From: Closterium sp. NIES-65
Lineage: Eukaryota; Streptophyta; Zygnematophyceae; Desmidiales; Closteriaceae
Length of the DNA stretch: 64,000 bases
Assembly: GCA_948144175.1 (NCBI GenBank)
Contig: CANXME010000495.1
Span: 31,528 to 95,527 of the forward strand
Direction: 5' to 3'
The translations under genes were made by a program, and so were the position numbers. Positions within the stretch are counted from its first letter, which is position 1. Every line of letters starts with the position of its first letter. This document shows, piece after piece, positions 1 through 64,000 of this stretch. The notes beneath the pieces were generated by a model that saw only the letters and a list, made by a program, of their open reading frames with translations, had not been told where the DNA came from and made no database searches.

Positions 1-20
1 AACCGGCAAGAAGTGATTAG
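1..20 (+). pseudogene. Last codons of the spliced gene fragment of the preceding unit
   Basis: These 20 bases are identical to 17766-17785, the final codons and TAG stop of the two-exon gene fragment described at 17163-17785. They show that the window opens inside a further copy of that gene. Confidence 0.7.
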
Positions 21-199
21 GAGCTCAGTCATAAATACATAGATGGGATCAGATGATGCAGCAAGGTGGATCATGGGTGCAGGATGTATAGTCGGTGCCA
101 TGTTCTCTTTCGCTGTAGAAGGATGTATCGTCGCAGTGAAGCTTAACTGCCCATGGATGCTGTGGGGCTCAACGAAGTGGATTAATGGATAAAAACAAG

Positions 200-933
200 T
201 TCACCTTTCTCGAGCTCAACATCAACAGGCTCGACAGTAGCAGATAGCAAGAGAGTTGCAGGAAGTGGATAAGGAAGGCAGCGAACATTGTAGTCCTTAC
301 AGACGCCTGAGATCCAGCAGACCATAACTTCTAGACGCAAGTCAGGTCGGAGGCCCAGGCAGTGATGGGTACATCGCAGAGAGCTAGCGGAGTAGCCGTT
401 TTGGGTTTCCTGCAAGGGATGCGGTTTAAGAAGGTGGTCAAACACAAGTCAGGCCGCCTTGTGAGCCTAATAGCGAAGTGGCGTGATCTAAGTTGCAGAA
501 TAGTTGCTGTGTACCTACCGGCGCAGGCCCCTGCAAGGAGGGTGTTCTTCCGAGATGTCCTGACACCCTTCGTGCAAAGCCTACGCGCGACACCACACAC
601 GGTCTTCCTAGGTGACCTGAATATCGTCGCTGATCCGGAGCTGGATAAGTCGTCGAAGCTGGGGACCCCGGTGGAAAACCTGAGACTCTTGCAAATTTGC
701 TTGACGTGGGATTTGCAGGACGCTTTCCATTATCTATTCTTTCCATTACCTTTTTCTCCAGATCTGCAAGGACAAGTACGCAAATCGACAGGATTTTAGT
801 ATCTCACTCATTGCTCAACTGCGTGATAGAGGCAAAGCATAAGATGATGCCCTACAGCCTCACTGACCATTGGTTTGCGGTATCAGTCACACTTAAATCG
901 GCATCGGCAGATGACCACGGCCCTGGTCTCTAG
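200..933 (+). pseudogene. LINE endonuclease domain (broken)
   Basis: Apurinic-endonuclease-like domain that would nick target DNA for target-primed reverse transcription. The start, with an ELNINRL motif at about 212, and the segment 362-799 share a frame that is interrupted by three stops before 362. The segment 362-799 holds VFLGDLNIVADPELD, which matches the conserved G-D-x-N active-site region. A frameshift near 720-770 moves the rest to another frame, where IDRILVS and LTDHWFAVSV (the C-terminal S/D-H motif) are read up to a TAG at 931. The order of motifs supports the assignment. The reading frame cannot give an active enzyme. Confidence 0.7.
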
Positions 934-955
934 AGGCTTGAGGTAGCACATTCGG

Positions 956-3180
956 GTGGCGAAGGGACCCAAAAAATTCATATCTGCGGTATTGGCGACG
1001 CAAATAGACGAGCCGGCCCAGAGCCTGGAGAGGCTACTGGCGAATCTGTGGGCAAGCATGAGAGTGCACGTAGCGGAGGAGAGGAAAAGGGTGAAGGTGA
1101 CCATGGCGCATCTGGAGCAGAAAGTGGAGGCCCTCAGGTGGAGGGTGATGGCAGATCCATCGGCACAAGATACGTACGAGGAGCTGACAAAGAGCGAAGC
1201 GGCACTCAAACTTTACCTGGATGTGAACAAGGAGCGGCTCTAGGTCATGGCAGGGATGCTGGCCGGACTGGCAGGTGAGACATCATCGGGCTTCCTATTG
1301 GGCCTGTTCAAGTCGAAGACAGAGATCAGTGAACTATTTTGTAAAGGCGCGTGTATGAAAGGGGCAAAAGAGTTGCTGCAGGCGGCTTCCGAACACTTCC
1401 GTGAGGCCTACGCTGGCTCACCAGCAGGGAATGTCAAGGAGCCATGGCCGATTGATGAGAGGCGGCGATTGCAAGAGGCTGACCGGACGATGCTTGGGAG
1501 AGAGTGGTCGGAGCAGGAGGTAAAGGAAGCGCTCAAGGGGCTCCCAGCGGGAAAAGCTCCAGGCCAGGACGGGTTGCGAAGGAGTTCTTCGAGCGCAACT
1601 GGGAACTCCTTAGACCAGCGGTGATGAAGGAGGTCAAAGCGTTCGAGAAGACGGCACGGCTCTCCAAAACCTTCACAACGGCGGTTAGAATCCTACTACA
1701 CAAAAAGGGAGACAGGGACAACTTGAGTAACTACAAACCAATTATTTTACTGAGCTTCTTCCACAAGCTACTAGCGAAAGTAATGGCAAACTGGATCAAA
1801 TTAGTCTTACTGAGGGTGATATTGGAGAACCAGTTTGGATTCCTCTCGGGAAGAAGTCTGGCGGACGCGGTCTCACTTGTAGTAAATACAATAGATGCAA
1901 CGATGGAGGAGGATGAGGACTAGTTGTTGCTGCTAGTCGACTTCCAGAAAGCATACGACTCAGTGTCTCGGGAGCACCTGTTCAAGATGTTAGAGAACAT
2001 GGGTTTCCCAACGGGGTATTCGGCATGGGTGAAAGGTCTTCATGATGGTGCGGCTACCAAGTTGCTGCTGAACGGCTGGGTGGGGGAGAAGGTGGAGATG
2101 GAAAAAGGGGTTTGCCAGGGGTGCCCACTCGCCCCGTACCTCTTCCTTTGCGCCGTTGAGCCACTCTACCAGGAAATCGAAAGGAGGAAACTGGGAGTCA
2201 AAAAAAGGGGCATAAAAGGGGAGCTAGCTTACATTGGCTACGCTGATGACACGACCCTTGTCCTAAAAGGGAAGGAGCAAGTGGTATCAGCGAAGAAGCT
2301 GTTGGATGACTTCGCGGGAATATCGGGGCTAAGGGTGAACCACGAGTAAACACCACTGATGCCACTGGGGAAGAACAGGAGGAGGTTGCAGCCGATAGCC
2401 TAACCTTTCACCTGGGCAGACAAGGACAGGGCGGAGTGGCTGTTAGGTATTTGGATAACGTACGGCGGCTCACCGAGACCAGTGTGGGACAAGGCGTTTG
2501 AGAGAGTAAGCGCGGTGCTGAGCTGCTAGGAAACGAAGCACCTCAAGACATCCGCGAGAGTCACCATCATCAATAGCTATGCGATGCCGATCTTACTATT
2601 CCAGGCCCAGATTTATGCCCCGCCGCATGAAATCTGGACAAAGGTGAAGTGGCTCTGCCACAACTTCATCTCTGGGGGCAAAGCACTGCTGGACAGGCAT
2701 TTCGTCCTCTGGAGTTACGACCTGTCGTGCCGGGGAAGGAGAGACGGCAAACTAGGAGTGATAGACTTGAAGCACCGAATCGATAGCACTGTGATCCAAA
2801 ACCTGGGCAAGGCCCTGGTGGAGCATGAACCTTTAAGAATCTGGCTATGGGAGAGAGCGGCTGGTTTCCCACTTGGTCTGGCGACAATCTACGCCCACCC
2901 CTCGATCTTGAACCACTAGTTGGGAAGCGGGACAAGATAGAAAGCAGCAGTAAAAGCCCTATGGGACTCAAAAATCTTAATCATTGGTGACCTTGCACAC
3001 AGATGGGACGCGAAAGAGGAGCAGCTATTGCTCAATCGGAAAATCTTCTTCAGAGGCAGATCACCTTTCGTAATCAGGCGGGCTTGCACTGCTTGATGGG
3101 AATACGCCTGGGGGACTTGGTGGAAAAGAGCAGCGATGATAGCAAAAGCCTCAAGAGCGACGCCACCCTGGAACAGGAAC
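956..3180 (+). pseudogene. LINE linker and reverse transcriptase (nonsense-riddled)
   Basis: A charged helical linker (956-1550) leads to the RT, starting with KAPGQDGL at about 1552, where the frame shifts by one. From there a single frame can be followed for about 1.6 kb: NYKPIILLSFFHKLLAK, QFGFLSGRS, motif A DFQKAYDSV, motif B GVCQGCPLAPYLF and motif C YADDTTLV (about 2240), then a thumb-like region. It is stopped at 1921 (TAG), 2347 (TAA), 2401 (TAA), 2527, 2917, 2938 (TAG) and 3094 (TGA). At 1921, 2527, 2917, 2938 and 3094 the surrounding residues are those where plant LINEs usually have Trp, so these look like TGG to TAG or TGA changes. No enzyme could be made. Confidence 0.75.
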
Positions 3181-4259
3181 TTGGGGGGGTAGACCAGAGA
3201 AAGTGGGCCTGGAAGGCGAGGGAATCAGTGCCACAGAGTTGGAGGGACCTGGTACTCACCAGCTGCCAGCGGAGGAGGTTTTCAGGGAGACGTGTTTGAT
3301 TCGCACACCGTCATACTGACCAAGGGAGTTTTTCTACTACACGCTAGAATACGCGAACAACGGAGTGCTGTATGGGAAGTGGGCGACGGTGGATAAGAAG
3401 GGGCACATATCCGCGGTGGAGTATGCCAGCGTGGTATCAGTTGACCACTTACACACCACTCCAATGGCAGTCATAGAAGGGAGGATGCGAGGGCCGCTGG
3501 GTGACCGGAGATCACGGCTGGTCTACTCACCGATCTGCAACAAAGGCAAGCGAGCCGAACTAAGGCAGCTGCGGAATGCAATGAGGCCCCGAACCGCCCA
3601 ACCCAAGCAACAGCTGTAGTGGGAAGAAGTGAGGGGGAGGAAGATAGACTGGGGGAAAGCCATCAAGATCCGGGACTCACTAGCAACCCCAGCAAGGGGG
3701 CGGGAAGTGGTGGAGAGAGTGCACAACAACCTACAGGTGGAGGAAAGACTTCCGTTCCTGGGCGCAAGGGTGCGCTGTGTTCACTGCGGGGGGGAGGAGT
3801 CACAACACCACTGCCTCTTCAGCTGCCCCATGATCCAACCAGTGGTCGGGGTGATGAAGAGAGTAGTACAATGTGTGAACCCGGGCAGACATGGAGTGCC
3901 TCAGCGATATGCTGTTCCAAGAAAACAGCACGACGACGGGTTTTCCGGAGGCTGCCTTCATCTCGATCACGGCGCACCAAGTTTGATTGGAGAGGTGCAA
4001 TGCGGTTTTCAGGGATAGCCGATTCCAGCCAAAAAGGGCGCTGCGATACATGGCAGTGATTTTTACAAGGGACGTGAAGATTTACAACCGGGCTCGGAAA
4101 AGGGTGGCTGGAAAGGGGGCTACGGAACGGTCAGGCGGCTGGAGTCACTTGGCTGCTGATGAGGCGGAAGTCATGCACAAACTGTACCAATGTGAAGCCT
4201 CGATGACGTGGAAGGCGGATTTCAAGGCAATCTGGGAAGATGGAGGGGTGGCCTTCTAG
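3181..4259 (+). pseudogene. LINE C-terminal zinc-binding (zf-RVT-like) region
   Basis: The frame changes more than once. The recognisable part is RCVHCGGEESQHHCLFSC at about 3773-3826, a Cys-x2-Cys...His-x-Cys...Cys cluster like the zf-RVT domain at the end of many plant LINE polyproteins. The last open segment (3987-4259) begins WERCNAVF, typical of the basic end of that domain, and stops with TAG. The role in target or RNA binding is inferred from the family. Confidence 0.6.
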
Positions 4260-4908
4260 CCTCTGTAGAGAGTAAGAGGGGGGAAATGTTACCTGTAACA
4301 TTTAGCCCTTCTAGCAACAGTTATGACTGCGGATGTATGCATGCGTGTAGTATACTTATATCCACACTAAAAAAAGAGGCGACGAAATCGTCTAAGGGTT
4401 GCAAAGCGATTTGCATAAACAAATTATATTGTACAGTTTCTAATACTGAGATTTTGATTTACACGATTACCTACCTTGTAGTGCACAACATTGATAACTT
4501 GTAATGCACAACATTGATAAAAAGTATCACAACATCAAACTTAAAAAAAAATTGTTGAAGTTTGCAAAAGGGTCCCAAATAGGTTTCGTACTTGCCACCT
4601 TCCTCATTCGAAGAATTTCTCAAACAACTGTGCTATCACTAGTGTTAACATCGAAAAACAGAATTTAATAAACGTTTTCGTTTGCGACGAATTACTCCTT
4701 CATCTAGGGTTAGCTTGTTCCTTTCCTCCTCCCGCATTTCTTCGCGCTGAGCTAGGTTCTTCACAGCCGCCAGCTAGTCACCCTCCACCTACCACTCTAA
4801 GGTGAGAAGGAACATGAACTATAAACTAGAACTAAGTTTTGCGAGACAAACCTGTCGTAGCCTCTTTATTTAACCGTTCAAAGGATTGCAATGAACTTAG
4901 GTTTCATG
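4260..4908 (+). other. Non-coding stretch between LINE and Copia-A (alpha)
   Basis: No coding sequence. It contains the likely LINE 3' UTR, a 23-bp tandem duplication (4475-4520), A-rich DNA, and then a C/T-rich patch (about 4700-4800) with a telo-box-like CTAGGGTTAG followed by AAGGTGAGA at about 4799, which resembles a plant 5' leader ending in a splice donor. The same DNA lies at 22025-22673 and 39791-40439. Copia-A is inserted 3' of it. Calling it a host 5' leader is a guess. Confidence 0.3.
4475..4520 (+). repeat. 23-bp tandem duplication (alpha)
   Basis: Two adjacent copies of a 23-bp sequence starting CTTGTAGTGCACAACATTG. In this unit the second copy has A at 4504 where beta and gamma have G, so the two halves are identical in the other units. 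Confidence 0.8.
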
Positions 4909-5039
4909 TGTCAGAACATTATAGCTTACTTATTTGTGTAGGCTATAGTGGGGTATCCCATAAGGGGTACAACCCAATTAGGGTTTCCTATTTGTACTCA
5001 CTTCGTTCTTAGTCATTCATTCACGTTCCTTTATTCACA
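4909..5039 (+). repeat. Copia-A 5' LTR (alpha)
   Basis: 131 bp, TG...CA ends. It carries a telo-box-like TTAGGGTTT (4978-4986) and an imperfect version of the hairpin that is perfect in the 3' LTR. Confidence 0.95.
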
Positions 5040-5054
5040 TGGAATCAGAGCAGG
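5040..5054 (+). promoter_or_regulatory. Copia-A primer-binding site (alpha)
   Basis: TGGAATCAGAGCAGG directly abuts the 5' LTR. It has one mismatch to TGGTATCAGAGC, the plant copia site that pairs with the 3' end of initiator-Met tRNA. Confidence 0.85.
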
Positions 5055-6110
5055 TCCCATCCTAGGGACTGTTCTTTAGGGCCCACCGAAGCGCGCCCGA
5101 GGCGCGCGCCTTTTTTTTTAGCGACCCTCCGAGTCGCCCTTTTCCTTCGCGGCCCTGCCGCCCTACTTCGCGGCCCGACCGCCGCCCTACTCGCGGCCCA
5201 GCCGCCGCCCTACCTTAGCGGCCCACCCGCCGCCCTTGCTAGCGGCCCCGCCGTCCCGTAGCGGCCCCGCCACTCCGTCGCGGCCCCGCCACCCAGTCGC
5301 GGCCCCGCTACCTCTTCGCGCGGCCCCGCCACTTCGTCGCGGCCTCGCCACCCCTTTGAGCGGCCCCGCCACTTCGTCGCGGCCCCGCCACTCCGTCGCG
5401 GCCCCGCCACTCCGTCGCGGCCCCGCCACCCTTCAAGCGGCCCCGCCACTCCGTCGCGACCCCGCCACCCAGTCGCGGCCCCGCTACCTCTTCGCGCGGC
5501 CCCGCCACCTCGTCGCGGCCCCGCCACCCCTTTGAGCGGCCCCGCCACTCTGTCGCGGCCCGCCCGCCGCCCCTTATCTCGCGGCCCCGCCGCACCAGCG
5601 CCCACGGCCCCGCCGCCCCAGCGCTCCCGGTCCCGCCGCCCCTGATACGCGGCCCCGCCGCCCCAGCGCTCCAAGCCCTGCCGCCCCTGATCTCGCGGCC
5701 CCGCCGCCTCAGCGCTCCAGGCCCTGCCACCCCTGATCTCGCGGCCCCGCCGCCCCAGCGCTCCCGGCCCCGCCGCCCCTGATACGCGGCCCAGCCGCCC
5801 CAGCGCTCACGGCCCCGCCGTCCCTTGCTCTCGTGCCGCCCAACTGCAGCAGCCGAGCTGCCCAACTGCAGCAGCCGAGCAGCAGTGCAGCCGAGCCGCC
5901 CTTGCACCCGAGCCGCCCGGCAGCCGAGCCGCCCCGCCCGAGCCGCCCTACCGCCGAGCCGCCTGGGAGCCGAGCCGCCCGGGAGCCGAGTCGCTGAGTA
6001 GCCGAGCCGCCTTTCTACCGAGCCGCCCGACCTGCCCTGCCCGGTAAGCACTGTACCGCTATCACTGCGTGCCCTTCCCCTACTACTTGCACTGCTTCAC
6101 TGTCGTCGTC
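5055..6110 (+). repeat. Copia-A GC-rich repetitive leader (alpha)
   Basis: About 1 kb between the PBS and the gag ATG. From about 5150 it is made of degenerate short repeats: first variants of CGGCCCCGCCACTCCGTCG (to about 5560), then CGGCCCCGCCGCCCCAGCGCT-like units (to about 5830), then GCCGAGCCGCCC units (to about 6030). No conserved protein is read in any frame. The beta and gamma copies lie at 22820-23875 and 40586-41641. Likely untranslated leader; packaging or promoter roles are possible but unproven. Confidence 0.8.
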
Positions 6111-9100
6111 ATGGCTACCCCTAGTGTCCTTGCGTTTGACGCTGAGGGTCGAGCCATAGACTTCGAGGTCTGGCTCGACGACTTGCAGCTGTTTTTACAG
6201 TGCGATAGGGCGGACGGTCTGTCTCTCTTTGACCTCACCTCTGGCGCCGTCCCTGCCCCTGCTGCTGATGCTGACGCCACTGTTCGCTCACAGTGGGCCA
6301 CGCGCGATGCTGCTGCACGTCTTGCTGTGCGTCGCCACTTGCCTACCGCTGAGCGCGCGCACTTTAGCCAGTACAAGAGTGCCCAGACCTTGTACAACGC
6401 TATAGTTGCGCGCTACTCCTCCCCTGCCACTACTGCACTGAGCCACCTCATGCTCCCCTTCCTCTTCCCTGACCTTGCCGCCTTTCCCACTGTCGCTGAT
6501 CTCATCACGCACCTCCGCACTAGTGACACTCGCTACCGCGCTGCGCTTCCTACTGAGTTCTGCGCCAAGAACCCCCCCCCCATGTACATCACTCTCTACT
6601 TCTTAGTCACTCGCCTCCCTGACTCCCTTCGTGTAGTCCGGGACCACTTCCTCGCAGTCTGTCCCACCACCCTCACAGTCGACAGCCTAGAGAAGGCCCT
6701 CCTTGCGGCAGAGAAGAGCATAGTTGATGTAGGAGCCTCTCGAGGCGACCCCCGCGCCCCCATCTTTGAGGGGTGTTCTCCTTCCCCTCTCCTGCCTTCT
6801 GTCGCCTCTGCCGCTGCGGCCGACCTCGTTGGTCTTGACTCGGTCGGTGCGGCGTCTGCCCCTAGCGGGAGACGCCGCTCTGGCAAGGGCAAGGGGGGCA
6901 AGGGAGCGGGTGGGGCCAGTGGGGGCGGTGGAGGTGGAGGTGGAGGCGGCGGAGGGAGTGGGGGTGGCGGTGGAGGTGGTAGCGGGGGTGGGGGTGCTAG
7001 TGGCGGCAGTAGAGGCGGGGGTGGCGGCGGCGGTGGCGGTGGTAGCGGAGGTGGCGGAGGTGGCGGCGGTGGAGGCGGAGGTGGGGGCGGTGGAGGTGGC
7101 GGCGGGGGTGGCGGCGGTGGAGGTAGTGGGAGTGGAGCTTCGCAGCGGAGCGGCGCTGGGGGAGGTCAGCGCCAGCAGCAGCAGCACCAGCAGCGTTCTC
7201 GCGACGTCCCCACCCCTCAGCAGCTCCGTGAGTGGTACACGCAGCGCCAGCGCGGTGGGGGTTTTGGTCCCTACACCTACGTTCTCCGCACTGGCGAGCG
7301 CGCTGGAGAGCAGTGTGGGGGCACCCACACCGCCCAGCGCTGCTTTGGCCGCCTGACGAACGCTTGGCGCCAGCAGTTCCCGGAGGCCGCGGAGATCCCC
7401 CGCTGGGGAGAGCTGTCAAGGGCAGGTGTCGCTGTTTTTGACCTTGACTTTGATGCTATCCTTGCTGCCATGTATGCTGTGACCGTTAGTGATGATGGTG
7501 ACTGTTACGGGTGTTTCCCGCCCGACCCGGGCATTGGTACTGCTGCTCCAGGTGCCGGTGAGGCTTCTGCTCTAGGTGCCAGTGCGTCTGTGCTCTCAGG
7601 TGCTGGTGAGGCTGCTCTCTCAGGTACTAGTGCGTCTGCGCTCTCAGGTACTGCGTCGGCTTCGGCCTCCCACACCTTCACTCTTGACTCTAGAGCGTCT
7701 CGCTCTTTCTTTCGGGACCACACCACACTCACACCGCTTAGTCGGCCGGTTGCGGTTTCCCTGGCTGACCCCTCTGGGGGTCCTGTCCTGTCTCGCTTCT
7801 CCACAGTCCTCCCGTGTCCGGCGGCTCCCTCTGGCACCCTGTCTGGTCTCTACCTCCCCTCGTTCTCTACGAACTTGGTGAGTGGTGCTGACCTACAAGA
7901 TGCGGGAGTCCACCAGTTCACTCCTGCTCGTCAGCGAGTGACGCACTGCACAGAGGCTAGCACGGGTCGTCACCTGGCTACGTTCACACGTCAGCCAGGG
8001 TCGAGCCTGTACACACTGACCACTGCTTCTCCTCCAGCTGCTGAGTCTGGTCGAGTCCCTTCGTCTGGTCAGGTGTTTGCTGCGGCGTCCAGGTCTGGTC
8101 CTGAGTCTGCCCCCTGTTTGTGTCGCCGTCTGTCTCACGAGACCCTCCTCTGGCACCACCGCCTTGGCCACCCCTCTCTGCTTCGGCTCAGAGGCATGGC
8201 CTCTCGTCTTCTTGTGTCTGGTCTTCCCCGGTCCCTCCCTCCCCTTCCTCAGGGCCTTGGCCCTGCCTGTGTCCCCTGTGTCGAGGGGCGCCAGCTTGCT
8301 GCCCCTCAGTCCTCCCAGTTTCCTCCGACAGAGGCTCCGTTGCAGACGCTTCACATGGACGTGTGGGGTCCAGCCCGCATCCGTGGACAGGGTCACGAGC
8401 GCTACTTCCTGCTGGTGGTTCATGACTACTCGCGTTACACCACAGTCTTCCCCTTGCGCACCAAGGGTGAGGTCACTGAGGTGTTGATCGACTGGATCCG
8501 TGCAGCTCGTCTCCAGCTCAGGCGGAGCTTCGGCTCGGACTTTCCTGTTTTGCGTCTGCACTCGGACAGAGGCGGAGAGTTCTCCTCTGGCCTTCTTCGT
8601 GCCTACTGTCGTGCGCGAGGCATCCGCCAGACCTTCACGCTTCCGGACTCCCCGCAGCAAAATGGGATTGCAAAGCGCCGCATTGGCATGGTCATGGACG
8701 TCGCTCGTACGTCTATGATGCATGCGGCTGCCCCCCATTTTCTGTGGCCGTTTGCGGTCAGGTACGCGGCGCATCAGCTCAACCTTCACCCCAGGGTCTC
8801 CAGGCCGGAGACCTCCCAAGCCTTGCTGTGGACGGGGAAGGTTGGCGATGCGTCAGCGTTCCGGGTCTGGGGATCTCGGGCGTTTGTCCGCGACTTGTCT
8901 GCGGACAAGCTGTCCCCTCGCGCTGCTCCCTGCGTCTTCCTGGGGTTCCCCCCCGACGCCCCTGGGTGGCAGTTCTACCACCCCACCTCTCGACGTGTTC
9001 TGTCCTCCCAGGACGTCACGTTCGACGAGTCGGTACCTTACTACCGCCTCTTCCCCTACCGCACTCCGTCCCTCCCCCCGCCCCCGCTCTTCTTGGTCCC

Positions 9101-9551
9101 AGGTCCCCCCCCGGTAGACCCCCTCCCCCCTCAGGGTCCTGCCCCTTCAGGTGTGTCCCAGGTAGACGCGGTCGAGCCTGTCGAGGTCACTGGTGACTCT
9201 GGTGCTGCTGCGGGAGCTGAGCCTAGGGGTGCTGGGACTAGAGGTGCTACGCTTGGGGGTGCTGAGCCTGGGGGTGCGGAGTCTGGGGGTGCTGAGCCTG
9301 GGGGTGCGGAGTCTGGAGGTGCTGAGCCTGGGGGTGCTGAGCCTGGGGGTGCTGAGCGTGGGGGTACTGAGTGTGGGGGTGCTGAGCCTGGGGGTGCTGA
9401 GACTGGGGGTGCTCCGCCTGGAGGTGCTTCGTCTCGCCGACAGCCACTCTCCCCGCAGGAGCTGCGTGAGTGGTTTGCCCGTCGCTGGAGGCGTGCTGCT
9501 GGTGCTGGAGGTTCTTCGGCTGCAGAGGGTGCTGCTGCCGAGCGTCCTTGA
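6111..9551 (+). CDS. Copia-A Gag-protease-integrase reading frame (alpha)
   Basis: An open frame of 1,146 codons from the ATG at 6111, chosen because the related element at 56002 starts at the matching MASPT; the frame itself is open from 6069. Gag occupies residues 1 to about 400. It begins MATPSVLAFDAEGR, has a Gly-run region at about 260-345, and has a C-x3-H-x4-C cluster (CGGTHTAQRC) instead of a canonical CCHC knuckle. The protease core is at residues 526-528 and reads D-S-R rather than D-S-G. Integrase has HHRLGH (about 681) and CVPC (720-723), then D750 and D819. The expected Glu, 36 residues after D819, is K855. A Gly/Ala/Glu repeat follows (nt 9241-9430). The frame ends at TGA 9549, before RT. 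Two catalytic sites are altered, so it is probably an inactive polyprotein. Confidence 0.8.
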   Translation: MATPSVLAFDAEGRAIDFEVWLDDLQLFLQCDRADGLSLFDLTSGAVPAPAADADATVRSQWATRDAAARLAVRRHLPTAERAHFSQYKSAQTLYNAIVARYSSPATTALSHLMLPFLFPDLAAFPTVADLITHLRTSDTRYRAALPTEFCAKNPPPMYITLYFLVTRLPDSLRVVRDHFLAVCPTTLTVDSLEKALLAAEKSIVDVGASRGDPRAPIFEGCSPSPLLPSVASAAAADLVGLDSVGAASAPSGRRRSGKGKGGKGAGGASGGGGGGGGGGGGSGGGGGGGSGGGGASGGSRGGGGGGGGGGSGGGGGGGGGGGGGGGGGGGGGGGGGGSGSGASQRSGAGGGQRQQQQHQQRSRDVPTPQQLREWYTQRQRGGGFGPYTYVLRTGERAGEQCGGTHTAQRCFGRLTNAWRQQFPEAAEIPRWGELSRAGVAVFDLDFDAILAAMYAVTVSDDGDCYGCFPPDPGIGTAAPGAGEASALGASASVLSGAGEAALSGTSASALSGTASASASHTFTLDSRASRSFFRDHTTLTPLSRPVAVSLADPSGGPVLSRFSTVLPCPAAPSGTLSGLYLPSFSTNLVSGADLQDAGVHQFTPARQRVTHCTEASTGRHLATFTRQPGSSLYTLTTASPPAAESGRVPSSGQVFAAASRSGPESAPCLCRRLSHETLLWHHRLGHPSLLRLRGMASRLLVSGLPRSLPPLPQGLGPACVPCVEGRQLAAPQSSQFPPTEAPLQTLHMDVWGPARIRGQGHERYFLLVVHDYSRYTTVFPLRTKGEVTEVLIDWIRAARLQLRRSFGSDFPVLRLHSDRGGEFSSGLLRAYCRARGIRQTFTLPDSPQQNGIAKRRIGMVMDVARTSMMHAAAPHFLWPFAVRYAAHQLNLHPRVSRPETSQALLWTGKVGDASAFRVWGSRAFVRDLSADKLSPRAAPCVFLGFPPDAPGWQFYHPTSRRVLSSQDVTFDESVPYYRLFPYRTPSLPPPPLFLVPGPPPVDPLPPQGPAPSGVSQVDAVEPVEVTGDSGAAAGAEPRGAGTRGATLGGAEPGGAESGGAEPGGAESGGAEPGGAEPGGAERGGTECGGAEPGGAETGGAPPGGASSRRQPLSPQELREWFARRWRRAAGAGGSSAAEGAAAERP
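6913..7138 (+). repeat. Gly-codon minisatellite inside Copia-A gag
   Basis: About 75 codons of GGN with scattered AGN/GCN, on one strand almost only G, T, A and single C. It encodes a poly-Gly/Ser stretch between the Gag core and its basic Gln-rich segment. Copies lie at 24678-24903 and 42444-42669. A G24 run sits at the same place in Copia-D. Confidence 0.85.
9241..9430 (+). repeat. 15-bp coding minisatellite in the integrase-RT linker
   Basis: Repeated GGGGGTGCTGAGCCT-like 15-mers encode GGAEP/GGAES pentapeptides, about 12 in a row, in the low-complexity linker downstream of integrase. Copies lie at 27006-27195 and 44772-44961. Confidence 0.85.
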
Positions 9552-12032
9552 GGTGGTCGTGCTGTGGGTACTGGAGCTGCTGGGTCTGAGGGTTCTCCTG
9601 GAGCTGGTGCTGCTGAGGGTGTTGGCGCTGAGACTGCCGCTAGCGGTCCGACTGACAGTGCTCCTGGTGGTGCTGCTGGAGGTTCTGGAGCTGCTGGAGG
9701 TGTTGCTGGAGCGGGTACTCCTACTGGGGGTACTGATGTTGTCCCTGCTGTTTCTGGCGTCGCCGCGCGGCCCCGACCGTACTTCGTTCCGCTCCTGCAG
9801 CAGGTTCTTGGTCTTACACCTTCTCCTGGTCCTCCTCCTCCTCCCTTAGAGGGTCCACAGCCTGTCTCGTCACAGTCACAGCTACAGCCTGCCTCCCCTT
9901 TGCCTGCTCCTTCTCCCTACGCTGGTCCGACTGGAGGTCCTACTGAGCGTTGTGAGCCTGCGTCTCGTCCTGCGTCGCCTGTTCGTACTGCGCGCACTAG
10001 TGGTCGTGGTTCGCGTCAGCGTCCTCCTCCTGTCCCTGGCACGCACCGGATGTCTCTGCGTCCATCCACTGCTCCTCTGCGTGCCCCTTTGCCTTCTCCT
10101 CCTGCTTCCTCTCTTCCTGCTCTTGCCGACCCGGAGTCGGACTCTCTTCGTGCTGCCAGTCCCACTGTCACGCGTCTCCTTGCTACTGCTGTCACTGACC
10201 CTTCTTTCGAGTCTTCTGCTGCGTCTGCCCTTGTCACTGAGCTCGTCGACTTTGCTGCGCGCTGTCGTCTAGACTACGCTGCTAGTCTTGTCGCTGAGTC
10301 TGAGTCTGCCTGTCCTCCGTCCGTCGGGGGTGAGTGTGCCCTTGGCACGGACGTCCTTGAGTTGAGGACAGGCAGGAGGAGTTCCAGTGTCTGGCCGCCG
10401 CTTCACCTCATCTCGCGTCTGTACTACTTGCCCCTGAGGGAGACCCGGATGCACTTGACATCCCGACTCCGCGCTCTTACGCGGAGGTGATAGAGGGTCC
10501 CTACTCCTCTCAGTGGCAGGCAGCTATGCATGCAGAGATGGCTTCCTGGAAGTCCACAGGCACCTACGTTGACGCTGTTCCCCCTCCTGGGGCGAACATC
10601 GTCAGTGGCATGTGGATTTTTAGGGTGAAGCGGCCGCCGGGTTCTCCGCCTGTCTTCAAGGCGCGTTACGTGGCTCGTGGCTTCAGTCAGCGGCAGGGAG
10701 TTGACTACTTTCAGGCTTTCTCCCCCACCCCGAAGATGACTACTCTTCGGGTACTGCTGCACGTTGCTGCTCACCGTGACTACGAGCTGCACTCTCTCGA
10801 CTTCAGCACAGCTTTCTTGCAGGGCAGCCTGCACGAGGAGATCTGGCCCACCTGGCTTCACTGGGTCTTTCCCTCCTGGTACCCAGTGGAGTCTCCGGCG
10901 TCCAGTCTACGGTCTCCGCCAGGCGCCACGCGAGTGGCACGACACACTGAGGACTACGCTGGCGGCACTTAGGTTTGCTCCTTCTACTGCCAACCCGTCG
11001 CTGTTTCTGCGCACCGACACCTCTCTGCCGCCGTTCTACATCCTCGTGCACGTCGACGACTTGGTCTTTGCCACAGCTGACACCGCTTGACTCGCCTACG
11101 TGAAGTCCGAGCTGAAGAAGAGACACACGTGCACTGACCTGGGTGAACTGCGCAGCTACCTTGGCTTGCAAATCACCCGGGACAGAGCACGCCGCACCAT
11201 TACCCTGACTCAGTCACACATGGTGCAGCAGGTCCTTCAGCGCTTCGGCTTCACGTACTCCTCGCCTCAGGCCACTCCTCTGCCTACTCGCCACTCGCTC
11301 TCAGCTCTGCCTTCGGATGAGTCCGTAGAGTCGAGTGGCCCGTATCCAGAGCTTGTTGGCTGCCTCATGTACCTGATGACCTGCACACGACCTGACCTTG
11401 CATACCCTCTTAGCATTCTTGCACGCTATGTTGCTCCTGGGAGACACCGACCAGAGCACATAGCTGCAGCGAAGAGGGTGTTGCGCTACTTGTGCAGTAC
11501 GTCGGGCATGGGGCTAGTGCTTGGAGGGCGCAGTCTAGTGGTCCTCACTGGGCACGCGGACGCTTCTTGGGCTGACGACCAGGCTACGCAGCGGTCGTCA
11601 CAGGGTTACACCTTCAGCCTTGGTTCCGGCTCTGTTTCGTGGCGGGCTACCCGCTCGTCTTCTATTCTCGGCTCCAGTTGTGAGGCTGAGATCTACGCCG
11701 GGGCTATGGCTGCACAGGAGTTACGTTGGCTCACCTACCTGCTGACCGACCTTGGAGAGCCGCCTCGTTCTCCTCCAGTCCTGTACGTAGACAACAAGGC
11801 CATGCTGGCCTTGTGTCGAGAGCAGCGACTGGAGCACAGGACAAAGCACATTGCTCTCCGCTACTTTCTTGCTCGTGAGCTACAGCAGCGTGGACAGTTG
11901 CGACTTGCGTACGTGGCATATGAGGCCAACACTGCTGATGTCTTCACCAAGGCACTTGCGCCTTGTGATCATCAGCGTTGCTGCACGCAAATGGGTCTTG
12001 TGCCTGTCTTGCCTCACTTGCTCACTTCTTGA
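9552..12032 (+). pseudogene. Copia-A reverse transcriptase-RNase H region (broken, alpha)
   Basis: Continues the same frame after the TGA at 9549. A 5-bp direct duplication (TTGAG at 10357-10361 and 10362-10366) shifts the frame before RT. RT starts GMWIFRVKRPPGSPPVFKAR (about 10610) and includes LHSLDFSTAFLQG. A second frameshift at about 10845 moves the rest into frame 0, with VYGLRQAPREW and HVDD at 11049-11060 in place of the usual YVDD. A TGA at 11088 precedes the last 310 codons, which hold the connection region and an RNase H with HADAS, EAEIYA, YVDNKA and ANTADVFTKAL. It ends with TGA at 12030. Copia-D reads straight through the duplication site without the extra five bases. Confidence 0.85.
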
Positions 12033-12235
12033 CCTTGCTTGTACCTTTACCTATATATACTCTTGCTCTTGCTTGCTTGGCTCTTGTATATCTCTATATA
12101 TTATCTTGCATGTGAACTGGCCTTGTGGCCCTTGAACTTGTGCTCGGAATGTGTGGTGACTTTGTGATCCACCCTGAGCTTTGCTTTACTTTGCTTGACT
12201 GGTCTTGTGACCCCTTGTTCTCCCCCACTTTGCCT

Positions 12236-12244
12236 ATGGGGGTG
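12236..12244 (+). promoter_or_regulatory. Copia-A polypurine tract (alpha)
   Basis: ATGGGGGTG directly abuts the 3' LTR. It is the plus-strand primer site expected there. The identical motif precedes the 3' LTR of the minus-strand mini-element at 48439-48447. Copies lie at 30001-30009 and 47767-47775. The 200 bp before it (12033-12235) are untranslated. Confidence 0.75.
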
Positions 12245-12375
12245 TGTCAGAACATTATAGCCTACTTATTTGTGTAGGCTATAGTGGGGTATCCCATAGG
12301 GGGTACAACCCAATTAGGGTTTCCTATTTGTACTCACTTCGTTCTTAGTCATTCATTCACGTTCCTTTATTCACA
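12245..12375 (+). repeat. Copia-A 3' LTR at the array junction (alpha/beta)
   Basis: 131 bp. It contains a perfect 10-bp inverted repeat (12256-12265 and 12274-12283) with an 8-nt loop, and TTAGGGTTT at 12314-12322. The base after its final CA is the first base of the next unit. Confidence 0.95.
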
Positions 12376-15300
12376 TGCGGCAGTGTGGTGTACCCGGAGC
12401 TCGTGCAATGCGTGGAGATCGTGATACGGCTGCCGGAGTCGTGGTCTGCCCTTGCAATCAACCTCAACTCCCAACAACCCCAATAGATCGTGGATTACAT
12501 TCGCGCGCGCATCCTAGAGGAGGACTTGCGGCGGCGGAGTGTGGAGCGCTCGGAGGAGGGGGCTGGCTATGGAGTTGGAGGTGGAAAAAGTGGCTTCAAG
12601 AAGAAGTGGAAGGGCAAGAACAAGGACAACCCTAAGGAGGATGGCGGCGGGGGTCAAGGGGAGGTGTGCTTCTACTGCAAGAAGCGCGGACATCGTTGGC
12701 GGAAATGCTACCAACGACCCAAGGATTGGACCCCGCCTTCATCAAGCAACCAGCATGGTGGCACTAGGCGTGGGGTAGTCATGGGAGCTAGTGGAGAGAA
12801 GAAGGATGAGGTGAAAGGCGGCAAATCTGAGGAGCGGAAGGCCGGGTTCTTATTCTTCGTGAACGAAGGCGCAACCGACCATGCTATGGCTGCCAAGGTT
12901 CTCCTACACCCCCTCACCCATTGGGTGATTGACTCCGGGAGCTCTTGGCACATGACTCCTCGTGCGGACCTACTTGATGAGATTCAGCCCGCACCCATCT
13001 CTACAGTCACATCCGCGATGGGCGCCAAGGCCAAGGTCATGGGCATGGGATGCGCCAAGTTCATGGGAGCAGATGGAGAGCTCGTGGGGCTGAAGAACGT
13101 GCTGTGGGTGCCGGACTTGTGCGCGAACCTGATTTCTACCGGCCGGTTGGGAGATGCGGGTGTGAACACCAAGACGATTGGCTCGGAGCGCTATCGTGCC
13201 TACAACGATGAGCGCCTCATTTGGGACCTGTAGTGGAAGGGAGATGTCCACAAGCGGATGTGGCAGATCTCAGTCCTCCCTTAGCGGAAATCGGGCAAGG
13301 CGGCAGCAGCGGCATCTGTGGAGGAGAGCGTCACCGAGGAGGAGCAGCAAGGTGTGCAAGGAGAGGAGCTGATTGGAGGAAGCGCGGCGGTGAAGGCGTC
13401 GGCTACCTCGGGCCAAGCGGATTGGGAGACTTGGCATCGGCGTCTCGCACACGTGGCTGTTTCTACATTGGAGGTGATGCACAAGGAGAAGTGCGTGCAT
13501 GGGCTGCAAGTGCAAGGAGATGGCACTCACTATGGCAGCTGCGAGGCGTGCACGCAAAACAAGTTTGCGTGGTTCCCGTTTCCACGTGCAGAGGGATCAG
13601 CCGAGGCACCATTGGAGGTGGTGCACATGGACCCGGTGGGTCCTATGAGGACTGAGGGGACTGGGGGAGTGCTGTACTTCCTCACCATGGTGGACGAATG
13701 GAGCCGTTTCACGTGGGCACGTCCCTTGTCCAAGAAGAGCGATGCTGCAACGGCAATCAAGGAGGATTGGTTGCTGATGGTGGAGCGGCAAGCGATGCGG
13801 CTGGTGAAGGTGCTAAGGAGCGACCGAGGTGGAGAGTTCCTTGGAGCGGAATTCACCAAGTTCCTCAAGAGAAATGGCATCCGACATCAGTTGTCCTGCC
13901 CAAGAACACCACAGCAGAACGGCATTGCTGAGCGTGCCAACCGGACCATTGGCGAGGCAGCTAAGACCTTGTTGGGGGCTGCTGGGATGCCCTACAAGTT
14001 CTGGCCTGATGGCGTTCGCCATGTCATCACGGTCAAGAACAGGGTCTTGACGCATGTTGGCGACAAGCATTGGGTGCCGTACGAGCGTTGGCTTGGGAAG
14101 AAGCCATCTATTGACATGCTGTGTGTGTGGGGCTGCATGGGGCTTGTGATGGTGCCTAAGGAGCAGAGGCACAAGCTGGAAGTTGCTGCTGTGTGGGCTA
14201 TCCATCTTGGGATGGCTCCTGACTCGAAGGGGTGGCTGATGTGGGACCCCACGAGCAAGAAGTCGCTGGTCAGCCGTGACGTCAAGTTTGTGGAGGATGT
14301 CATGTACAAGGACTGGCAGCAGCAGCAGCAGGTGCAGATTGGCTTGCGTCTGCAAGAGATTGGGCGGTTTGCAGTGGAGGAGGTTCAGCTGCACCTTGAG
14401 GATCTCCCTGGGTCAGAGCTGACCAGTGACCACAGTGGCGGTGGTGAGAAGCAAGGCGCTGGTCCTGCTGCGGAGGAGGGGTTGGAGGATGAGTCGGCAC
14501 GTGTGGACTCACCATCTCAGCCCGAGCCTACTGCAAACGCCAAGGTCACCAAGAGGAGTGTGCAGAGAGGAGCTTCACCACATGGGCAGCAGATTGCAAC
14601 CCGCGAGAAAAGAGTGGCAGCAGCACCCTCAAGGCTGAAGTATAGCCGTTTGGGAGGACCCAAGCAAGGTGCCATGGCGGTTCAGGCGGATGAGGGAGAG
14701 GATGAGGAGATGGCGTTCTGTTTCTTCACACTTTTGCCTGGAGAACCAGCCACGGTGGAGGAGGCACTGAGTGGACCCCAAAAGGAGGAGTGGAAGGCTG
14801 CCATGGATGCGGAGTTCAACAGTCTCATTGAGAATGGGACTTAGGAGCTTGTTGAGTTACCCGAGGGGCGATGGCCGATCAGCAGCAAGTGGGTCTTCAA
14901 GGTGAAGAGTGGAGCTGATGGTGCGTTGGAGCGGTTCAAGAGCCGTTTGGTCGCCAAGGGGTTTCAGCAGAAGGAGAAGGTCGACTTTGGGGAGATCTTT
15001 GCTCCCGTTGCTAAGCCATTGACACTGAGAACTTTGATGGCTGGCGCAGCTGTGAAGGGATGGCACGTGAAGCAGATGGATATCACCACTGCGTTCCTAA
15101 ATGGAGTGCTGCTGGAGGATATCTACATGGCGCAGCCCGACGGCTATGAGGATGGGAGCAGCCGGGTGTGCAAGCTTAAGAAGGCCATCTATGGCCTTAA
15201 GCAAGCACGCAGGTGTTGGTACGAGAAGCTGGAGGAGGTGTTGCTGGATGGAGGCTTCAAGACGTCCCAGGCGGATCACAGCTTGTTTCTGCTTGGAGAA

Positions 15301-16320
15301 GGGGAGCAGTTGCTTTTGCTGCTGGTGTATGTCGATGACATACTGCTGTTCTCACCCTCCATGGAGCAGATTGAGAGGACACAGAAGCTGTTGATGGACA
15401 ACTTCAAGTGCAAGATGCTGGGGGATGTCCACTACTACTTGGGGCTGCAGATTGAGAGGGATGTTGAGAGGAGGTGGCTGAAGGTGCATCAGTCACACTA
15501 CATCTCTAGTGTCATGGAGCGGTATGGTGTGACTGGGGGTCGCACTGTAATGACACCATTCCCTGCAGGCTTCAAATTGAAGAAGGCAGCTGAGGAGGAT
15601 GATGTGCTTGAGGATGAGCAGCAGAATGAGTACCAGTCACTCATTGGGAGTGTGATGTATGCAGCTGTGCATACGCGACCTGATGCTTCATTCGGAGTGG
15701 GGCAGCTGGCCAGAGTTGTGCAATGGCCCACTGTGGAGCAGTTGGAGGTGGCAAAGTGCTTGGTGCGCTACCTTGGATTAACGGCATCTGCTGGTGTTCA
15801 GTTTTCAGCTGGCGGCCAGGTGAAATAGATTGGAGCAGATGGGGTCACGCCTGGTACCTTGAAGCTGTCGTGCTTCACCGACGCCACATGGGCCTCAGAG
15901 GATGAGGATCAGTCATCGGTTGGCGGCTTTGTGTGCATGGTCGGAGGTGGACCAGTGAGCTGGAGGTCCAAGAAGCAGAGTGAGATGTCCGGAGAGGCAG
16001 AGTACATGGCGATGTACCATGCCATCAAGGAGATCGTGCTCTTGAGGAAGCTGCTGGAGGACATGGGAGCTGAACAGGAGGGACCTACACCACTTTTCTC
16101 TGACAGCGAGGCTGCTATTGGCATGGCCAATAATCCTATCCTGAATGGGCTGAACAAGCACATGAAGATTAAGTGGCACTGGGTGAGGCAGATGGTGGAG
16201 GGAGCTGTTGAGCTTCACCTTGTGAAGGCTAGCAAGCAGGCGGCAGATTTTCTCACCAAGAGACTTCCCGAGAGCGCACATTGGAAGTGTGCTAAGATGT
16301 GTGGCATGGCATTGCACTAG
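12376..16320 (+). pseudogene. Copia-B gag-pol, one frame with five TAG stops (beta)
   Basis: One reading frame of about 1,314 codons with no indels. The gag tail starts CGSVVYPELVQCVEIV. A canonical knuckle C-x2-C-x4-H-x4-C lies at 12667-12708, the intact protease site IDSGSSWHM at about 12928, and the integrase zinc region (H-x4-H...C-x2-C) at about 13434-13550. The catalytic motifs are MDPVGP, SDRGGEF and QQNGIAERAN, with Glu present. RT has FKSRLVAKGF, DITTAFLNG and YVDDILLF. RNase H has DATWAS, EAEYMAM and DSEAAIG. In-frame TAG codons lie at 12484, 13231, 13282, 14842 and 15826. The TAG at 14842 replaces Trp in the usual NGTWELVELP; the others fit CAG (Gln) or TGG. Reverting only these would leave every domain whole, so inactivation is by point changes. 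Confidence 0.85.
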
Positions 16321-16420
16321 TGAGGGCAGCAGCGTCATGAATGCATGTGTGATTGTGTGCATGAGACTATGCATGTGTGTGGGTGTGTGTGCATGCAGTC
16401 CGTTAGTCTGAGGGGGAGTT

Positions 16421-16819
16421 TGTTGGATGCACGTCATCCTGAGTGCATGTCATCCTAACATCCTGCCGAGTGCTCGTGCTATTTGTGCTTGCATGATTTG
16501 CATGAGCGTATGTCATTGTGCATGGCTGTTGGATATTATCATCTCCATGTTTTTCTCCAAGTCTAAATGCTTGATCATACAGGAGAAATCTAGAGCTTTC
16601 CAACGACACCAAGATCGCCTTATTCCGACCAAGATCGCCCATGTTACAAGATTTCCAAGATTTGGATTTCTTATTACCTTTTGGGGTTATATCTAATTTG
16701 GGTGATTACTTGGGACATGAATATAAAGGGATCTTTGGTTGGGTGGTTAGGGAAGGCAACTTTGACTTTTGGATTGGGGTGGCTAGAAGTTTCTAGCATG
16801 GGTTGCAAATGTTGCAACA
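16421..16819 (+). repeat. Copia-B presumptive 3' LTR (beta)
   Basis: Starts TGTTGGATGC straight after the purine tract GAGGGGGAG (16410-16418) plus two bases. A TATAAAGG at about 16722 is a possible promoter. The right end is not fixed because no 5' LTR is available. I chose 16819 because GTTGCAACA there complements the TGTTG start; an end further right, for example ACTAGTCA at 17020, is also possible. Bases 16820-17162 contain nothing I recognise. Confidence 0.5.
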
Positions 16820-17162
16820 CCTAGGCAAAATCCAACTAGATTGGAATTGCATGTGACACCTCAAGGACCTCATGATGAGGGTTGCATCCTTGCTGCTAGG
16901 AAGGTTCCTACCATCCTTCCCTAGCTCTTGGAGAACCCCTTCTCTCTCATGGTTCTCTTGGAGTCCCCAACTCCAACTTTCTATGCCCTAATGCTTGTAC
17001 TTCCTCTACCATACTAGTCATGCAGCTGCTGGACGTTTTTACTTGGTTCTCAATCTAGAGACCATCTTAACGACTGATTCAACTTGGAGATGGTAGCTAA
17101 GCCTGAGGCGCAACTTCCTACCAAGCGGATTTGCGTTTAGTTGAGTAATGAGTTCGTCGTAA

Positions 17163-17785
17163 GCTCTCAAAGTGACGGATCATGAACAACACGTTCCTCA
17201 CGCCGCTGATGAGTACCGTTGGAGGTACCTTGTAGAGGACCCGTCAAAGGGGAAACGTTACCTGCTTCACTTCCCGTCACTCACCTGCGATTTCTGCAAT
17301 GGTCAGCACATGTCGCGGTACCATGATCATTACATCACCTCGAGGCAGGAGAACTTCACCAACTGGAACGTGACGGTCAAAAAGGTTCATGAGATGAATG
17401 GTATAAGAAGAAAGGCTCCCCGTCCACTACCTTAGCAGTCTTTACCGCTTTCCTCTTTGCTTCCTACCCCATACTGACGGTTGTTTCCCCACTTCTCCCC
17501 GCAGCTGCATCCCTAAAAGCCTCAGCCCTCATGAAACATATCGTAAAAGACCCCGCGGTTGTACTCACCTCCACAGGAGGTGTGTGGGAGGAGTGGGTGT
17601 GTGTGCAAACGGTGTGTAAGAAGGCACAAGGGAGTCGCTTCGAGCAGGCAGCGGCTCACATCGCATCTGCCGGGCACAAGGGAGGGCTGAAGGAGGTCAG
17701 TGCTGCAACACGTGCCAGCACGCACTCTCAGAATTTTGCTGCTTTCAAAAAGGAGTTCATCGTCAAACCGGCAAGAAGTGATTAG
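17163..17785 (+). CDS. Two-exon fragment of an unrecognised Cys/His-rich gene (beta)
   Basis: Two open segments join in frame if 17401-17504 is removed. That 104-bp stretch starts GTATAAG and ends in a pyrimidine-rich tract plus CTCCCCGCAG, a good GT-AG plant-type intron. The upstream segment (open from 17163 after a TAA) contains CDFCNGQHMSRYHDHY, a C-x2-C...H-x3/4-H cluster. The downstream segment (17505-17785, TAG stop) contains WVCVQTVCKK...AAHIASAGH, a second C...C...H...H cluster reminiscent of BED-type fingers of plant hAT transposases and their derivatives. There is no upstream ATG in frame, so the 5' exons are missing; AAG at 17170-17172 could be an acceptor. I do not recognise the family. 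It could be a host gene or a DNA-transposon fragment. The intron shows it was not made by reverse transcription of a spliced mRNA. Confidence 0.45.
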
Positions 17786-17964
17786 GAGCTCAGTCATAAA
17801 TACATAGATGGGATCAGATGATGCAGCAAGGTGGATCATGGGTGCAGGATGTATAGTCGGTGCCATGTTCTCTTTCGCTGTAGAAGGATGTATCGTCGCA
17901 GTGAAGCTTAACTGCCCATGGATGCTGTGGGGCTCAACGAAGTGGATTAATGGATAAAAACAAG

Positions 17965-20900
17965 TTCACCTTTCTCGAGCTCAACATCAACAGGCTCGAC
18001 AGTAGCAGATAGCAAGAGAGTTGCAGGAAGTGGATAAGGAAGGCAGCGAACATTGTAGTCCTTACAGACGCCTGAGATCCAGCAGACCATAACTTCTAGA
18101 CGCAAGTCAGGTCGGAGGCCCAGGCAGTGATGGGTACATCGCAGAGAGCTAGCGGAGTAGCCGTTTTGGGTTTCCTGCAAGGGATGCGGTTTAAGAAGGT
18201 GGTCAAACACAAGTCAGGCCGCCTTGTGAGCCTAATAGCGAAGTGGCGTGATCTAAGTTGCAGAATAGTTGCTGTGTACCTACCGGCGCAGGCCCCTGCA
18301 AGGAGGGTGTTCTTCCGAGATGTCCTGACACCCTTCGTGCAAAGCCTACGCGCGACACCACACACGGTCTTCCTAGGTGACCTGAATATCGTCGCTGATC
18401 CGGAGCTGGATAAGTCGTCGAAGCTGGGGACCCCGGTGGAAAACCTGAGACTCTTGCAAATTTGCTTGACGTGGGATTTGCAGGACGCTTTCCATTATCT
18501 ATTCTTTCCATTACCTTTTTCTCCAGATCTGCAAGGACAAGTACGCAAATCGACAGGATTTTAGTATCTCACTCATTGCTCAACTGCGTGATAGAGGCAA
18601 AGCATAAGATGATGCCCTACAGCCTCACTGACCATTGGTTTGCGGTATCAGTCACACTTAAATCGGCATCGGCAGATGACCACGGCCCTGGTCTCTAGAG
18701 GCTTGAGGTAGCACATTCGGGTGGCGAAGGGACCCAAAAAATTCATATCTGCGGTATTGGCGACGCAAATAGACGAGCCGGCCCAGAGCCTGGAGAGGCT
18801 ACTGGCGAATCTGTGGGCAAGCATGAGAGTGCACGTAGCGGAGGAGAGGAAAAGGGTGAAGGTGACCATGGCGCATCTGGAGCAGAAAGTGGAGGCCCTC
18901 AGGTGGAGGGTGATGGCAGATCCATCGGCACAAGATATGTACGAGGAGCTGACAAAGAGCGAAGCGGCACTCAAACTTTACCTGGATGTGAACAAGGAGC
19001 GGCTCTAGGTCATGGCAGGGATGCTGGCCGGACTGGCAGGTGAGACATCATCGGGCTTCCTATTGGGCCTGTTCAAGTCGAAGACAGAGATCAGTGAACT
19101 ATTTTGTAAAGGCGCGTGTATGAAAGGGGCAAAAGAGTTGCTGCAGGCGGCTTCCGAACACTTCCGTGAGGCCTACGCTGGCTCACCAGCAGGGAATGTC
19201 AAGGAGCCATGGCCGATTGATGAGAGGCGGCGATTGCAAGAGGCTGACCGGACGATGCTTGGGAGAGAGTGGTCGGAGCAGGAGGTAAAGGAAGCGCTCA
19301 AGGGGCTCCCAGCGGGAAAAGCTCCAGGCCAGGACGGGTTGCGAAGGAGTTCTTCGAGCGCAACTGGGAACTCCTTAGACCAGCGGTGATGAAGGAGGTC
19401 AAAGCGTTCGAGAAGACGGCACGGCTCTCCAAAACCTTCACAACGGCGGTTAGAATCCTACTACACAAAAAGGGAGACAGGGACAACTTGAGTAACTACA
19501 AACCAATTATTTTACTGAGCTTCTTCCACAAGCTACTAGCGAAAGTAATGGCAAACTGGATCAAATTAGTCTTACTGAGGGTGATATTGGAGAACCAGTT
19601 TGGATTCCTCTCGGGAAGAAGTCTGGCGGACGCGGTCTCACTTGTAGTAAATACAATAGATGCAACGATGGAGGAGGATGAGGACTAGTTGTTGCTGCTA
19701 GTCGACTTCCAGAAAGCATACGACTCAGTGTCTCGGGAGCACCTGTTCAAGATGTTAGAGAACATGGGTTTCCCAACGGGGTATTCGGCATGGGTGAAAG
19801 GTCTTCATGATGGTGCGGCTACCAAGTTGCTGCTGAACGGCTGGGTGGGGGAGAAGGTGGAGATGGAAAAAGGGGTTTGCCAGGGGTGCCCACTCGCCCC
19901 GTACCTCTTCCTTTGCGCCATTGAGCCACTCTACCAGGAAATCGAAAGGAGGAAACTGGGAGTCAAAAAAAGGGGCATAAAAGGGGAGCTAGCTTACATT
20001 GGCTACGCTGATGACACGACCCTTGTCCTAAAAGGGAAGGAGCAAGTGGTATCAGCGAAGAAGCTGTTGGATGACTTCGCGGGAATATCGCGGCTAAGGG
20101 TGAACCACGAGTAAACACCACTGATGCCACTGGGGAAGAACAGGAGGAGGTTGCAGCCGATAGCCTAACCTTTCACCTGGGCAGACAAGGACAGGGCGGA
20201 GTGGCTGTTAGGTATTTGGATAACGTACGGCGGCTCACCGAGACCAGTGTGGGACAAGGCGTTTGAGAGAGTAAGCGCGGTGCTGAGCTGCTAGGAAACG
20301 AAGCACCTCAAGACATCCGCGAGAGTCACCATCATCAATAGCTATGCGATGCCGATCTTACTATTCCAGGCCCATATTTATGCCCCGCCGCATGAAATCT
20401 GGACAAAGGTGAAGTGGCTCTGCCACAACTTCATCTCTGGGGGCAAAGCACTGCTGGACAGGCATTTCGTCCTCTGGAGTTACGACCTGTCGTGCCGGGG
20501 AAGGAGAGACGGCAAACTAGGAGTGATAGACTTGAAGCACCGAATCGATAGCACTGTGATCCAAAACCTGGGCAAGGCCCTGGTGGAGCATGAACCTTTA
20601 AGAATCTGGCTATGGGAGAGAGCGGCTGGTTTCCCACTTGGTCTGGCGACAATCTACGCCCACCCCTCGATCTTGAACCACTAGTTGGGAAGCGGGACAA
20701 GATAGAAAGCAGCAGTAAAAGCCCTATGGGACTCAAAAATCTTAATCATTGGTGACCTTGCACACAGATGGGACGCGAAAGAGGAGCAGCTATTGCTCAA
20801 TCGGAAAATCTTCTTCAGAGGCAGATCACCTTTCGTAATCAGGCGGGCTTGCACTGCTTGATGGGAATACGCCTGGGGGACTTGGTGGAAAAGAGCAGCG

Positions 20901-22024
20901 ATGATAGCAAAAGCCTCAAGAGCGACGCCACCCTGGAACAGGAACTTGGGGGGGTAGACCAGAGAAAGTGGGCCTGGAAGGCGAGGGAATCAGTGCCACA
21001 GAGTTGGAGGGACCTGGTACTCACCAGCTGCCAGCGGAGGAGGTTTTCAGGGAGACGTGTTTGATTCGCACACCGTCATACTGACCAAGGGAGTTTTTCT
21101 ACTACACGCTAGAATACGCGAACAACGGAGTGCTGTATGGGAAGTGGGCGACGGTGGATAAGAAGGGGCACATATCCGCGGTGGAGTATGCCAGCGTGGT
21201 ATCAGTTGACCACTTACACACCACTCCAATGGCAGTCATAGAAGGGAGGATGCGAGGGCCGCTGGGTGACCGGAGATCACGGCTGGTCTACTCACCGATC
21301 TGCAACAAAGGCAAGCGAGCCGAACTAAGGCAGCTGCGGAATGCAATGAGGCCCCGAACCGCCCAACCCAAGCAACAGCTGTAGTGGGAAGAAGTGAGGG
21401 GGAGGAAGATAGACTGGGGGAAAGCCATCAAGATCCGGGACTCACTAGCAACCCCAGCAAGGGGGCGGGAAGTGGTGGAGAGAGTGCACAACAACCTACA
21501 GGTGGAGGAAAGACTTCCGTTCCTGGGCGCAAGGGTGCGCTGTGTTCACTGCGGGGGGGAGGAGTCACAACACCACTGCCTCTTCAGCTGCCCCATGATC
21601 CAACCAGTGGTCGGGGTGATGAAGAGAGTAGTACAATGTGTGAACCCGGGCAGACATGGAGTGCCTCAGCGATATGCTGTTCCAAGAAAACAGCACGACG
21701 ACGGGTTTTCCGGAGGCTGCCTTCATCTCGATCACGGCGCACCAAGTTTGATTGGAGAGGTGCAATGCGGTTTTCAGGGATAGCCGATTCCAGCCAAAAA
21801 GGGCGCTGCGATACATGGCAGTGATTTTTACAAGGGACGTGAAGATTTACAACCGGGCTCGGAAAAGGGTGGCTGGAAAGGGGGCTACGGAACGGTCAGG
21901 CGGCTGGAGTCACTTGGCTGCTGATGAGGCGGAAGTCATGCACAAACTGTACCAATGTGAAGCCTCGATGACGTGGAAGGCGGATTTCAAGGCAATCTGG
22001 GAAGATGGAGGGGTGGCCTTCTAG
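17965..22024 (+). pseudogene. LINE ORF2-like pseudogene, copy beta
   Basis: Endonuclease remnant 17965-18698, linker and RT 18721-20945, zinc-binding tail to 22024. RT motif C YADD lies at about 20005. Domain content and lesions are as described for 200-4259. Confidence 0.7.
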
Positions 22025-22239
22025 CCTCTGTAGAGAGTAAGAGGGGGGAAATGTTACCTGTAACATTTAGCCCTTCTAGCAACAGTTATGACTGCGGATG
22101 TATGCATGCGTGTAGTATACTTATATCCACACTAAAAAAAGAGGCGACGAAATCGTCTAAGGGTTGCAAAGCGATTTGCATAAACAAATTATATTGTACA
22201 GTTTCTAATACTGAGATTTTGATTTACACGATTACCTAC

Positions 22240-22285
22240 CTTGTAGTGCACAACATTGATAACTTGTAGTGCACAACATTGATAA
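22240..22285 (+). repeat. 23-bp tandem duplication (beta)
   Basis: Exact two-copy version of the duplication seen at 4475-4520. Confidence 0.8.
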
Positions 22286-22673
22286 AAAGTATCACAACAT
22301 CAAACTTAAAAAAAAATTGTTGAGGTTTGCAAAAGGGTCCCAAATAGGTTTCGTACTTGCCACCTTCCTCATTCGAAGAATTTCTCAAACAACTGTGCTA
22401 TCACTAGTGTTAACATCGAAAAACAGAATTTAATAAACGTTTTCGTTTGCGACGAATTACTCCTTCATCTAGGGTTAGCTTGTTCCTTTCCTCCTCCCGC
22501 ATTTCTTCGCGCTGAGCTAGGTTCTTCACAGCCGCCAGCTAGTCACCCTCCACCTACCACTCTAAGGTGAGAAGGAACATGAACTATAAACTAGAACTAA
22601 GTTTTGCGAGACAAACCTGTCGTAGCCTCTTTATTTAACCGTTCAAAGGATTGCAATGAACTTAGGTTTCATG

Positions 22674-22804
22674 TGTCAGAACATTATAGCTTACTTATTT
22701 GTGTAGGCTATAGTGGGGTATCCCATAAGGGGTACAACCCAATTAGGGTTTCCTATTTGTACTCACTTCGTTCTTAGTCATTCATTCACGTTCCTTTATT
22801 CACA
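22674..22804 (+). repeat. Copia-A 5' LTR (beta)
   Basis: Identical to the alpha 5' LTR. Confidence 0.95.
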
Positions 22805-22819
22805 TGGAATCAGAGCAGG
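22805..22819 (+). promoter_or_regulatory. Copia-A primer-binding site (beta)
   Basis: Same sequence and position relative to the LTR as at 5040. Confidence 0.85.
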
Positions 22820-23875
22820 TCCCATCCTAGGGACTGTTCTTTAGGGCCCACCGAAGCGCGCCCGAGGCGCGCGCCTTTTTTTTTAGCGACCCTCCGAGTC
22901 GCCCTTTTCCTTCGCGGCCCTGCCGCCCTACTTCGCGGCCCGACCGCCGCCCTACTCGCGGCCCAGCCGCCGCCCTACCTTAGCGGCCCACCCGCCGCCC
23001 TTGCTAGCGGCCCCGCCGTCCCGTAGCGGCCCCGCCACTCCGTCGCGGCCCCGCCACCCAGTCGCGGCCCCGCTACCTCTTCGCGCGGCCCCGCCACTTC
23101 GTCGCGGCCTCGCCACCCCTTTGAGCGGCCCCGCCACTTCGTCGCGGCCCCGCCACTCCGTCGCGGCCCCGCCACTCCGTCGCGGCCCCGCCACCCTTCA
23201 AGCGGCCCCGCCACTCCGTCGCGACCCCGCCACCCAGTCGCGGCCCCGCTACCTCTTCGCGCGGCCCCGCCACCTCGTCGCGGCCCCGCCACCCCTTTGA
23301 GCGGCCCCGCCACTCTGTCGCGGCCCGCCCGCCGCCCCTTATCTCGCGGCCCCGCCGCACCAGCGCCCACGGCCCCGCCGCCCCAGCGCTCCCGGTCCCG
23401 CCGCCCCTGATACGCGGCCCCGCCGCCCCAGCGCTCCAAGCCCTGCCGCCCCTGATCTCGCGGCCCCGCCGCCTCAGCGCTCCAGGCCCTGCCACCCCTG
23501 ATCTCGCGGCCCCGCCGCCCCAGCGCTCCCGGCCCCGCCGCCCCTGATACGCGGCCCAGCCGCCCCAGCGCTCACGGCCCCGCCGTCCCTTGCTCTCGCG
23601 CCGCCCAACTGCAGCAGCCGAGCTGCCCAACTGCAGCAGCCGAGCAGCAGTGCAGCCGAGCCGCCCTTGCACCCGAGCCGCCCGGCAGCCGAGCCGCCCC
23701 GCCCGAGCCGCCCTACCGCCGAGCCGCCTGGGAGCCGAGCCGCCCGGGAGCCGAGTCGCTGAGTAGCCGAGCCGCCTTTCTACCGAGCCGCCCGACCTGC
23801 CCTGCCCGGTAAGCACTGTACCGCTATCACTGCGTGCCCTTCCCCTACTACTTGCACTGCTTCACTGTCGTCGTC

Positions 23876-26800
23876 ATGGCTACCCCTAGTGTCCTTGCGT
23901 TTGACGCTGAGGGTCGAGCCATAGACTTCGAGGTCTGGCTCGACGACTTGCAGCTGTTTTTACAGTGCGATAGGGCGGACGGTCTGTCTCTCTTTGACCT
24001 CACCTCTGGCGCCGTCCCTGCCCCTGCTGCTGATGCTGACGCCACTGTTCGCTCACAGTGGGCCACGCGCGATGCTGCTGCACGTCTTGCTGTGCGTCGC
24101 CACTTGCCTACCGCTGAGCGCGCGCACTTTAGCCAGTACAAGAGTGCCCAGACCTTGTACAACGCTATAGTTGCGCGCTACTCCTCCCCTGCCACTACTG
24201 CACTGAGCCACCTCATGCTCCCCTTCCTCTTCCCTGACCTTGCCGCCTTTCCCACTGTCGCTGATCTCATCACGCACCTCCGCACTAGTGACACTCGCTA
24301 CCGCGCTGCGCTTCCTACTGAGTTCTGCGCCAAGAACCCCCCCCCCATGTACATCACTCTCTACTTCTTAGTCACTCGCCTCCCTGACTCCCTTCGTGTA
24401 GTCCGGGACCACTTCCTCGCAGTCTGTCCCACCACCCTCACAGTCGACAGCCTAGAGAAGGCCCTCCTTGCGGCAGAGAAGAGCATAGTTGATGTAGGAG
24501 CCTCTCGAGGCGACCCCCGCGCCCCCATCTTTGAGGGGTGTTCTCCTTCCCCTCTCCTGCCCTCTGTCGCCTCTGCCGCTGCGGCCGACCTCGTTGGTCT
24601 TGACTCGGTCGGTGCGGCGTCTGCCCCTAGCGGGAGACGCCGCTCTGGCAAGGGCAAGGGGGGCAAGGGAGCGGGTGGGGCCAGTGGGGGCGGTGGAGGT
24701 GGAGGTGGAGGCGGCGGAGGGAGTGGGGGTGGCGGTGGAGGTGGTAGCGGGGGTGGGGGTGCTAGTGGCGGCAGTAGAGGCGGGGGTGGCGGCGGCGGTG
24801 GCGGTGGTAGCGGAGGTGGCGGAGGTGGCGGCGGTGGAGGCGGAGGTGGGGGCGGTGGAGGTGGCGGCGGGGGTGGCGGCGGTGGAGGTAGTCGGAGTGG
24901 AGCTTCGCAGCGGAGAGGCGCTGGGGGAGGTCAGCGCCAGCAGCAGCAGCACCAGCAGCGTTCTCGCGACGTCCCCACCCCTCAGCAGCTCCGTGAGTGG
25001 TACACGCAGCGCCAGCGCGGTGGGGGTTTTGGTCCCTACACCTACGTTCTCCGCACTGGCGAGCGCGCTGGAGAGCAGTGTGGGGGCACCCACACCGCCC
25101 AGCGCTGCTTTGGCCGCCTGACGAACGCTTGGCGCCAGCAGTTCCCGGAGGCCGCGGAGATCCCCCGCTGGGGAGAGCTGTCAAGGGCAGGTGTCGCTGT
25201 TTTTGACCTTGACTTTGATGCTATCCTTGCTGCCATGTATGCTGTGACCGTTAGTGATGATGGTGACTGTTACGGGTGTTTCCCGCCCGACCCGGGCATT
25301 GGTACTGCTGCTCCAGGTGCCGGTGAGGCTTCTGCTCTAGGTGCCAGTGCGTCTGTGCTCTCAGGTGCTGGTGAGGCTGCTCTCTCAGGTACTAGTGCGT
25401 CTGCGCTCTCAGGTACTGCGTCGGCTTCGGCCTCCCACACCTTCACTCTTGACTCTAGAGCGTCTCGCTCTTTCTTTCGGGACCACACCACACTCACACC
25501 GCTTAGTCGGCCGGTTGCGGTTTCCCTGGCTGACCCCTCTGGGGGTCCTGTCCTGTCTCGCTTCTCCACAGTCCTCCCGTGTCCGGCGGCTCCCTCTGGC
25601 ACCCTGTCTGGTCTCTACCTCCCCTCGTTCTCTACGAACTTGGTGAGTGGTGCTGACCTACAAGATGCGGGAGTCCACCAGTTCACTCCTGCTCGTCAGC
25701 GAGTGACGCACTGCACAGAGGCTAGCACGGGTCGTCACCTGGCTACGTTCACACGTCAGCCAGGGTCGAGCCTGTACACACTGACCACTGCTTCTCCTCC
25801 AGCTGCTGAGTCTGGTCGAGTCCCTTCGTCTGGTCAGGTGTTTGCTGCGGCGTCCAGGTCTGGTCCTGAGTCTGCCCCCTGTTTGTGTCGCCGTCTGTCT
25901 CACGAGACCCTCCTCTGGCACCACCGCCTTGGCCACCCCTCTCTGCTTCGGCTCAGAGGCATGGCCTCTCGTCTTCTTGTGTCTGGTCTTCCCCGGTCCC
26001 TCCCTCCCCTTCCTCAGGGCCTTGGCCCTGCCTGTGTCCCCTGTGTCGAGGGGCGCCAGCTTGCTGCCCCTCAGTCCTCCCAGTTTCCTCCGACAGAGGC
26101 TCCGTTGCAGACGCTTCACATGGACGTGTGGGGTCCAGCCCGCATCCGTGGACAGGGTCACGAGCGCTACTTCCTGCTGGTGGTTCATGACTACTCGCGT
26201 TACACCACAGTCTTCCCCTTGCGCACCAAGGGTGAGGTCACTGAGGTGTTGATCGACTGGATCCGTGCAGCTCGTCTCCAGCTCAGGCGGAGCTTCGGCT
26301 CGGACTTTCCTGTTTTGCGTCTGCACTCGGACAGAGGCGGAGAGTTCTCCTCTGGCCTTCTTCGTGCCTACTGTCGTGCGCGAGGCATCCGCCAGACCTT
26401 CACGCTTCCGGACTCCCCGCAGCAAAATGGGATTGCAAAGCGCCGCATTGGCATGGTCATGGACGTCGCTCGTACGTCTATGATGCATGCGGCTGCCCCC
26501 CATTTTCTGTGGCCGTTTGCGGTCAGGTACGCGGCGCATCAGCTCAACCTTCACCCCAGGGTCTCCAGGCCGGAGACCTCCCAAGCCTTGCTATGGACGG
26601 GGAAGGTTGGCGATGCGTCAGCGTTCCGGGTCTGGGGATCTCGGGCGTTTGTCCGCGACTTGTCTGCGGACAAGCTGTCCCCTCGCGCTGCTCCCTGCGT
26701 CTTCCTGGGGTTCCCCCCCGACGCCCCTGGGTGGCAGTTCTACCACCCCACCTCTCGACGTGTTCTGTCCTCCCAGGACGTCACGTTCGACGAGTCGGTA

Positions 26801-27316
26801 CCTTACTACCGCCTCTTCCCCTACCGCACTCCGTCCCTCCCCCCGCCCCCGCTCTTCTTGGTCCCAGGTCCCCCCCCGGTAGACCCCCTCCCCCCTCAGG
26901 GTCCTGCCCCTTCAGGTGTGTCCCAGGTAGACGCGGTCGAGCCTGTCGAGGTCACTGGTGACTCTGGTGCTGCTGCGGGAGCTGAGCCTAGGGGTGCTGG
27001 GACTGGAGGTGCTACGCTTGGGGGTGCTGAGCCTGGGGGTGCGGAGTCTGGGGGTGCTGAGCCTGGGGGTGCGGAGTCTGGAGGTGCTGAGCCTGGGGGT
27101 GCTGAGCCTGGGGGTGCTGAGCGTGGGGGTACTGAGTGTGGGGGTGCTGAGCCTGGGGGTGCTGAGACTGGGGGTGCTCCGCCTGGAGGTGCTTCGTCTC
27201 GCCGACAGCCACTCTCCCCGCAGGAGCTGCGTGAGTGGTTTGCCCGTCGCTGGAGGCGTGCTGCTGGTGCTGGAGGTTCTTCGGCTGCAGAGGGTGCTGC
27301 TGCCGAGCGTCCTTGA
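23876..27316 (+). CDS. Copia-A Gag-protease-integrase reading frame (beta)
   Basis: Same 1,146-codon frame as 6111-9551, with the same DSR protease and Lys-for-Glu integrase changes. It shares with gamma, against alpha, the changes matching 7128 and 7151 just after the Gly-rich tract and 9240 in the linker. The frame ends at the same TGA. Confidence 0.8.
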   Translation: MATPSVLAFDAEGRAIDFEVWLDDLQLFLQCDRADGLSLFDLTSGAVPAPAADADATVRSQWATRDAAARLAVRRHLPTAERAHFSQYKSAQTLYNAIVARYSSPATTALSHLMLPFLFPDLAAFPTVADLITHLRTSDTRYRAALPTEFCAKNPPPMYITLYFLVTRLPDSLRVVRDHFLAVCPTTLTVDSLEKALLAAEKSIVDVGASRGDPRAPIFEGCSPSPLLPSVASAAAADLVGLDSVGAASAPSGRRRSGKGKGGKGAGGASGGGGGGGGGGGGSGGGGGGGSGGGGASGGSRGGGGGGGGGGSGGGGGGGGGGGGGGGGGGGGGGGGGGSRSGASQRRGAGGGQRQQQQHQQRSRDVPTPQQLREWYTQRQRGGGFGPYTYVLRTGERAGEQCGGTHTAQRCFGRLTNAWRQQFPEAAEIPRWGELSRAGVAVFDLDFDAILAAMYAVTVSDDGDCYGCFPPDPGIGTAAPGAGEASALGASASVLSGAGEAALSGTSASALSGTASASASHTFTLDSRASRSFFRDHTTLTPLSRPVAVSLADPSGGPVLSRFSTVLPCPAAPSGTLSGLYLPSFSTNLVSGADLQDAGVHQFTPARQRVTHCTEASTGRHLATFTRQPGSSLYTLTTASPPAAESGRVPSSGQVFAAASRSGPESAPCLCRRLSHETLLWHHRLGHPSLLRLRGMASRLLVSGLPRSLPPLPQGLGPACVPCVEGRQLAAPQSSQFPPTEAPLQTLHMDVWGPARIRGQGHERYFLLVVHDYSRYTTVFPLRTKGEVTEVLIDWIRAARLQLRRSFGSDFPVLRLHSDRGGEFSSGLLRAYCRARGIRQTFTLPDSPQQNGIAKRRIGMVMDVARTSMMHAAAPHFLWPFAVRYAAHQLNLHPRVSRPETSQALLWTGKVGDASAFRVWGSRAFVRDLSADKLSPRAAPCVFLGFPPDAPGWQFYHPTSRRVLSSQDVTFDESVPYYRLFPYRTPSLPPPPLFLVPGPPPVDPLPPQGPAPSGVSQVDAVEPVEVTGDSGAAAGAEPRGAGTGGATLGGAEPGGAESGGAEPGGAESGGAEPGGAEPGGAERGGTECGGAEPGGAETGGAPPGGASSRRQPLSPQELREWFARRWRRAAGAGGSSAAEGAAAERP

Positions 27317-29797
27317 GGTGGTCGTGCTGTGGGTACTGGAGCTGCTGGGTCTGAGGGTTCTCCTGGAGCTGGTGCTGCTGAGGGTGTTGGCGCTGAGACT
27401 GCCGCTAGCGGTCCGACTGACAGTGCTCCTGGTGGTGCTGCTGGAGGTTCTGGAGCTGCTGGAGGTGTTGCTGGAGCGGGTACTCCTACTGGGGGTACTG
27501 ATGTTGTCCCTGCTGTTTCTGGCGTCGCCGCGCGGCCCCGACCGTACTTCGTTCCGCTCCTGCAGCAGGTTCTTGGTCTTACACCTTCTCCTGGTCCTCC
27601 TCCTCCTCCCTTAGAGGGTCCACAGCCTGTCTCGTCACAGTCACAGCTACAGCCTGCCTCCCCTTTGCCTGCTCCTTCTCCCTACGCTGGTCCGACTGGA
27701 GGTCCTACTGAGCGTTGTGAGCCTGCGTCTCGTCCTGCGTCGCCTGTTCGTACTGCGCGCACTAGTGGTCGTGGTTCGCGTCAGCGTCCTCCTCCTGTCC
27801 CTGGCACGCACCGGATGTCTCTGCGTCCATCCACTGCTCCTCTGCGTGCCCCTTTGCCTTCTCCTCCTGCTTCCTCTCTTCCTGCTCTTGCCGACCCGGA
27901 GTCGGACTCTCTTCGTGCTGCCAGTCCCACTGTCACGCGTCTCCTTGCTACTGCTGTCACTGACCCTTCTTTCGAGTCTTCTGCTGCGTCTGCCCTTGTC
28001 ACTGAGCTCGTCGACTTTGCTGCGCGCTGTCGTCTAGACTACGCTGCTAGTCTTGTCGCTGAGTCTGAGTCTGCCTGTCCTCCGTCCGTCGGGGGTGAGT
28101 GTGCCCTTGGCACGGACGTCCTTGAGTTGAGGACAGGCAGGAGGAGTTCCAGTGTCTGGCCGCCGCTTCACCTCATCTCGCGTCTGTACTACTTGCCCCT
28201 GAGGGAGACCCGGATGCACTTGACATCCCGACTCCGCGCTCTTACGCGGAGGTGATAGAGGGTCCCTACTCCTCTCAGTGGCAGGCAGCTATGCATGCAG
28301 AGATGGCTTCCTGGAAGTCCACAGGCACCTACGTTGACGCTGTTCCCCCTCCTGGGGCGAACATCGTCAGTGGCATGTGGATTTTTAGGGTGAAGCGGCC
28401 GCCGGGTTCTCCGCCTGTCTTCAAGGCGCGTTACGTGGCTCGTGGCTTCAGTCAGCGGCAGGGAGTTGACTACTTTCAGGCTTTCTCCCCCACCCCGAAG
28501 ATGACCACTCTTCGGGTACTGCTGCACGTTGCTGCTCACCGTGACTACGAGCTGCACTCTCTCGACTTCAGCACAGCTTTCTTGCAGGGCAGCCTGCACG
28601 AGGAGATCTGGCCCACCTGGCTTCACTGGGTCTTTCCCTCCTGGTACCCAGTGGAGTCTCCGGCGTCCAGTCTACGGTCTCCGCCAGGCGCCACGCGAGT
28701 GGCACGACACACTGAGGACTACGCTGGCGGCACTTAGGTTTGATCCTTCTACTGCAGACCCGTCGCTGTTTCTGCGCACCGACACCTCTCTGCCGCCGTT
28801 CTACATCCTCGTGCACGTCGACGACTTGGTCTTTGCCACAGCTGACACCGCTTGACTCGCCTACGTGAAGTCCGAGCTGAAGAAGAGACACACGTGCACT
28901 GACCTGGGTGAACTGCGCAGCTACCTTGGCTTGCAAATCACCCGGGACAGAGCACGCCGCACCATTACCCTGACTCAGTCACACATGGTGCAGCAGGTCC
29001 TTCAGCGCTTCGGCTTCACGTACTCCTCGCCTCAGGCCACTCCTCTGCCTACTCGCCACTCGCTCTCAGCTCTGCCTTCGGATGAGTCCGTAGAGTCGAG
29101 TGGCCCGTATCCAGAGCTTGTTGGCTGCCTCATGTACCTGATGACCTGCACACGACCTGACCTTGCATACCCTCTTAGCATTCTTGCACGCTATGTTGCT
29201 CCTGGGAGACACCGACCAGAGCACATAGCTGCAGCGAAGAGGGTGTTGCGCTACTTGTGCAGTACGTCGGGCATGGGGCTAGTGCTTGGAGGGCGCAGTC
29301 TAGTGGTCCTCACTGGGCACGCGGACGCTTCTTGGGCTGACGACCAGGCTACGCAGCGGTCGTCACAGGGTTACACCTTCAGCCTTGGTTCCGGCTCTGT
29401 TTCGTGGCGGGCTACCCGCTCGTCTTCTATTCTCGGCTCCAGTTGTGAGGCTGAGATCTACGCCGGGGCTATGGCTGCACAGGAGTTACGTTGGCTCACC
29501 TACCTGCTGACCGACCTTGGAGAGCCGCCTCGTTCTCCTCCAGTCCTGTACGTAGACAACAAGGCCATGCTGGCCTTGTGTCGAGAGCAGCGACTGGAGC
29601 ACAGGACAAAGCACATTGCTCTCCGCTACTTTCTTGCTCGTGAGCTACAGCAGCGTGGACAGTTGCGACTTGCGTACGTGGCATATGAGGCCAACACTGC
29701 TGATGTCTTCACCAAGGCACTTGCGCCTTGTGATCATCAGCGTTGCTGCACGCAAATGGGTCTTGTGCCTGTCTTGCCTCACTTGCTCACTTCTTGA
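27317..29797 (+). pseudogene. Copia-A reverse transcriptase-RNase H region (broken, beta)
   Basis: Same lesions as 9552-12032. It differs by three changes within 15 bp (28743, 28756, 28757), which give ADPSLF where alpha and gamma read ANPSLF; Copia-D also has ADPSLF. Confidence 0.85.
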
Positions 29798-30000
29798 CCT
29801 TGCTTGTACCTTTACCTATATATACTCTTGCTCTTGCTTGCTTGGCTCTTGTATATCTCTATATATTATCTTGCATGTGAACTGGCCTTGTGGCCCTTGA
29901 ACTTGTGCTCGGAATGTGTGGTGACTTTGTGATCCACCCTGAGCTTTGCTTTACTTTGCTTGACTGGTCTTGTGACCCCTTGTTCTCCCCCACTTTGCCT

Positions 30001-30009
30001 ATGGGGGTG
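30001..30009 (+). promoter_or_regulatory. Copia-A polypurine tract (beta)
   Basis: ATGGGGGTG abutting the 3' LTR, as at 12236. Confidence 0.75.
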
Positions 30010-30140
30010 TGTCAGAACATTATAGCCTACTTATTTGTGTAGGCTATAGTGGGGTATCCCATAGGGGGTACAACCCAATTAGGGTTTCCTATTTGTACTC
30101 ACTTCGTTCTTAGTCATTCATTCACGTTCCTTTATTCACA
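30010..30140 (+). repeat. Copia-A 3' LTR at the array junction (beta/gamma)
   Basis: Identical to 12245-12375, followed by the truncated Copia-B gag of unit gamma. Confidence 0.95.
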
Positions 30141-33100
30141 TGCGGCAGTGTGGTGTACCCGGAGCTCGTGCAATGCGTGGAGATCGTGATACGGCTGCCG
30201 GAGTCGTGGTCTGCCCTTGCAATCAACCTCAACTCCCAACAACCCCAATAGATCGTGGATTACATTCGCGCGCGCATCCTAGAGGAGGACTTGCGGCGGC
30301 GGAGTGTGGAGCGCTCGGAGGAGGGGGCTGGCTATGGAGTTGGAGGTGGAAAAAGTGGCTTCAAGAAGAAGTGGAAGGGCAAGAACAAGGACAACCCTAA
30401 GGAGGATGGCGGCGGGGGTCAAGGGGAGGTGTGCTTCTACTGCAAGAAGCGCGGACATCGTTGGCGGAAATGCTACCAACGACCCAAGGATTGGACCCCG
30501 CCTTCATCAAGCAACCAGCATGGTGGCACTAGGCGTGGGGTAGTCATGGGAGCTAGTGGAGAGAAGAAGGATGAGGTGAAAGGCGGCAAATCTGAGGAGC
30601 GGAAGGCCGGGTTCTTATTCTTCGTGAACGAAGGCGCAACCGACCATGCTATGGCTGCCAAGGTTCTCCTACACCCCCTCACCCATTGGGTGATTGACTC
30701 CGGGAGCTCTTGGCACATGACTCCTCGTGCGGACCTACTTGATGAGATTCAGCCCGCACCCATCTCTACAGTCACATCCGCGATGGGCGCCAAGGCCAAG
30801 GTCATGGGCATGGGATGCGCCAAGTTCATGGGAGCAGATGGAGAGCTCGTGGGGCTGAAGAACGTGCTGTGGGTGCCGGACTTGTGCGCGAACCTGATTT
30901 CTACCGGCCGGTTGGGAGATGCGGGTGTGAACACCAAGACGATTGGCTCGGAGCGCTATCGTGCCTACAACGATGAGCGCCTCATTTGGGACCTGTAGTG
31001 GAAGGGAGATGTCCACAAGCGGATGTGGCAGATCTCAGTCCTCCCTTAGCGGAAATCGGGCAAGGCGGCAGCAGCGGCATCTGTGGAGGAGAGCGTCACC
31101 GAGGAGGAGCAGCAAGGTGTGCAAGGAGAGGAGCTGATTGGAGGAAGCGCGGCGGTGAAGGCGTCGGCTACCTCGGGCCAAGCGGATTGGGAGACTTGGC
31201 ATCGGCGTCTCGCACACGTGGCTGTTTCTACATTGGAGGTGATGCACAAGGAGAAGTGCGTGCATGGGCTGCAAGTGCAAGGAGATGGCACTCACTATGG
31301 CAGCTGCGAGGCGTGCACGCAAAACAAGTTTGCGTGGTTCCCGTTTCCACGTGCAGAGGGATCAGCCGAGGCACCATTGGAGGTGGTGCACATGGACCCG
31401 GTGGGTCCTATGAGGACTGAGGGGACTGGGGGAGTGCTGTACTTCCTCACCATGGTGGACGAATGGAGCCGTTTCACGTGGGCACGTCCCTTGTCCAAGA
31501 AGAGCGATGCTGCAACGGCAATCAAGGAGGATTGGTTGCTGATGGTGGAGCGGCAAGCGATGCGGCTGGTGAAGGTGCTAAGGAGCGACCGAGGTGGAGA
31601 GTTCCTTGGAGCGGAATTCACCAAGTTCCTCAAGAGAAATGGCATCCGACATCAGTTGTCCTGCCCAAGAACACCACAGCAGAACGGCATTGCTGAGCGT
31701 GCCAACCGGACCATTGGCGAGGCAGCTAAGACCTTGTTGGGGGCTGCTGGGATGCCCTACAAGTTCTGGCCTGATGGCGTTCGCCATGTCATCACGGTCA
31801 AGAACAGGGTCTTGACGCATGTTGGCGACAAGCATTGGGTGCCGTACGAGCGTTGGCTTGGGAAGAAGCCATCTATTGACATGCTGTGTGTGTGGGGCTG
31901 CATGGGGCTTGTGATGGTGCCTAAGGAGCAGAGGCACAAGCTGGAAGTTGCTGCTGTGTGGGCTATCCATCTTGGGATGGCTCCTGACTCGAAGGGGTGG
32001 CTGATGTGGGACCCCACGAGCAAGAAGTCGCTGGTCAGCCGTGACGTCAAGTTTGTGGAGGATGTCATGTACAAGGACTGGCAGCAGCAGCAGCAGGTGC
32101 AGATTGGCTTGCGTCTGCAAGAGATTGGGCGGTTTGCAGTGGAGGAGGTTCAGCTGCACCTTGAGGATCTCCCTGGGTCAGAGCTGACCAGTGACCACAG
32201 TGGCGGTGGTGAGAAGCAAGGCGCTGGTCCTGCTGCGGAGGAGGGGTTGGAGGATGAGTCGGCACGTGTGGACTCACCATCTCAGCCCGAGCCTACTGCA
32301 AACGCCAAGGTCACCAAGAGGAGTGTGCAGAGAGGAGCTTCACCACATGGGCAGCAGATTGCAACCCGCGAGAAAAGAGTGGCAGCAGCACCCTCAAGGC
32401 TGAAGTATAGCCGTTTGGGAGGACCCAAGCAAGGTGCCATGGCGGTTCAGGCGGATGAGGGAGAGGATGAGGAGATGGCGTTCTGTTTCTTCACACTTTT
32501 GCCTGGAGAACCAGCCACGGTGGAGGAGGCACTGAGTGGACCCCAAAAGGAGGAGTGGAAGGCTGCCATGGATGCGGAGTTCAACAGTCTCATTGAGAAT
32601 GGGACTTAGGAGCTTGTTGAGTTACCCGAGGGGCGATGGCCGATCAGCAGCAAGTGGGTCTTCAAGGTGAAGAGTGGAGCTGATGGTGCGTTGGAGCGGT
32701 TCAAGAGCCGTTTGGTCGCCAAGGGGTTTCAGCAGAAGGAGAAGGTCGACTTTGGGGAGATCTTTGCTCCCGTTGCTAAGCCATTGACACTGAGAACTTT
32801 GATGGCTGGCGCAGCTGTGAAGGGATGGCACGTGAAGCAGATGGATATCACCACTGCGTTCCTAAATGGAGTGCTGCTGGAGGATATCTACATGGCGCAG
32901 CCCGACGGCTATGAGGATGGGAGCAGCCGGGTGTGCAAGCTTAAGAAGGCCATCTATGGCCTTAAGCAAGCACGCAGGTGTTGGTACGAGAAGCTGGAGG
33001 AGGTGTTGCTGGATGGAGGCTTCAAGACGTCCCAGGCGGATCACAGCTTGTTTCTGCTTGGAGAAGGGGAGCAGTTGCTTTTGCTGCTGGTGTATGTCGA

Positions 33101-34085
33101 TGACATACTGCTGTTCTCACCCTCCATGGAGCAGATTGAGAGGACACAGAAGCTGTTGATGGACAACTTCAAGTGCAAGATGCTGGGGGATGTCCACTAC
33201 TACTTGGGGCTGCAGATTGAGAGGGATGTTGAGAGGAGGTGGCTGAAGGTGCATCAGTCACACTACATCTCTAGTGTCATGGAGCGGTATGGTGTGACTG
33301 GGGGTCGCACTGTAATGACACCATTCCCTGCAGGCTTCAAATTGAAGAAGGCAGCTGAGGAGGATGATGTGCTTGAGGATGAGCAGCAGAATGAGTACCA
33401 GTCACTCATTGGGAGTGTGATGTATGCAGCTGTGCATACGCGACCTGATGCTTCATTCGGAGTGGGGCAGCTGGCCAGAGTTGTGCAATGGCCCACTGTG
33501 GAGCAGTTGGAGGTGGCAAAGTGCTTGGTGCGCTACCTTGGATTAACGGCATCTGCTGGTGTTCAGTTTTCAGCTGGCGGCCAGGTGAAATAGATTGGAG
33601 CAGATGGGGTCACGCCTGGTACCTTGAAGCTGTCGTGCTTCACCGACGCCACATGGGCCTCAGAGGATGAGGATCAGTCATCGGTTGGCGGCTTTGTGTG
33701 CATGGTCGGAGGTGGACCAGTGAGCTGGAGGTCCAAGAAGCAGAGTGAGATGTCCGGAGAGGCAGAGTACATGGCGATGTACCATGCCATCAAGGAGATC
33801 GTGCTCTTGAGGAAGCTGCTGGAGGACATGGGAGCTGAACAGGAGGGACCTACACCACTTTTCTCTGACAGCGAGGCTGCTATTGGCATGGCCAATAATC
33901 CTATCCTGAATGGGCTGAACAAGCACATGAAGATTAAGTGGCACTGGGTGAGGCAGATGGTGGAGGGAGCTGTTGAGCTTCACCTTGTGAAGGCTAGCAA
34001 GCAGGCGGCAGATTTTCTCACCAAGAGACTTCCCGAGAGCGCACATTGGAAGTGTGCTAAGATGTGTGGCATGGCATTGCACTAG
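30141..34085 (+). pseudogene. Copia-B gag-pol, one frame with five TAG stops (gamma)
   Basis: Same frame as 12376-16320. TAG stops are at 30249, 30996, 31047, 32607 and 33591. The zinc knuckle is at 30432-30473. Confidence 0.85.
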
Positions 34086-34185
34086 TGAGGGCAGCAGCGT
34101 CATGAATGCATGTGTGATTGTGTGCATGAGACTATGCATGTGTGTGGGTGTGTGTGCATGCAGTCCGTTAGTCTGAGGGGGAGTT

Positions 34186-34584
34186 TGTTGGATGCACGTC
34201 ATCCTGAGTGCATGTCATCCTAACATCCTGCCGAGTGCTCGTGCTATTTGTGCTTGCATGATTTGCATGAGCGTATGTCATTGTGCATGGCTGTTGGATA
34301 TTATCATCTCCATGTTTTTCTCCAAGTCTAAATGCTTGATCATACAGGAGAAATCTAGAGCTTTCCAACGACACCAAGATCGCCTTATTCCGACCAAGAT
34401 CGCCCATGTTACAAGATTTCCAAGATTTGGATTTCTTATTACCTTTTGGGGTTATATCTAATTTGGGTGATTACTTGGGACATGAATATAAAGGGATCTT
34501 TGGTTGGGTGGTTAGGGAAGGCAACTTTGACTTTTGGATTGGGGTGGCTAGAAGTTTCTAGCATGGGTTGCAAATGTTGCAACA
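34186..34584 (+). repeat. Copia-B presumptive 3' LTR (gamma)
   Basis: Same as 16421-16819, with the same uncertainty at the right end. Bases 34585-34927 contain nothing I recognise. Confidence 0.5.
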
Positions 34585-34927
34585 CCTAGGCAAAATCCAA
34601 CTAGATTGGAATTGCATGTGACACCTCAAGGACCTCATGATGAGGGTTGCATCCTTGCTGCTAGGAAGGTTCCTACCATCCTTCCCTAGCTCTTGGAGAA
34701 CCCCTTCTCTCTCATGGTTCTCTTGGAGTCCCCAACTCCAACTTTCTATGCCCTAATGCTTGTACTTCCTCTACCATACTAGTCATGCAGCTGCTGGACG
34801 TTTTTACTTGGTTCTCAATCTAGAGACCATCTTAACGACTGATTCAACTTGGAGATGGTAGCTAAGCCTGAGGCGCAACTTCCTACCAAGCGGATTTGCG
34901 TTTAGTTGAGTAATGAGTTCGTCGTAA

Positions 34928-35550
34928 GCTCTCAAAGTGACGGATCATGAACAACACGTTCCTCACGCCGCTGATGAGTACCGTTGGAGGTACCTTGTAG
35001 AGGACCCGTCAAAGGGGAAACGTTACCTGCTTCACTTCCCGTCACTCACCTGCGATTTCTGCAATGGTCAGCACATGTCGCGGTACCATGATCATTACAT
35101 CACCTCGAGGCAGGAGAACTTCACCAACTGGAACGTGACGGTCAAAAAGGTTCATGAGATGAATGGTATAAGAAGAAAGGCTCCCCGTCCACTACCTTAG
35201 CAGTCTTTACCGCTTTCCTCTTTGCTTCCTACCCCATACTGACGGTTGTTTCCCCACTTCTCCCCGCAGCTGCATCCCTAAAAGCCTCAGCCCTCATGAA
35301 ACATATCGTAAAAGACCCCGCGGTTGTACTCACCTCCACAGGAGGTGTGTGGGAGGAGTGGGTGTGTGTGCAAACGGTGTGTAAGAAGGCACAAGGGAGT
35401 CGCTTCGAGCAGGCAGCGGCTCACATCGCATCTGCCGGGCACAAGGGAGGGCTGAAGGAGGTCAGTGCTGCAACACGTGCCAGCACGCACTCTCAGAATT
35501 TTGCTGCTTTCAAAAAGGAGTTCATCGTCAAACCGGCAAGAAGTGATTAG
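34928..35550 (+). CDS. Two-exon fragment of an unrecognised Cys/His-rich gene (gamma)
   Basis: Identical to 17163-17785. Exon 34928-35165, intron 35166-35269, exon 35270-35550. It is preceded by Copia-B and followed within about 180 bp by the LINE. Confidence 0.45.
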
Positions 35551-35729
35551 GAGCTCAGTCATAAATACATAGATGGGATCAGATGATGCAGCAAGGTGGA
35601 TCATGGGTGCAGGATGTATAGTCGGTGCCATGTTCTCTTTCGCTGTAGAAGGATGTATCGTCGCAGTGAAGCTTAACTGCCCATGGATGCTGTGGGGCTC
35701 AACGAAGTGGATTAATGGATAAAAACAAG

Positions 35730-38700
35730 TTCACCTTTCTCGAGCTCAACATCAACAGGCTCGACAGTAGCAGATAGCAAGAGAGTTGCAGGAAGTGGAT
35801 AAGGAAGGCAGCGAACATTGTAGTCCTTACAGACGCCTGAGATCCAGCAGACCATAACTTCTAGACGCAAGTCAGGTCGGAGGCCCAGGCAGTGATGGGT
35901 ACATCGCAGAGAGCTAGCGGAGTAGCCGTTTTGGGTTTCCTGCAAGGGATGCGGTTTAAGAAGGTGGTCAAACACAAGTCAGGCCGCCTTGTGAGCCTAA
36001 TAGCGAAGTGGCGTGATCTAAGTTGCAGAATAGTTGCTGTGTACCTACCGGCGCAGGCCCCTGCAAGGAGGGTGTTCTTCCGAGATGTCCTGACACCCTT
36101 CGTGCAAAGCCTACGCGCGACACCACACACGGTCTTCCTAGGTGACCTGAATATCGTCGCTGATCCGGAGCTGGATAAGTCGTCGAAGCTGGGGACCCCG
36201 GTGGAAAACCTGAGACTCTTGCAAATTTGCTTGACGTGGGATTTGCAGGACGCTTTCCATTATCTATTCTTTCCATTACCTTTTTCTCCAGATCTGCAAG
36301 GACAAGTACGCAAATCGACAGGATTTTAGTATCTCACTCATTGCTCAACTGCGTGATAGAGGCAAAGCATAAGATGATGCCCTACAGCCTCACTGACCAT
36401 TGGTTTGCGGTATCAGTCACACTTAAATCGGCATCGGCAGATGACCACGGCCCTGGTCTCTAGAGGCTTGAGGTAGCACATTCGGGTGGCGAAGGGACCC
36501 AAAAAATTCATATCTGCGGTATTGGCGACGCAAATAGACGAGCCGGCCCAGAGCCTGGAGAGGCTACTGGCGAATCTGTGGGCAAGCATGAGAGTGCACG
36601 TAGCGGAGGAGAGGAAAAGGGTGAAGGTGACCATGGCGCATCTGGAGCAGAAAGTGGAGGCCCTCAGGTGGAGGGTGATGGCAGATCCATCGGCACAAGA
36701 TACGTACGAGGAGCTGACAAAGAGCGAAGCGGCACTCAAACTTTACCTGGATGTGAACAAGGAGCGGCTCTAGGTCATGGCAGGGATGCTGGCCGGACTG
36801 GCAGGTGAGACATCATCGGGCTTCCTATTGGGCCTGTTCAAGTCGAAGACAGAGATCAGTGAACTATTTTGTAAAGGCGCGTGTATGAAAGGGGCAAAAG
36901 AGTTGCTGCAGGCGGCTTCCGAACACTTCCGTGAGGCCTACGCTGGCTCACCAGCAGGGAATGTCAAGGAGCCATGGCCGATTGATGAGAGGCGGCGATT
37001 GCAAGAGGCTGACCGGACGATGCTTGGGAGAGAGTGGTCGGAGCAGGAGGTAAAGGAAGCGCTCAAGGGGCTCCCAGCGGGAAAAGCTCCAGGCCAGGAC
37101 GGGTTGCGAAGGAGTTCTTCGAGCGCAACTGGGAACTCCTTAGACCAGCGGTGATGAAGGAGGTCAAAGCGTTCGAGAAGACGGCACGGCTCTCCAAAAC
37201 CTTCACAACGGCGGTTAGAATCCTACTACACAAAAAGGGAGACAGGGACAACTTGAGTAACTACAAACCAATTATTTTACTGAGCTTCTTCCACAAGCTA
37301 CTAGCGAAAGTAATGGCAAACTGGATCAAATTAGTCTTACTGAGGGTGATATTGGAGAACCAGTTTGGATTCCTCTCGGGAAGAAGTCTGGCGGACGCGG
37401 TCTCACTTGTAGTAAATACAATAGATGCAACGATGGAGGAGGATGAGGACTAGTTGTTGCTGCTAGTCGACTTCCAGAAAGCATACGACTCAGTGTCTCG
37501 GGAGCACCTGTTCAAGATGTTAGAGAACATGGGTTTCCCAACGGGGTATTCGGCATGGGTGAAAGGTCTTCATGATGGTGCGGCTACCAAGTTGCTGCTG
37601 AACGGCTGGGTGGGGGAGAAGGTGGAGATGGAAAAAGGGGTTTGCCAGGGGTGCCCACTCGCCCCGTACCTCTTCCTTTGCGCCGTTGAGCCACTCTACC
37701 AGGAAATCGAAAGGAGGAAACTGGGAGTCAAAAAAAGGGGCATAAAAGGGGAGCTAGCTTACATTGGCTACGCTGATGACACGACCCTTGTCCTAAAAGG
37801 GAAGGAGCAAGTGGTATCAGCGAAGAAGCTGTTGGATGACTTCGCGGGAATATCGCGGCTAAGGGTGAACCACGAGTAAACACCACTGATGCCACTGGGG
37901 AAGAACAGGAGGAGGTTGCAGCCGATAGCCTAACCTTTCACCTGGGCAGACAAGGACAGGGCGGAGTGGCTGTTAGGTATTTGGATAACGTACGGCGGCT
38001 CACCGAGACCAGTGTGGGACAAGGCGTTTGAGAGAGTAAGCGCGGTGCTGAGCTGCTAGGAAACGAAGCACCTCAAGACATCCGCGAGAGTCACCATCAT
38101 CAATAGCTATGCGATGCCGATCTTACTATTCCAGGCCCAGATTTATGCCCCGCCGCATGAAATCTGGACAAAGGTGAAGTGGCTCTGCCACAACTTCATC
38201 TCTGGGGGCAAAGCACTGCTGGACAGGCATTTCGTCCTCTGGAGTTACGACCTGTCGTGCCGGGGAAGGAGAGACGGCAAACTAGGAGTGATAGACTTGA
38301 AGCACCGAATCGATAGCACTGTGATCCAAAACCTGGGCAAGGCCCTGGTGGAGCATGAACCTTTAAGAATCTGGCTATGGGAGAGAGCGGCTGGTTTCCC
38401 ACTTGGTCTGGCGACAATCTACGCCCACCCCTCGATCTTGAACCACTAGTTGGGAAGCGGGACAAGATAGAAAGCAGCAGTAAAAGCCCTATGGGACTCA
38501 AAAATCTTAATCATTGGTGACCTTGCACACAGATGGGACGCGAAAGAGGAGCAGCTATTGCTCAATCGGAAAATCTTCTTCAGAGGCAGATCACCTTTCG
38601 TAATCAGGCGGGCTTGCACTGCTTGATGGGAATACGCCTGGGGGACTTGGTGGAAAAGAGCAGCGATGATAGCAAAAGCCTCAAGAGCGACGCCACCCTG

Positions 38701-39790
38701 GAACAGGAACTTGGGGGGGTAGACCAGAGAAAGTGGGCCTGGAAGGCGAGGGAATCAGTGCCACAGAGTTGGAGGGACCTGGTACTCACCAGCTGCCAGC
38801 GGAGGAGGTTTTCAGGGAGACGTGTTTGATTCGCACACCGTCATACTGACCAAGGGAGTTTTTCTACTACACGCTAGAATACGCGAACAACGGAGTGCTG
38901 TATGGGAAGTGGGCGACGGTGGATAAGAAGGGGCACATATTCCGCGGTGGAGTATGCCAGCGTGGTATCAGTTGACCACTTACACACCACTCCAATGGCA
39001 GTCATAGAAGGGAGGATGCGAGGGCCGCTGGGTGACCGGAGATCACGGCTGGTCTACTCACCGATCTGCAACAAAGGCAAGCGAGCCGAACTAAGGCAGC
39101 TGCGGAATGCAATGAGGCCCCGAACCGCCCAACCCAAGCAACAGCTGTAGTGGGAAGAAGTGAGGGGGAGGAAGATAGACTGAGGGAAAGCCATCAAGAT
39201 CCGGGACTCACTAGCAACCCCAGCAAGGGGGCGGGAAGTGGTGGAGAGAGTGCACAACAACCTACAGGTGGAGGAAAGACTTCCGTTCCTGGGCGCAAGG
39301 GTGCGCTGTGTTCACTGCGGGGGGGAGGAGTCACAACACCACTGCCTCTTCAGCTGCCCCATGATCCAACCAGTGGTCGGGGTGATGAAGAGAGTAGTAC
39401 AATGTGTGAACCCGGGCAGACATGGAGTGCCTCAGCGATATGCTGTTCCAAGAAAACAGCACGACGACGGGTTTTCCGGAGGCTGCCTTCATCTCGATCA
39501 CGGCGCACCAAGTTTGATTGGAGAGGTGCAATGCGGTTTTCAGGGATAGCCGATTCCAGCCAAAAAGGGCGCTGCGATACATGGCAGTGATTTTTACAAG
39601 GGACGTGAAGATTTACAACCGGGCTCGGAAAAGGGTGGCTGGAAAGGGGGCTACGGAACGGTCAGGCGGCTGGAGTCACTTGGCTGCTGATGAGGCGGAA
39701 GTCATGCACAAACTGTACCAATGTGAAGCCTCGATGACGTGGAAGGCGGATTTCAAGGCAATCTGGGAAGATGGAGGGGTGGCCTTCTAG
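35730..39790 (+). pseudogene. LINE ORF2-like pseudogene, copy gamma
   Basis: Endonuclease remnant 35730-36463, linker and RT 36486-38710, zinc-binding tail to 39790. It shares the old stops of the other copies and adds the two gamma-specific lesions at 38941 and 39183. Confidence 0.7.
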
Positions 39791-40005
39791 CCTCTGTAGA
39801 GAGTAAGAGGGGGGAAATGTTACCTGTAACATTTAGCCCTTCTAGCAACAGTTATGACTGCGGATGTATGCATGCGTGTAGTATACTTATATCCACACTA
39901 AAAAAAGAGGCGACGAAATCGTCTAAGGGTTGCAAAGCGATTTGCATAAACAAATTATATTGTACAGTTTCTAATACTGAGATTTTGATTTACACGATTA
40001 CCTAC

Positions 40006-40051
40006 CTTGTAGTGCACAACATTGATAACTTGTAGTGCACAACATTGATAA
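40006..40051 (+). repeat. 23-bp tandem duplication (gamma)
   Basis: Exact two-copy version of the duplication seen at 4475-4520. Confidence 0.8.
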
Positions 40052-40439
40052 AAAGTATCACAACATCAAACTTAAAAAAAAATTGTTGAGGTTTGCAAAA
40101 GGGTCCCAAATAGGTTTCGTACTTGCCACCTTCCTCATTCGAAGAATTTCTCAAACAACTGTGCTATCACTAGTGTTAACATCGAAAAACCGAATTTAAT
40201 AAACGTTTTCGTTTGCGACGAATTACTCCTTCATCTAGGGTTAGCTTGTTCCTTTCCTCCTCCCGCATTTCTTCGCGCTGAGCTAGGTTCTTCACAGCCG
40301 CCAGCTAGTCACCCTCCACCTACCACTCTAAGGTGAGAAGGAACATGAACTATAAACTAGAACTAAGTTTTGCGAGACAAACCTGTCGTAGCCTCTTTAT
40401 TTAACCGTTCAAAGGATTGCAATGAACTTAGGTTTCATG

Positions 40440-40570
40440 TGTCAGAACATTATAGCTTACTTATTTGTGTAGGCTATAGTGGGGTATCCCATAAGGGGTA
40501 CAACCCAATTAGGGTTTCCTATTTGTACTCACTTCGTTCTTAGTCATTCATTCACGTTCCTTTATTCACA
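40440..40570 (+). repeat. Copia-A 5' LTR (gamma)
   Basis: Identical to the alpha 5' LTR, preceded by target duplication TCATG. Confidence 0.95.
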
Positions 40571-40585
40571 TGGAATCAGAGCAGG
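40571..40585 (+). promoter_or_regulatory. Copia-A primer-binding site (gamma)
   Basis: Same sequence and position relative to the LTR as at 5040. Confidence 0.85.
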
Positions 40586-41641
40586 TCCCATCCTAGGGAC
40601 TGTTCTTTAGGGCCCACCGAAGCGCGCCCGAGGCGCGCGCCTTTTTTTTTAGCGACCCTCCGAGTCGCCCTTTTCCTTCGCGGCCCTGCCGCCCTACTTC
40701 GCGGCCCGACCGCCGCCCTACTCGCGGCCCAGCCGCCGCCCTACCTTAGCGGCCCACCCGCCGCCCTTGCTAGCGGCCCCGCCGTCCCGTAGCGGCCCCG
40801 CCACTCCGTCGCGGCCCCGCCACCCAGTCGCGGCCCCGCTACCTCTTCGCGCGGCCCCGCCACTTCGTCGCGGCCTCGCCACCCCTTTGAGCGGCCCCGC
40901 CACTTCGTCGCGGCCCCGCCACTCCGTCGCGGCCCCGCCACTCCGTCGCGGCCCCGCCACCCTTCAAGCGGCCCCGCCACTCCGTCGCGACCCCGCCACC
41001 CAGTCGCGGCCCCGCTACCTCTTCGCGCGGCCCCGCCACCTCGTCGCGGCCCCGCCACCCCTTTGAGCGGCCCCGCCACTCTGTCGCGGCCCGCCCGCCG
41101 CCCCTTATCTCGCGGCCCCGCCGCACCAGCGCCCACGGCCCCGCCGCCCCAGCGCTCCCGGTCCCGCCGCCCCTGATACGCGGCCCCGCCGCCCCAGCGC
41201 TCCAAGCCCTGCCGCCCCTGATCTCGCGGCCCCGCCGCCTCAGCGCTCCAGGCCCTGCCACCCCTGATCTCGCGGCCCCGCCGCCCCAGCGCTCCCGGCC
41301 CCGCCGCCCCTGATACGCGGCCCAGCCGCCCCAGCGCTCACGGCCCCGCCGTCCCTTGCTCTCGCGCCGCCCAACTGCAGCAGCCGAGCTGCCCAACTGC
41401 AGCAGCCGAGCAGCAGTGCAGCCGAGCCGCCCTTGCACCCGAGCCGCCCGGCAGCCGAGCCGCCCCGCCCGAGCCGCCCTACCGCCGAGCCGCCTGGGAG
41501 CCGAGCCGCCCGGGAGCCGAGTCGCTGAGTAGCCGAGCCGCCTTTCTACCGAGCCGCCCGACCTGCCCTGCCCGGTAAGCACTGTACCGCTATCACTGCG
41601 TGCCCTTCCCCTACTACTTGCACTGCTTCACTGTCGTCGTC

Positions 41642-44600
41642 ATGGCTACCCCTAGTGTCCTTGCGTTTGACGCTGAGGGTCGAGCCATAGACTTCGAGGT
41701 CTGGCTCGACGACTTGCAGCTGTTTTTACAGTGCGATAGGGCGGACGGTCTGTCTCTCTTTGACCTCACCTCTGGCGCCGTCCCTGCCCCTGCTGCTGAT
41801 GCTGACGCCACTGTTCGCTCACAGTGGGCCACGCGCGATGCTGCTGCACGTCTTGCTGTGCGTCGCCACTTGCCTACCGCTGAGCGCGCGCACTTTAGCC
41901 AGTACAAGAGTGCCCAGACCTTGTACAACGCTATAGTTGCGCGCTACTCCTCCCCTGCCACTACTGCACTGAGCCACCTCATGCTCCCCTTCCTCTTCCC
42001 TGACCTTGCCGCCTTTCCCACTGTCGCTGATCTCATCACGCACCTCCGCACTAGTGACACTCGCTACCGCGCTGCGCTTCCTATTGAGTTCTGCGCCAAG
42101 AACCCCCCCCCCATGTACATCACTCTCTACTTCTTAGTCACTCGCCTCCCTGACTCCCTTCGTGTAGTCCGGGACCACTTCCTCGCAGTCTGTCCCACCA
42201 CCCTCACAGTCGACAGCCTAGAGAAGGCCCTCCTTGCGGCAGAGAAGAGCATAGTTGATGTAGGAGCCTCTCGAGGCGACCCCCGCGCCCCCATCTTTGA
42301 GGGGTGTTCTCCTTCCCCTCTCCTGCCCTCTGTCGCCTCTGCCGCTGCGGCCGACCTCGTTGGTCTTGACTCGGTCGGTGCGGCGTCTGCCCCTAGCGGG
42401 AGACGCCGCTCTGGCAAGGGCAAGGGGGGCAAGGGAGCGGGTGGGGCCAGTGGGGGCGGTGGAGGTGGAGGTGGAGGCGGCGGAGGGAGTGGGGGTGGCG
42501 GTGGAGGTGGTAGCGGGGGTGGGGGTGCTAGTGGCGGCAGTAGAGGCGGGGGTGGCGGCGGCGGTGGCGGTGGTAGCGGAGGTGGCGGAGGTGGCGGCGG
42601 TGGAGGCGGAGGTGGGGGCGGTGGAGGTGGCGGCGGGGGTGGCGGCGGTGGAGGTAGTCGGAGTGGAGCTTCGCAGCGGAGAGGCGCTGGGGGAGGTCAG
42701 CGCCAGCAGCAGCAGCACCAGCAGCGTTCTCGCGACGTCCCCACCCCTCAGCAGCTCCGTGAGTGGTACACGCAGCGCCAGCGCGGTGGGGGTTTTGGTC
42801 CCTACACCTACGTTCTCCGCACTGGCGAGCGCGCTGGAGAGCAGTGTGGGGGCACCCACACCGCCCAGCGCTGCTTTGGCCGCCTGACGAACGCTTGGCG
42901 CCAGCAGTTCCCGGAGGCCGCGGAGATCCCCCGCTGGGGAGAGCTGTCAAGGGCAGGTGTCGCTGTTTTTGACCTTGACTTTGATGCTATCCTTGCTGCC
43001 ATGTATGCTGTGACCGTTAGTGATGATGGTGACTGTTACGGGTGTTTCCCGCCCGACCCGGGCATTGGTACTGCTGCTCCAGGTGCCGGTGAGGCTTCTG
43101 CTCTAGGTGCCAGTGCGTCTGTGCTCTCAGGTGCTGGTGAGGCTGCTCTCTCAGGTACTAGTGCGTCTGCGCTCTCAGGTACTGCGTCGGCTTCGGCCTC
43201 CCACACCTTCACTCTTGACTCTAGAGCGTCTCGCTCTTTCTTTCGGGACCACACCACACTCACACCGCTTAGTCGGCCGGTTGCGGTTTCCCTGGCTGAC
43301 CCCTCTGGGGGTCCTGTCCTGTCTCGCTTCTCCACAGTCCTCCCGTGTCCGGCGGCTCCCTCTGGCACCCTGTCTGGTCTCTACCTCCCCTCGTTCTCTA
43401 CGAACTTGGTGAGTGGTGCTGACCTACAAGATGCGGGAGTCCACCAGTTCACTCCTGCTCGTCAGCGAGTGACGCACTGCACAGAGGCTAGCACGGGTCG
43501 TCACCTGGCTACGTTCACACGTCAGCCAGGGTCGAGCCTGTACACACTGACCACTGCTTCTCCTCCAGCTGCTGAGTCTGGTCGAGTCCCTTCGTCTGGT
43601 CAGGTGTTTGCTGCGGCGTCCAGGTCTGGTCCTGAGTCTGCCCCCTGTTTGTGTCGCCGTCTGTCTCACGAGACCCTCCTCTGGCACCACCGCCTTGGCC
43701 ACCCCTCTCTGCTTCGGCTCAGAGGCATGGCCTCTCGTCTTCTTGTGTCTGGTCTTCCCCGGTCCCTCCCTCCCCTTCCTCAGGGCCTTGGCCCTGCCTG
43801 TGTCCCCTGTGTCGAGGGGCGCCAGCTTGCTGCCCCTCAGTCCTCCCAGTTTCCTCCGACAGAGGCTCCGTTGCAGACGCTTCACATGGACGTGTGGGGT
43901 CCAGCCCGCGTCCGTGGACAGGGTCACGAGCGCTACTTCCTGCTGGTGGTTCATGACTACTCGCGTTACACCACAGTCTTCCCCTTGCGCACCAAGGGTG
44001 AGGTCACTGAGGTGTTGATCGACTGGATCCGTGCAGCTCGTCTCCAGCTCAGGCGGAGCTTCGGCTCGGACTTTCCTGTTTTGCGTCTGCACTCGGACAG
44101 AGGCGGAGAGTTCTCCTCTGGCCTTCTTCGTGCCTACTGTCGTGCGCGAGGCATCCGCCAGACCTTCACGCTTCCGGACTCCCCGCAGCAAAATGGGATT
44201 GCAAAGCGCCGCATTGGCATGGTCATGGACGTCGCTCGTACGTCTATGATGCATGCGGCTGCCCCCCATTTTCTGTGGCCGTTTGCGGTCAGGTACGCGG
44301 CGCATCAGCTCAACCTTCACCCCAGGGTCTCCAGGCCGGAGACCTCCCAAGCCTTGCTATGGACGGGGAAGGTTGGCGATGCGTCAGCGTTCCGGGTCTG
44401 GGGATCTCGGGCGTTTGTCCGCGACTTGTCTGCGGACAAGCTGTCCCCTCGCGCTGCTCCCTGCGTCTTCCTGGGGTTCCCCCCCGACGCCCCTGGGTGG
44501 CAGTTCTACCACCCCACCTCTCGACGTGTTCTGTCCTCCCAGGACGTCACGTTCGACGAGTCGGTACCTTACTACCGCCTCTTCCCCTACCGCACTCCGT

Positions 44601-45082
44601 CCCTCCCCCCGCCCCCGCTCTTCTTGGTCCCAGGTCCCCCCCCGGTAGACCCCCTCCCCCCTCAGGGTCCTGCCCCTTCAGGTGTGTCCCAGGTAGACGC
44701 GGTCGAGCCTGTCGAGGTCACTGGTGACTCTGGTGCTGCTGCGGGAGCTGAGCCTAGGGGTGCTGGGACTGGAGGTGCTACGCTTGGGGGTGCTGAGCCT
44801 GGGGGTGCGGAGTCTGGGGGTGCTGAGCCTGGGGGTGCGGAGTCTGGAGGTGCTGAGCCTGGGGGTGCTGAGCCTGGGGGTGCTGAGCGTGGGGGTACTG
44901 AGTGTGGGGGTGCTGAGCCTGGGGGTGCTGAGACTGGGGGTGCTCCGCCTGGAGGTGCTTCGTCTCGCCGACAGCCACTCTCCCCGCAGGAGCTGCGTGA
45001 GTGGTTTGCCCGTCGCTGGAGGCGTGCTGCTGGTGCTGGAGGTTCTTCGGCTGCAGAGGGTGCTGCTGCCGAGCGTCCTTGA
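41642..45082 (+). CDS. Copia-A Gag-protease-integrase reading frame (gamma)
   Basis: Same frame as 6111-9551, with private Thr-to-Ile (42084, Gag) and Ile-to-Val (43910, next to the first integrase Asp) changes. The inactivating substitutions are shared with the other copies. Confidence 0.8.
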   Translation: MATPSVLAFDAEGRAIDFEVWLDDLQLFLQCDRADGLSLFDLTSGAVPAPAADADATVRSQWATRDAAARLAVRRHLPTAERAHFSQYKSAQTLYNAIVARYSSPATTALSHLMLPFLFPDLAAFPTVADLITHLRTSDTRYRAALPIEFCAKNPPPMYITLYFLVTRLPDSLRVVRDHFLAVCPTTLTVDSLEKALLAAEKSIVDVGASRGDPRAPIFEGCSPSPLLPSVASAAAADLVGLDSVGAASAPSGRRRSGKGKGGKGAGGASGGGGGGGGGGGGSGGGGGGGSGGGGASGGSRGGGGGGGGGGSGGGGGGGGGGGGGGGGGGGGGGGGGGSRSGASQRRGAGGGQRQQQQHQQRSRDVPTPQQLREWYTQRQRGGGFGPYTYVLRTGERAGEQCGGTHTAQRCFGRLTNAWRQQFPEAAEIPRWGELSRAGVAVFDLDFDAILAAMYAVTVSDDGDCYGCFPPDPGIGTAAPGAGEASALGASASVLSGAGEAALSGTSASALSGTASASASHTFTLDSRASRSFFRDHTTLTPLSRPVAVSLADPSGGPVLSRFSTVLPCPAAPSGTLSGLYLPSFSTNLVSGADLQDAGVHQFTPARQRVTHCTEASTGRHLATFTRQPGSSLYTLTTASPPAAESGRVPSSGQVFAAASRSGPESAPCLCRRLSHETLLWHHRLGHPSLLRLRGMASRLLVSGLPRSLPPLPQGLGPACVPCVEGRQLAAPQSSQFPPTEAPLQTLHMDVWGPARVRGQGHERYFLLVVHDYSRYTTVFPLRTKGEVTEVLIDWIRAARLQLRRSFGSDFPVLRLHSDRGGEFSSGLLRAYCRARGIRQTFTLPDSPQQNGIAKRRIGMVMDVARTSMMHAAAPHFLWPFAVRYAAHQLNLHPRVSRPETSQALLWTGKVGDASAFRVWGSRAFVRDLSADKLSPRAAPCVFLGFPPDAPGWQFYHPTSRRVLSSQDVTFDESVPYYRLFPYRTPSLPPPPLFLVPGPPPVDPLPPQGPAPSGVSQVDAVEPVEVTGDSGAAAGAEPRGAGTGGATLGGAEPGGAESGGAEPGGAESGGAEPGGAEPGGAERGGTECGGAEPGGAETGGAPPGGASSRRQPLSPQELREWFARRWRRAAGAGGSSAAEGAAAERP

Positions 45083-47563
45083 GGTGGTCGTGCTGTGGGT
45101 ACTGGAGCTGCTGGGTCTGAGGGTTCTCCTGGAGCTGGTGCTGCTGAGGGTGTTGGCGCTGAGACTGCCGCTAGCGGTCCGACTGACAGTGCTCCTGGTG
45201 GTGCTGCTGGAGGTTCTGGAGCTGCTGGAGGTGTTGCTGGAGCGGGTACTCCTACTGGGGGTACTGATGTTGTCCCTGCTGTTTCTGGCGTCGCCGCGCG
45301 GCCCCGACCGTACTTCGTTCCGCTCCTGCAGCAGGTTCTTGGTCTTACACCTTCTCCTGGTCCTCCTCCTCCTCCCTTAGAGGGTCCACAGCCTGTCTCG
45401 TCACAGTCACAGCTACAGCCTGCCTCCCCTTTGCCTGCTCCTTCTCCCTACGCTGGTCCGACTGGAGGTCCTACTGAGCGTTGTGAGCCTGCGTCTCGTC
45501 CTGCGTCGCCTGTTCGTACTGCGCGCACTAGTGGTCGTGGTTCGCGTCAGCGTCCTCCTCCTGTCCCTGGCACGCACCGGATGTCTCTGCGTCCATCCAC
45601 TGCTCCTCTGCGTGCCCCTTTGCCTTCTCCTCCTGCTTCCTCTCTTCCTGCTCTTGCCGACCCGGAGTCGGACTCTCTTCGTGCTGCCAGTCCCACTGTC
45701 ACGCGTCTCCTTGCTACTGCTGTCACTGACCCTTCTTTCGAGTCTTCTGCTGCGTCTGCCCTTGTCACTGAGCTCGTCGACTTTGCTGCGCGCTGTCGTC
45801 TAGACTACGCTGCTAGTCTTGTCGCTGAGTCTGAGTCTGCCTGTCCTCCGTCCGTCGGGGGTGAGTGTGCCCTTGGCACGGACGTCCTTGAGTTGAGGAC
45901 AGGCAGGAGGAGTTCCAGTGTCTGGCCGCCGCTTCACCTCATCTCGCGTCTGTACTACTTGCCCCTGAGGGAGACCCGGATGCACTTGACATCCCGACTC
46001 CGCGCTCTTACGCGGAGGTGATAGAGGGTCCCTACTCCTCTCAGTGGCAGGCAGCTATGCATGCAGAGATGGCTTCCTGGAAGTCCACAGGCACCTACGT
46101 TGACGCTGTTCCCCCTCCTGGGGCGAACATCGTCAGTGGCATGTGGATTTTTAGGGTGAAGCGGCCGCCGGGTTCTCCGCCTGTCTTCAAGGCGCGTTAC
46201 GTGGCTCGTGGCTTCAGTCAGCGGCAGGGAGTTGACTACTTTCAGGCTTTCTCCCCCACCCCGAAGATGACCACTCTTCGGGTACTGCTGCACGTTGCTG
46301 CTCACCGTGACTACGAGCTGCACTCTCTCGACTTCAGCACAGCTTTCTTGCAGGGCAGCCTGCACGAGGAGATCTGGCCCACCTGGCTTCACTGGGTCTT
46401 TCCCTCCTGGTACCCAGTGGAGTCTCCGGCGTCCAGTCTACGGTCTCCGCCAGGCGCCACGCGAGTGGCACGACACACTGAGGACTACGCTGGCGGCACT
46501 TAGGTTTGCTCCTTCTACTGCCAACCCGTCGCTGTTTCTGCGCACCGACACCTCTCTGCCGCCGTTCTACATCCTCGTGCACGTCGACGACTTGGTCTTT
46601 GCCACAGCTGACACCGCTTGACTCGCCTACGTGAAGTCCGAGCTGAAGAAGAGACACACGTGCACTGACCTGGGTGAACTGCGCAGCTACCTTGGCTTGC
46701 AAATCACCCGGGACAGAGCACGCCGCACCATTACCCTGACTCAGTCACACATGGTGCAGCAGGTCCTTCAGCGCTTCGGCTTCACGTACTCCTCGCCTCA
46801 GGCCACTCCTCTGCCTACTCGCCACTCGCTCTCAGCTCTGCCTTCGGATGAGTCCGTAGAGTCGAGTGGCCCGTATCCAGAGCTTGTTGGCTGCCTCATG
46901 TACCTGATGACCTGCACACGACCTGACCTTGCATACCCTCTTAGCATTCTTGCACGCTATGTTGCTCCTGGGAGACACCGACCAGAGCACATAGCTGCAG
47001 CGAAGAGGGTGTTGCGCTACTTGTGCAGTACGTCGGGCATGGGGCTAGTGCTTGGAGGGCGCAGTCTAGTGGTCCTCACTGGGCACGCGGACGCTTCTTG
47101 GGCTGACGACCAGGCTACGCAGCGGTCGTCACAGGGTTACACCTTCAGCCTTGGTTCCGGCTCTGTTTCGTGGCGGGCTACCCGCTCGTCTTCTATTCTC
47201 GGCTCCAGTTGTGAGGCTGAGATCTACGCCGGGGCTATGGCTGCACAGGAGTTACGTTGGCTCACCTACCTGCTGACCGACCTTGGAGAGCCGCCTCGTT
47301 CTCCTCCAGTCCTGTACGTAGACAACAAGGCCATGCTGGCCTTGTGTCGAGAGCAGCGACTGGAGCACAGGACAAAGCACATTGCTCTCCGCTACTTTCT
47401 TGCTCGTGAGCTACAGCAGCGTGGACAGTTGCGACTTGCGTACGTGGCATATGAGGCCAACACTGCTGATGTCTTCACCAAGGCACTTGCGCCTTGTGAT
47501 CATCAGCGTTGCTGCACGCAAATGGGTCTTGTGCCTGTCTTGCCTCACTTGCTCACTTCTTGA
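45083..47563 (+). pseudogene. Copia-A reverse transcriptase-RNase H region (broken, gamma)
   Basis: Same lesions as 9552-12032; the RT segment reads ANPSLF, as in alpha. Confidence 0.85.
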
Positions 47564-47766
47564 CCTTGCTTGTACCTTTACCTATATATACTCTTGCTCT
47601 TGCTTGCTTGGCTCTTGTATATCTCTATATATTATCTTGCATGTGAACTGGCCTTGTGGCCCTTGAACTTGTGCTCGGAATGTGTGGTGACTTTGTGATC
47701 CACCCTGAGCTTTGCTTTACTTTGCTTGACTGGTCTTGTGACCCCTTGTTCTCCCCCACTTTGCCT

Positions 47767-47775
47767 ATGGGGGTG
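47767..47775 (+). promoter_or_regulatory. Copia-A polypurine tract (gamma)
   Basis: ATGGGGGTG abutting the 3' LTR, as at 12236. Confidence 0.75.
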
Positions 47776-47906
47776 TGTCAGAACATTATAGCCTACTTAT
47801 TTGTGTAGGCTATAGTGGGGTATCCCATAGGGGGTACAACCCAATTAGGGTTTCCTATTTGTACTCACTTCGTTCTTAGTCATTCATTCACGTTCCTTTA
47901 TTCACA
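47776..47906 (+). repeat. Copia-A 3' LTR, right end of array (gamma)
   Basis: Identical to 12245-12375, but followed by TCATG and unique DNA rather than by Copia-B. Confidence 0.95.
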
Positions 47907-47911
47907 TCATG
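47907..47911. repeat. Right target-site duplication of Copia-A (TCATG)
   Basis: Matches TCATG at 40435-40439 immediately left of the element. The left copy is also at 4904-4908 and 22669-22673, where no right-hand partner exists. Confidence 0.9.
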
Positions 47912-48308
47912 TCTTTTGTAAGAACTCCAAATTTCATCGTATAAGGTCCTGTTCTACGTTTCCTCCTGCATGAGGCAGCTCCTATTTTCTCTTTATCGTT
48001 AAGCTCATTCTAGTTGAGTGAATTTTTTTCTTCCTTTTCCTTTCCACCGAACTAGTTCCGTTCCGAGCTCGATCATTCTGTTTTTAGGTTGTATGCCTTT
48101 GTAAGGATGTCACTTTTCCTTTAGTCGTTACTAAGGCTGCTTCATTTCGTATCGCTCTCTTATTTCTCGTCTTACCTTGAATCCTTGTCTTTCCGGTTTT
48201 TGTTTTTCCTTCATTTTTTTCCTCCAGTCCCATGTTCGTTCCTTACTGATCTCGTTCATTCCATTTCTTGAGATTTTATGGAGTTGTTTCTTCCTTTTAG
48301 TATATTCC
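47912..48308. other. Unique AT-rich flank right of the array
   Basis: T-rich DNA without coding sequence or recognisable repeat. It is the original chromosomal DNA into which Copia-A inserted, as shown by the TCATG duplication. Confidence 0.6.
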
Positions 48309-48438
48309 TGTCAAAGTTTGAAGGAAGAAAGAGGATTGAACTAGCAAGAATGAGGATACAAATAGCAAACCCTAGAAGGGTTGTACTCGCTATAGAGCAC
48401 CCCACTACAGGCTAGAACAATAAGATAATATTCTGACA
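48309..48438 (-). repeat. 3' LTR of the minus-strand mini-element
   Basis: 130 bp. On the minus strand it starts TGTCAGAATATTATC and ends TTTGACA. It carries an AAACCCTAG telo-box-like motif on the plus strand. Confidence 0.88.
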
Positions 48439-49117
48439 CACCCCCATAGCCAAAGTGGGGTGTAATCAGCAGAGCAGGCAAAGCAAAAACAAGCTCAGGG
48501 TGGATCACAATGTCACCACACATTCTGAGCACAAGTTCAAGAAGAAATAGTTTAGAGTGTACAATTATAAGCAAAGCTAGTGGTAGTCACAACGGGCAAG
48601 TGAGGAGGAGGAGGGAGAGTGAGGGGAGAGGAGACAGGAGGCGACGGCTGAAGCTGCAGACACACGGGCAACAGGAGGCAGACTGGCACAGCGGCTACCG
48701 GACAGCGCCCGGACTACAGGAGTAACAGGCCCCGCGGCTCAAATAGCGGCGGACGGGCAACGGACCCACGGGCGGCTGGCACAGCTGGCTACGACTGGGC
48801 TACCGGGACAGCGCCCCGGACTACAGGTGCTGCTGACGACAAACTGGCAACCTCCGCTCATCCTCCCACACACAGTCCCACCCCCCTGATACACACCCAC
48901 TGCTACACCACTAGCTCTACTCCCACGCACCCCCCTTAAACCCTAAACCCAGTCTCCCACACAACCACCCCCCTCAGCGACAGCTGCAGCAGTGGGAGAC
49001 GAAGGAGGAGGAGGAGAAAGGGAGGAAGGCACACCGACCACCCCCATACCCGCCACCCAACAGCTTCGCCCCTCAGGTCGCCACGACGGACGACTGGGAA
49101 ATGGGGGAGGGGAGAAC

Positions 49118-49148
49118 GGGGGGGGGGGGGGGGGGGGGGGTGGGGGGG
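49118..49148 (+). repeat. Poly-G tract (G23-T-G7)
   Basis: A run of 23 G, one T, then 7 G, inside the mini-element leader. It is prone to length change and could form a G-quadruplex. Confidence 0.95.
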
Positions 49149-49255
49149 CCCACCACGGACCTGAGGGGAGGGCGGGGCCGCGACAAGGGGCGGGGCCGCG
49201 ACGTAGGGCAGGGCCGCTTCGTAGGGCGGGGCCGCGACGTATGGGAGAAGCCTGC

Positions 49256-49363
49256 CGCGCGCCTCGGGGCGCACGGCGGGCAGAAAACCGCCGCGCGCCT
49301 CGGGGCGCACGGCGGGCAGAAAATCGCCGCGCGCCTCGGGGCGCACGGCGGGAGGAAACAGTA
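49256..49363 (+). repeat. 36-bp tandem repeat, three copies
   Basis: Three adjacent near-identical 36-mers starting CGCGCGCCTCGGGGCGCACG in the leader of the mini-element. Next to them are GGGCGGGGCCGCGAC units that resemble the reverse complement of the Copia-A leader repeats. Confidence 0.85.
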
Positions 49364-49415
49364 GCAGCGGAAGCAAGGTGGGGACACACCCACAGGATCG
49401 ATCCAAGGGGATCGA

Positions 49416-49430
49416 CCTGCTCTGATACCA
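49416..49430 (-). promoter_or_regulatory. Primer-binding site of the mini-element
   Basis: On the minus strand reads TGGTATCAGAGCAGG, a perfect match to the plant initiator-Met tRNA site, and better than the Copia-A site. Confidence 0.88.
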
Positions 49431-49559
49431 TGTCAAGTTTGAAGGAAGAAAGAGGATTGAACTAGCAAGAATGAGGATACAAATAGCAAACCCTAGAAGG
49501 GTTGTACTCGCTATAGAGCCCCCCACTACAGGCTAGAACAATAAGATATTATTCTGACA
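49431..49559 (-). repeat. 5' LTR of the minus-strand mini-element
   Basis: 129 bp, matching 48309-48438 apart from about three differences, and directly abutting the primer-binding site at 49416-49430. Confidence 0.88.
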
Positions 49560-49564
49560 ATTCC

Positions 49565-49872
49565 GCATCTAGTGACATTTGTTCTTTAGGGTTCGTGACT
49601 TTTTTGCTTTATCCATTCTTCAACCTTCTTTTTTTCGGACTCTATCATTAGCCACCCCTTCTATTCGTAGGTGCATCGTGTTTGTTCTTAGTTTCTGTTT
49701 TTTGTCCCCTATGCTAGTTTTTTTTTCGTAGTTTATTGAGCTCTCTCTTCTCTCTCTCTCTAATGGTCCTTTTATTGATATAGCAGTCAAGTACAGGCAG
49801 GCAAATTATCGTGGACCTAGATAACAAGCATGCTGGTTGCCAACATCGCCGCTCTACAACTCTACGAGGGGC
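49565..49872. other. Non-coding DNA with a CT-rich tract
   Basis: T-rich sequence without a coding frame; 49741-49761 is a run of CT dinucleotides with one TT interruption. Confidence 0.6.
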
Positions 49873-50753
49873 TCAATCACTGCAAAGCAGTCCCCTAGAT
49901 GCAAATCCTCCCCAATTCCTCCCACCGGCGGGTTCTCGACCGCCGCCGCCTCCCCAAGCTTGAGCAGGAGGCCTACAGATTGGGCCCCTTTGCAGGGCCA
50001 CAGACCAGCGCTGCCTGAACTGGTGCAGGAACTTTGCAGCATAGAACGATTTAGAGTCGGCGTTGAAGTGTCGCCGAGCTGCAGTGTCCGCTAGAGACTT
50101 CAAAAAGGCTGGTACCTCCGCACACGGGCAGCCATAGGTGTCCACAGCCAGGGGAAGAAGGTCCACCGTCTCTGGTAGGGAGGCGTAGTGCTGCCGCAAA
50201 ACAATCCCCCCATGTTCAGCTCCTGCCCAATTTCGCCTTCCGGCGGGTTCTCTGCTGCTGCTGCCTCCCCGAGCTTGAGTAAGAGGCCCACAGACTGTGC
50301 CTCTGAAGGGCCACCGACCATCTCTGTCTGAACTGGTGCAGAACTTCGCGGCATGAAAGGATTTTGAGTCGGCGTTGAAGTGGCGCCGAGCCGCCGTGTC
50401 TGCTAAGAGCTTCAGAAAAACAGGTACCTCGGCGCAAGGGCAGCCGTAGGTTTCCACAGCCAGGGGGAAGAAGCTAACCGTCTCTGGGCGGTTAGTGTAG
50501 GTGCTGTATCTTTTTGGCGGCTAGCTCCCCTTGCCGCCCACCCCCTGCCTTTCTGTGCTTCAGGGTCCCTTGTGCTGATAGGGTCCGTGATGGTCACATC
50601 ACAGACGTAGACTGCCCCGCTGCTACGGTCTGTCATGGTGAAGTCAGCGGTCTGCTCTTCACATGGGGCAGTGGGCGGACTGATTCGCTGTGATGAAAAA
50701 CCCCGCGTCCTGCGCCAGCTGCTGCGCTTCGCATCGCAGTTCGTGTGCAGCAT
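49873..50753 (-). pseudogene. Decayed minus-strand coding fragment with internal duplication
   Basis: Reading right to left, an opening segment (from 50753) has AVYVCDVTITDPIS. After a frameshift near 50490 comes FFPLAVETYG, a helical stretch LADTAARRHFNADSKSF and FLHQFRQRWSVALQRG. A module of 104 codons is present twice (312-bp offset, for example 50054 against 50366), giving a 195-codon frame at 49873-50457. The motif order DVTITDP, then PLAVETYG, then RWSVALQRG resembles the C-terminal region found in some eukaryotic non-LTR retrotransposon and RT-associated proteins (from general knowledge; not verified). The right-hand module carries 1- and 2-base deletions that cancel. No start or catalytic domain is present, so it is a relic. 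Confidence 0.4.
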
Positions 50754-51059
50754 TAGTAGTGGTCTCGCAGCAGCAGCAGTAGTGGTCTCAGCAGCAGCAG
50801 TGGCAGCGGCAGCAGCACAGGTGGCTGCAACTGCAGCAGTTCAGGTTCACTGCAGCAGCTGCCTCCACAGCGGGGCCTGACGGACCCGTCAGTACACACC
50901 CCGTCACGTGGGAGCTGCAACTGCTATTGAGCTTATGTTTCCAGTCTTGGTGCGTGTGTGTCGTTTTCCAGGGCGCCTCAGAGGTTCTTAGTGTGGGAGC
51001 TGCAGCCACACACTAGTACTAGACCTTTGTCGCTGGCTCGGGTGCGACTCACCGACTGC

Positions 51060-52400
51060 ACGGCTTTCTTTCACCCTAGACTCTGGAGCGTCCAGCTGTT
51101 TCTTTCGCGACTGCACCGACCTCACGCCACTGCACATCCAATCACTGTCGCCTTAGCTGACCCCTCCGTGGATCTGTAGTTGCAAGAGCACCACCACTCT
51201 CGGTGTGTCCAGCGGCTCCCTCTGGGTTTCTCACAGGTTACTACACCCCTCGTTCTCTAGGAACCTGGTGTGTTTCAGTCACCTCCACAACCTCGGAGCT
51301 GTCACCACTTTCCCACTGTTGCCTCCTGCACAGGTGCCACTGGGGCGCCTCTAGCCACTTTCCACAGGGAGCCGGGCTCTGTCTGTACTTCACTACTCAC
51401 TGGTCCCACCACACTTGGTCAGGTAAGGTCAGGTCAGGTCAGGTAGCTGCTGTGTCGTGCGACTACGGTCACTCACCCACCCGTCGGTCCTCTGGCACCA
51501 CCATCTCGGTCACGCACGTCATCCCAGGTATGAGTACGTCACCATCTCTCAGAGGTCTCTCGAGCGCTTGCCTTGCTTCCTCGCTCGCCTGCGCCGCCGT
51601 CCACTCCCTGCGTCGAGGGTCGGCAGCGCGCTGCCCCTCACTCCTCCTCCTTCCCCCCCACCAGGCTCCCTTACAGACCCTGCACTTGGACGTCTGGGGC
51701 CCCTCCCCGGTCCTTGGCCCATGTCATGAGCGCTACTTCCTGATTGTGGTGGACGACTACTCCCGCTACACCATGGTTTTTCCCTTGCGATAGAAGGCCG
51801 ATGTGATATTGTCCTTGAGCCGTGGCTACTAGCGAGGGGTGGCGTCCAGGGTCTGTGTGGGCTCCGCCTACACTCGGACCGTGGTGGTGAGAGTTTTCTT
51901 CCACTCGCCTGGAGACGTTCTATCAGGGTCGGGGGAACATCCAGTCTTACATGCTACCTGACTCGCCGCAGCAGAACGGGGTAGCCGAGCGACGCATCGG
52001 CCTGGTCATGGAGGTTGCCCGGACCTCCATGTGCCATGCCGGTGCCCCCCAGTTCTTGTAGCCTTAGGCAGTCTCCTACGCCACGCACCAGCTGAACCTG
52101 TGGCCTAGTGACGCACGACCACGGGTGACGCCGATCTTCCTTTGGACAGGTTTTCCGGGCGTAGTAGCTGACTACCGCGTCTGGGGTTGTCTGGCTCACG
52201 TTTGCGCCCCTGGCGCGAACAAGTTGTCTGCGCGCACACGTGCCAGCGTCTTTTTTGGCTTCCCACTCGACGCCTCAGACTGATTGTTCTACGACCCAGT
52301 CACCTACCAGTTCTTTGCCTCTCAGGACGTCACTTTCGACGAGTCGGTCAGTTACTACACGAGTTACCCCCACCGAGGTTCTGAGGCCTTTTCCCCCCGT
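51060..52400 (+). pseudogene. Copia-C protease-integrase remnant
   Basis: An intact protease core LDSGAS at 51076-51093 is followed by frameshifts. WHHHLGH (about 51492) marks the integrase zinc region. LDVWGPSPV (about 51686), LHSDRGGE (about 51868) and QQNGVAERRIG (about 51970, catalytic Glu kept at 51987) are in different frames. TAG replaces Trp at 52059 in what should read FLWPFA. The end, TFDESVSYY, closely matches TFDESVPYY of Copia-A, so this part belongs to the Copia-A clade. Confidence 0.75.
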
Positions 52401-52800
52401 TGTTCCTCACCCTTGAGCCCCCCCCAGTCGCCCCGGTAGCCCCACCCCCTCGCGTCTTGCCCCGTCAGGTCTGTCGCACGTCACTCTACATTCTTCAAAA
52501 GTCCCTCTATGGGATCAAGCAGGTGCCTCAACTGTGGCAGCAGTACCTGCGCACCGTCCTCACGGAGCTCGGCTTCAACCAACTACCCCATGACCTCGGG
52601 ATCTACCGCAACAATTTGCGCGGTAAATTCATCCTCCTCGTCGCCTACGTCGATGACCTGCTCTACACCGGCGACGACACAAAGCTGCTGGATCAGTTTG
52701 AGGCAGATATCAAAGAGAAGCTAGATGTGACCATTCACCACAACGTAACATAGTTCCTGGGTCTCAACATCACCCAGTCCGCCACCTCCATTCGTCTCTC
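52401..52800 (+). pseudogene. Copia-C reverse transcriptase remnant (N-terminal half missing)
   Basis: Starts in mid-RT with SLYGIKQVPQLWQQYL, then LLVAYVDDLLYTGDD with YVDD at 52646-52657, stopping at TAG 52751. The fingers and motif A (FKARYVA...DFSTAFL) are absent. These motifs are unlike the RLYGL/VYGLRQAPREW and FYILVHVDDLVFATAD of Copia-A, indicating another copia lineage. Confidence 0.75.
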
Positions 52801-53099
52801 CGTGCCAAATACAGCGAAACACTCACGAATAAATTCGCCATCGTACCTATCAACCTCTCTACCCCCCTTCGAACTCCTCCTCCAAACCACGAACCGGACA
52901 CCACGCCTCTCTCCCTAAAAAACATCAGCTCTATCAGCAGTAGCTGGGATGTCTTCTGTTCGCCACCGTCACGTGCCGGCCTGATCTCTCCTATGTCGCA
53001 AGCCAGCTTGCTCAATACATGAAGTGGCCTGAAGGGAGAATTCACTAGATCTACGCCGAGCACTTCAATAATTCGTCTCTACTCCCGACGTCGGCCTCA

Positions 53100-53583
53100 C
53101 CTATGAAGCTAACTTAACTACCACCCTGTAGCTCCATGGCTACGTAGACGCAGACCACGTAGGAGACATTGACCACACAGGATTCATTTTTCAACTCCAG
53201 TCTCCTGGACTCATCTCTTGGAACTCTCAAAAGCAGGAACTCATCTCCCTTTCGTCAACCAAAGCAAATTTCATCGCCGCCAGCGCAGCTGTTCGGGAAG
53301 GACTGTACCTGATGGAGCTCCTGTAGGAAGCGAAAGTAACGATGAACGGGCACTCCACGTTACTCTGCGACAACTAGAGCGCGATCAAGATCGCGAACAA
53401 GCCTGGCTTCGTAATCCGCACAAAACGCATCACACTCTGTTACTTCTTCGTCAAGGACGAAATTGACAAAGGGAAGGTCAAACTCACATACTCTCCAACT
53501 GGCGACATGGCAGCCGACTTTCTGACGAAGAAACAGCCACGTCAACAGTTCCAGCACTGCGCCGACCTCTGCGGGATCACCTA
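53100..53583 (+). pseudogene. Copia-C RNase H remnant
   Basis: GYVDADHVGD carries the first Asp. The usual STEAEY is STKANF, with Lys for catalytic Glu at 53261. LCDN is followed by TAG (53375) where copia RNase H has DNQSA, a clear Gln-to-TAG change. The tail DMAADFLTKKQP is conserved. Stops also occur at about 53323 and at the end (53581). Confidence 0.75.
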
Positions 53584-53619
53584 GAAGTCCACATGGCTCA
53601 CCTCAGGAATGAAGGGGAG

Positions 53620-53968
53620 TGTTGGAATACCGAAAGGTTATCATAACATTCCCGAAGGTTCTCTACTCGCGCGTCACTCCATAACGAAGGAACTCGCCTG
53701 TACCAGTACAACCATAGCTCATATAGAGCATGCGGAAGGTCGAGGGTCATCCGAAGGTCAACAGTCGAAGACACTCAACGGTCGTGACCCTTGACTGCCC
53801 AGTAACCGCACTTGGTAGTTACGAGATGCAACATGGTAATTGTCAAGAATAGCAATAGTCGGGGTTACTGTAGCAATGTAATTCAATGAATAAGGGAATG
53901 TACCCCTCAGAGTACATGGCTAGCTAGGATTGCTATTTATATCCTTGTACTCCTATTCTATAATCACA
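53620..53968 (+). repeat. Copia-C presumptive 3' LTR
   Basis: TGTTGGAATACCG follows the purine tract GAAGGGGAG (53611-53619), a typical copia polypurine/LTR junction. The proposed end is ATAATCACA at 53968, about 349 bp, one base before the next element. No partner LTR is present to confirm it. Confidence 0.6.
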
Positions 53969-53969
53969 T

Positions 53970-54109
53970 TGTCAGAAGACTTACACTTTGAGATCCCCGA
54001 TCGATCCTTTGGAGGTTACAAGCCTGTTAGCTTGGGGGGTTATGGGCGCACTGACCCGCTACTGAAACAAGCCATTTTATCCCAATGTCTAGTGGTTGGG
54101 ATTCTGATA
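53970..54109 (+). repeat. TRIM LTR 1
   Basis: TGTCAGAAGACTT...GGGATTCTGATA, directly followed by TGGTATCAGAGC. Confidence 0.78.
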
Positions 54110-54178
54110 TGGTATCAGAGCGAAGGTCTCGGGTTTGAGTCCTAGTGTGTGCATTTAGGGCATCCCAGTGCGAGGGGG

Positions 54179-54315
54179 TGTCAGAGGTCCACTGGTGATC
54201 CCCGATTGATCCTAAGGAAGGGTTACAAGCTCGTTGTTCTGGGGGATTATGGGCGTACTCACCCGCTCTTTAACAAGCCCTTTATGCCAATGGTCTAGTG
54301 GTTGGGATTCTAGCA
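54179..54315 (+). repeat. TRIM LTR 2
   Basis: TGTCAGAGGTCC...GGGATTCTAGCA, directly followed by TGGTATCAGAAC. It serves both as 3' LTR of the first unit and 5' LTR of the second. Confidence 0.78.
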
Positions 54316-54346
54316 TGGTATCAGAACGGTCTCGGGTTCGAATTCC
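54291..54346 (+). promoter_or_regulatory. tRNA-like A box and B box across the LTR/PBS boundary
   Basis: TGGTCTAGTGG (54291-54301) fits the RNA polymerase III A-box consensus. GGTTCGAATTC (54335-54345) is B-box-like, with a 7-nt TTCGAAT loop and a pairable 5-bp stem. The start-to-start spacing is 44 nt, as in an intron-less tRNA. The PBS lies where the anticodon arm would be. The acceptor stem does not pair, so it is not a tRNA gene. A weaker pair lies at 54086-54095 and 54132-54142. Confidence 0.5.
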
Positions 54347-54407
54347 GGCGTATGCACATGCAGGCTGTTGCTGCTGTGTCGAGTACTGGACCTCCCAGTG
54401 TGGGGGG

Positions 54408-54546
54408 TGTTAGAAGACTTGCACAGTGAGATCCGCGATTGATTCTTGGCGGGTTACAGGCCTGTTAGCCTGGGATTATGGGCGCACTGACCCGCTACTA
54501 AAACAAGCCATTTCATCCCAATGGTTTAGTGGTTGGGATTCTGACA
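54408..54546 (+). repeat. TRIM LTR 3
   Basis: TGTTAGAAGACTTGCACAG...GGGATTCTGACA, preceded by a G-run and followed by unrelated DNA with no primer-binding site, so it is the terminal LTR. Confidence 0.78.
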
Positions 54547-55044
54547 CATGTTGTTCTCTTTCAATTTACCAACAAGGTCATTAGAAGGCTTTATAGTCTT
54601 CTCTCACACTTGACAGACAAAGGGGAACTGGCATCCGAGCTGGCCCCCAGAAGTCAGAGAAATTTCTCTGATTTGCAAGTATGAGAATTGATATTTTTTT
54701 TTAAACCAACTCGGCCCCATATTTTCAAAGAAATTTTAAAGCTAACTCTGATTTTTCAGAGTTTTCAAGGAGCGTACTCTGATCACTCGGAGTACAAGCG
54801 CGTACCGATTCCGTTTTCTGCTTGCGTTCTTGATAGATGATTCGGTTCGGACTTCACGGGTCACAGCAGATTCACACTGTCAATGCAAAATCAGCTTGAA
54901 ACAGCAAATCCGCGCCTTACAACACACTATTTTTGCCCAATCACAGCAAAATCGCCCTGACACAACAGATTTGCGTCGTCAGAGCACAATAATTTGGATC
55001 AATCAGTAAGAAATTCCACCTGACATTGAAGATTCGCCCTTTCA
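54547..55044. other. Non-coding DNA with several short inverted repeats
   Basis: No coding frame. It contains the perfect 16-bp palindrome CAGAGAAATTTCTCTG (54655-54670), an AACTCTGA/TCAGAGTT hairpin (about 54739-54760) and a GTACTC/GAGTAC pair (about 54775-54800), then loosely repeated CAGCAAATCCGC-like words (54860-55000). Confidence 0.5.
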
Positions 55045-55176
55045 TGTCAAAGTTATATCATTGCTCTTACTTAGCCTGTAGTGAGATGCATCTTAGGGTT
55101 GCAACTTTTCTCTCGTCTTTCTTCTTGTACCCCCCCCTTGACCTAGTCGACATCATTCCTCTCCTCTAATTTGACA
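55045..55176 (+). repeat. Copia-D 5' LTR
   Basis: 132 bp, TGTCAAAG...AATTTGACA. It resembles the LTRs of the minus-strand mini-element (TAGCCTGTAGTG core, TTGACA end) more than the 3' LTR of Copia-D. Confidence 0.7.
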
Positions 55177-55189
55177 TGGTATTAAGAGC
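55177..55189 (+). promoter_or_regulatory. Copia-D primer-binding site
   Basis: TGGTATTAAGAGC directly abuts the LTR; it differs from TGGTATCAGAGC by one substitution and one extra A. Confidence 0.75.
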
Positions 55190-56001
55190 GACCGTGCGCC
55201 CCCATTCGATTTTCGATCTTCTACCCGAGTCGCGCCCCTTCGCGGCGTCCCGTTCTTTTATACTACCTGAAACGTGCCTTATGCGAGACGCCCCCATTCC
55301 CTAGGCGAGATTATTTTTTTTTTACTGCCTAGTCACGCGCGCCCCTCTGCGCAGCCCGCGCGACGCCCTGTCCTGCAGCCCGCACGTTGCGCCCGCTGCT
55401 TGCGCGCTGCCCCTGCTGCTCGCACGCTGCATTTGCTGCCCGCGCGCTGCTTGCCCTGCCCACGAACTGCTAGCGCACTGCTGCACCAGAGTTGCTGCTA
55501 CGCCTGAGCTGCTACTGCGCCTAAGTTGTTGCTGCTGCTGCTCCCCCTTGCTACTGCTACCGACTGTGCTGCTGGTGCTGCACTGCTGCTAAGCACTACT
55601 GCTGTTGTCAAAACACTATAGGCCCCGCTAGCCCCTAGGCCGACGCGCGACCCACAGCCGCCCGCCCGCTAGGCCACCCGCGCGATCACGTGCCGGCTGC
55701 TGCAGCCTGCGCTAGAACGCAGCCGCGACCCGGGTGCTTCGCCGCCGCTAGACGCAGCCGCGACCCTCGCGCAGCCGCACCCTAGGCACCGCCACGCACC
55801 GAGCATAGGCCCGGCGTCGCGCGCCGCCTACCCACGCGAGCCGCGCCGCCCCGAGCCGCGCCGCCGAGTCGCGCCGCCCGAGTCGCACCGCCCGAGCCGC
55901 GCCACCGTAACTGAGTCGCGCCGCCCTACCTGCTCCTTCTGCTACTGCTGTTACTACTGCTACTGCTGCTACTGCTACTACTGCTCCCTGCTACTGCCAC
56001 T
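55190..56001 (+). other. Copia-D GC-rich leader
   Basis: GC-rich, repeat-bearing, non-coding stretch up to the gag ATG. It includes GCCGAGTCGCGCC-like units similar to the last part of the Copia-A leader, and CTGCTACTGCTGCT-type runs. Confidence 0.7.
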
Positions 56002-57330
56002 ATGGCCAGTCCCACTGTTCTCACCTTTGACACGGAGGGCCGCCCGATTAAGTTCGATGTCTGGCTTGATGACCTCCTCCTGTACATCCAGATAACTGCC
56101 AAGGATGATGTTTCCCTCTATGACCACACGTCAGGCGCTGCTCCCGCACCTCCCGCTACTACTGACAGTACTGCTCGCTCCCAGTGGCAGACCCGTGATG
56201 CACACGCTCGCCTAGCTATTCGCAGTCACCTACCGTTAGATGAGCATGAGCACTTCGGACAGCATAAGACCGCCAAGGAGCTGTACGACGCAGTAGTCGC
56301 GCGCTACTCCTCTCCTGCCACAGCTGCCATAGGCCGTCTCTCACTGCCCTACCTCTTCCCAGACCTGTCCGCCTTTGCCACTGTAGCTGACCTCATCACC
56401 CACCTCCGTACCAGTGACCTCCGCTACCGTGCAGCGCTCCCCCCCCCCCCGATTTCCTCGCCAAGAACCCCCCACCGATGTACCTCACACTGTACCACCT
56501 TGTCACCCGCCTCCCTGACTCCCTTACACTGTCACAGACCAGTTTCTCGCCCTCTCCCCCACTGACCTCACTGTCGACCTCCTCAAGAAGGAGCTCCTAG
56601 CAGCTGAGAAGAGCATTGTCGCTGTAGGTGCCTCTCGTGGTGACCCCGCACCCCCTTCTTTGAGGGGTGCTCCCCCTCCCCCTCCTCCCCTCCATTGCAT
56701 CTACTGCTGCTGTCGACTTCCTCAGAGCTGAGAGAGTCGGGCCGCGTTTGCTCCTAGTGGGAGACGCAAGGGCGCAGGGGCAAGGGGGGCCGGGGTGGTG
56801 GAGGTGGCGGAGGGGGCGGCGGCGGTGGAGGAGGTGGGGGGAGGGGGGGGGGGGGGGGGGGGGGGGTGGCGAGTGGGAGTGGCACGGGTGGTGGGGGGTC
56901 AGTGGAGGCACCGGGGTGTGGCCGGCGGCGACGGTGGTGGGGGTGGTGGCGGTGGTGCTGGCAGTGGTGGCGGCGGTGGAGCGGGGGGGCGGACGCGGTG
57001 GAGCGGTACAGCGTGGGGGTTTGGCGGTGGCCAGAGGCAGCAGCAGCAGCGCCCCAGCGAGGCTCCCTCGCCCCAGCAGCTCCGTGAGTGGTACTCTTAG
57101 TGTGGGGGGTCTGGGGGAGGGGGTACTTGCCCGTATGTCATCCGTACAGGTGACCGCACTAGCCAGACTTGTGGGAGGTTTCACACTGCGCAGCGCTGTT
57201 TCTTTTGCCTCGACGACGCCTGGCGTGAGCAGTTTCCTGACGCCTCTGAACTGCCCCGCGGGGCTGATCTGCCTAAGAAGGGATTGATATCTTTGCTCTT
57301 GATTATGATGCTATTCTTGCAGCCATGTAT
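56002..57330 (+). pseudogene. Copia-D gag (frameshifted)
   Basis: Starts MASPTVLTFDTEGRPIKF, collinear with Copia-A Gag, and stays open for 150 codons until a C12 run (56439-56450) where Copia-A reads a non-repetitive sequence; the frame is lost there. Later parts in other frames include LLAAEKSIVAVGASRGDP, a G24 run (56843-56866) in the poly-Gly region, QLREWYS followed by TAG at 57098 where Copia-A has Gln, and CGRFHTAQRCFFC, a C-x3-H-x4-C-x2-C cluster. Homopolymer slippage explains much of the damage. Confidence 0.8.
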
Positions 57331-59000
57331 GCATTGACTATTAGTGCTGAGGGTGACTGTTACCTGAGTGTTCCGCCTGACCCGGGCATCGGTATCAGTG
57401 AGGCTGCAGCTCTAGGTGCTAGCGCATCTGCTGCTCTAGGTCCTGGTGAGGCTGCTGCCCTAGGTGCTAGTGCGTCTGCGTCTGCTGGTACTGCACCTAC
57501 TGAGGCACTGCACACCTTCACACTGGACTCCGGTGCTTCCCGCTGTTTTCTTTCGCGACCGCACTGCCCTCGAGCAGCTCCCTATACCGGTTGCTGTCTC
57601 CCTGGCAGACCCCTCAGGGGGTCCGGTCCTTACGACCTCCACCACTGCCCTCCCTTGTCCTGCTGTCCCGTCTGGCACGCTGTCGGGCCTCTACCTCCCC
57701 TCGTTCTCTACAAACTTGGTGGCGGGTTTCGTGCTCCAGGACGCGGTGTGTTCACTAGTTCACCCCGGCCTACGAGCGTGTGACGCACTGCACGTGTGCC
57801 CGGACGGGTCCGTCACCTGGCTACCTTCACTCGGCAGCCGGGGTCGGACTTGTACACACTGACCACTCAGTCCCCTCAGGTAGCTGCGGTTGCGTCTGCG
57901 TCAGGTCAGCTGTCGGCCCCCTACTCGTGTCGCTCCCTGTCACACAGGACTGTCCTCTGGCGCCACCGCCCTTGGTCACCCGTCAGTGCAGCGCCTTCGC
58001 GGCATGCACTCCAGGTATCTTGTCTTTGGTCTTCCCAGAGTTCTCCCTCCCCTGCCACCCTCCCCTGCTCCTCCCTGTCTTCCCTGTGTCGAGGGGCGGC
58101 AGCGCGCCGCTCCTCACTCCTCCTCGTTCCCTCCCACAGAGGCTCCATTGCAGACTCTCCACCTGGACGTGTGGGACCCCGCCCGCGTCCGGGGACAGGG
58201 CCACGAGCGGTGCTTTTTGCTGGTCGTCGACGACTACACGCGCTACACCACGGTCTTCCCCTTGCGTACCAAGGGTGAGGTCCCTGTTGTCTTGATCCCC
58301 TGGATCCGCGCTGCTCGTCTCCAGCTCCGCCAGCGGTTCTAGTCGGACTTTCCTGTCCTACGTCTGCACTCTGACAGAGGTGGCGAGTTTTCCCTCTAAC
58401 CTCTTGGCAGCCTACTGTGCGGAGCACGGCATCCGCCAGACGTTCACTCTCCCGGCCTCTCCGCAGCAGAATGGGGTTGCTGAGCGCCGCATTGGTCTTG
58501 TCATGGAGGTCGCTCGTACCTCCATGATCCATGCGGCTGCTCCCCATTTCCTGTGGCCGTTTGCAATGCAGTACGCCGCGCATCAGCTCAACCTCTGGCC
58601 CCGTGTCTCTGTTCCGGAGACCTCGCCTACTCTGCGTTGGACGGGGGAGGTTGGCGACGCGTCGGTGTTTCCAAGTCTGGGGATGTCGAGCCTTTGTCCG
58701 CGATACGTCCGCGGACAAACTCTCCTCCCGTGCGGTTCCCTGTGTCTTCCTGGGCTTTGTCCCTGACGCGCCTGGCTGGCGGTTTTACCACCCCACCTCC
58801 CGCCGTGTCTTTCTTCGCCTCTCAGGACGTCACCTTTGACGAGTCGGTACCCTTTTGCCGTCTCTTCCCCTACCGCACTGCCCCGCTCCCCCCCCCCGCC
58901 GCTCTTCCTCACCCCAGGTGTCCCGTCGGTAGACCCCCTTCCTCCCCATGGTGCTGCTCCCTCAGGTGTTTCCCAGGTAGACCCGGTCGAGCCTGTCGAG
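57325..59000 (+). pseudogene. Copia-D protease-integrase (frameshifted)
   Basis: TFTLDSGASRCF at about 57520 keeps the DSG that Copia-A has lost, then the frame shifts. Integrase is spread over three frames: a zinc region from about 57955, LHLDVWDPARV (about 58160, Gly of the usual VWGP replaced by Asp), LHSDRGGEF (about 58365) and QQNGVAERRIG with catalytic Glu at 58482. A TAG interrupts at 58340. This copy shows the ancestral state of the two sites changed in Copia-A. Confidence 0.8.
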
Positions 59001-59019
59001 GTAGCTATTGACTTTGTCC

Positions 59020-59785
59020 TGCGCGAGGTACTGAGTGTGCTGAGCCTGGTGGTTCTGGGTCTAGGGGCACTGAGACTAGGGGTGCTGATCTTGGGGGTGC
59101 AGAGACTGGAGGTGCTAGGCCTGGGGGTGCTGAGACTGGGGTGCTGAGCCTGGGGGTGCTGAGACTGGGGGTGCTGAGCCTGGAGGTGCTGCGACTAGGG
59201 TGCTGAGCCTGGGGTGCTGAGACTAGGGGTGCTGAACCTGGTGGCGCTCCCTCTTCACAGCAGCTGCGTGAGTGGTACTCTCAGCGCTACAGCCTCCGTC
59301 GTGGGGCTACTGGAGCTGGGGGGTCTGCTGGAGTCGGGCTAGTGGCCTCGCAGGTGCAGTCCCACAGCCCGAGCCTCCCTCCCCTTAGCGGCTACGTGAG
59401 TGGTACGCTCGGCGCTGCAGCCTCAGGAGTGGAGCTCCTCGTATTGAGGTACCGCCTGGTGGAGGTGCTGCTGGTGCTACTACTAGTGGTGCTGCTGGCA
59501 CTGGTGCTGCTGGAGGTTTTGGAGCTTTTGGAGGTGCTGCTGGTGCTGCTGGGGGTTCTGGAGCTGTCGGAGGTGCTGCTGGTGCTGGTGCTGCTGGAGG
59601 TGCTGTTGGTGCTACTGGAGGCTGTGGAGCTGCCGGAGGTGCTGCTGGTGCTGGTGCTGCTGGTGCTGCTGGAGGTCCTGGAGCTGCTGGAGGTGCTGCT
59701 GGTGCTACTGGAGATTCTGGAGCTACCGGAGGTGCTGCTGGTGCTGGTTCGGCTGGAGCCTCTAGTGCTGTCTCTCTGCTGCTTC
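59020..59785 (+). repeat. Copia-D Gly/Ala/Glu-type minisatellite linker
   Basis: Two blocks of GC-rich tandem words: GGGGGTGCTGAGACT-like 15-mers (about 59030-59240, the same repeat as in the Copia-A linker) and GGTGCTGCTGGTGCT-like words (about 59455-59770). It is far longer than the matching stretch in Copia-A. Confidence 0.8.
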
Positions 59786-60419
59786 TAGGGGCACTTCACG
59801 GCCGCAGCTTTACTTCAATCCGCTCCTTCAGCAGGTTTTTGGTCAGCCGCCTCCTCCTAGTCCTCCTCCCTCCTTAGAGTGTCCTCCGCCTGTCCAGTCG
59901 CAGTCCCAGCTCCCACCTGCCCCGCCACTTCTGGTCCTCTCCCTACACTGGTCCGACAGGCGGTCTTACAGAGCGTCGTGAGCCTGAGTCTCGTCTTGTG
60001 TTGCCTGTGTCGCGTCCTGTGTCACCTGTTCGTGCTGCTCGCACTGGTCGCCGTGGTCAGCGTGAGCGTCCTCCACGTGTGCCTGGCACATACTATATGA
60101 CTCTATCTCCTTCCACTGCTCCACAGCATGTCCCTCTGCCGTCTCCTCCTGAGTCCTCTCTTCCTGTTCTTGCTGACCCAGAGTCTGACTCCCTTCGTGC
60201 TGCCAGTCCTACTATCACGCGTCTCCTGGCCACTGCTGTCACGGACCCTTCCTTGAGTCTGCTCCAGCGTCTGCCCTAGTTGTTGAGCTAGTTGACTTTG
60301 CTGCTCAGTGTCGTCTCGACTACGCTGCCAGTCTTGTTGCTGAGTCTGAGTATGTCTGTCCTCCGTCCGTCGGGGTGAGTGTGCTCTAGGCACGGACGTC
60401 CTTGAGGACAGACAGGAGG

Positions 60420-62125
60420 ACCTTGAGTGTCTTGCAGCCACTACGCTCATCTCGTGTCCATGCTGATTGCCCCTGAGGGAGACCCGGATGCTCCAGACAT
60501 CCCGACCCCGTGCTCTTACGCTGAGGCAATCGCGGGTGAGTACTCCTCTCAGTGGCAGTCAGCCATGGATACAGAGATGGCATCTTGGAAGTCTACTGGC
60601 ACTTACGTTGACGAGGTTCCGCCTCCTGGGGCGAACATAGTCAGTGGCATGTGGATTTTCAGGGTGAAGCGGCCACCGGGTTCTCCGCCTGTCTTCAAGG
60701 CTCGTTACGTTGCTCGAGGCTTCAGTCAGCAAGAGGGAGTAGACTTCTTTCAGACCTTCTCCCCCACCCCGAAGATGACCACTCTTCGGGTGCTACTGCA
60801 CGTTGCTGCTTAGCGTGACTACGAGCTTCACTCTCTTGACTTCAGCACTGCTTTCTTGCAGGGCAGTCTGCACGAGGAGATCTGGCTGCGCCGCCTCCTG
60901 GTTTCACTGGGTCGTTTCCTCCTGGTACCCAGTGGAGCCTCCGGCGGCCAGTCTACGGTCTCCGCCAGGGCGCACGTGAGTGGCACGACACACTGAGGTC
61001 TACTCTGGCGGCACTTGGGTTCGCGCCCTCTACTGCTGACCCGTCGCTATTTCTGCTCACCGACACTTCGTTGCCGCCGTTCTACATCCTCGTGTACATC
61101 GACGACTTGGTCTTTGCCACTGCTGACACTGAGGCTCTCGCCCACGTGAAGTCGGAGCTGCAGAAGAGACACACGTCCACAGACTTGGGTGAACTGCGCA
61201 GCTACTTTGGCTTGCAGATCATCCGGGACAGAGCACGCCGCACCATTACCCTGACTCAGTCACATATGGTGCAGCAGGTCCTTCAGCACTTCGTCTTCAC
61301 CTGGTCCTCAGCACAGGCCACTCCTCTGGCTGTAGGTCAGTCGCTCTCAGCTCTGCCTTCGGATGAGTCCGTAGAGTCGAGTGGTCCCTACCCAGAGCTG
61401 ATTGGTTGCCTCATGTACCTGATGACTTGCACTCATCCTGACCTAGCATACCCTCTGGCTTCTGGCCCGCTACGTGGCTCCTGGCAGACACCGAAAGGTG
61501 CACTGGGATGCTGCAAAGAGGGTCGTGCGCTACTTGTGCAGTATATCGGGCATGGGCTCGTGCTAGGAGGAGGGAGCTCAGTTGTTCTCAGTGGGCACTC
61601 AGATGCTTCTTGGGTTGACGACTAGGCTACTCAGCGGTCGTCACAATGTTACACCTTCAGCCTTGGCTCTGGCTCAGTTTCGTGGCGCTCTACGCGTTCG
61701 TCTTCAGTTCTCAGCTCAGTTGTGAGGCTGAGATCTACGCCACAGCCATGGCTGCACAGGAGTTACGCTGGCTCACCTACCTGCTGACCGACCTGGGAGA
61801 GCGGCCTAGTTCTCCTCCAGTGCTGTACGTCGACAACAAGGCTGCCATTGCCTTGTGTGAGGAGCACAGACTGGAGCACAGAACGAAGCATATTGCTCTT
61901 CGTTACTTCCTCGCTCGGGAGCTGCAGCAGCGCGGTCACCTTCGTCTGCGTTACGTGGCCTCTCAGGCCAACACCGCTGATATATTCACCAAGGCACTTC
62001 AGCATGGTGATCATCGGCGCTTCTGTACTTTGCTGGGGCTGGTGCCCACTTTCCTCACTTGTTGTAGGCTTTACCTGTCCTGTGATCTCTATATATACTC
62101 CTGCCTGCCTGCTCTGCTAGGTTGA
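60420..62125 (+). pseudogene. Copia-D reverse transcriptase-RNase H (broken)
   Basis: Open from DPDAPDIPTPCSYAEAI through GMWIFRVKRPPGSPPVFKAR to a TAG at about 60811, then frameshifts near 60880-60960. It resumes with FYILVYIDDLVFATAD (YIDD at 61095-61106) to TAG 61623, where Copia-A reads DDQATQRSSQ, so a CAG-to-TAG change. RNase H follows with EAEIYATAM, YVDNKAAIAL and ANTADIFTKAL. It lacks the 5-bp TTGAG duplication found in Copia-A. Confidence 0.8.
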
Positions 62126-62295
62126 GTTCACACTTGTTGTTTGTACTGCATATATACTTCTGCATGTGAACTGGCCATGTGGCCCTTTGCTTGTGCTTGG
62201 AATGTGTGGTGACGTTGTGATCCACCCTGAGCTTGCTTGCCTCTCTTGACTGGTCTCGTGACCCCTTGCTCTCCCCCACTTTGCCTATTGGGGTG

Positions 62296-62419
62296 TGTCA
62301 AACTATAGGTGGTGTTGTTGTGTAGGCTATAGTGGGTTAGCCTTTAAGGGGTTACACAAGCTTGGGTTTGCTACTTGTACTTCAACTTTTCATAGTTCAA
62401 TCACTTCTTGATTCTGACA
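62296..62419 (+). repeat. Copia-D 3' LTR
   Basis: 124 bp, TGTCAAACTATAGG...ATTCTGACA, preceded by ATTGGGGTG (62287-62295). The core GTAGGCTATAGTGGG matches the Copia-A LTR. Confidence 0.75.
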
Positions 62420-64000
62420 GCTGCCGCCTCACTGCTGCTGGCCGGCTGCTTCTAAGCTCTGCTACTGCACTGCTGCTACCTGCTGCTGCCGCCAGAGCTG
62501 CTATACTGCCGCAGAGCTGCTGCTGCCACCTACACTGCTGCTTGGATTGTGCTACTGCTGCTGTGCTGCTGCTGCACTGCTGCTGCTGGCTGTTGCTAAG
62601 CACTGCTTTTTGCTGCTGCTACGTGCTGCTGCCGCCAGAGCTGCTGCTGCCACCTGCACTGCTGCTCCCACGTGCTACTGCTGTTACACTACTGCTGCTA
62701 CCTCAACAACTACTGCAGGTTGCTGCTAAGCACTGCTGCTGCTGTTGCTGCTACCTGCAGCTGCCGCCAGAGCTGCTACTGTCGCCTCCACTGCTGCTGC
62801 CACTGTGGTGCTGCTGCCGCCTCAACTGCTGCTGCTGCTAAGCACTGCTGCTACTGCCGAGCCGCCCTGCTGCTACTACTGCTGCTGCAGCTGCTCATTC
62901 CACTGCTGCTGCTGGTGGAGGTTCTGCTGGGAGTGTTGGAGGTGCCGCTGCCCAGCCCCACCGAGCCGCCCTGCTACTACTACTGCTGCTGCTGGTGGAG
63001 GTGCTGCTGGGAGTGTTGGAGGTGCGACTGGGAGTACAGGAGGTGCTGCTGATACTGGAGGTGCTGGACCTACTACTGACCGTCACTGCCTGTCATGGCC
63101 GCCATCTTGGCAGTTGCAGCGGCTAGGGGTGGATAGCAACGGGTACTGCCCCACCCGGACGACCCCACCCCTCAGCAGCTTTGTGAGTGGGTTGTTCAGC
63201 GAGGCCCGTCCTGTGTGGTGGAGGTTTTGTTTTATGTGGGGCCTCAGCGACCCCGCAATTGTGCTTCTCAGCGGTGCGTCCCTGGTTGTGTAGCGGTTGC
63301 TGCTCTCGGTTCTAGTGAGTCTGCTGCCGCTCCAGGTGCTAGTGAGTCTGCTACAGCTCTAGGTGCCCGTGGAGTCTGCCGACGCTCTAGGTGCTAGTGC
63401 GTCTACTGCCATAGGTCCTGCCTCAGCTGAGGTCTTGCACACTTTCACGCTTGACTCAGGTGCGTCACGTTGCTTCTTTCGTGATTCCACCATAGCCACA
63501 CCACTCACATCACCTATCCCAGTCTCACTGGCTGACCCCTCTGGGGGCTCAGTAGTTACGAGAGCCTCCACGGTTCTCCCTGGTCCAGCAGTACCTCCCG
63601 GCTCTCTGTCAGGTCTTCCACCTCCCCACGTTCTCGACGAACTTGTGAGCAACGCTGCATTCAGGATGTCTGGGTTGATACCTTTATTCCTGAGGGGCAG
63701 CGTGTGGCGATCTGTACGTGCTTCCCGGACTGGCCGTCACCTGGCTACATTCACTCAATAGCCTGGGTCCAGACTGTACACACTGACCACTATGTCTGCA
63801 CAGGTGGCTGAGTCAGGTCAGTTGGTCGCAGTCGAGTCGGGCGTCTGCGTCGGGTCAGTTAGCTGCGTCCTCCTCGTGCAAGTACTCACACACGAGACTC
63901 AGCGCTGGCACCATCGTCTTGGTCACCCCTCTTTTGTCACGTCTACGCAGCATGCACTCTGGTCTCCTTGTCTCTGGCCTCCCTAGGACCTTGCCCCCCC
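62420..64000 (+). mobile_element. Copia-E, relative of Copia-A, runs off the window
   Basis: Starts directly after the Copia-D 3' LTR with a long CTGCTGCTGCCGCC-type stretch (to about 62930) resembling a leader, but without LTR or primer-binding site of its own. A remnant of the gag C-terminus (NCASQRCVPGC, about 63253) and a protease and integrase start follow. The Gag core is missing. Confidence 0.65.
63363..64000 (+). pseudogene. Copia-E protease and integrase start
   Basis: A frame open from 63363 holds ALGASASTAIGPAS and TFTLDSGASRCFFRD at about 63440-63485 (protease DSG intact), then PIPVSLADPSGG, ending at TAG 63759. In another frame ETQRWHHRLGHPS at about 63895-63933 is the integrase zinc region. 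Integrase catalytic motifs would lie past the window end. Confidence 0.7.

What the first reader, a model, noticed from the sequence alone, without database searches (positions are those of the whole stretch)
12376..47911. 17.77-kb tandem array whose junction falls exactly on a retrotransposon LTR end
Units begin and end on the final CA of the Copia-A 3' LTR. Inside the array the LTR is followed by TGCGG and truncated Copia-B gag. At the array end the same LTR is followed by TCATG, which matches the left flank of the element. So the right end is the true insertion site and the internal junctions are recombinant. Unequal crossing-over between this LTR and a related LTR inserted in Copia-B gag explains every base. 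The three Copia-A copies are almost identical, while the LTRs of one copy differ at 2 of 131 sites, so the duplication is much younger than the insertion.
Basis: partly seen in the sequence, partly recalled or inferred. Interest (0 to 1): 0.85.

Follow-up and report, generated by a model that had tools for sequence, protein, structure and literature searches.

The report
Tandem duplication ending beside retrotransposon LTR
A 17.77-kilobase block of old mobile elements was copied head to tail, twice on one assembled version of the region and three times on the other; the joint lies one base beyond a retrotransposon's end, but it does not look like recombination between two such elements as first thought, so this is a largely ordinary duplication.

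Summary
The array is real: units of 17,765-17,766 bp fill window 1-47907, with the native Copia-A insertion (target repeat TCATG) at the right end. The window lies in a 95.5-kb contig, C495. Upstream of its first unit, Copia-B gag runs on uninterrupted with no LTR; contig C1052 shows the same. The internal joint is LTR+T|GCGGCAG: no shared base, one base beyond the LTR. The LTR's last 36 bases occur exactly 10 times in the 874-Mb assembly, all inside the array. Among 35 relatives the longest exact match to the LTR end is 25 bp. C495 carries three units and C1052 two. Nine of 13 informative sites group the first units of both contigs, so the two-copy state is older.

Best reading: a non-homologous tandem duplication, then unit-length homologous exchange. 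Why the break fell beside the LTR end (chance about 0.0003-0.001) is unexplained. The third unit rests on assembly alone. An ordinary kind, with a breakpoint that invites the wrong mechanism.

The parts
1..12376 (+). Unit a, right part (whole unit is C495:26139-43903; its left 5,389 bp lie outside the window)
12377..30141 (+). Unit b, 17,765 bp (C495:43904-61668)
30142..47907 (+). Unit c, 17,766 bp (C495:61669-79434), last unit
12376..12377 (.). Internal joint 1: ...TTCACAT|GCGGCAG..., no shared base, 1 bp past the LTR end
30141..30142 (.). Internal joint 2, same bases
47907..47911 (+). TCATG, right target-site repeat of Copia-A: native right end of the array
   Evidence: 402-bp right flank full length once on C495 and once on C1052
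4909..12375 (+). Copia-A copy 1 (LTRs 4909-5039, 12245-12375; left target repeat TCATG 4904-4908)
22674..30140 (+). Copia-A copy 2 (LTRs 22674-22804, 30010-30140); integrase and RVT_2 domains, frame broken into several ORFs
40440..47906 (+). Copia-A copy 3 at the native site (LTRs 40440-40570, 47776-47906; TCATG on both sides)
12377..17191 (+). Copia-B cut inside gag, with pol and 3' LTR (16421-17191); the uncut copy is C495:24602-30953, CGTTC on both sides, LTRs 97.0% alike
30142..34956 (+). Copia-B cut inside gag, second cut copy
19248..20111 (+). Two reverse-transcriptase pieces (RVT_1; the second above Pfam's cut-off, the first below) of a degenerate LINE-like element between Copia-B and Copia-A, shown for unit b
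22058..22673 (+). 616-bp low-copy stretch left of Copia-A; full length at five places in the assembly (3 on C495, 2 on C1052), which counts the units

Best explanation
A non-homologous tandem duplication. Copia-B inserted, and Copia-A inserted at a site 10.3 kb downstream of the later break in Copia-B gag. Long after Copia-A's insertion, an end broken one base outside its 3' LTR was joined, without shared bases, to a position inside Copia-B gag on a sister or homologous chromatid, making a head-to-tail duplication of 17.77 kb. Shown: the uninterrupted left edge, the native right end, the base-exact joint, the order of Copia-A insertion and duplication, and two versus three units on two contigs. 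Inferred: that the joint came from end joining or template switching between chromatids, that the two contigs are haplotypes, and that the step between two and three units was unequal homologous exchange over the 17.77-kb units.
For: Both edges are uninterrupted parental sequence: the left edge runs through Copia-B gag on C495 and C1052, as in 10 of 10 other Copia-B copies printed (L023-L032, 96-97%). The right edge is the native insertion with TCATG on both sides. Against both parents the joint has zero shared bases, and no added base if the T is taken from TCATG. The joint LTR equals the native 3' LTR at 131 of 131 positions in both C495 joints; the C1052 joint LTR has one inserted base. No other exact copy of the LTR's last 36 bases exists in the assembly (10 hits, all in the array). 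The duplication is younger than the insertion: both private LTR changes are in all five units, and the chance of at least 2 changes in 131 at a unit divergence of 15 in 17,766 is 0.006. Nine of 13 informative sites group the first units of both contigs; the other four support four different groupings. Units on one contig differ from each other mainly by substitutions, which a copied assembly path would not give.
Against: A random break falls within one base of an outer end of Copia-A with a chance of about 0.0003, or about 0.001 if both breaks and four LTR ends are allowed (rough, and made after seeing the case). That coincidence is unexplained. Neither 100-base break region folds unusually as single-stranded DNA (z 1.23 and -0.85). 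End joining leaves no unique mark here. No second individual and no reads were available. Only one of the nine first-unit sites could be compared with relatives: its first-unit base was in 0 of 10 (A 7, T 3), so that change may be on the first-unit side.
Confidence: 0.74

Rival explanations
1. LTR-LTR unequal crossing-over after all, between homologues: one homologue had a Copia-A-type LTR in Copia-B gag, the other did not. The left edge then comes from the homologue without it, which would explain the empty left edge.
For: It explains why the joint lies beside the LTR end. Copia-A makes a 5-bp target repeat, and an LTR insertion there would leave LTR followed by about five target bases.
Against: The target repeat predicted from the empty site is GGCGG; the joint has TGCGG, so one base must be added or changed. 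Against the 35 relatives read, an exchange would be confined to the last 25 bp (2 of 35), 24 bp (1) or 5-6 bp (32). No exact copy of the last 36 bp exists outside the array. The joint LTR has no donor base and carries the private C at position 18 and lacks the base after position 107 that 35 of 35 relatives have. Both left edges are empty.
Confidence: 0.08
2. Capture of a Copia-A cDNA: the LTR end of a linear cDNA was joined to a break in Copia-B gag and its body recombined with the resident Copia-A 17.8 kb away, giving the duplication without an LTR at the left edge.
For: It explains the LTR end and the empty left edge. The extra T could be a copy of the last base of the primer tRNA (recalled, no call).
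Against: The nearest relatives found are 95-98% identical over the matched 3' end (35 places), yet units differ by at most 21 substitutions over 17.7 kb. The cDNA would have to come from this very element after it gained its change at LTR position 18, and its frame is broken.
Confidence: 0.07
3. The duplication arose while Copia-A was inserting: the single-stranded 5-base gap beside the right LTR was not filled, broke in replication, and the LTR end with one base of the target repeat was joined to Copia-B gag.
For: It predicts LTR plus the first target base at the joint and an empty left edge, as seen.
Against: Each LTR carries one change private to this element and all five units share both, so the insertion was already old, unless the units were homogenised later. 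Nine sites from column 77 to 16133 still separate first from later units, which limits homogenisation.
Confidence: 0.05
4. Assembly error: two copies are real and the third unit on C495, or the whole array, is false.
For: C495 is a small contig whose two ends are full of indels against C1052 (one-base events 46 of 60 in the left flank, 107 of 130 in the right), as in thinly covered contig ends. No reads were available.
Against: The inner left flank is clean: 13 substitutions and two neighbouring 15-bp gaps between C495:10300 and 26138. The three units each have private substitutions. The joint also occurs in the 7.475-Mb contig C1052.
Confidence: 0.06

Closest known systems
[quoted passage not shown]
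   Same: Head-to-tail units in direct orientation; a first duplication then offers a long substrate for further copy-number change
   Different: There homologous sequences lie at both boundaries; here the left boundary has none
Mouse Abp block duplication through L1 elements (PMC3669608, abstract and passages seen)
   Same: Recent direct duplication with a retroelement at the joint
   Different: There the joint element is a hybrid with a switch between two parents; here the joint LTR is this element's own as far as can be seen
Long tandem arrays of Cassandra retroelements in plants (PMC7215508, passages seen)
   Same: Tandem array containing LTR elements; later copy-number change by unequal exchange proposed
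   Different: There units are LTR plus internal domain; here a 17.77-kb unit of several different elements with a non-homologous joint
Ordinary non-homologous tandem duplications (structural variants with blunt joints; recalled general knowledge)
   Same: Both edges are intact parental sequence; joint without homology; can expand or shrink later by unit-length exchange
   Different: Breakpoint one base from an LTR end; unit holds only mobile elements as far as tested

Membership tests
LTR-LTR unequal crossing-over (non-allelic homologous recombination) | Related LTR in direct orientation at both edges of the duplicated segment | tested here: not met
   Left edge is uninterrupted Copia-B gag on both contigs
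LTR-LTR unequal crossing-over (non-allelic homologous recombination) | Joint LTR is a hybrid of two different LTRs | tested here: not met
   131 of 131 identical to the native 3' LTR in both C495 joints, private base included; one inserted base in the C1052 joint LTR; no exact donor for the last 36 bases in the assembly
LTR-LTR unequal crossing-over (non-allelic homologous recombination) | Bases right of the joint LTR equal the target repeat of the second LTR's insertion site | tested here: not met
   Empty site reads GGCGG, joint reads TGCGG: 4 of 5 bases
LTR-LTR unequal crossing-over (non-allelic homologous recombination) | Reciprocal deletion product or LTR-bearing allele in the population | not testable with these tools
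   One assembly only
Non-homologous tandem duplication | No homology shared by the two parents at the joint | tested here: met
   CACAT|CATG and CAAG|GCGG give CACAT|GCGG
Non-homologous tandem duplication | Both outer edges are unbroken original sequence | tested here: met
   Copia-B whole with CGTTC on both sides; native Copia-A right end
Non-homologous tandem duplication | A single-copy ancestral chromosome exists | not testable with these tools
   Both contigs have at least two units
Ty1/copia LTR retrotransposon (Copia-A, Copia-B) | LTRs TG...CA, 5-bp target repeat, integrase upstream of RVT_2 | tested here: met

The most novel reading that the evidence does not exclude
The boundary between an LTR and its target site is itself a place of breakage, so that old LTR elements can seed non-homologous tandem duplications without any second LTR. 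Duplications filed as LTR-LTR recombination because their joint touches an LTR end would then partly be of this kind.
Probability: 0.18. Interest if true: 0.5.

Novelty: new member of a known kind. Interest (0 to 1): 0.27.

Why it matters
It is a clear case in which a joint at an LTR end suggests recombination between LTRs and the far edge of the array shows otherwise; calling the mechanism from the joint alone would mislead. The locus also shows a copy-number difference between two contigs (two against three) that could be typed by PCR. Beyond that it is an ordinary duplication of mobile-element DNA; no host gene was found among the ORFs tested (21 stretches of the unit).

Tried and rejected
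Rejected: LTR-LTR crossing-over in its simple form (no LTR at the left edge); the variant with an LTR on only one homologue is kept as a weak rival. Duplication at the moment of insertion: weakened by the two shared LTR changes. cDNA capture: weakened by the distance of the nearest relatives found. Short homology at the joint: none. DNA folding at either break: nothing unusual.

Led nowhere: scan of viral contigs with Copia-B RT (none) and with the joint pattern (none); scan of bacterial and archaeal genomes with Copia-B integrase (50 pattern matches, none confirmed); plasmids with unit DNA (no match). tRNA scan of the window: none. Paper searches: searches gave 0 papers; some searches gave lists, and I saw passages of PMC7215508, PMC3757047, PMC3669608 and PMC3536649. 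The Drosophila Bar case was searched and is not used. I make no claim that this mechanism is absent from print.

Not done: target-repeat precision of other Copia-A copies (search for their 5' ends, not answered); search for solo LTRs with the whole LTR (not completed); whole-genome count of the left-edge sequence (not completed).
Full report
What is there. The window is C495:31528-95527 of an assembly of 874,075,685 bases in 2,400 contigs; C495 is 95,527 bp long. Self-comparison shows a head-to-tail repeat of 17,765-17,766 bp covering window 1-47907. Each unit holds a Copia-B element cut inside gag, a degenerate LINE-like stretch with RVT_1 pieces, 616 bp of low-copy sequence, and a Copia-A element with 131-bp LTRs. 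Of 21 unit stretches given to Pfam (10, 10, 1), all matches were retroelement domains; that is not an exhaustive search for host genes.

The observation. The unit begins one base later than stated: the T after the LTR's CA is not Copia-B sequence.

The decisive test. Reading C495 to its left end and the matching stretch of C1052 shows instead gag running straight through the break...CTTCACGAAGCTACAAGGCGGCAGTGTGG..., on both contigs. The region is continuous in 10 of 10 other Copia-B copies printed (L023-L032), and all 40 places scored, of 466 candidates, match the 301-base query end to end (2 of the 40 are this locus). Copia-B at the left edge is whole, with CGTTC on both sides and LTRs 97.0% identical.

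The joint. Parents: CACAT|CATGTC on the right and CTACAAG|GCGGCAG on the left; product: CACAT|GCGGCAG. No base is shared. If the T is not counted as target repeat, it is a one-base insertion exactly at the LTR end. A pattern across the joint is found three times in the assembly, twice on C495 and once on C1052.

Could a hidden LTR still have done it? If the second LTR was present on only one homologue, the left edge could be empty after an exchange between homologues. I looked for traces of such a donor. The joint LTRs on C495 equal the native 3' LTR at all 131 positions; the C1052 joint LTR has one inserted base. Of 40 places scored (1,712 candidates), 5 are the array and 35 are relatives; all 35 were read. 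At position 18 all 35 have T where this element's 3' LTR has C; at position 55, 34 have G and 1 a gap where its 5' LTR has A; after position 107 all 35 have a base (A 22, T 13) that this element lacks. The exact match to the outer LTR end is 25 bp in 2, 24 bp in 1 and 5-6 bp in 32. These 35 were picked by a query that includes 76 bp of internal sequence, so solo LTRs could be missed; the exact last 36 bases of the LTR, sought by pattern in the whole assembly, occur 10 times, six on C495 and four on C1052, all in the array. The empty site also predicts GGCGG, not TGCGG. So a homologous exchange would need a donor absent from the assembly, or a crossover in the last 35 bases, and one changed base. 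I hold this at 0.08.

Order of events. Copia-B LTRs differ at 21 mismatches in 770 columns and Copia-A LTRs at 2 of 131; with so few changes in the short Copia-A LTR (95% interval 0.19-5.4%) the order of the two insertions is not settled. First and later units differ by 14-21 substitutions in about 17.7 kb: Ca-Cb 17, Ca-Cc 15, Ca-Ab 14, Aa-Cb 21, Aa-Cc 17, Aa-Ab 16 (C and A stand for C495 and C1052, a, b, c for unit order). The two Copia-A LTR changes are one in each LTR and shared by all five units. So Copia-A's insertion is older than the duplication; the probability of two or more LTR changes at a unit divergence of 15 in 17,766 is 0.006.

Copy number. The 616-bp low-copy stretch is found full length five times, three on C495 and two on C1052; the 402-bp right flank is found full length once on each. 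Of 13 informative substitution sites, nine group the first unit of C495 with the first unit of C1052, and four support four other groupings. Two units are therefore older than the split of the two contigs, and C495 gained a unit or C1052 lost one. The last unit of C1052 shares one site with the middle C495 unit (column 7544) and one with the last (9042), as a fused unit would, but single sites do not decide this. One of the nine sites (column 77) could be compared with 10 Copia-B relatives: A in 7, T in 3, the first-unit base C in none. Against my reading of haplotypes: C495 differs from C1052 by dense one-base indels towards both its ends, a mark of thin coverage; its inner left flank has 13 substitutions in 15.8 kb. 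Four pairs among the 35 relatives have identical 15-base right flanks on different contigs, which fits an assembly that keeps both haplotypes in places, but I had no reads.

What is left open. The break fell one base from an LTR end. Folding of the break regions shows nothing. I see no mechanism better supported than coincidence; breakage at the LTR boundary is the boldest reading that remains (0.18).

Known kinds. Papers seen as passages only: PMC3536649 (Ty-bounded tandem amplification in yeast), PMC3669608 (L1 hybrid at the mouse Abp duplication), PMC7215508 (Cassandra arrays), PMC3757047 (LTR-LTR recombination; its reference list names Roeder 1982 on unequal crossing-over between yeast elements, title only). 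This locus looks like an ordinary non-homologous tandem duplication and fails the three defining features of LTR-LTR recombination that could be tested.

Noticed in passing
window 48308-49559: A short element of about 1.25 kb on the minus strand with 130-bp terminal repeats 97.7% alike, ATTCC on both sides, terminal repeats 73-75% like the Copia-A LTR over 88 bases: a short, probably non-autonomous relative.
   Followed up: partly
window 55047-62419: A diverged Copia-A-type element (about 82% over 2.7 kb) whose outer flanks as I place them, TTTCA and GCTGC, do not match; sequence similar to another copia body follows it.
   Followed up: partly
C1052, first unit, unit columns 2702-2740: A 39-bp deletion found only in the first unit of C1052, useful as a marker.
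   Followed up: no
window 28743, 28756, 28757: Three substitutions within 15 bases private to the middle unit; the third agrees with the diverged relative at 61038, the other two do not, so conversion from another copy is possible but unproven.
   Followed up: partly
window 12377-18937 against 30142-36702: The middle and last units are identical over their first 6.56 kb and hold all 11 of their differences in the rest (chance 0.006-0.016), which hints at recent exchange.
   Followed up: partly
C495:1-10000 and C495:80500-95527 (the right one is window 48973-64000): Both ends of the contig differ from C1052 by many one-base indels, so fine detail of window 48973-64000, broken frames above all, may be sequencing error.
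   Followed up: partly
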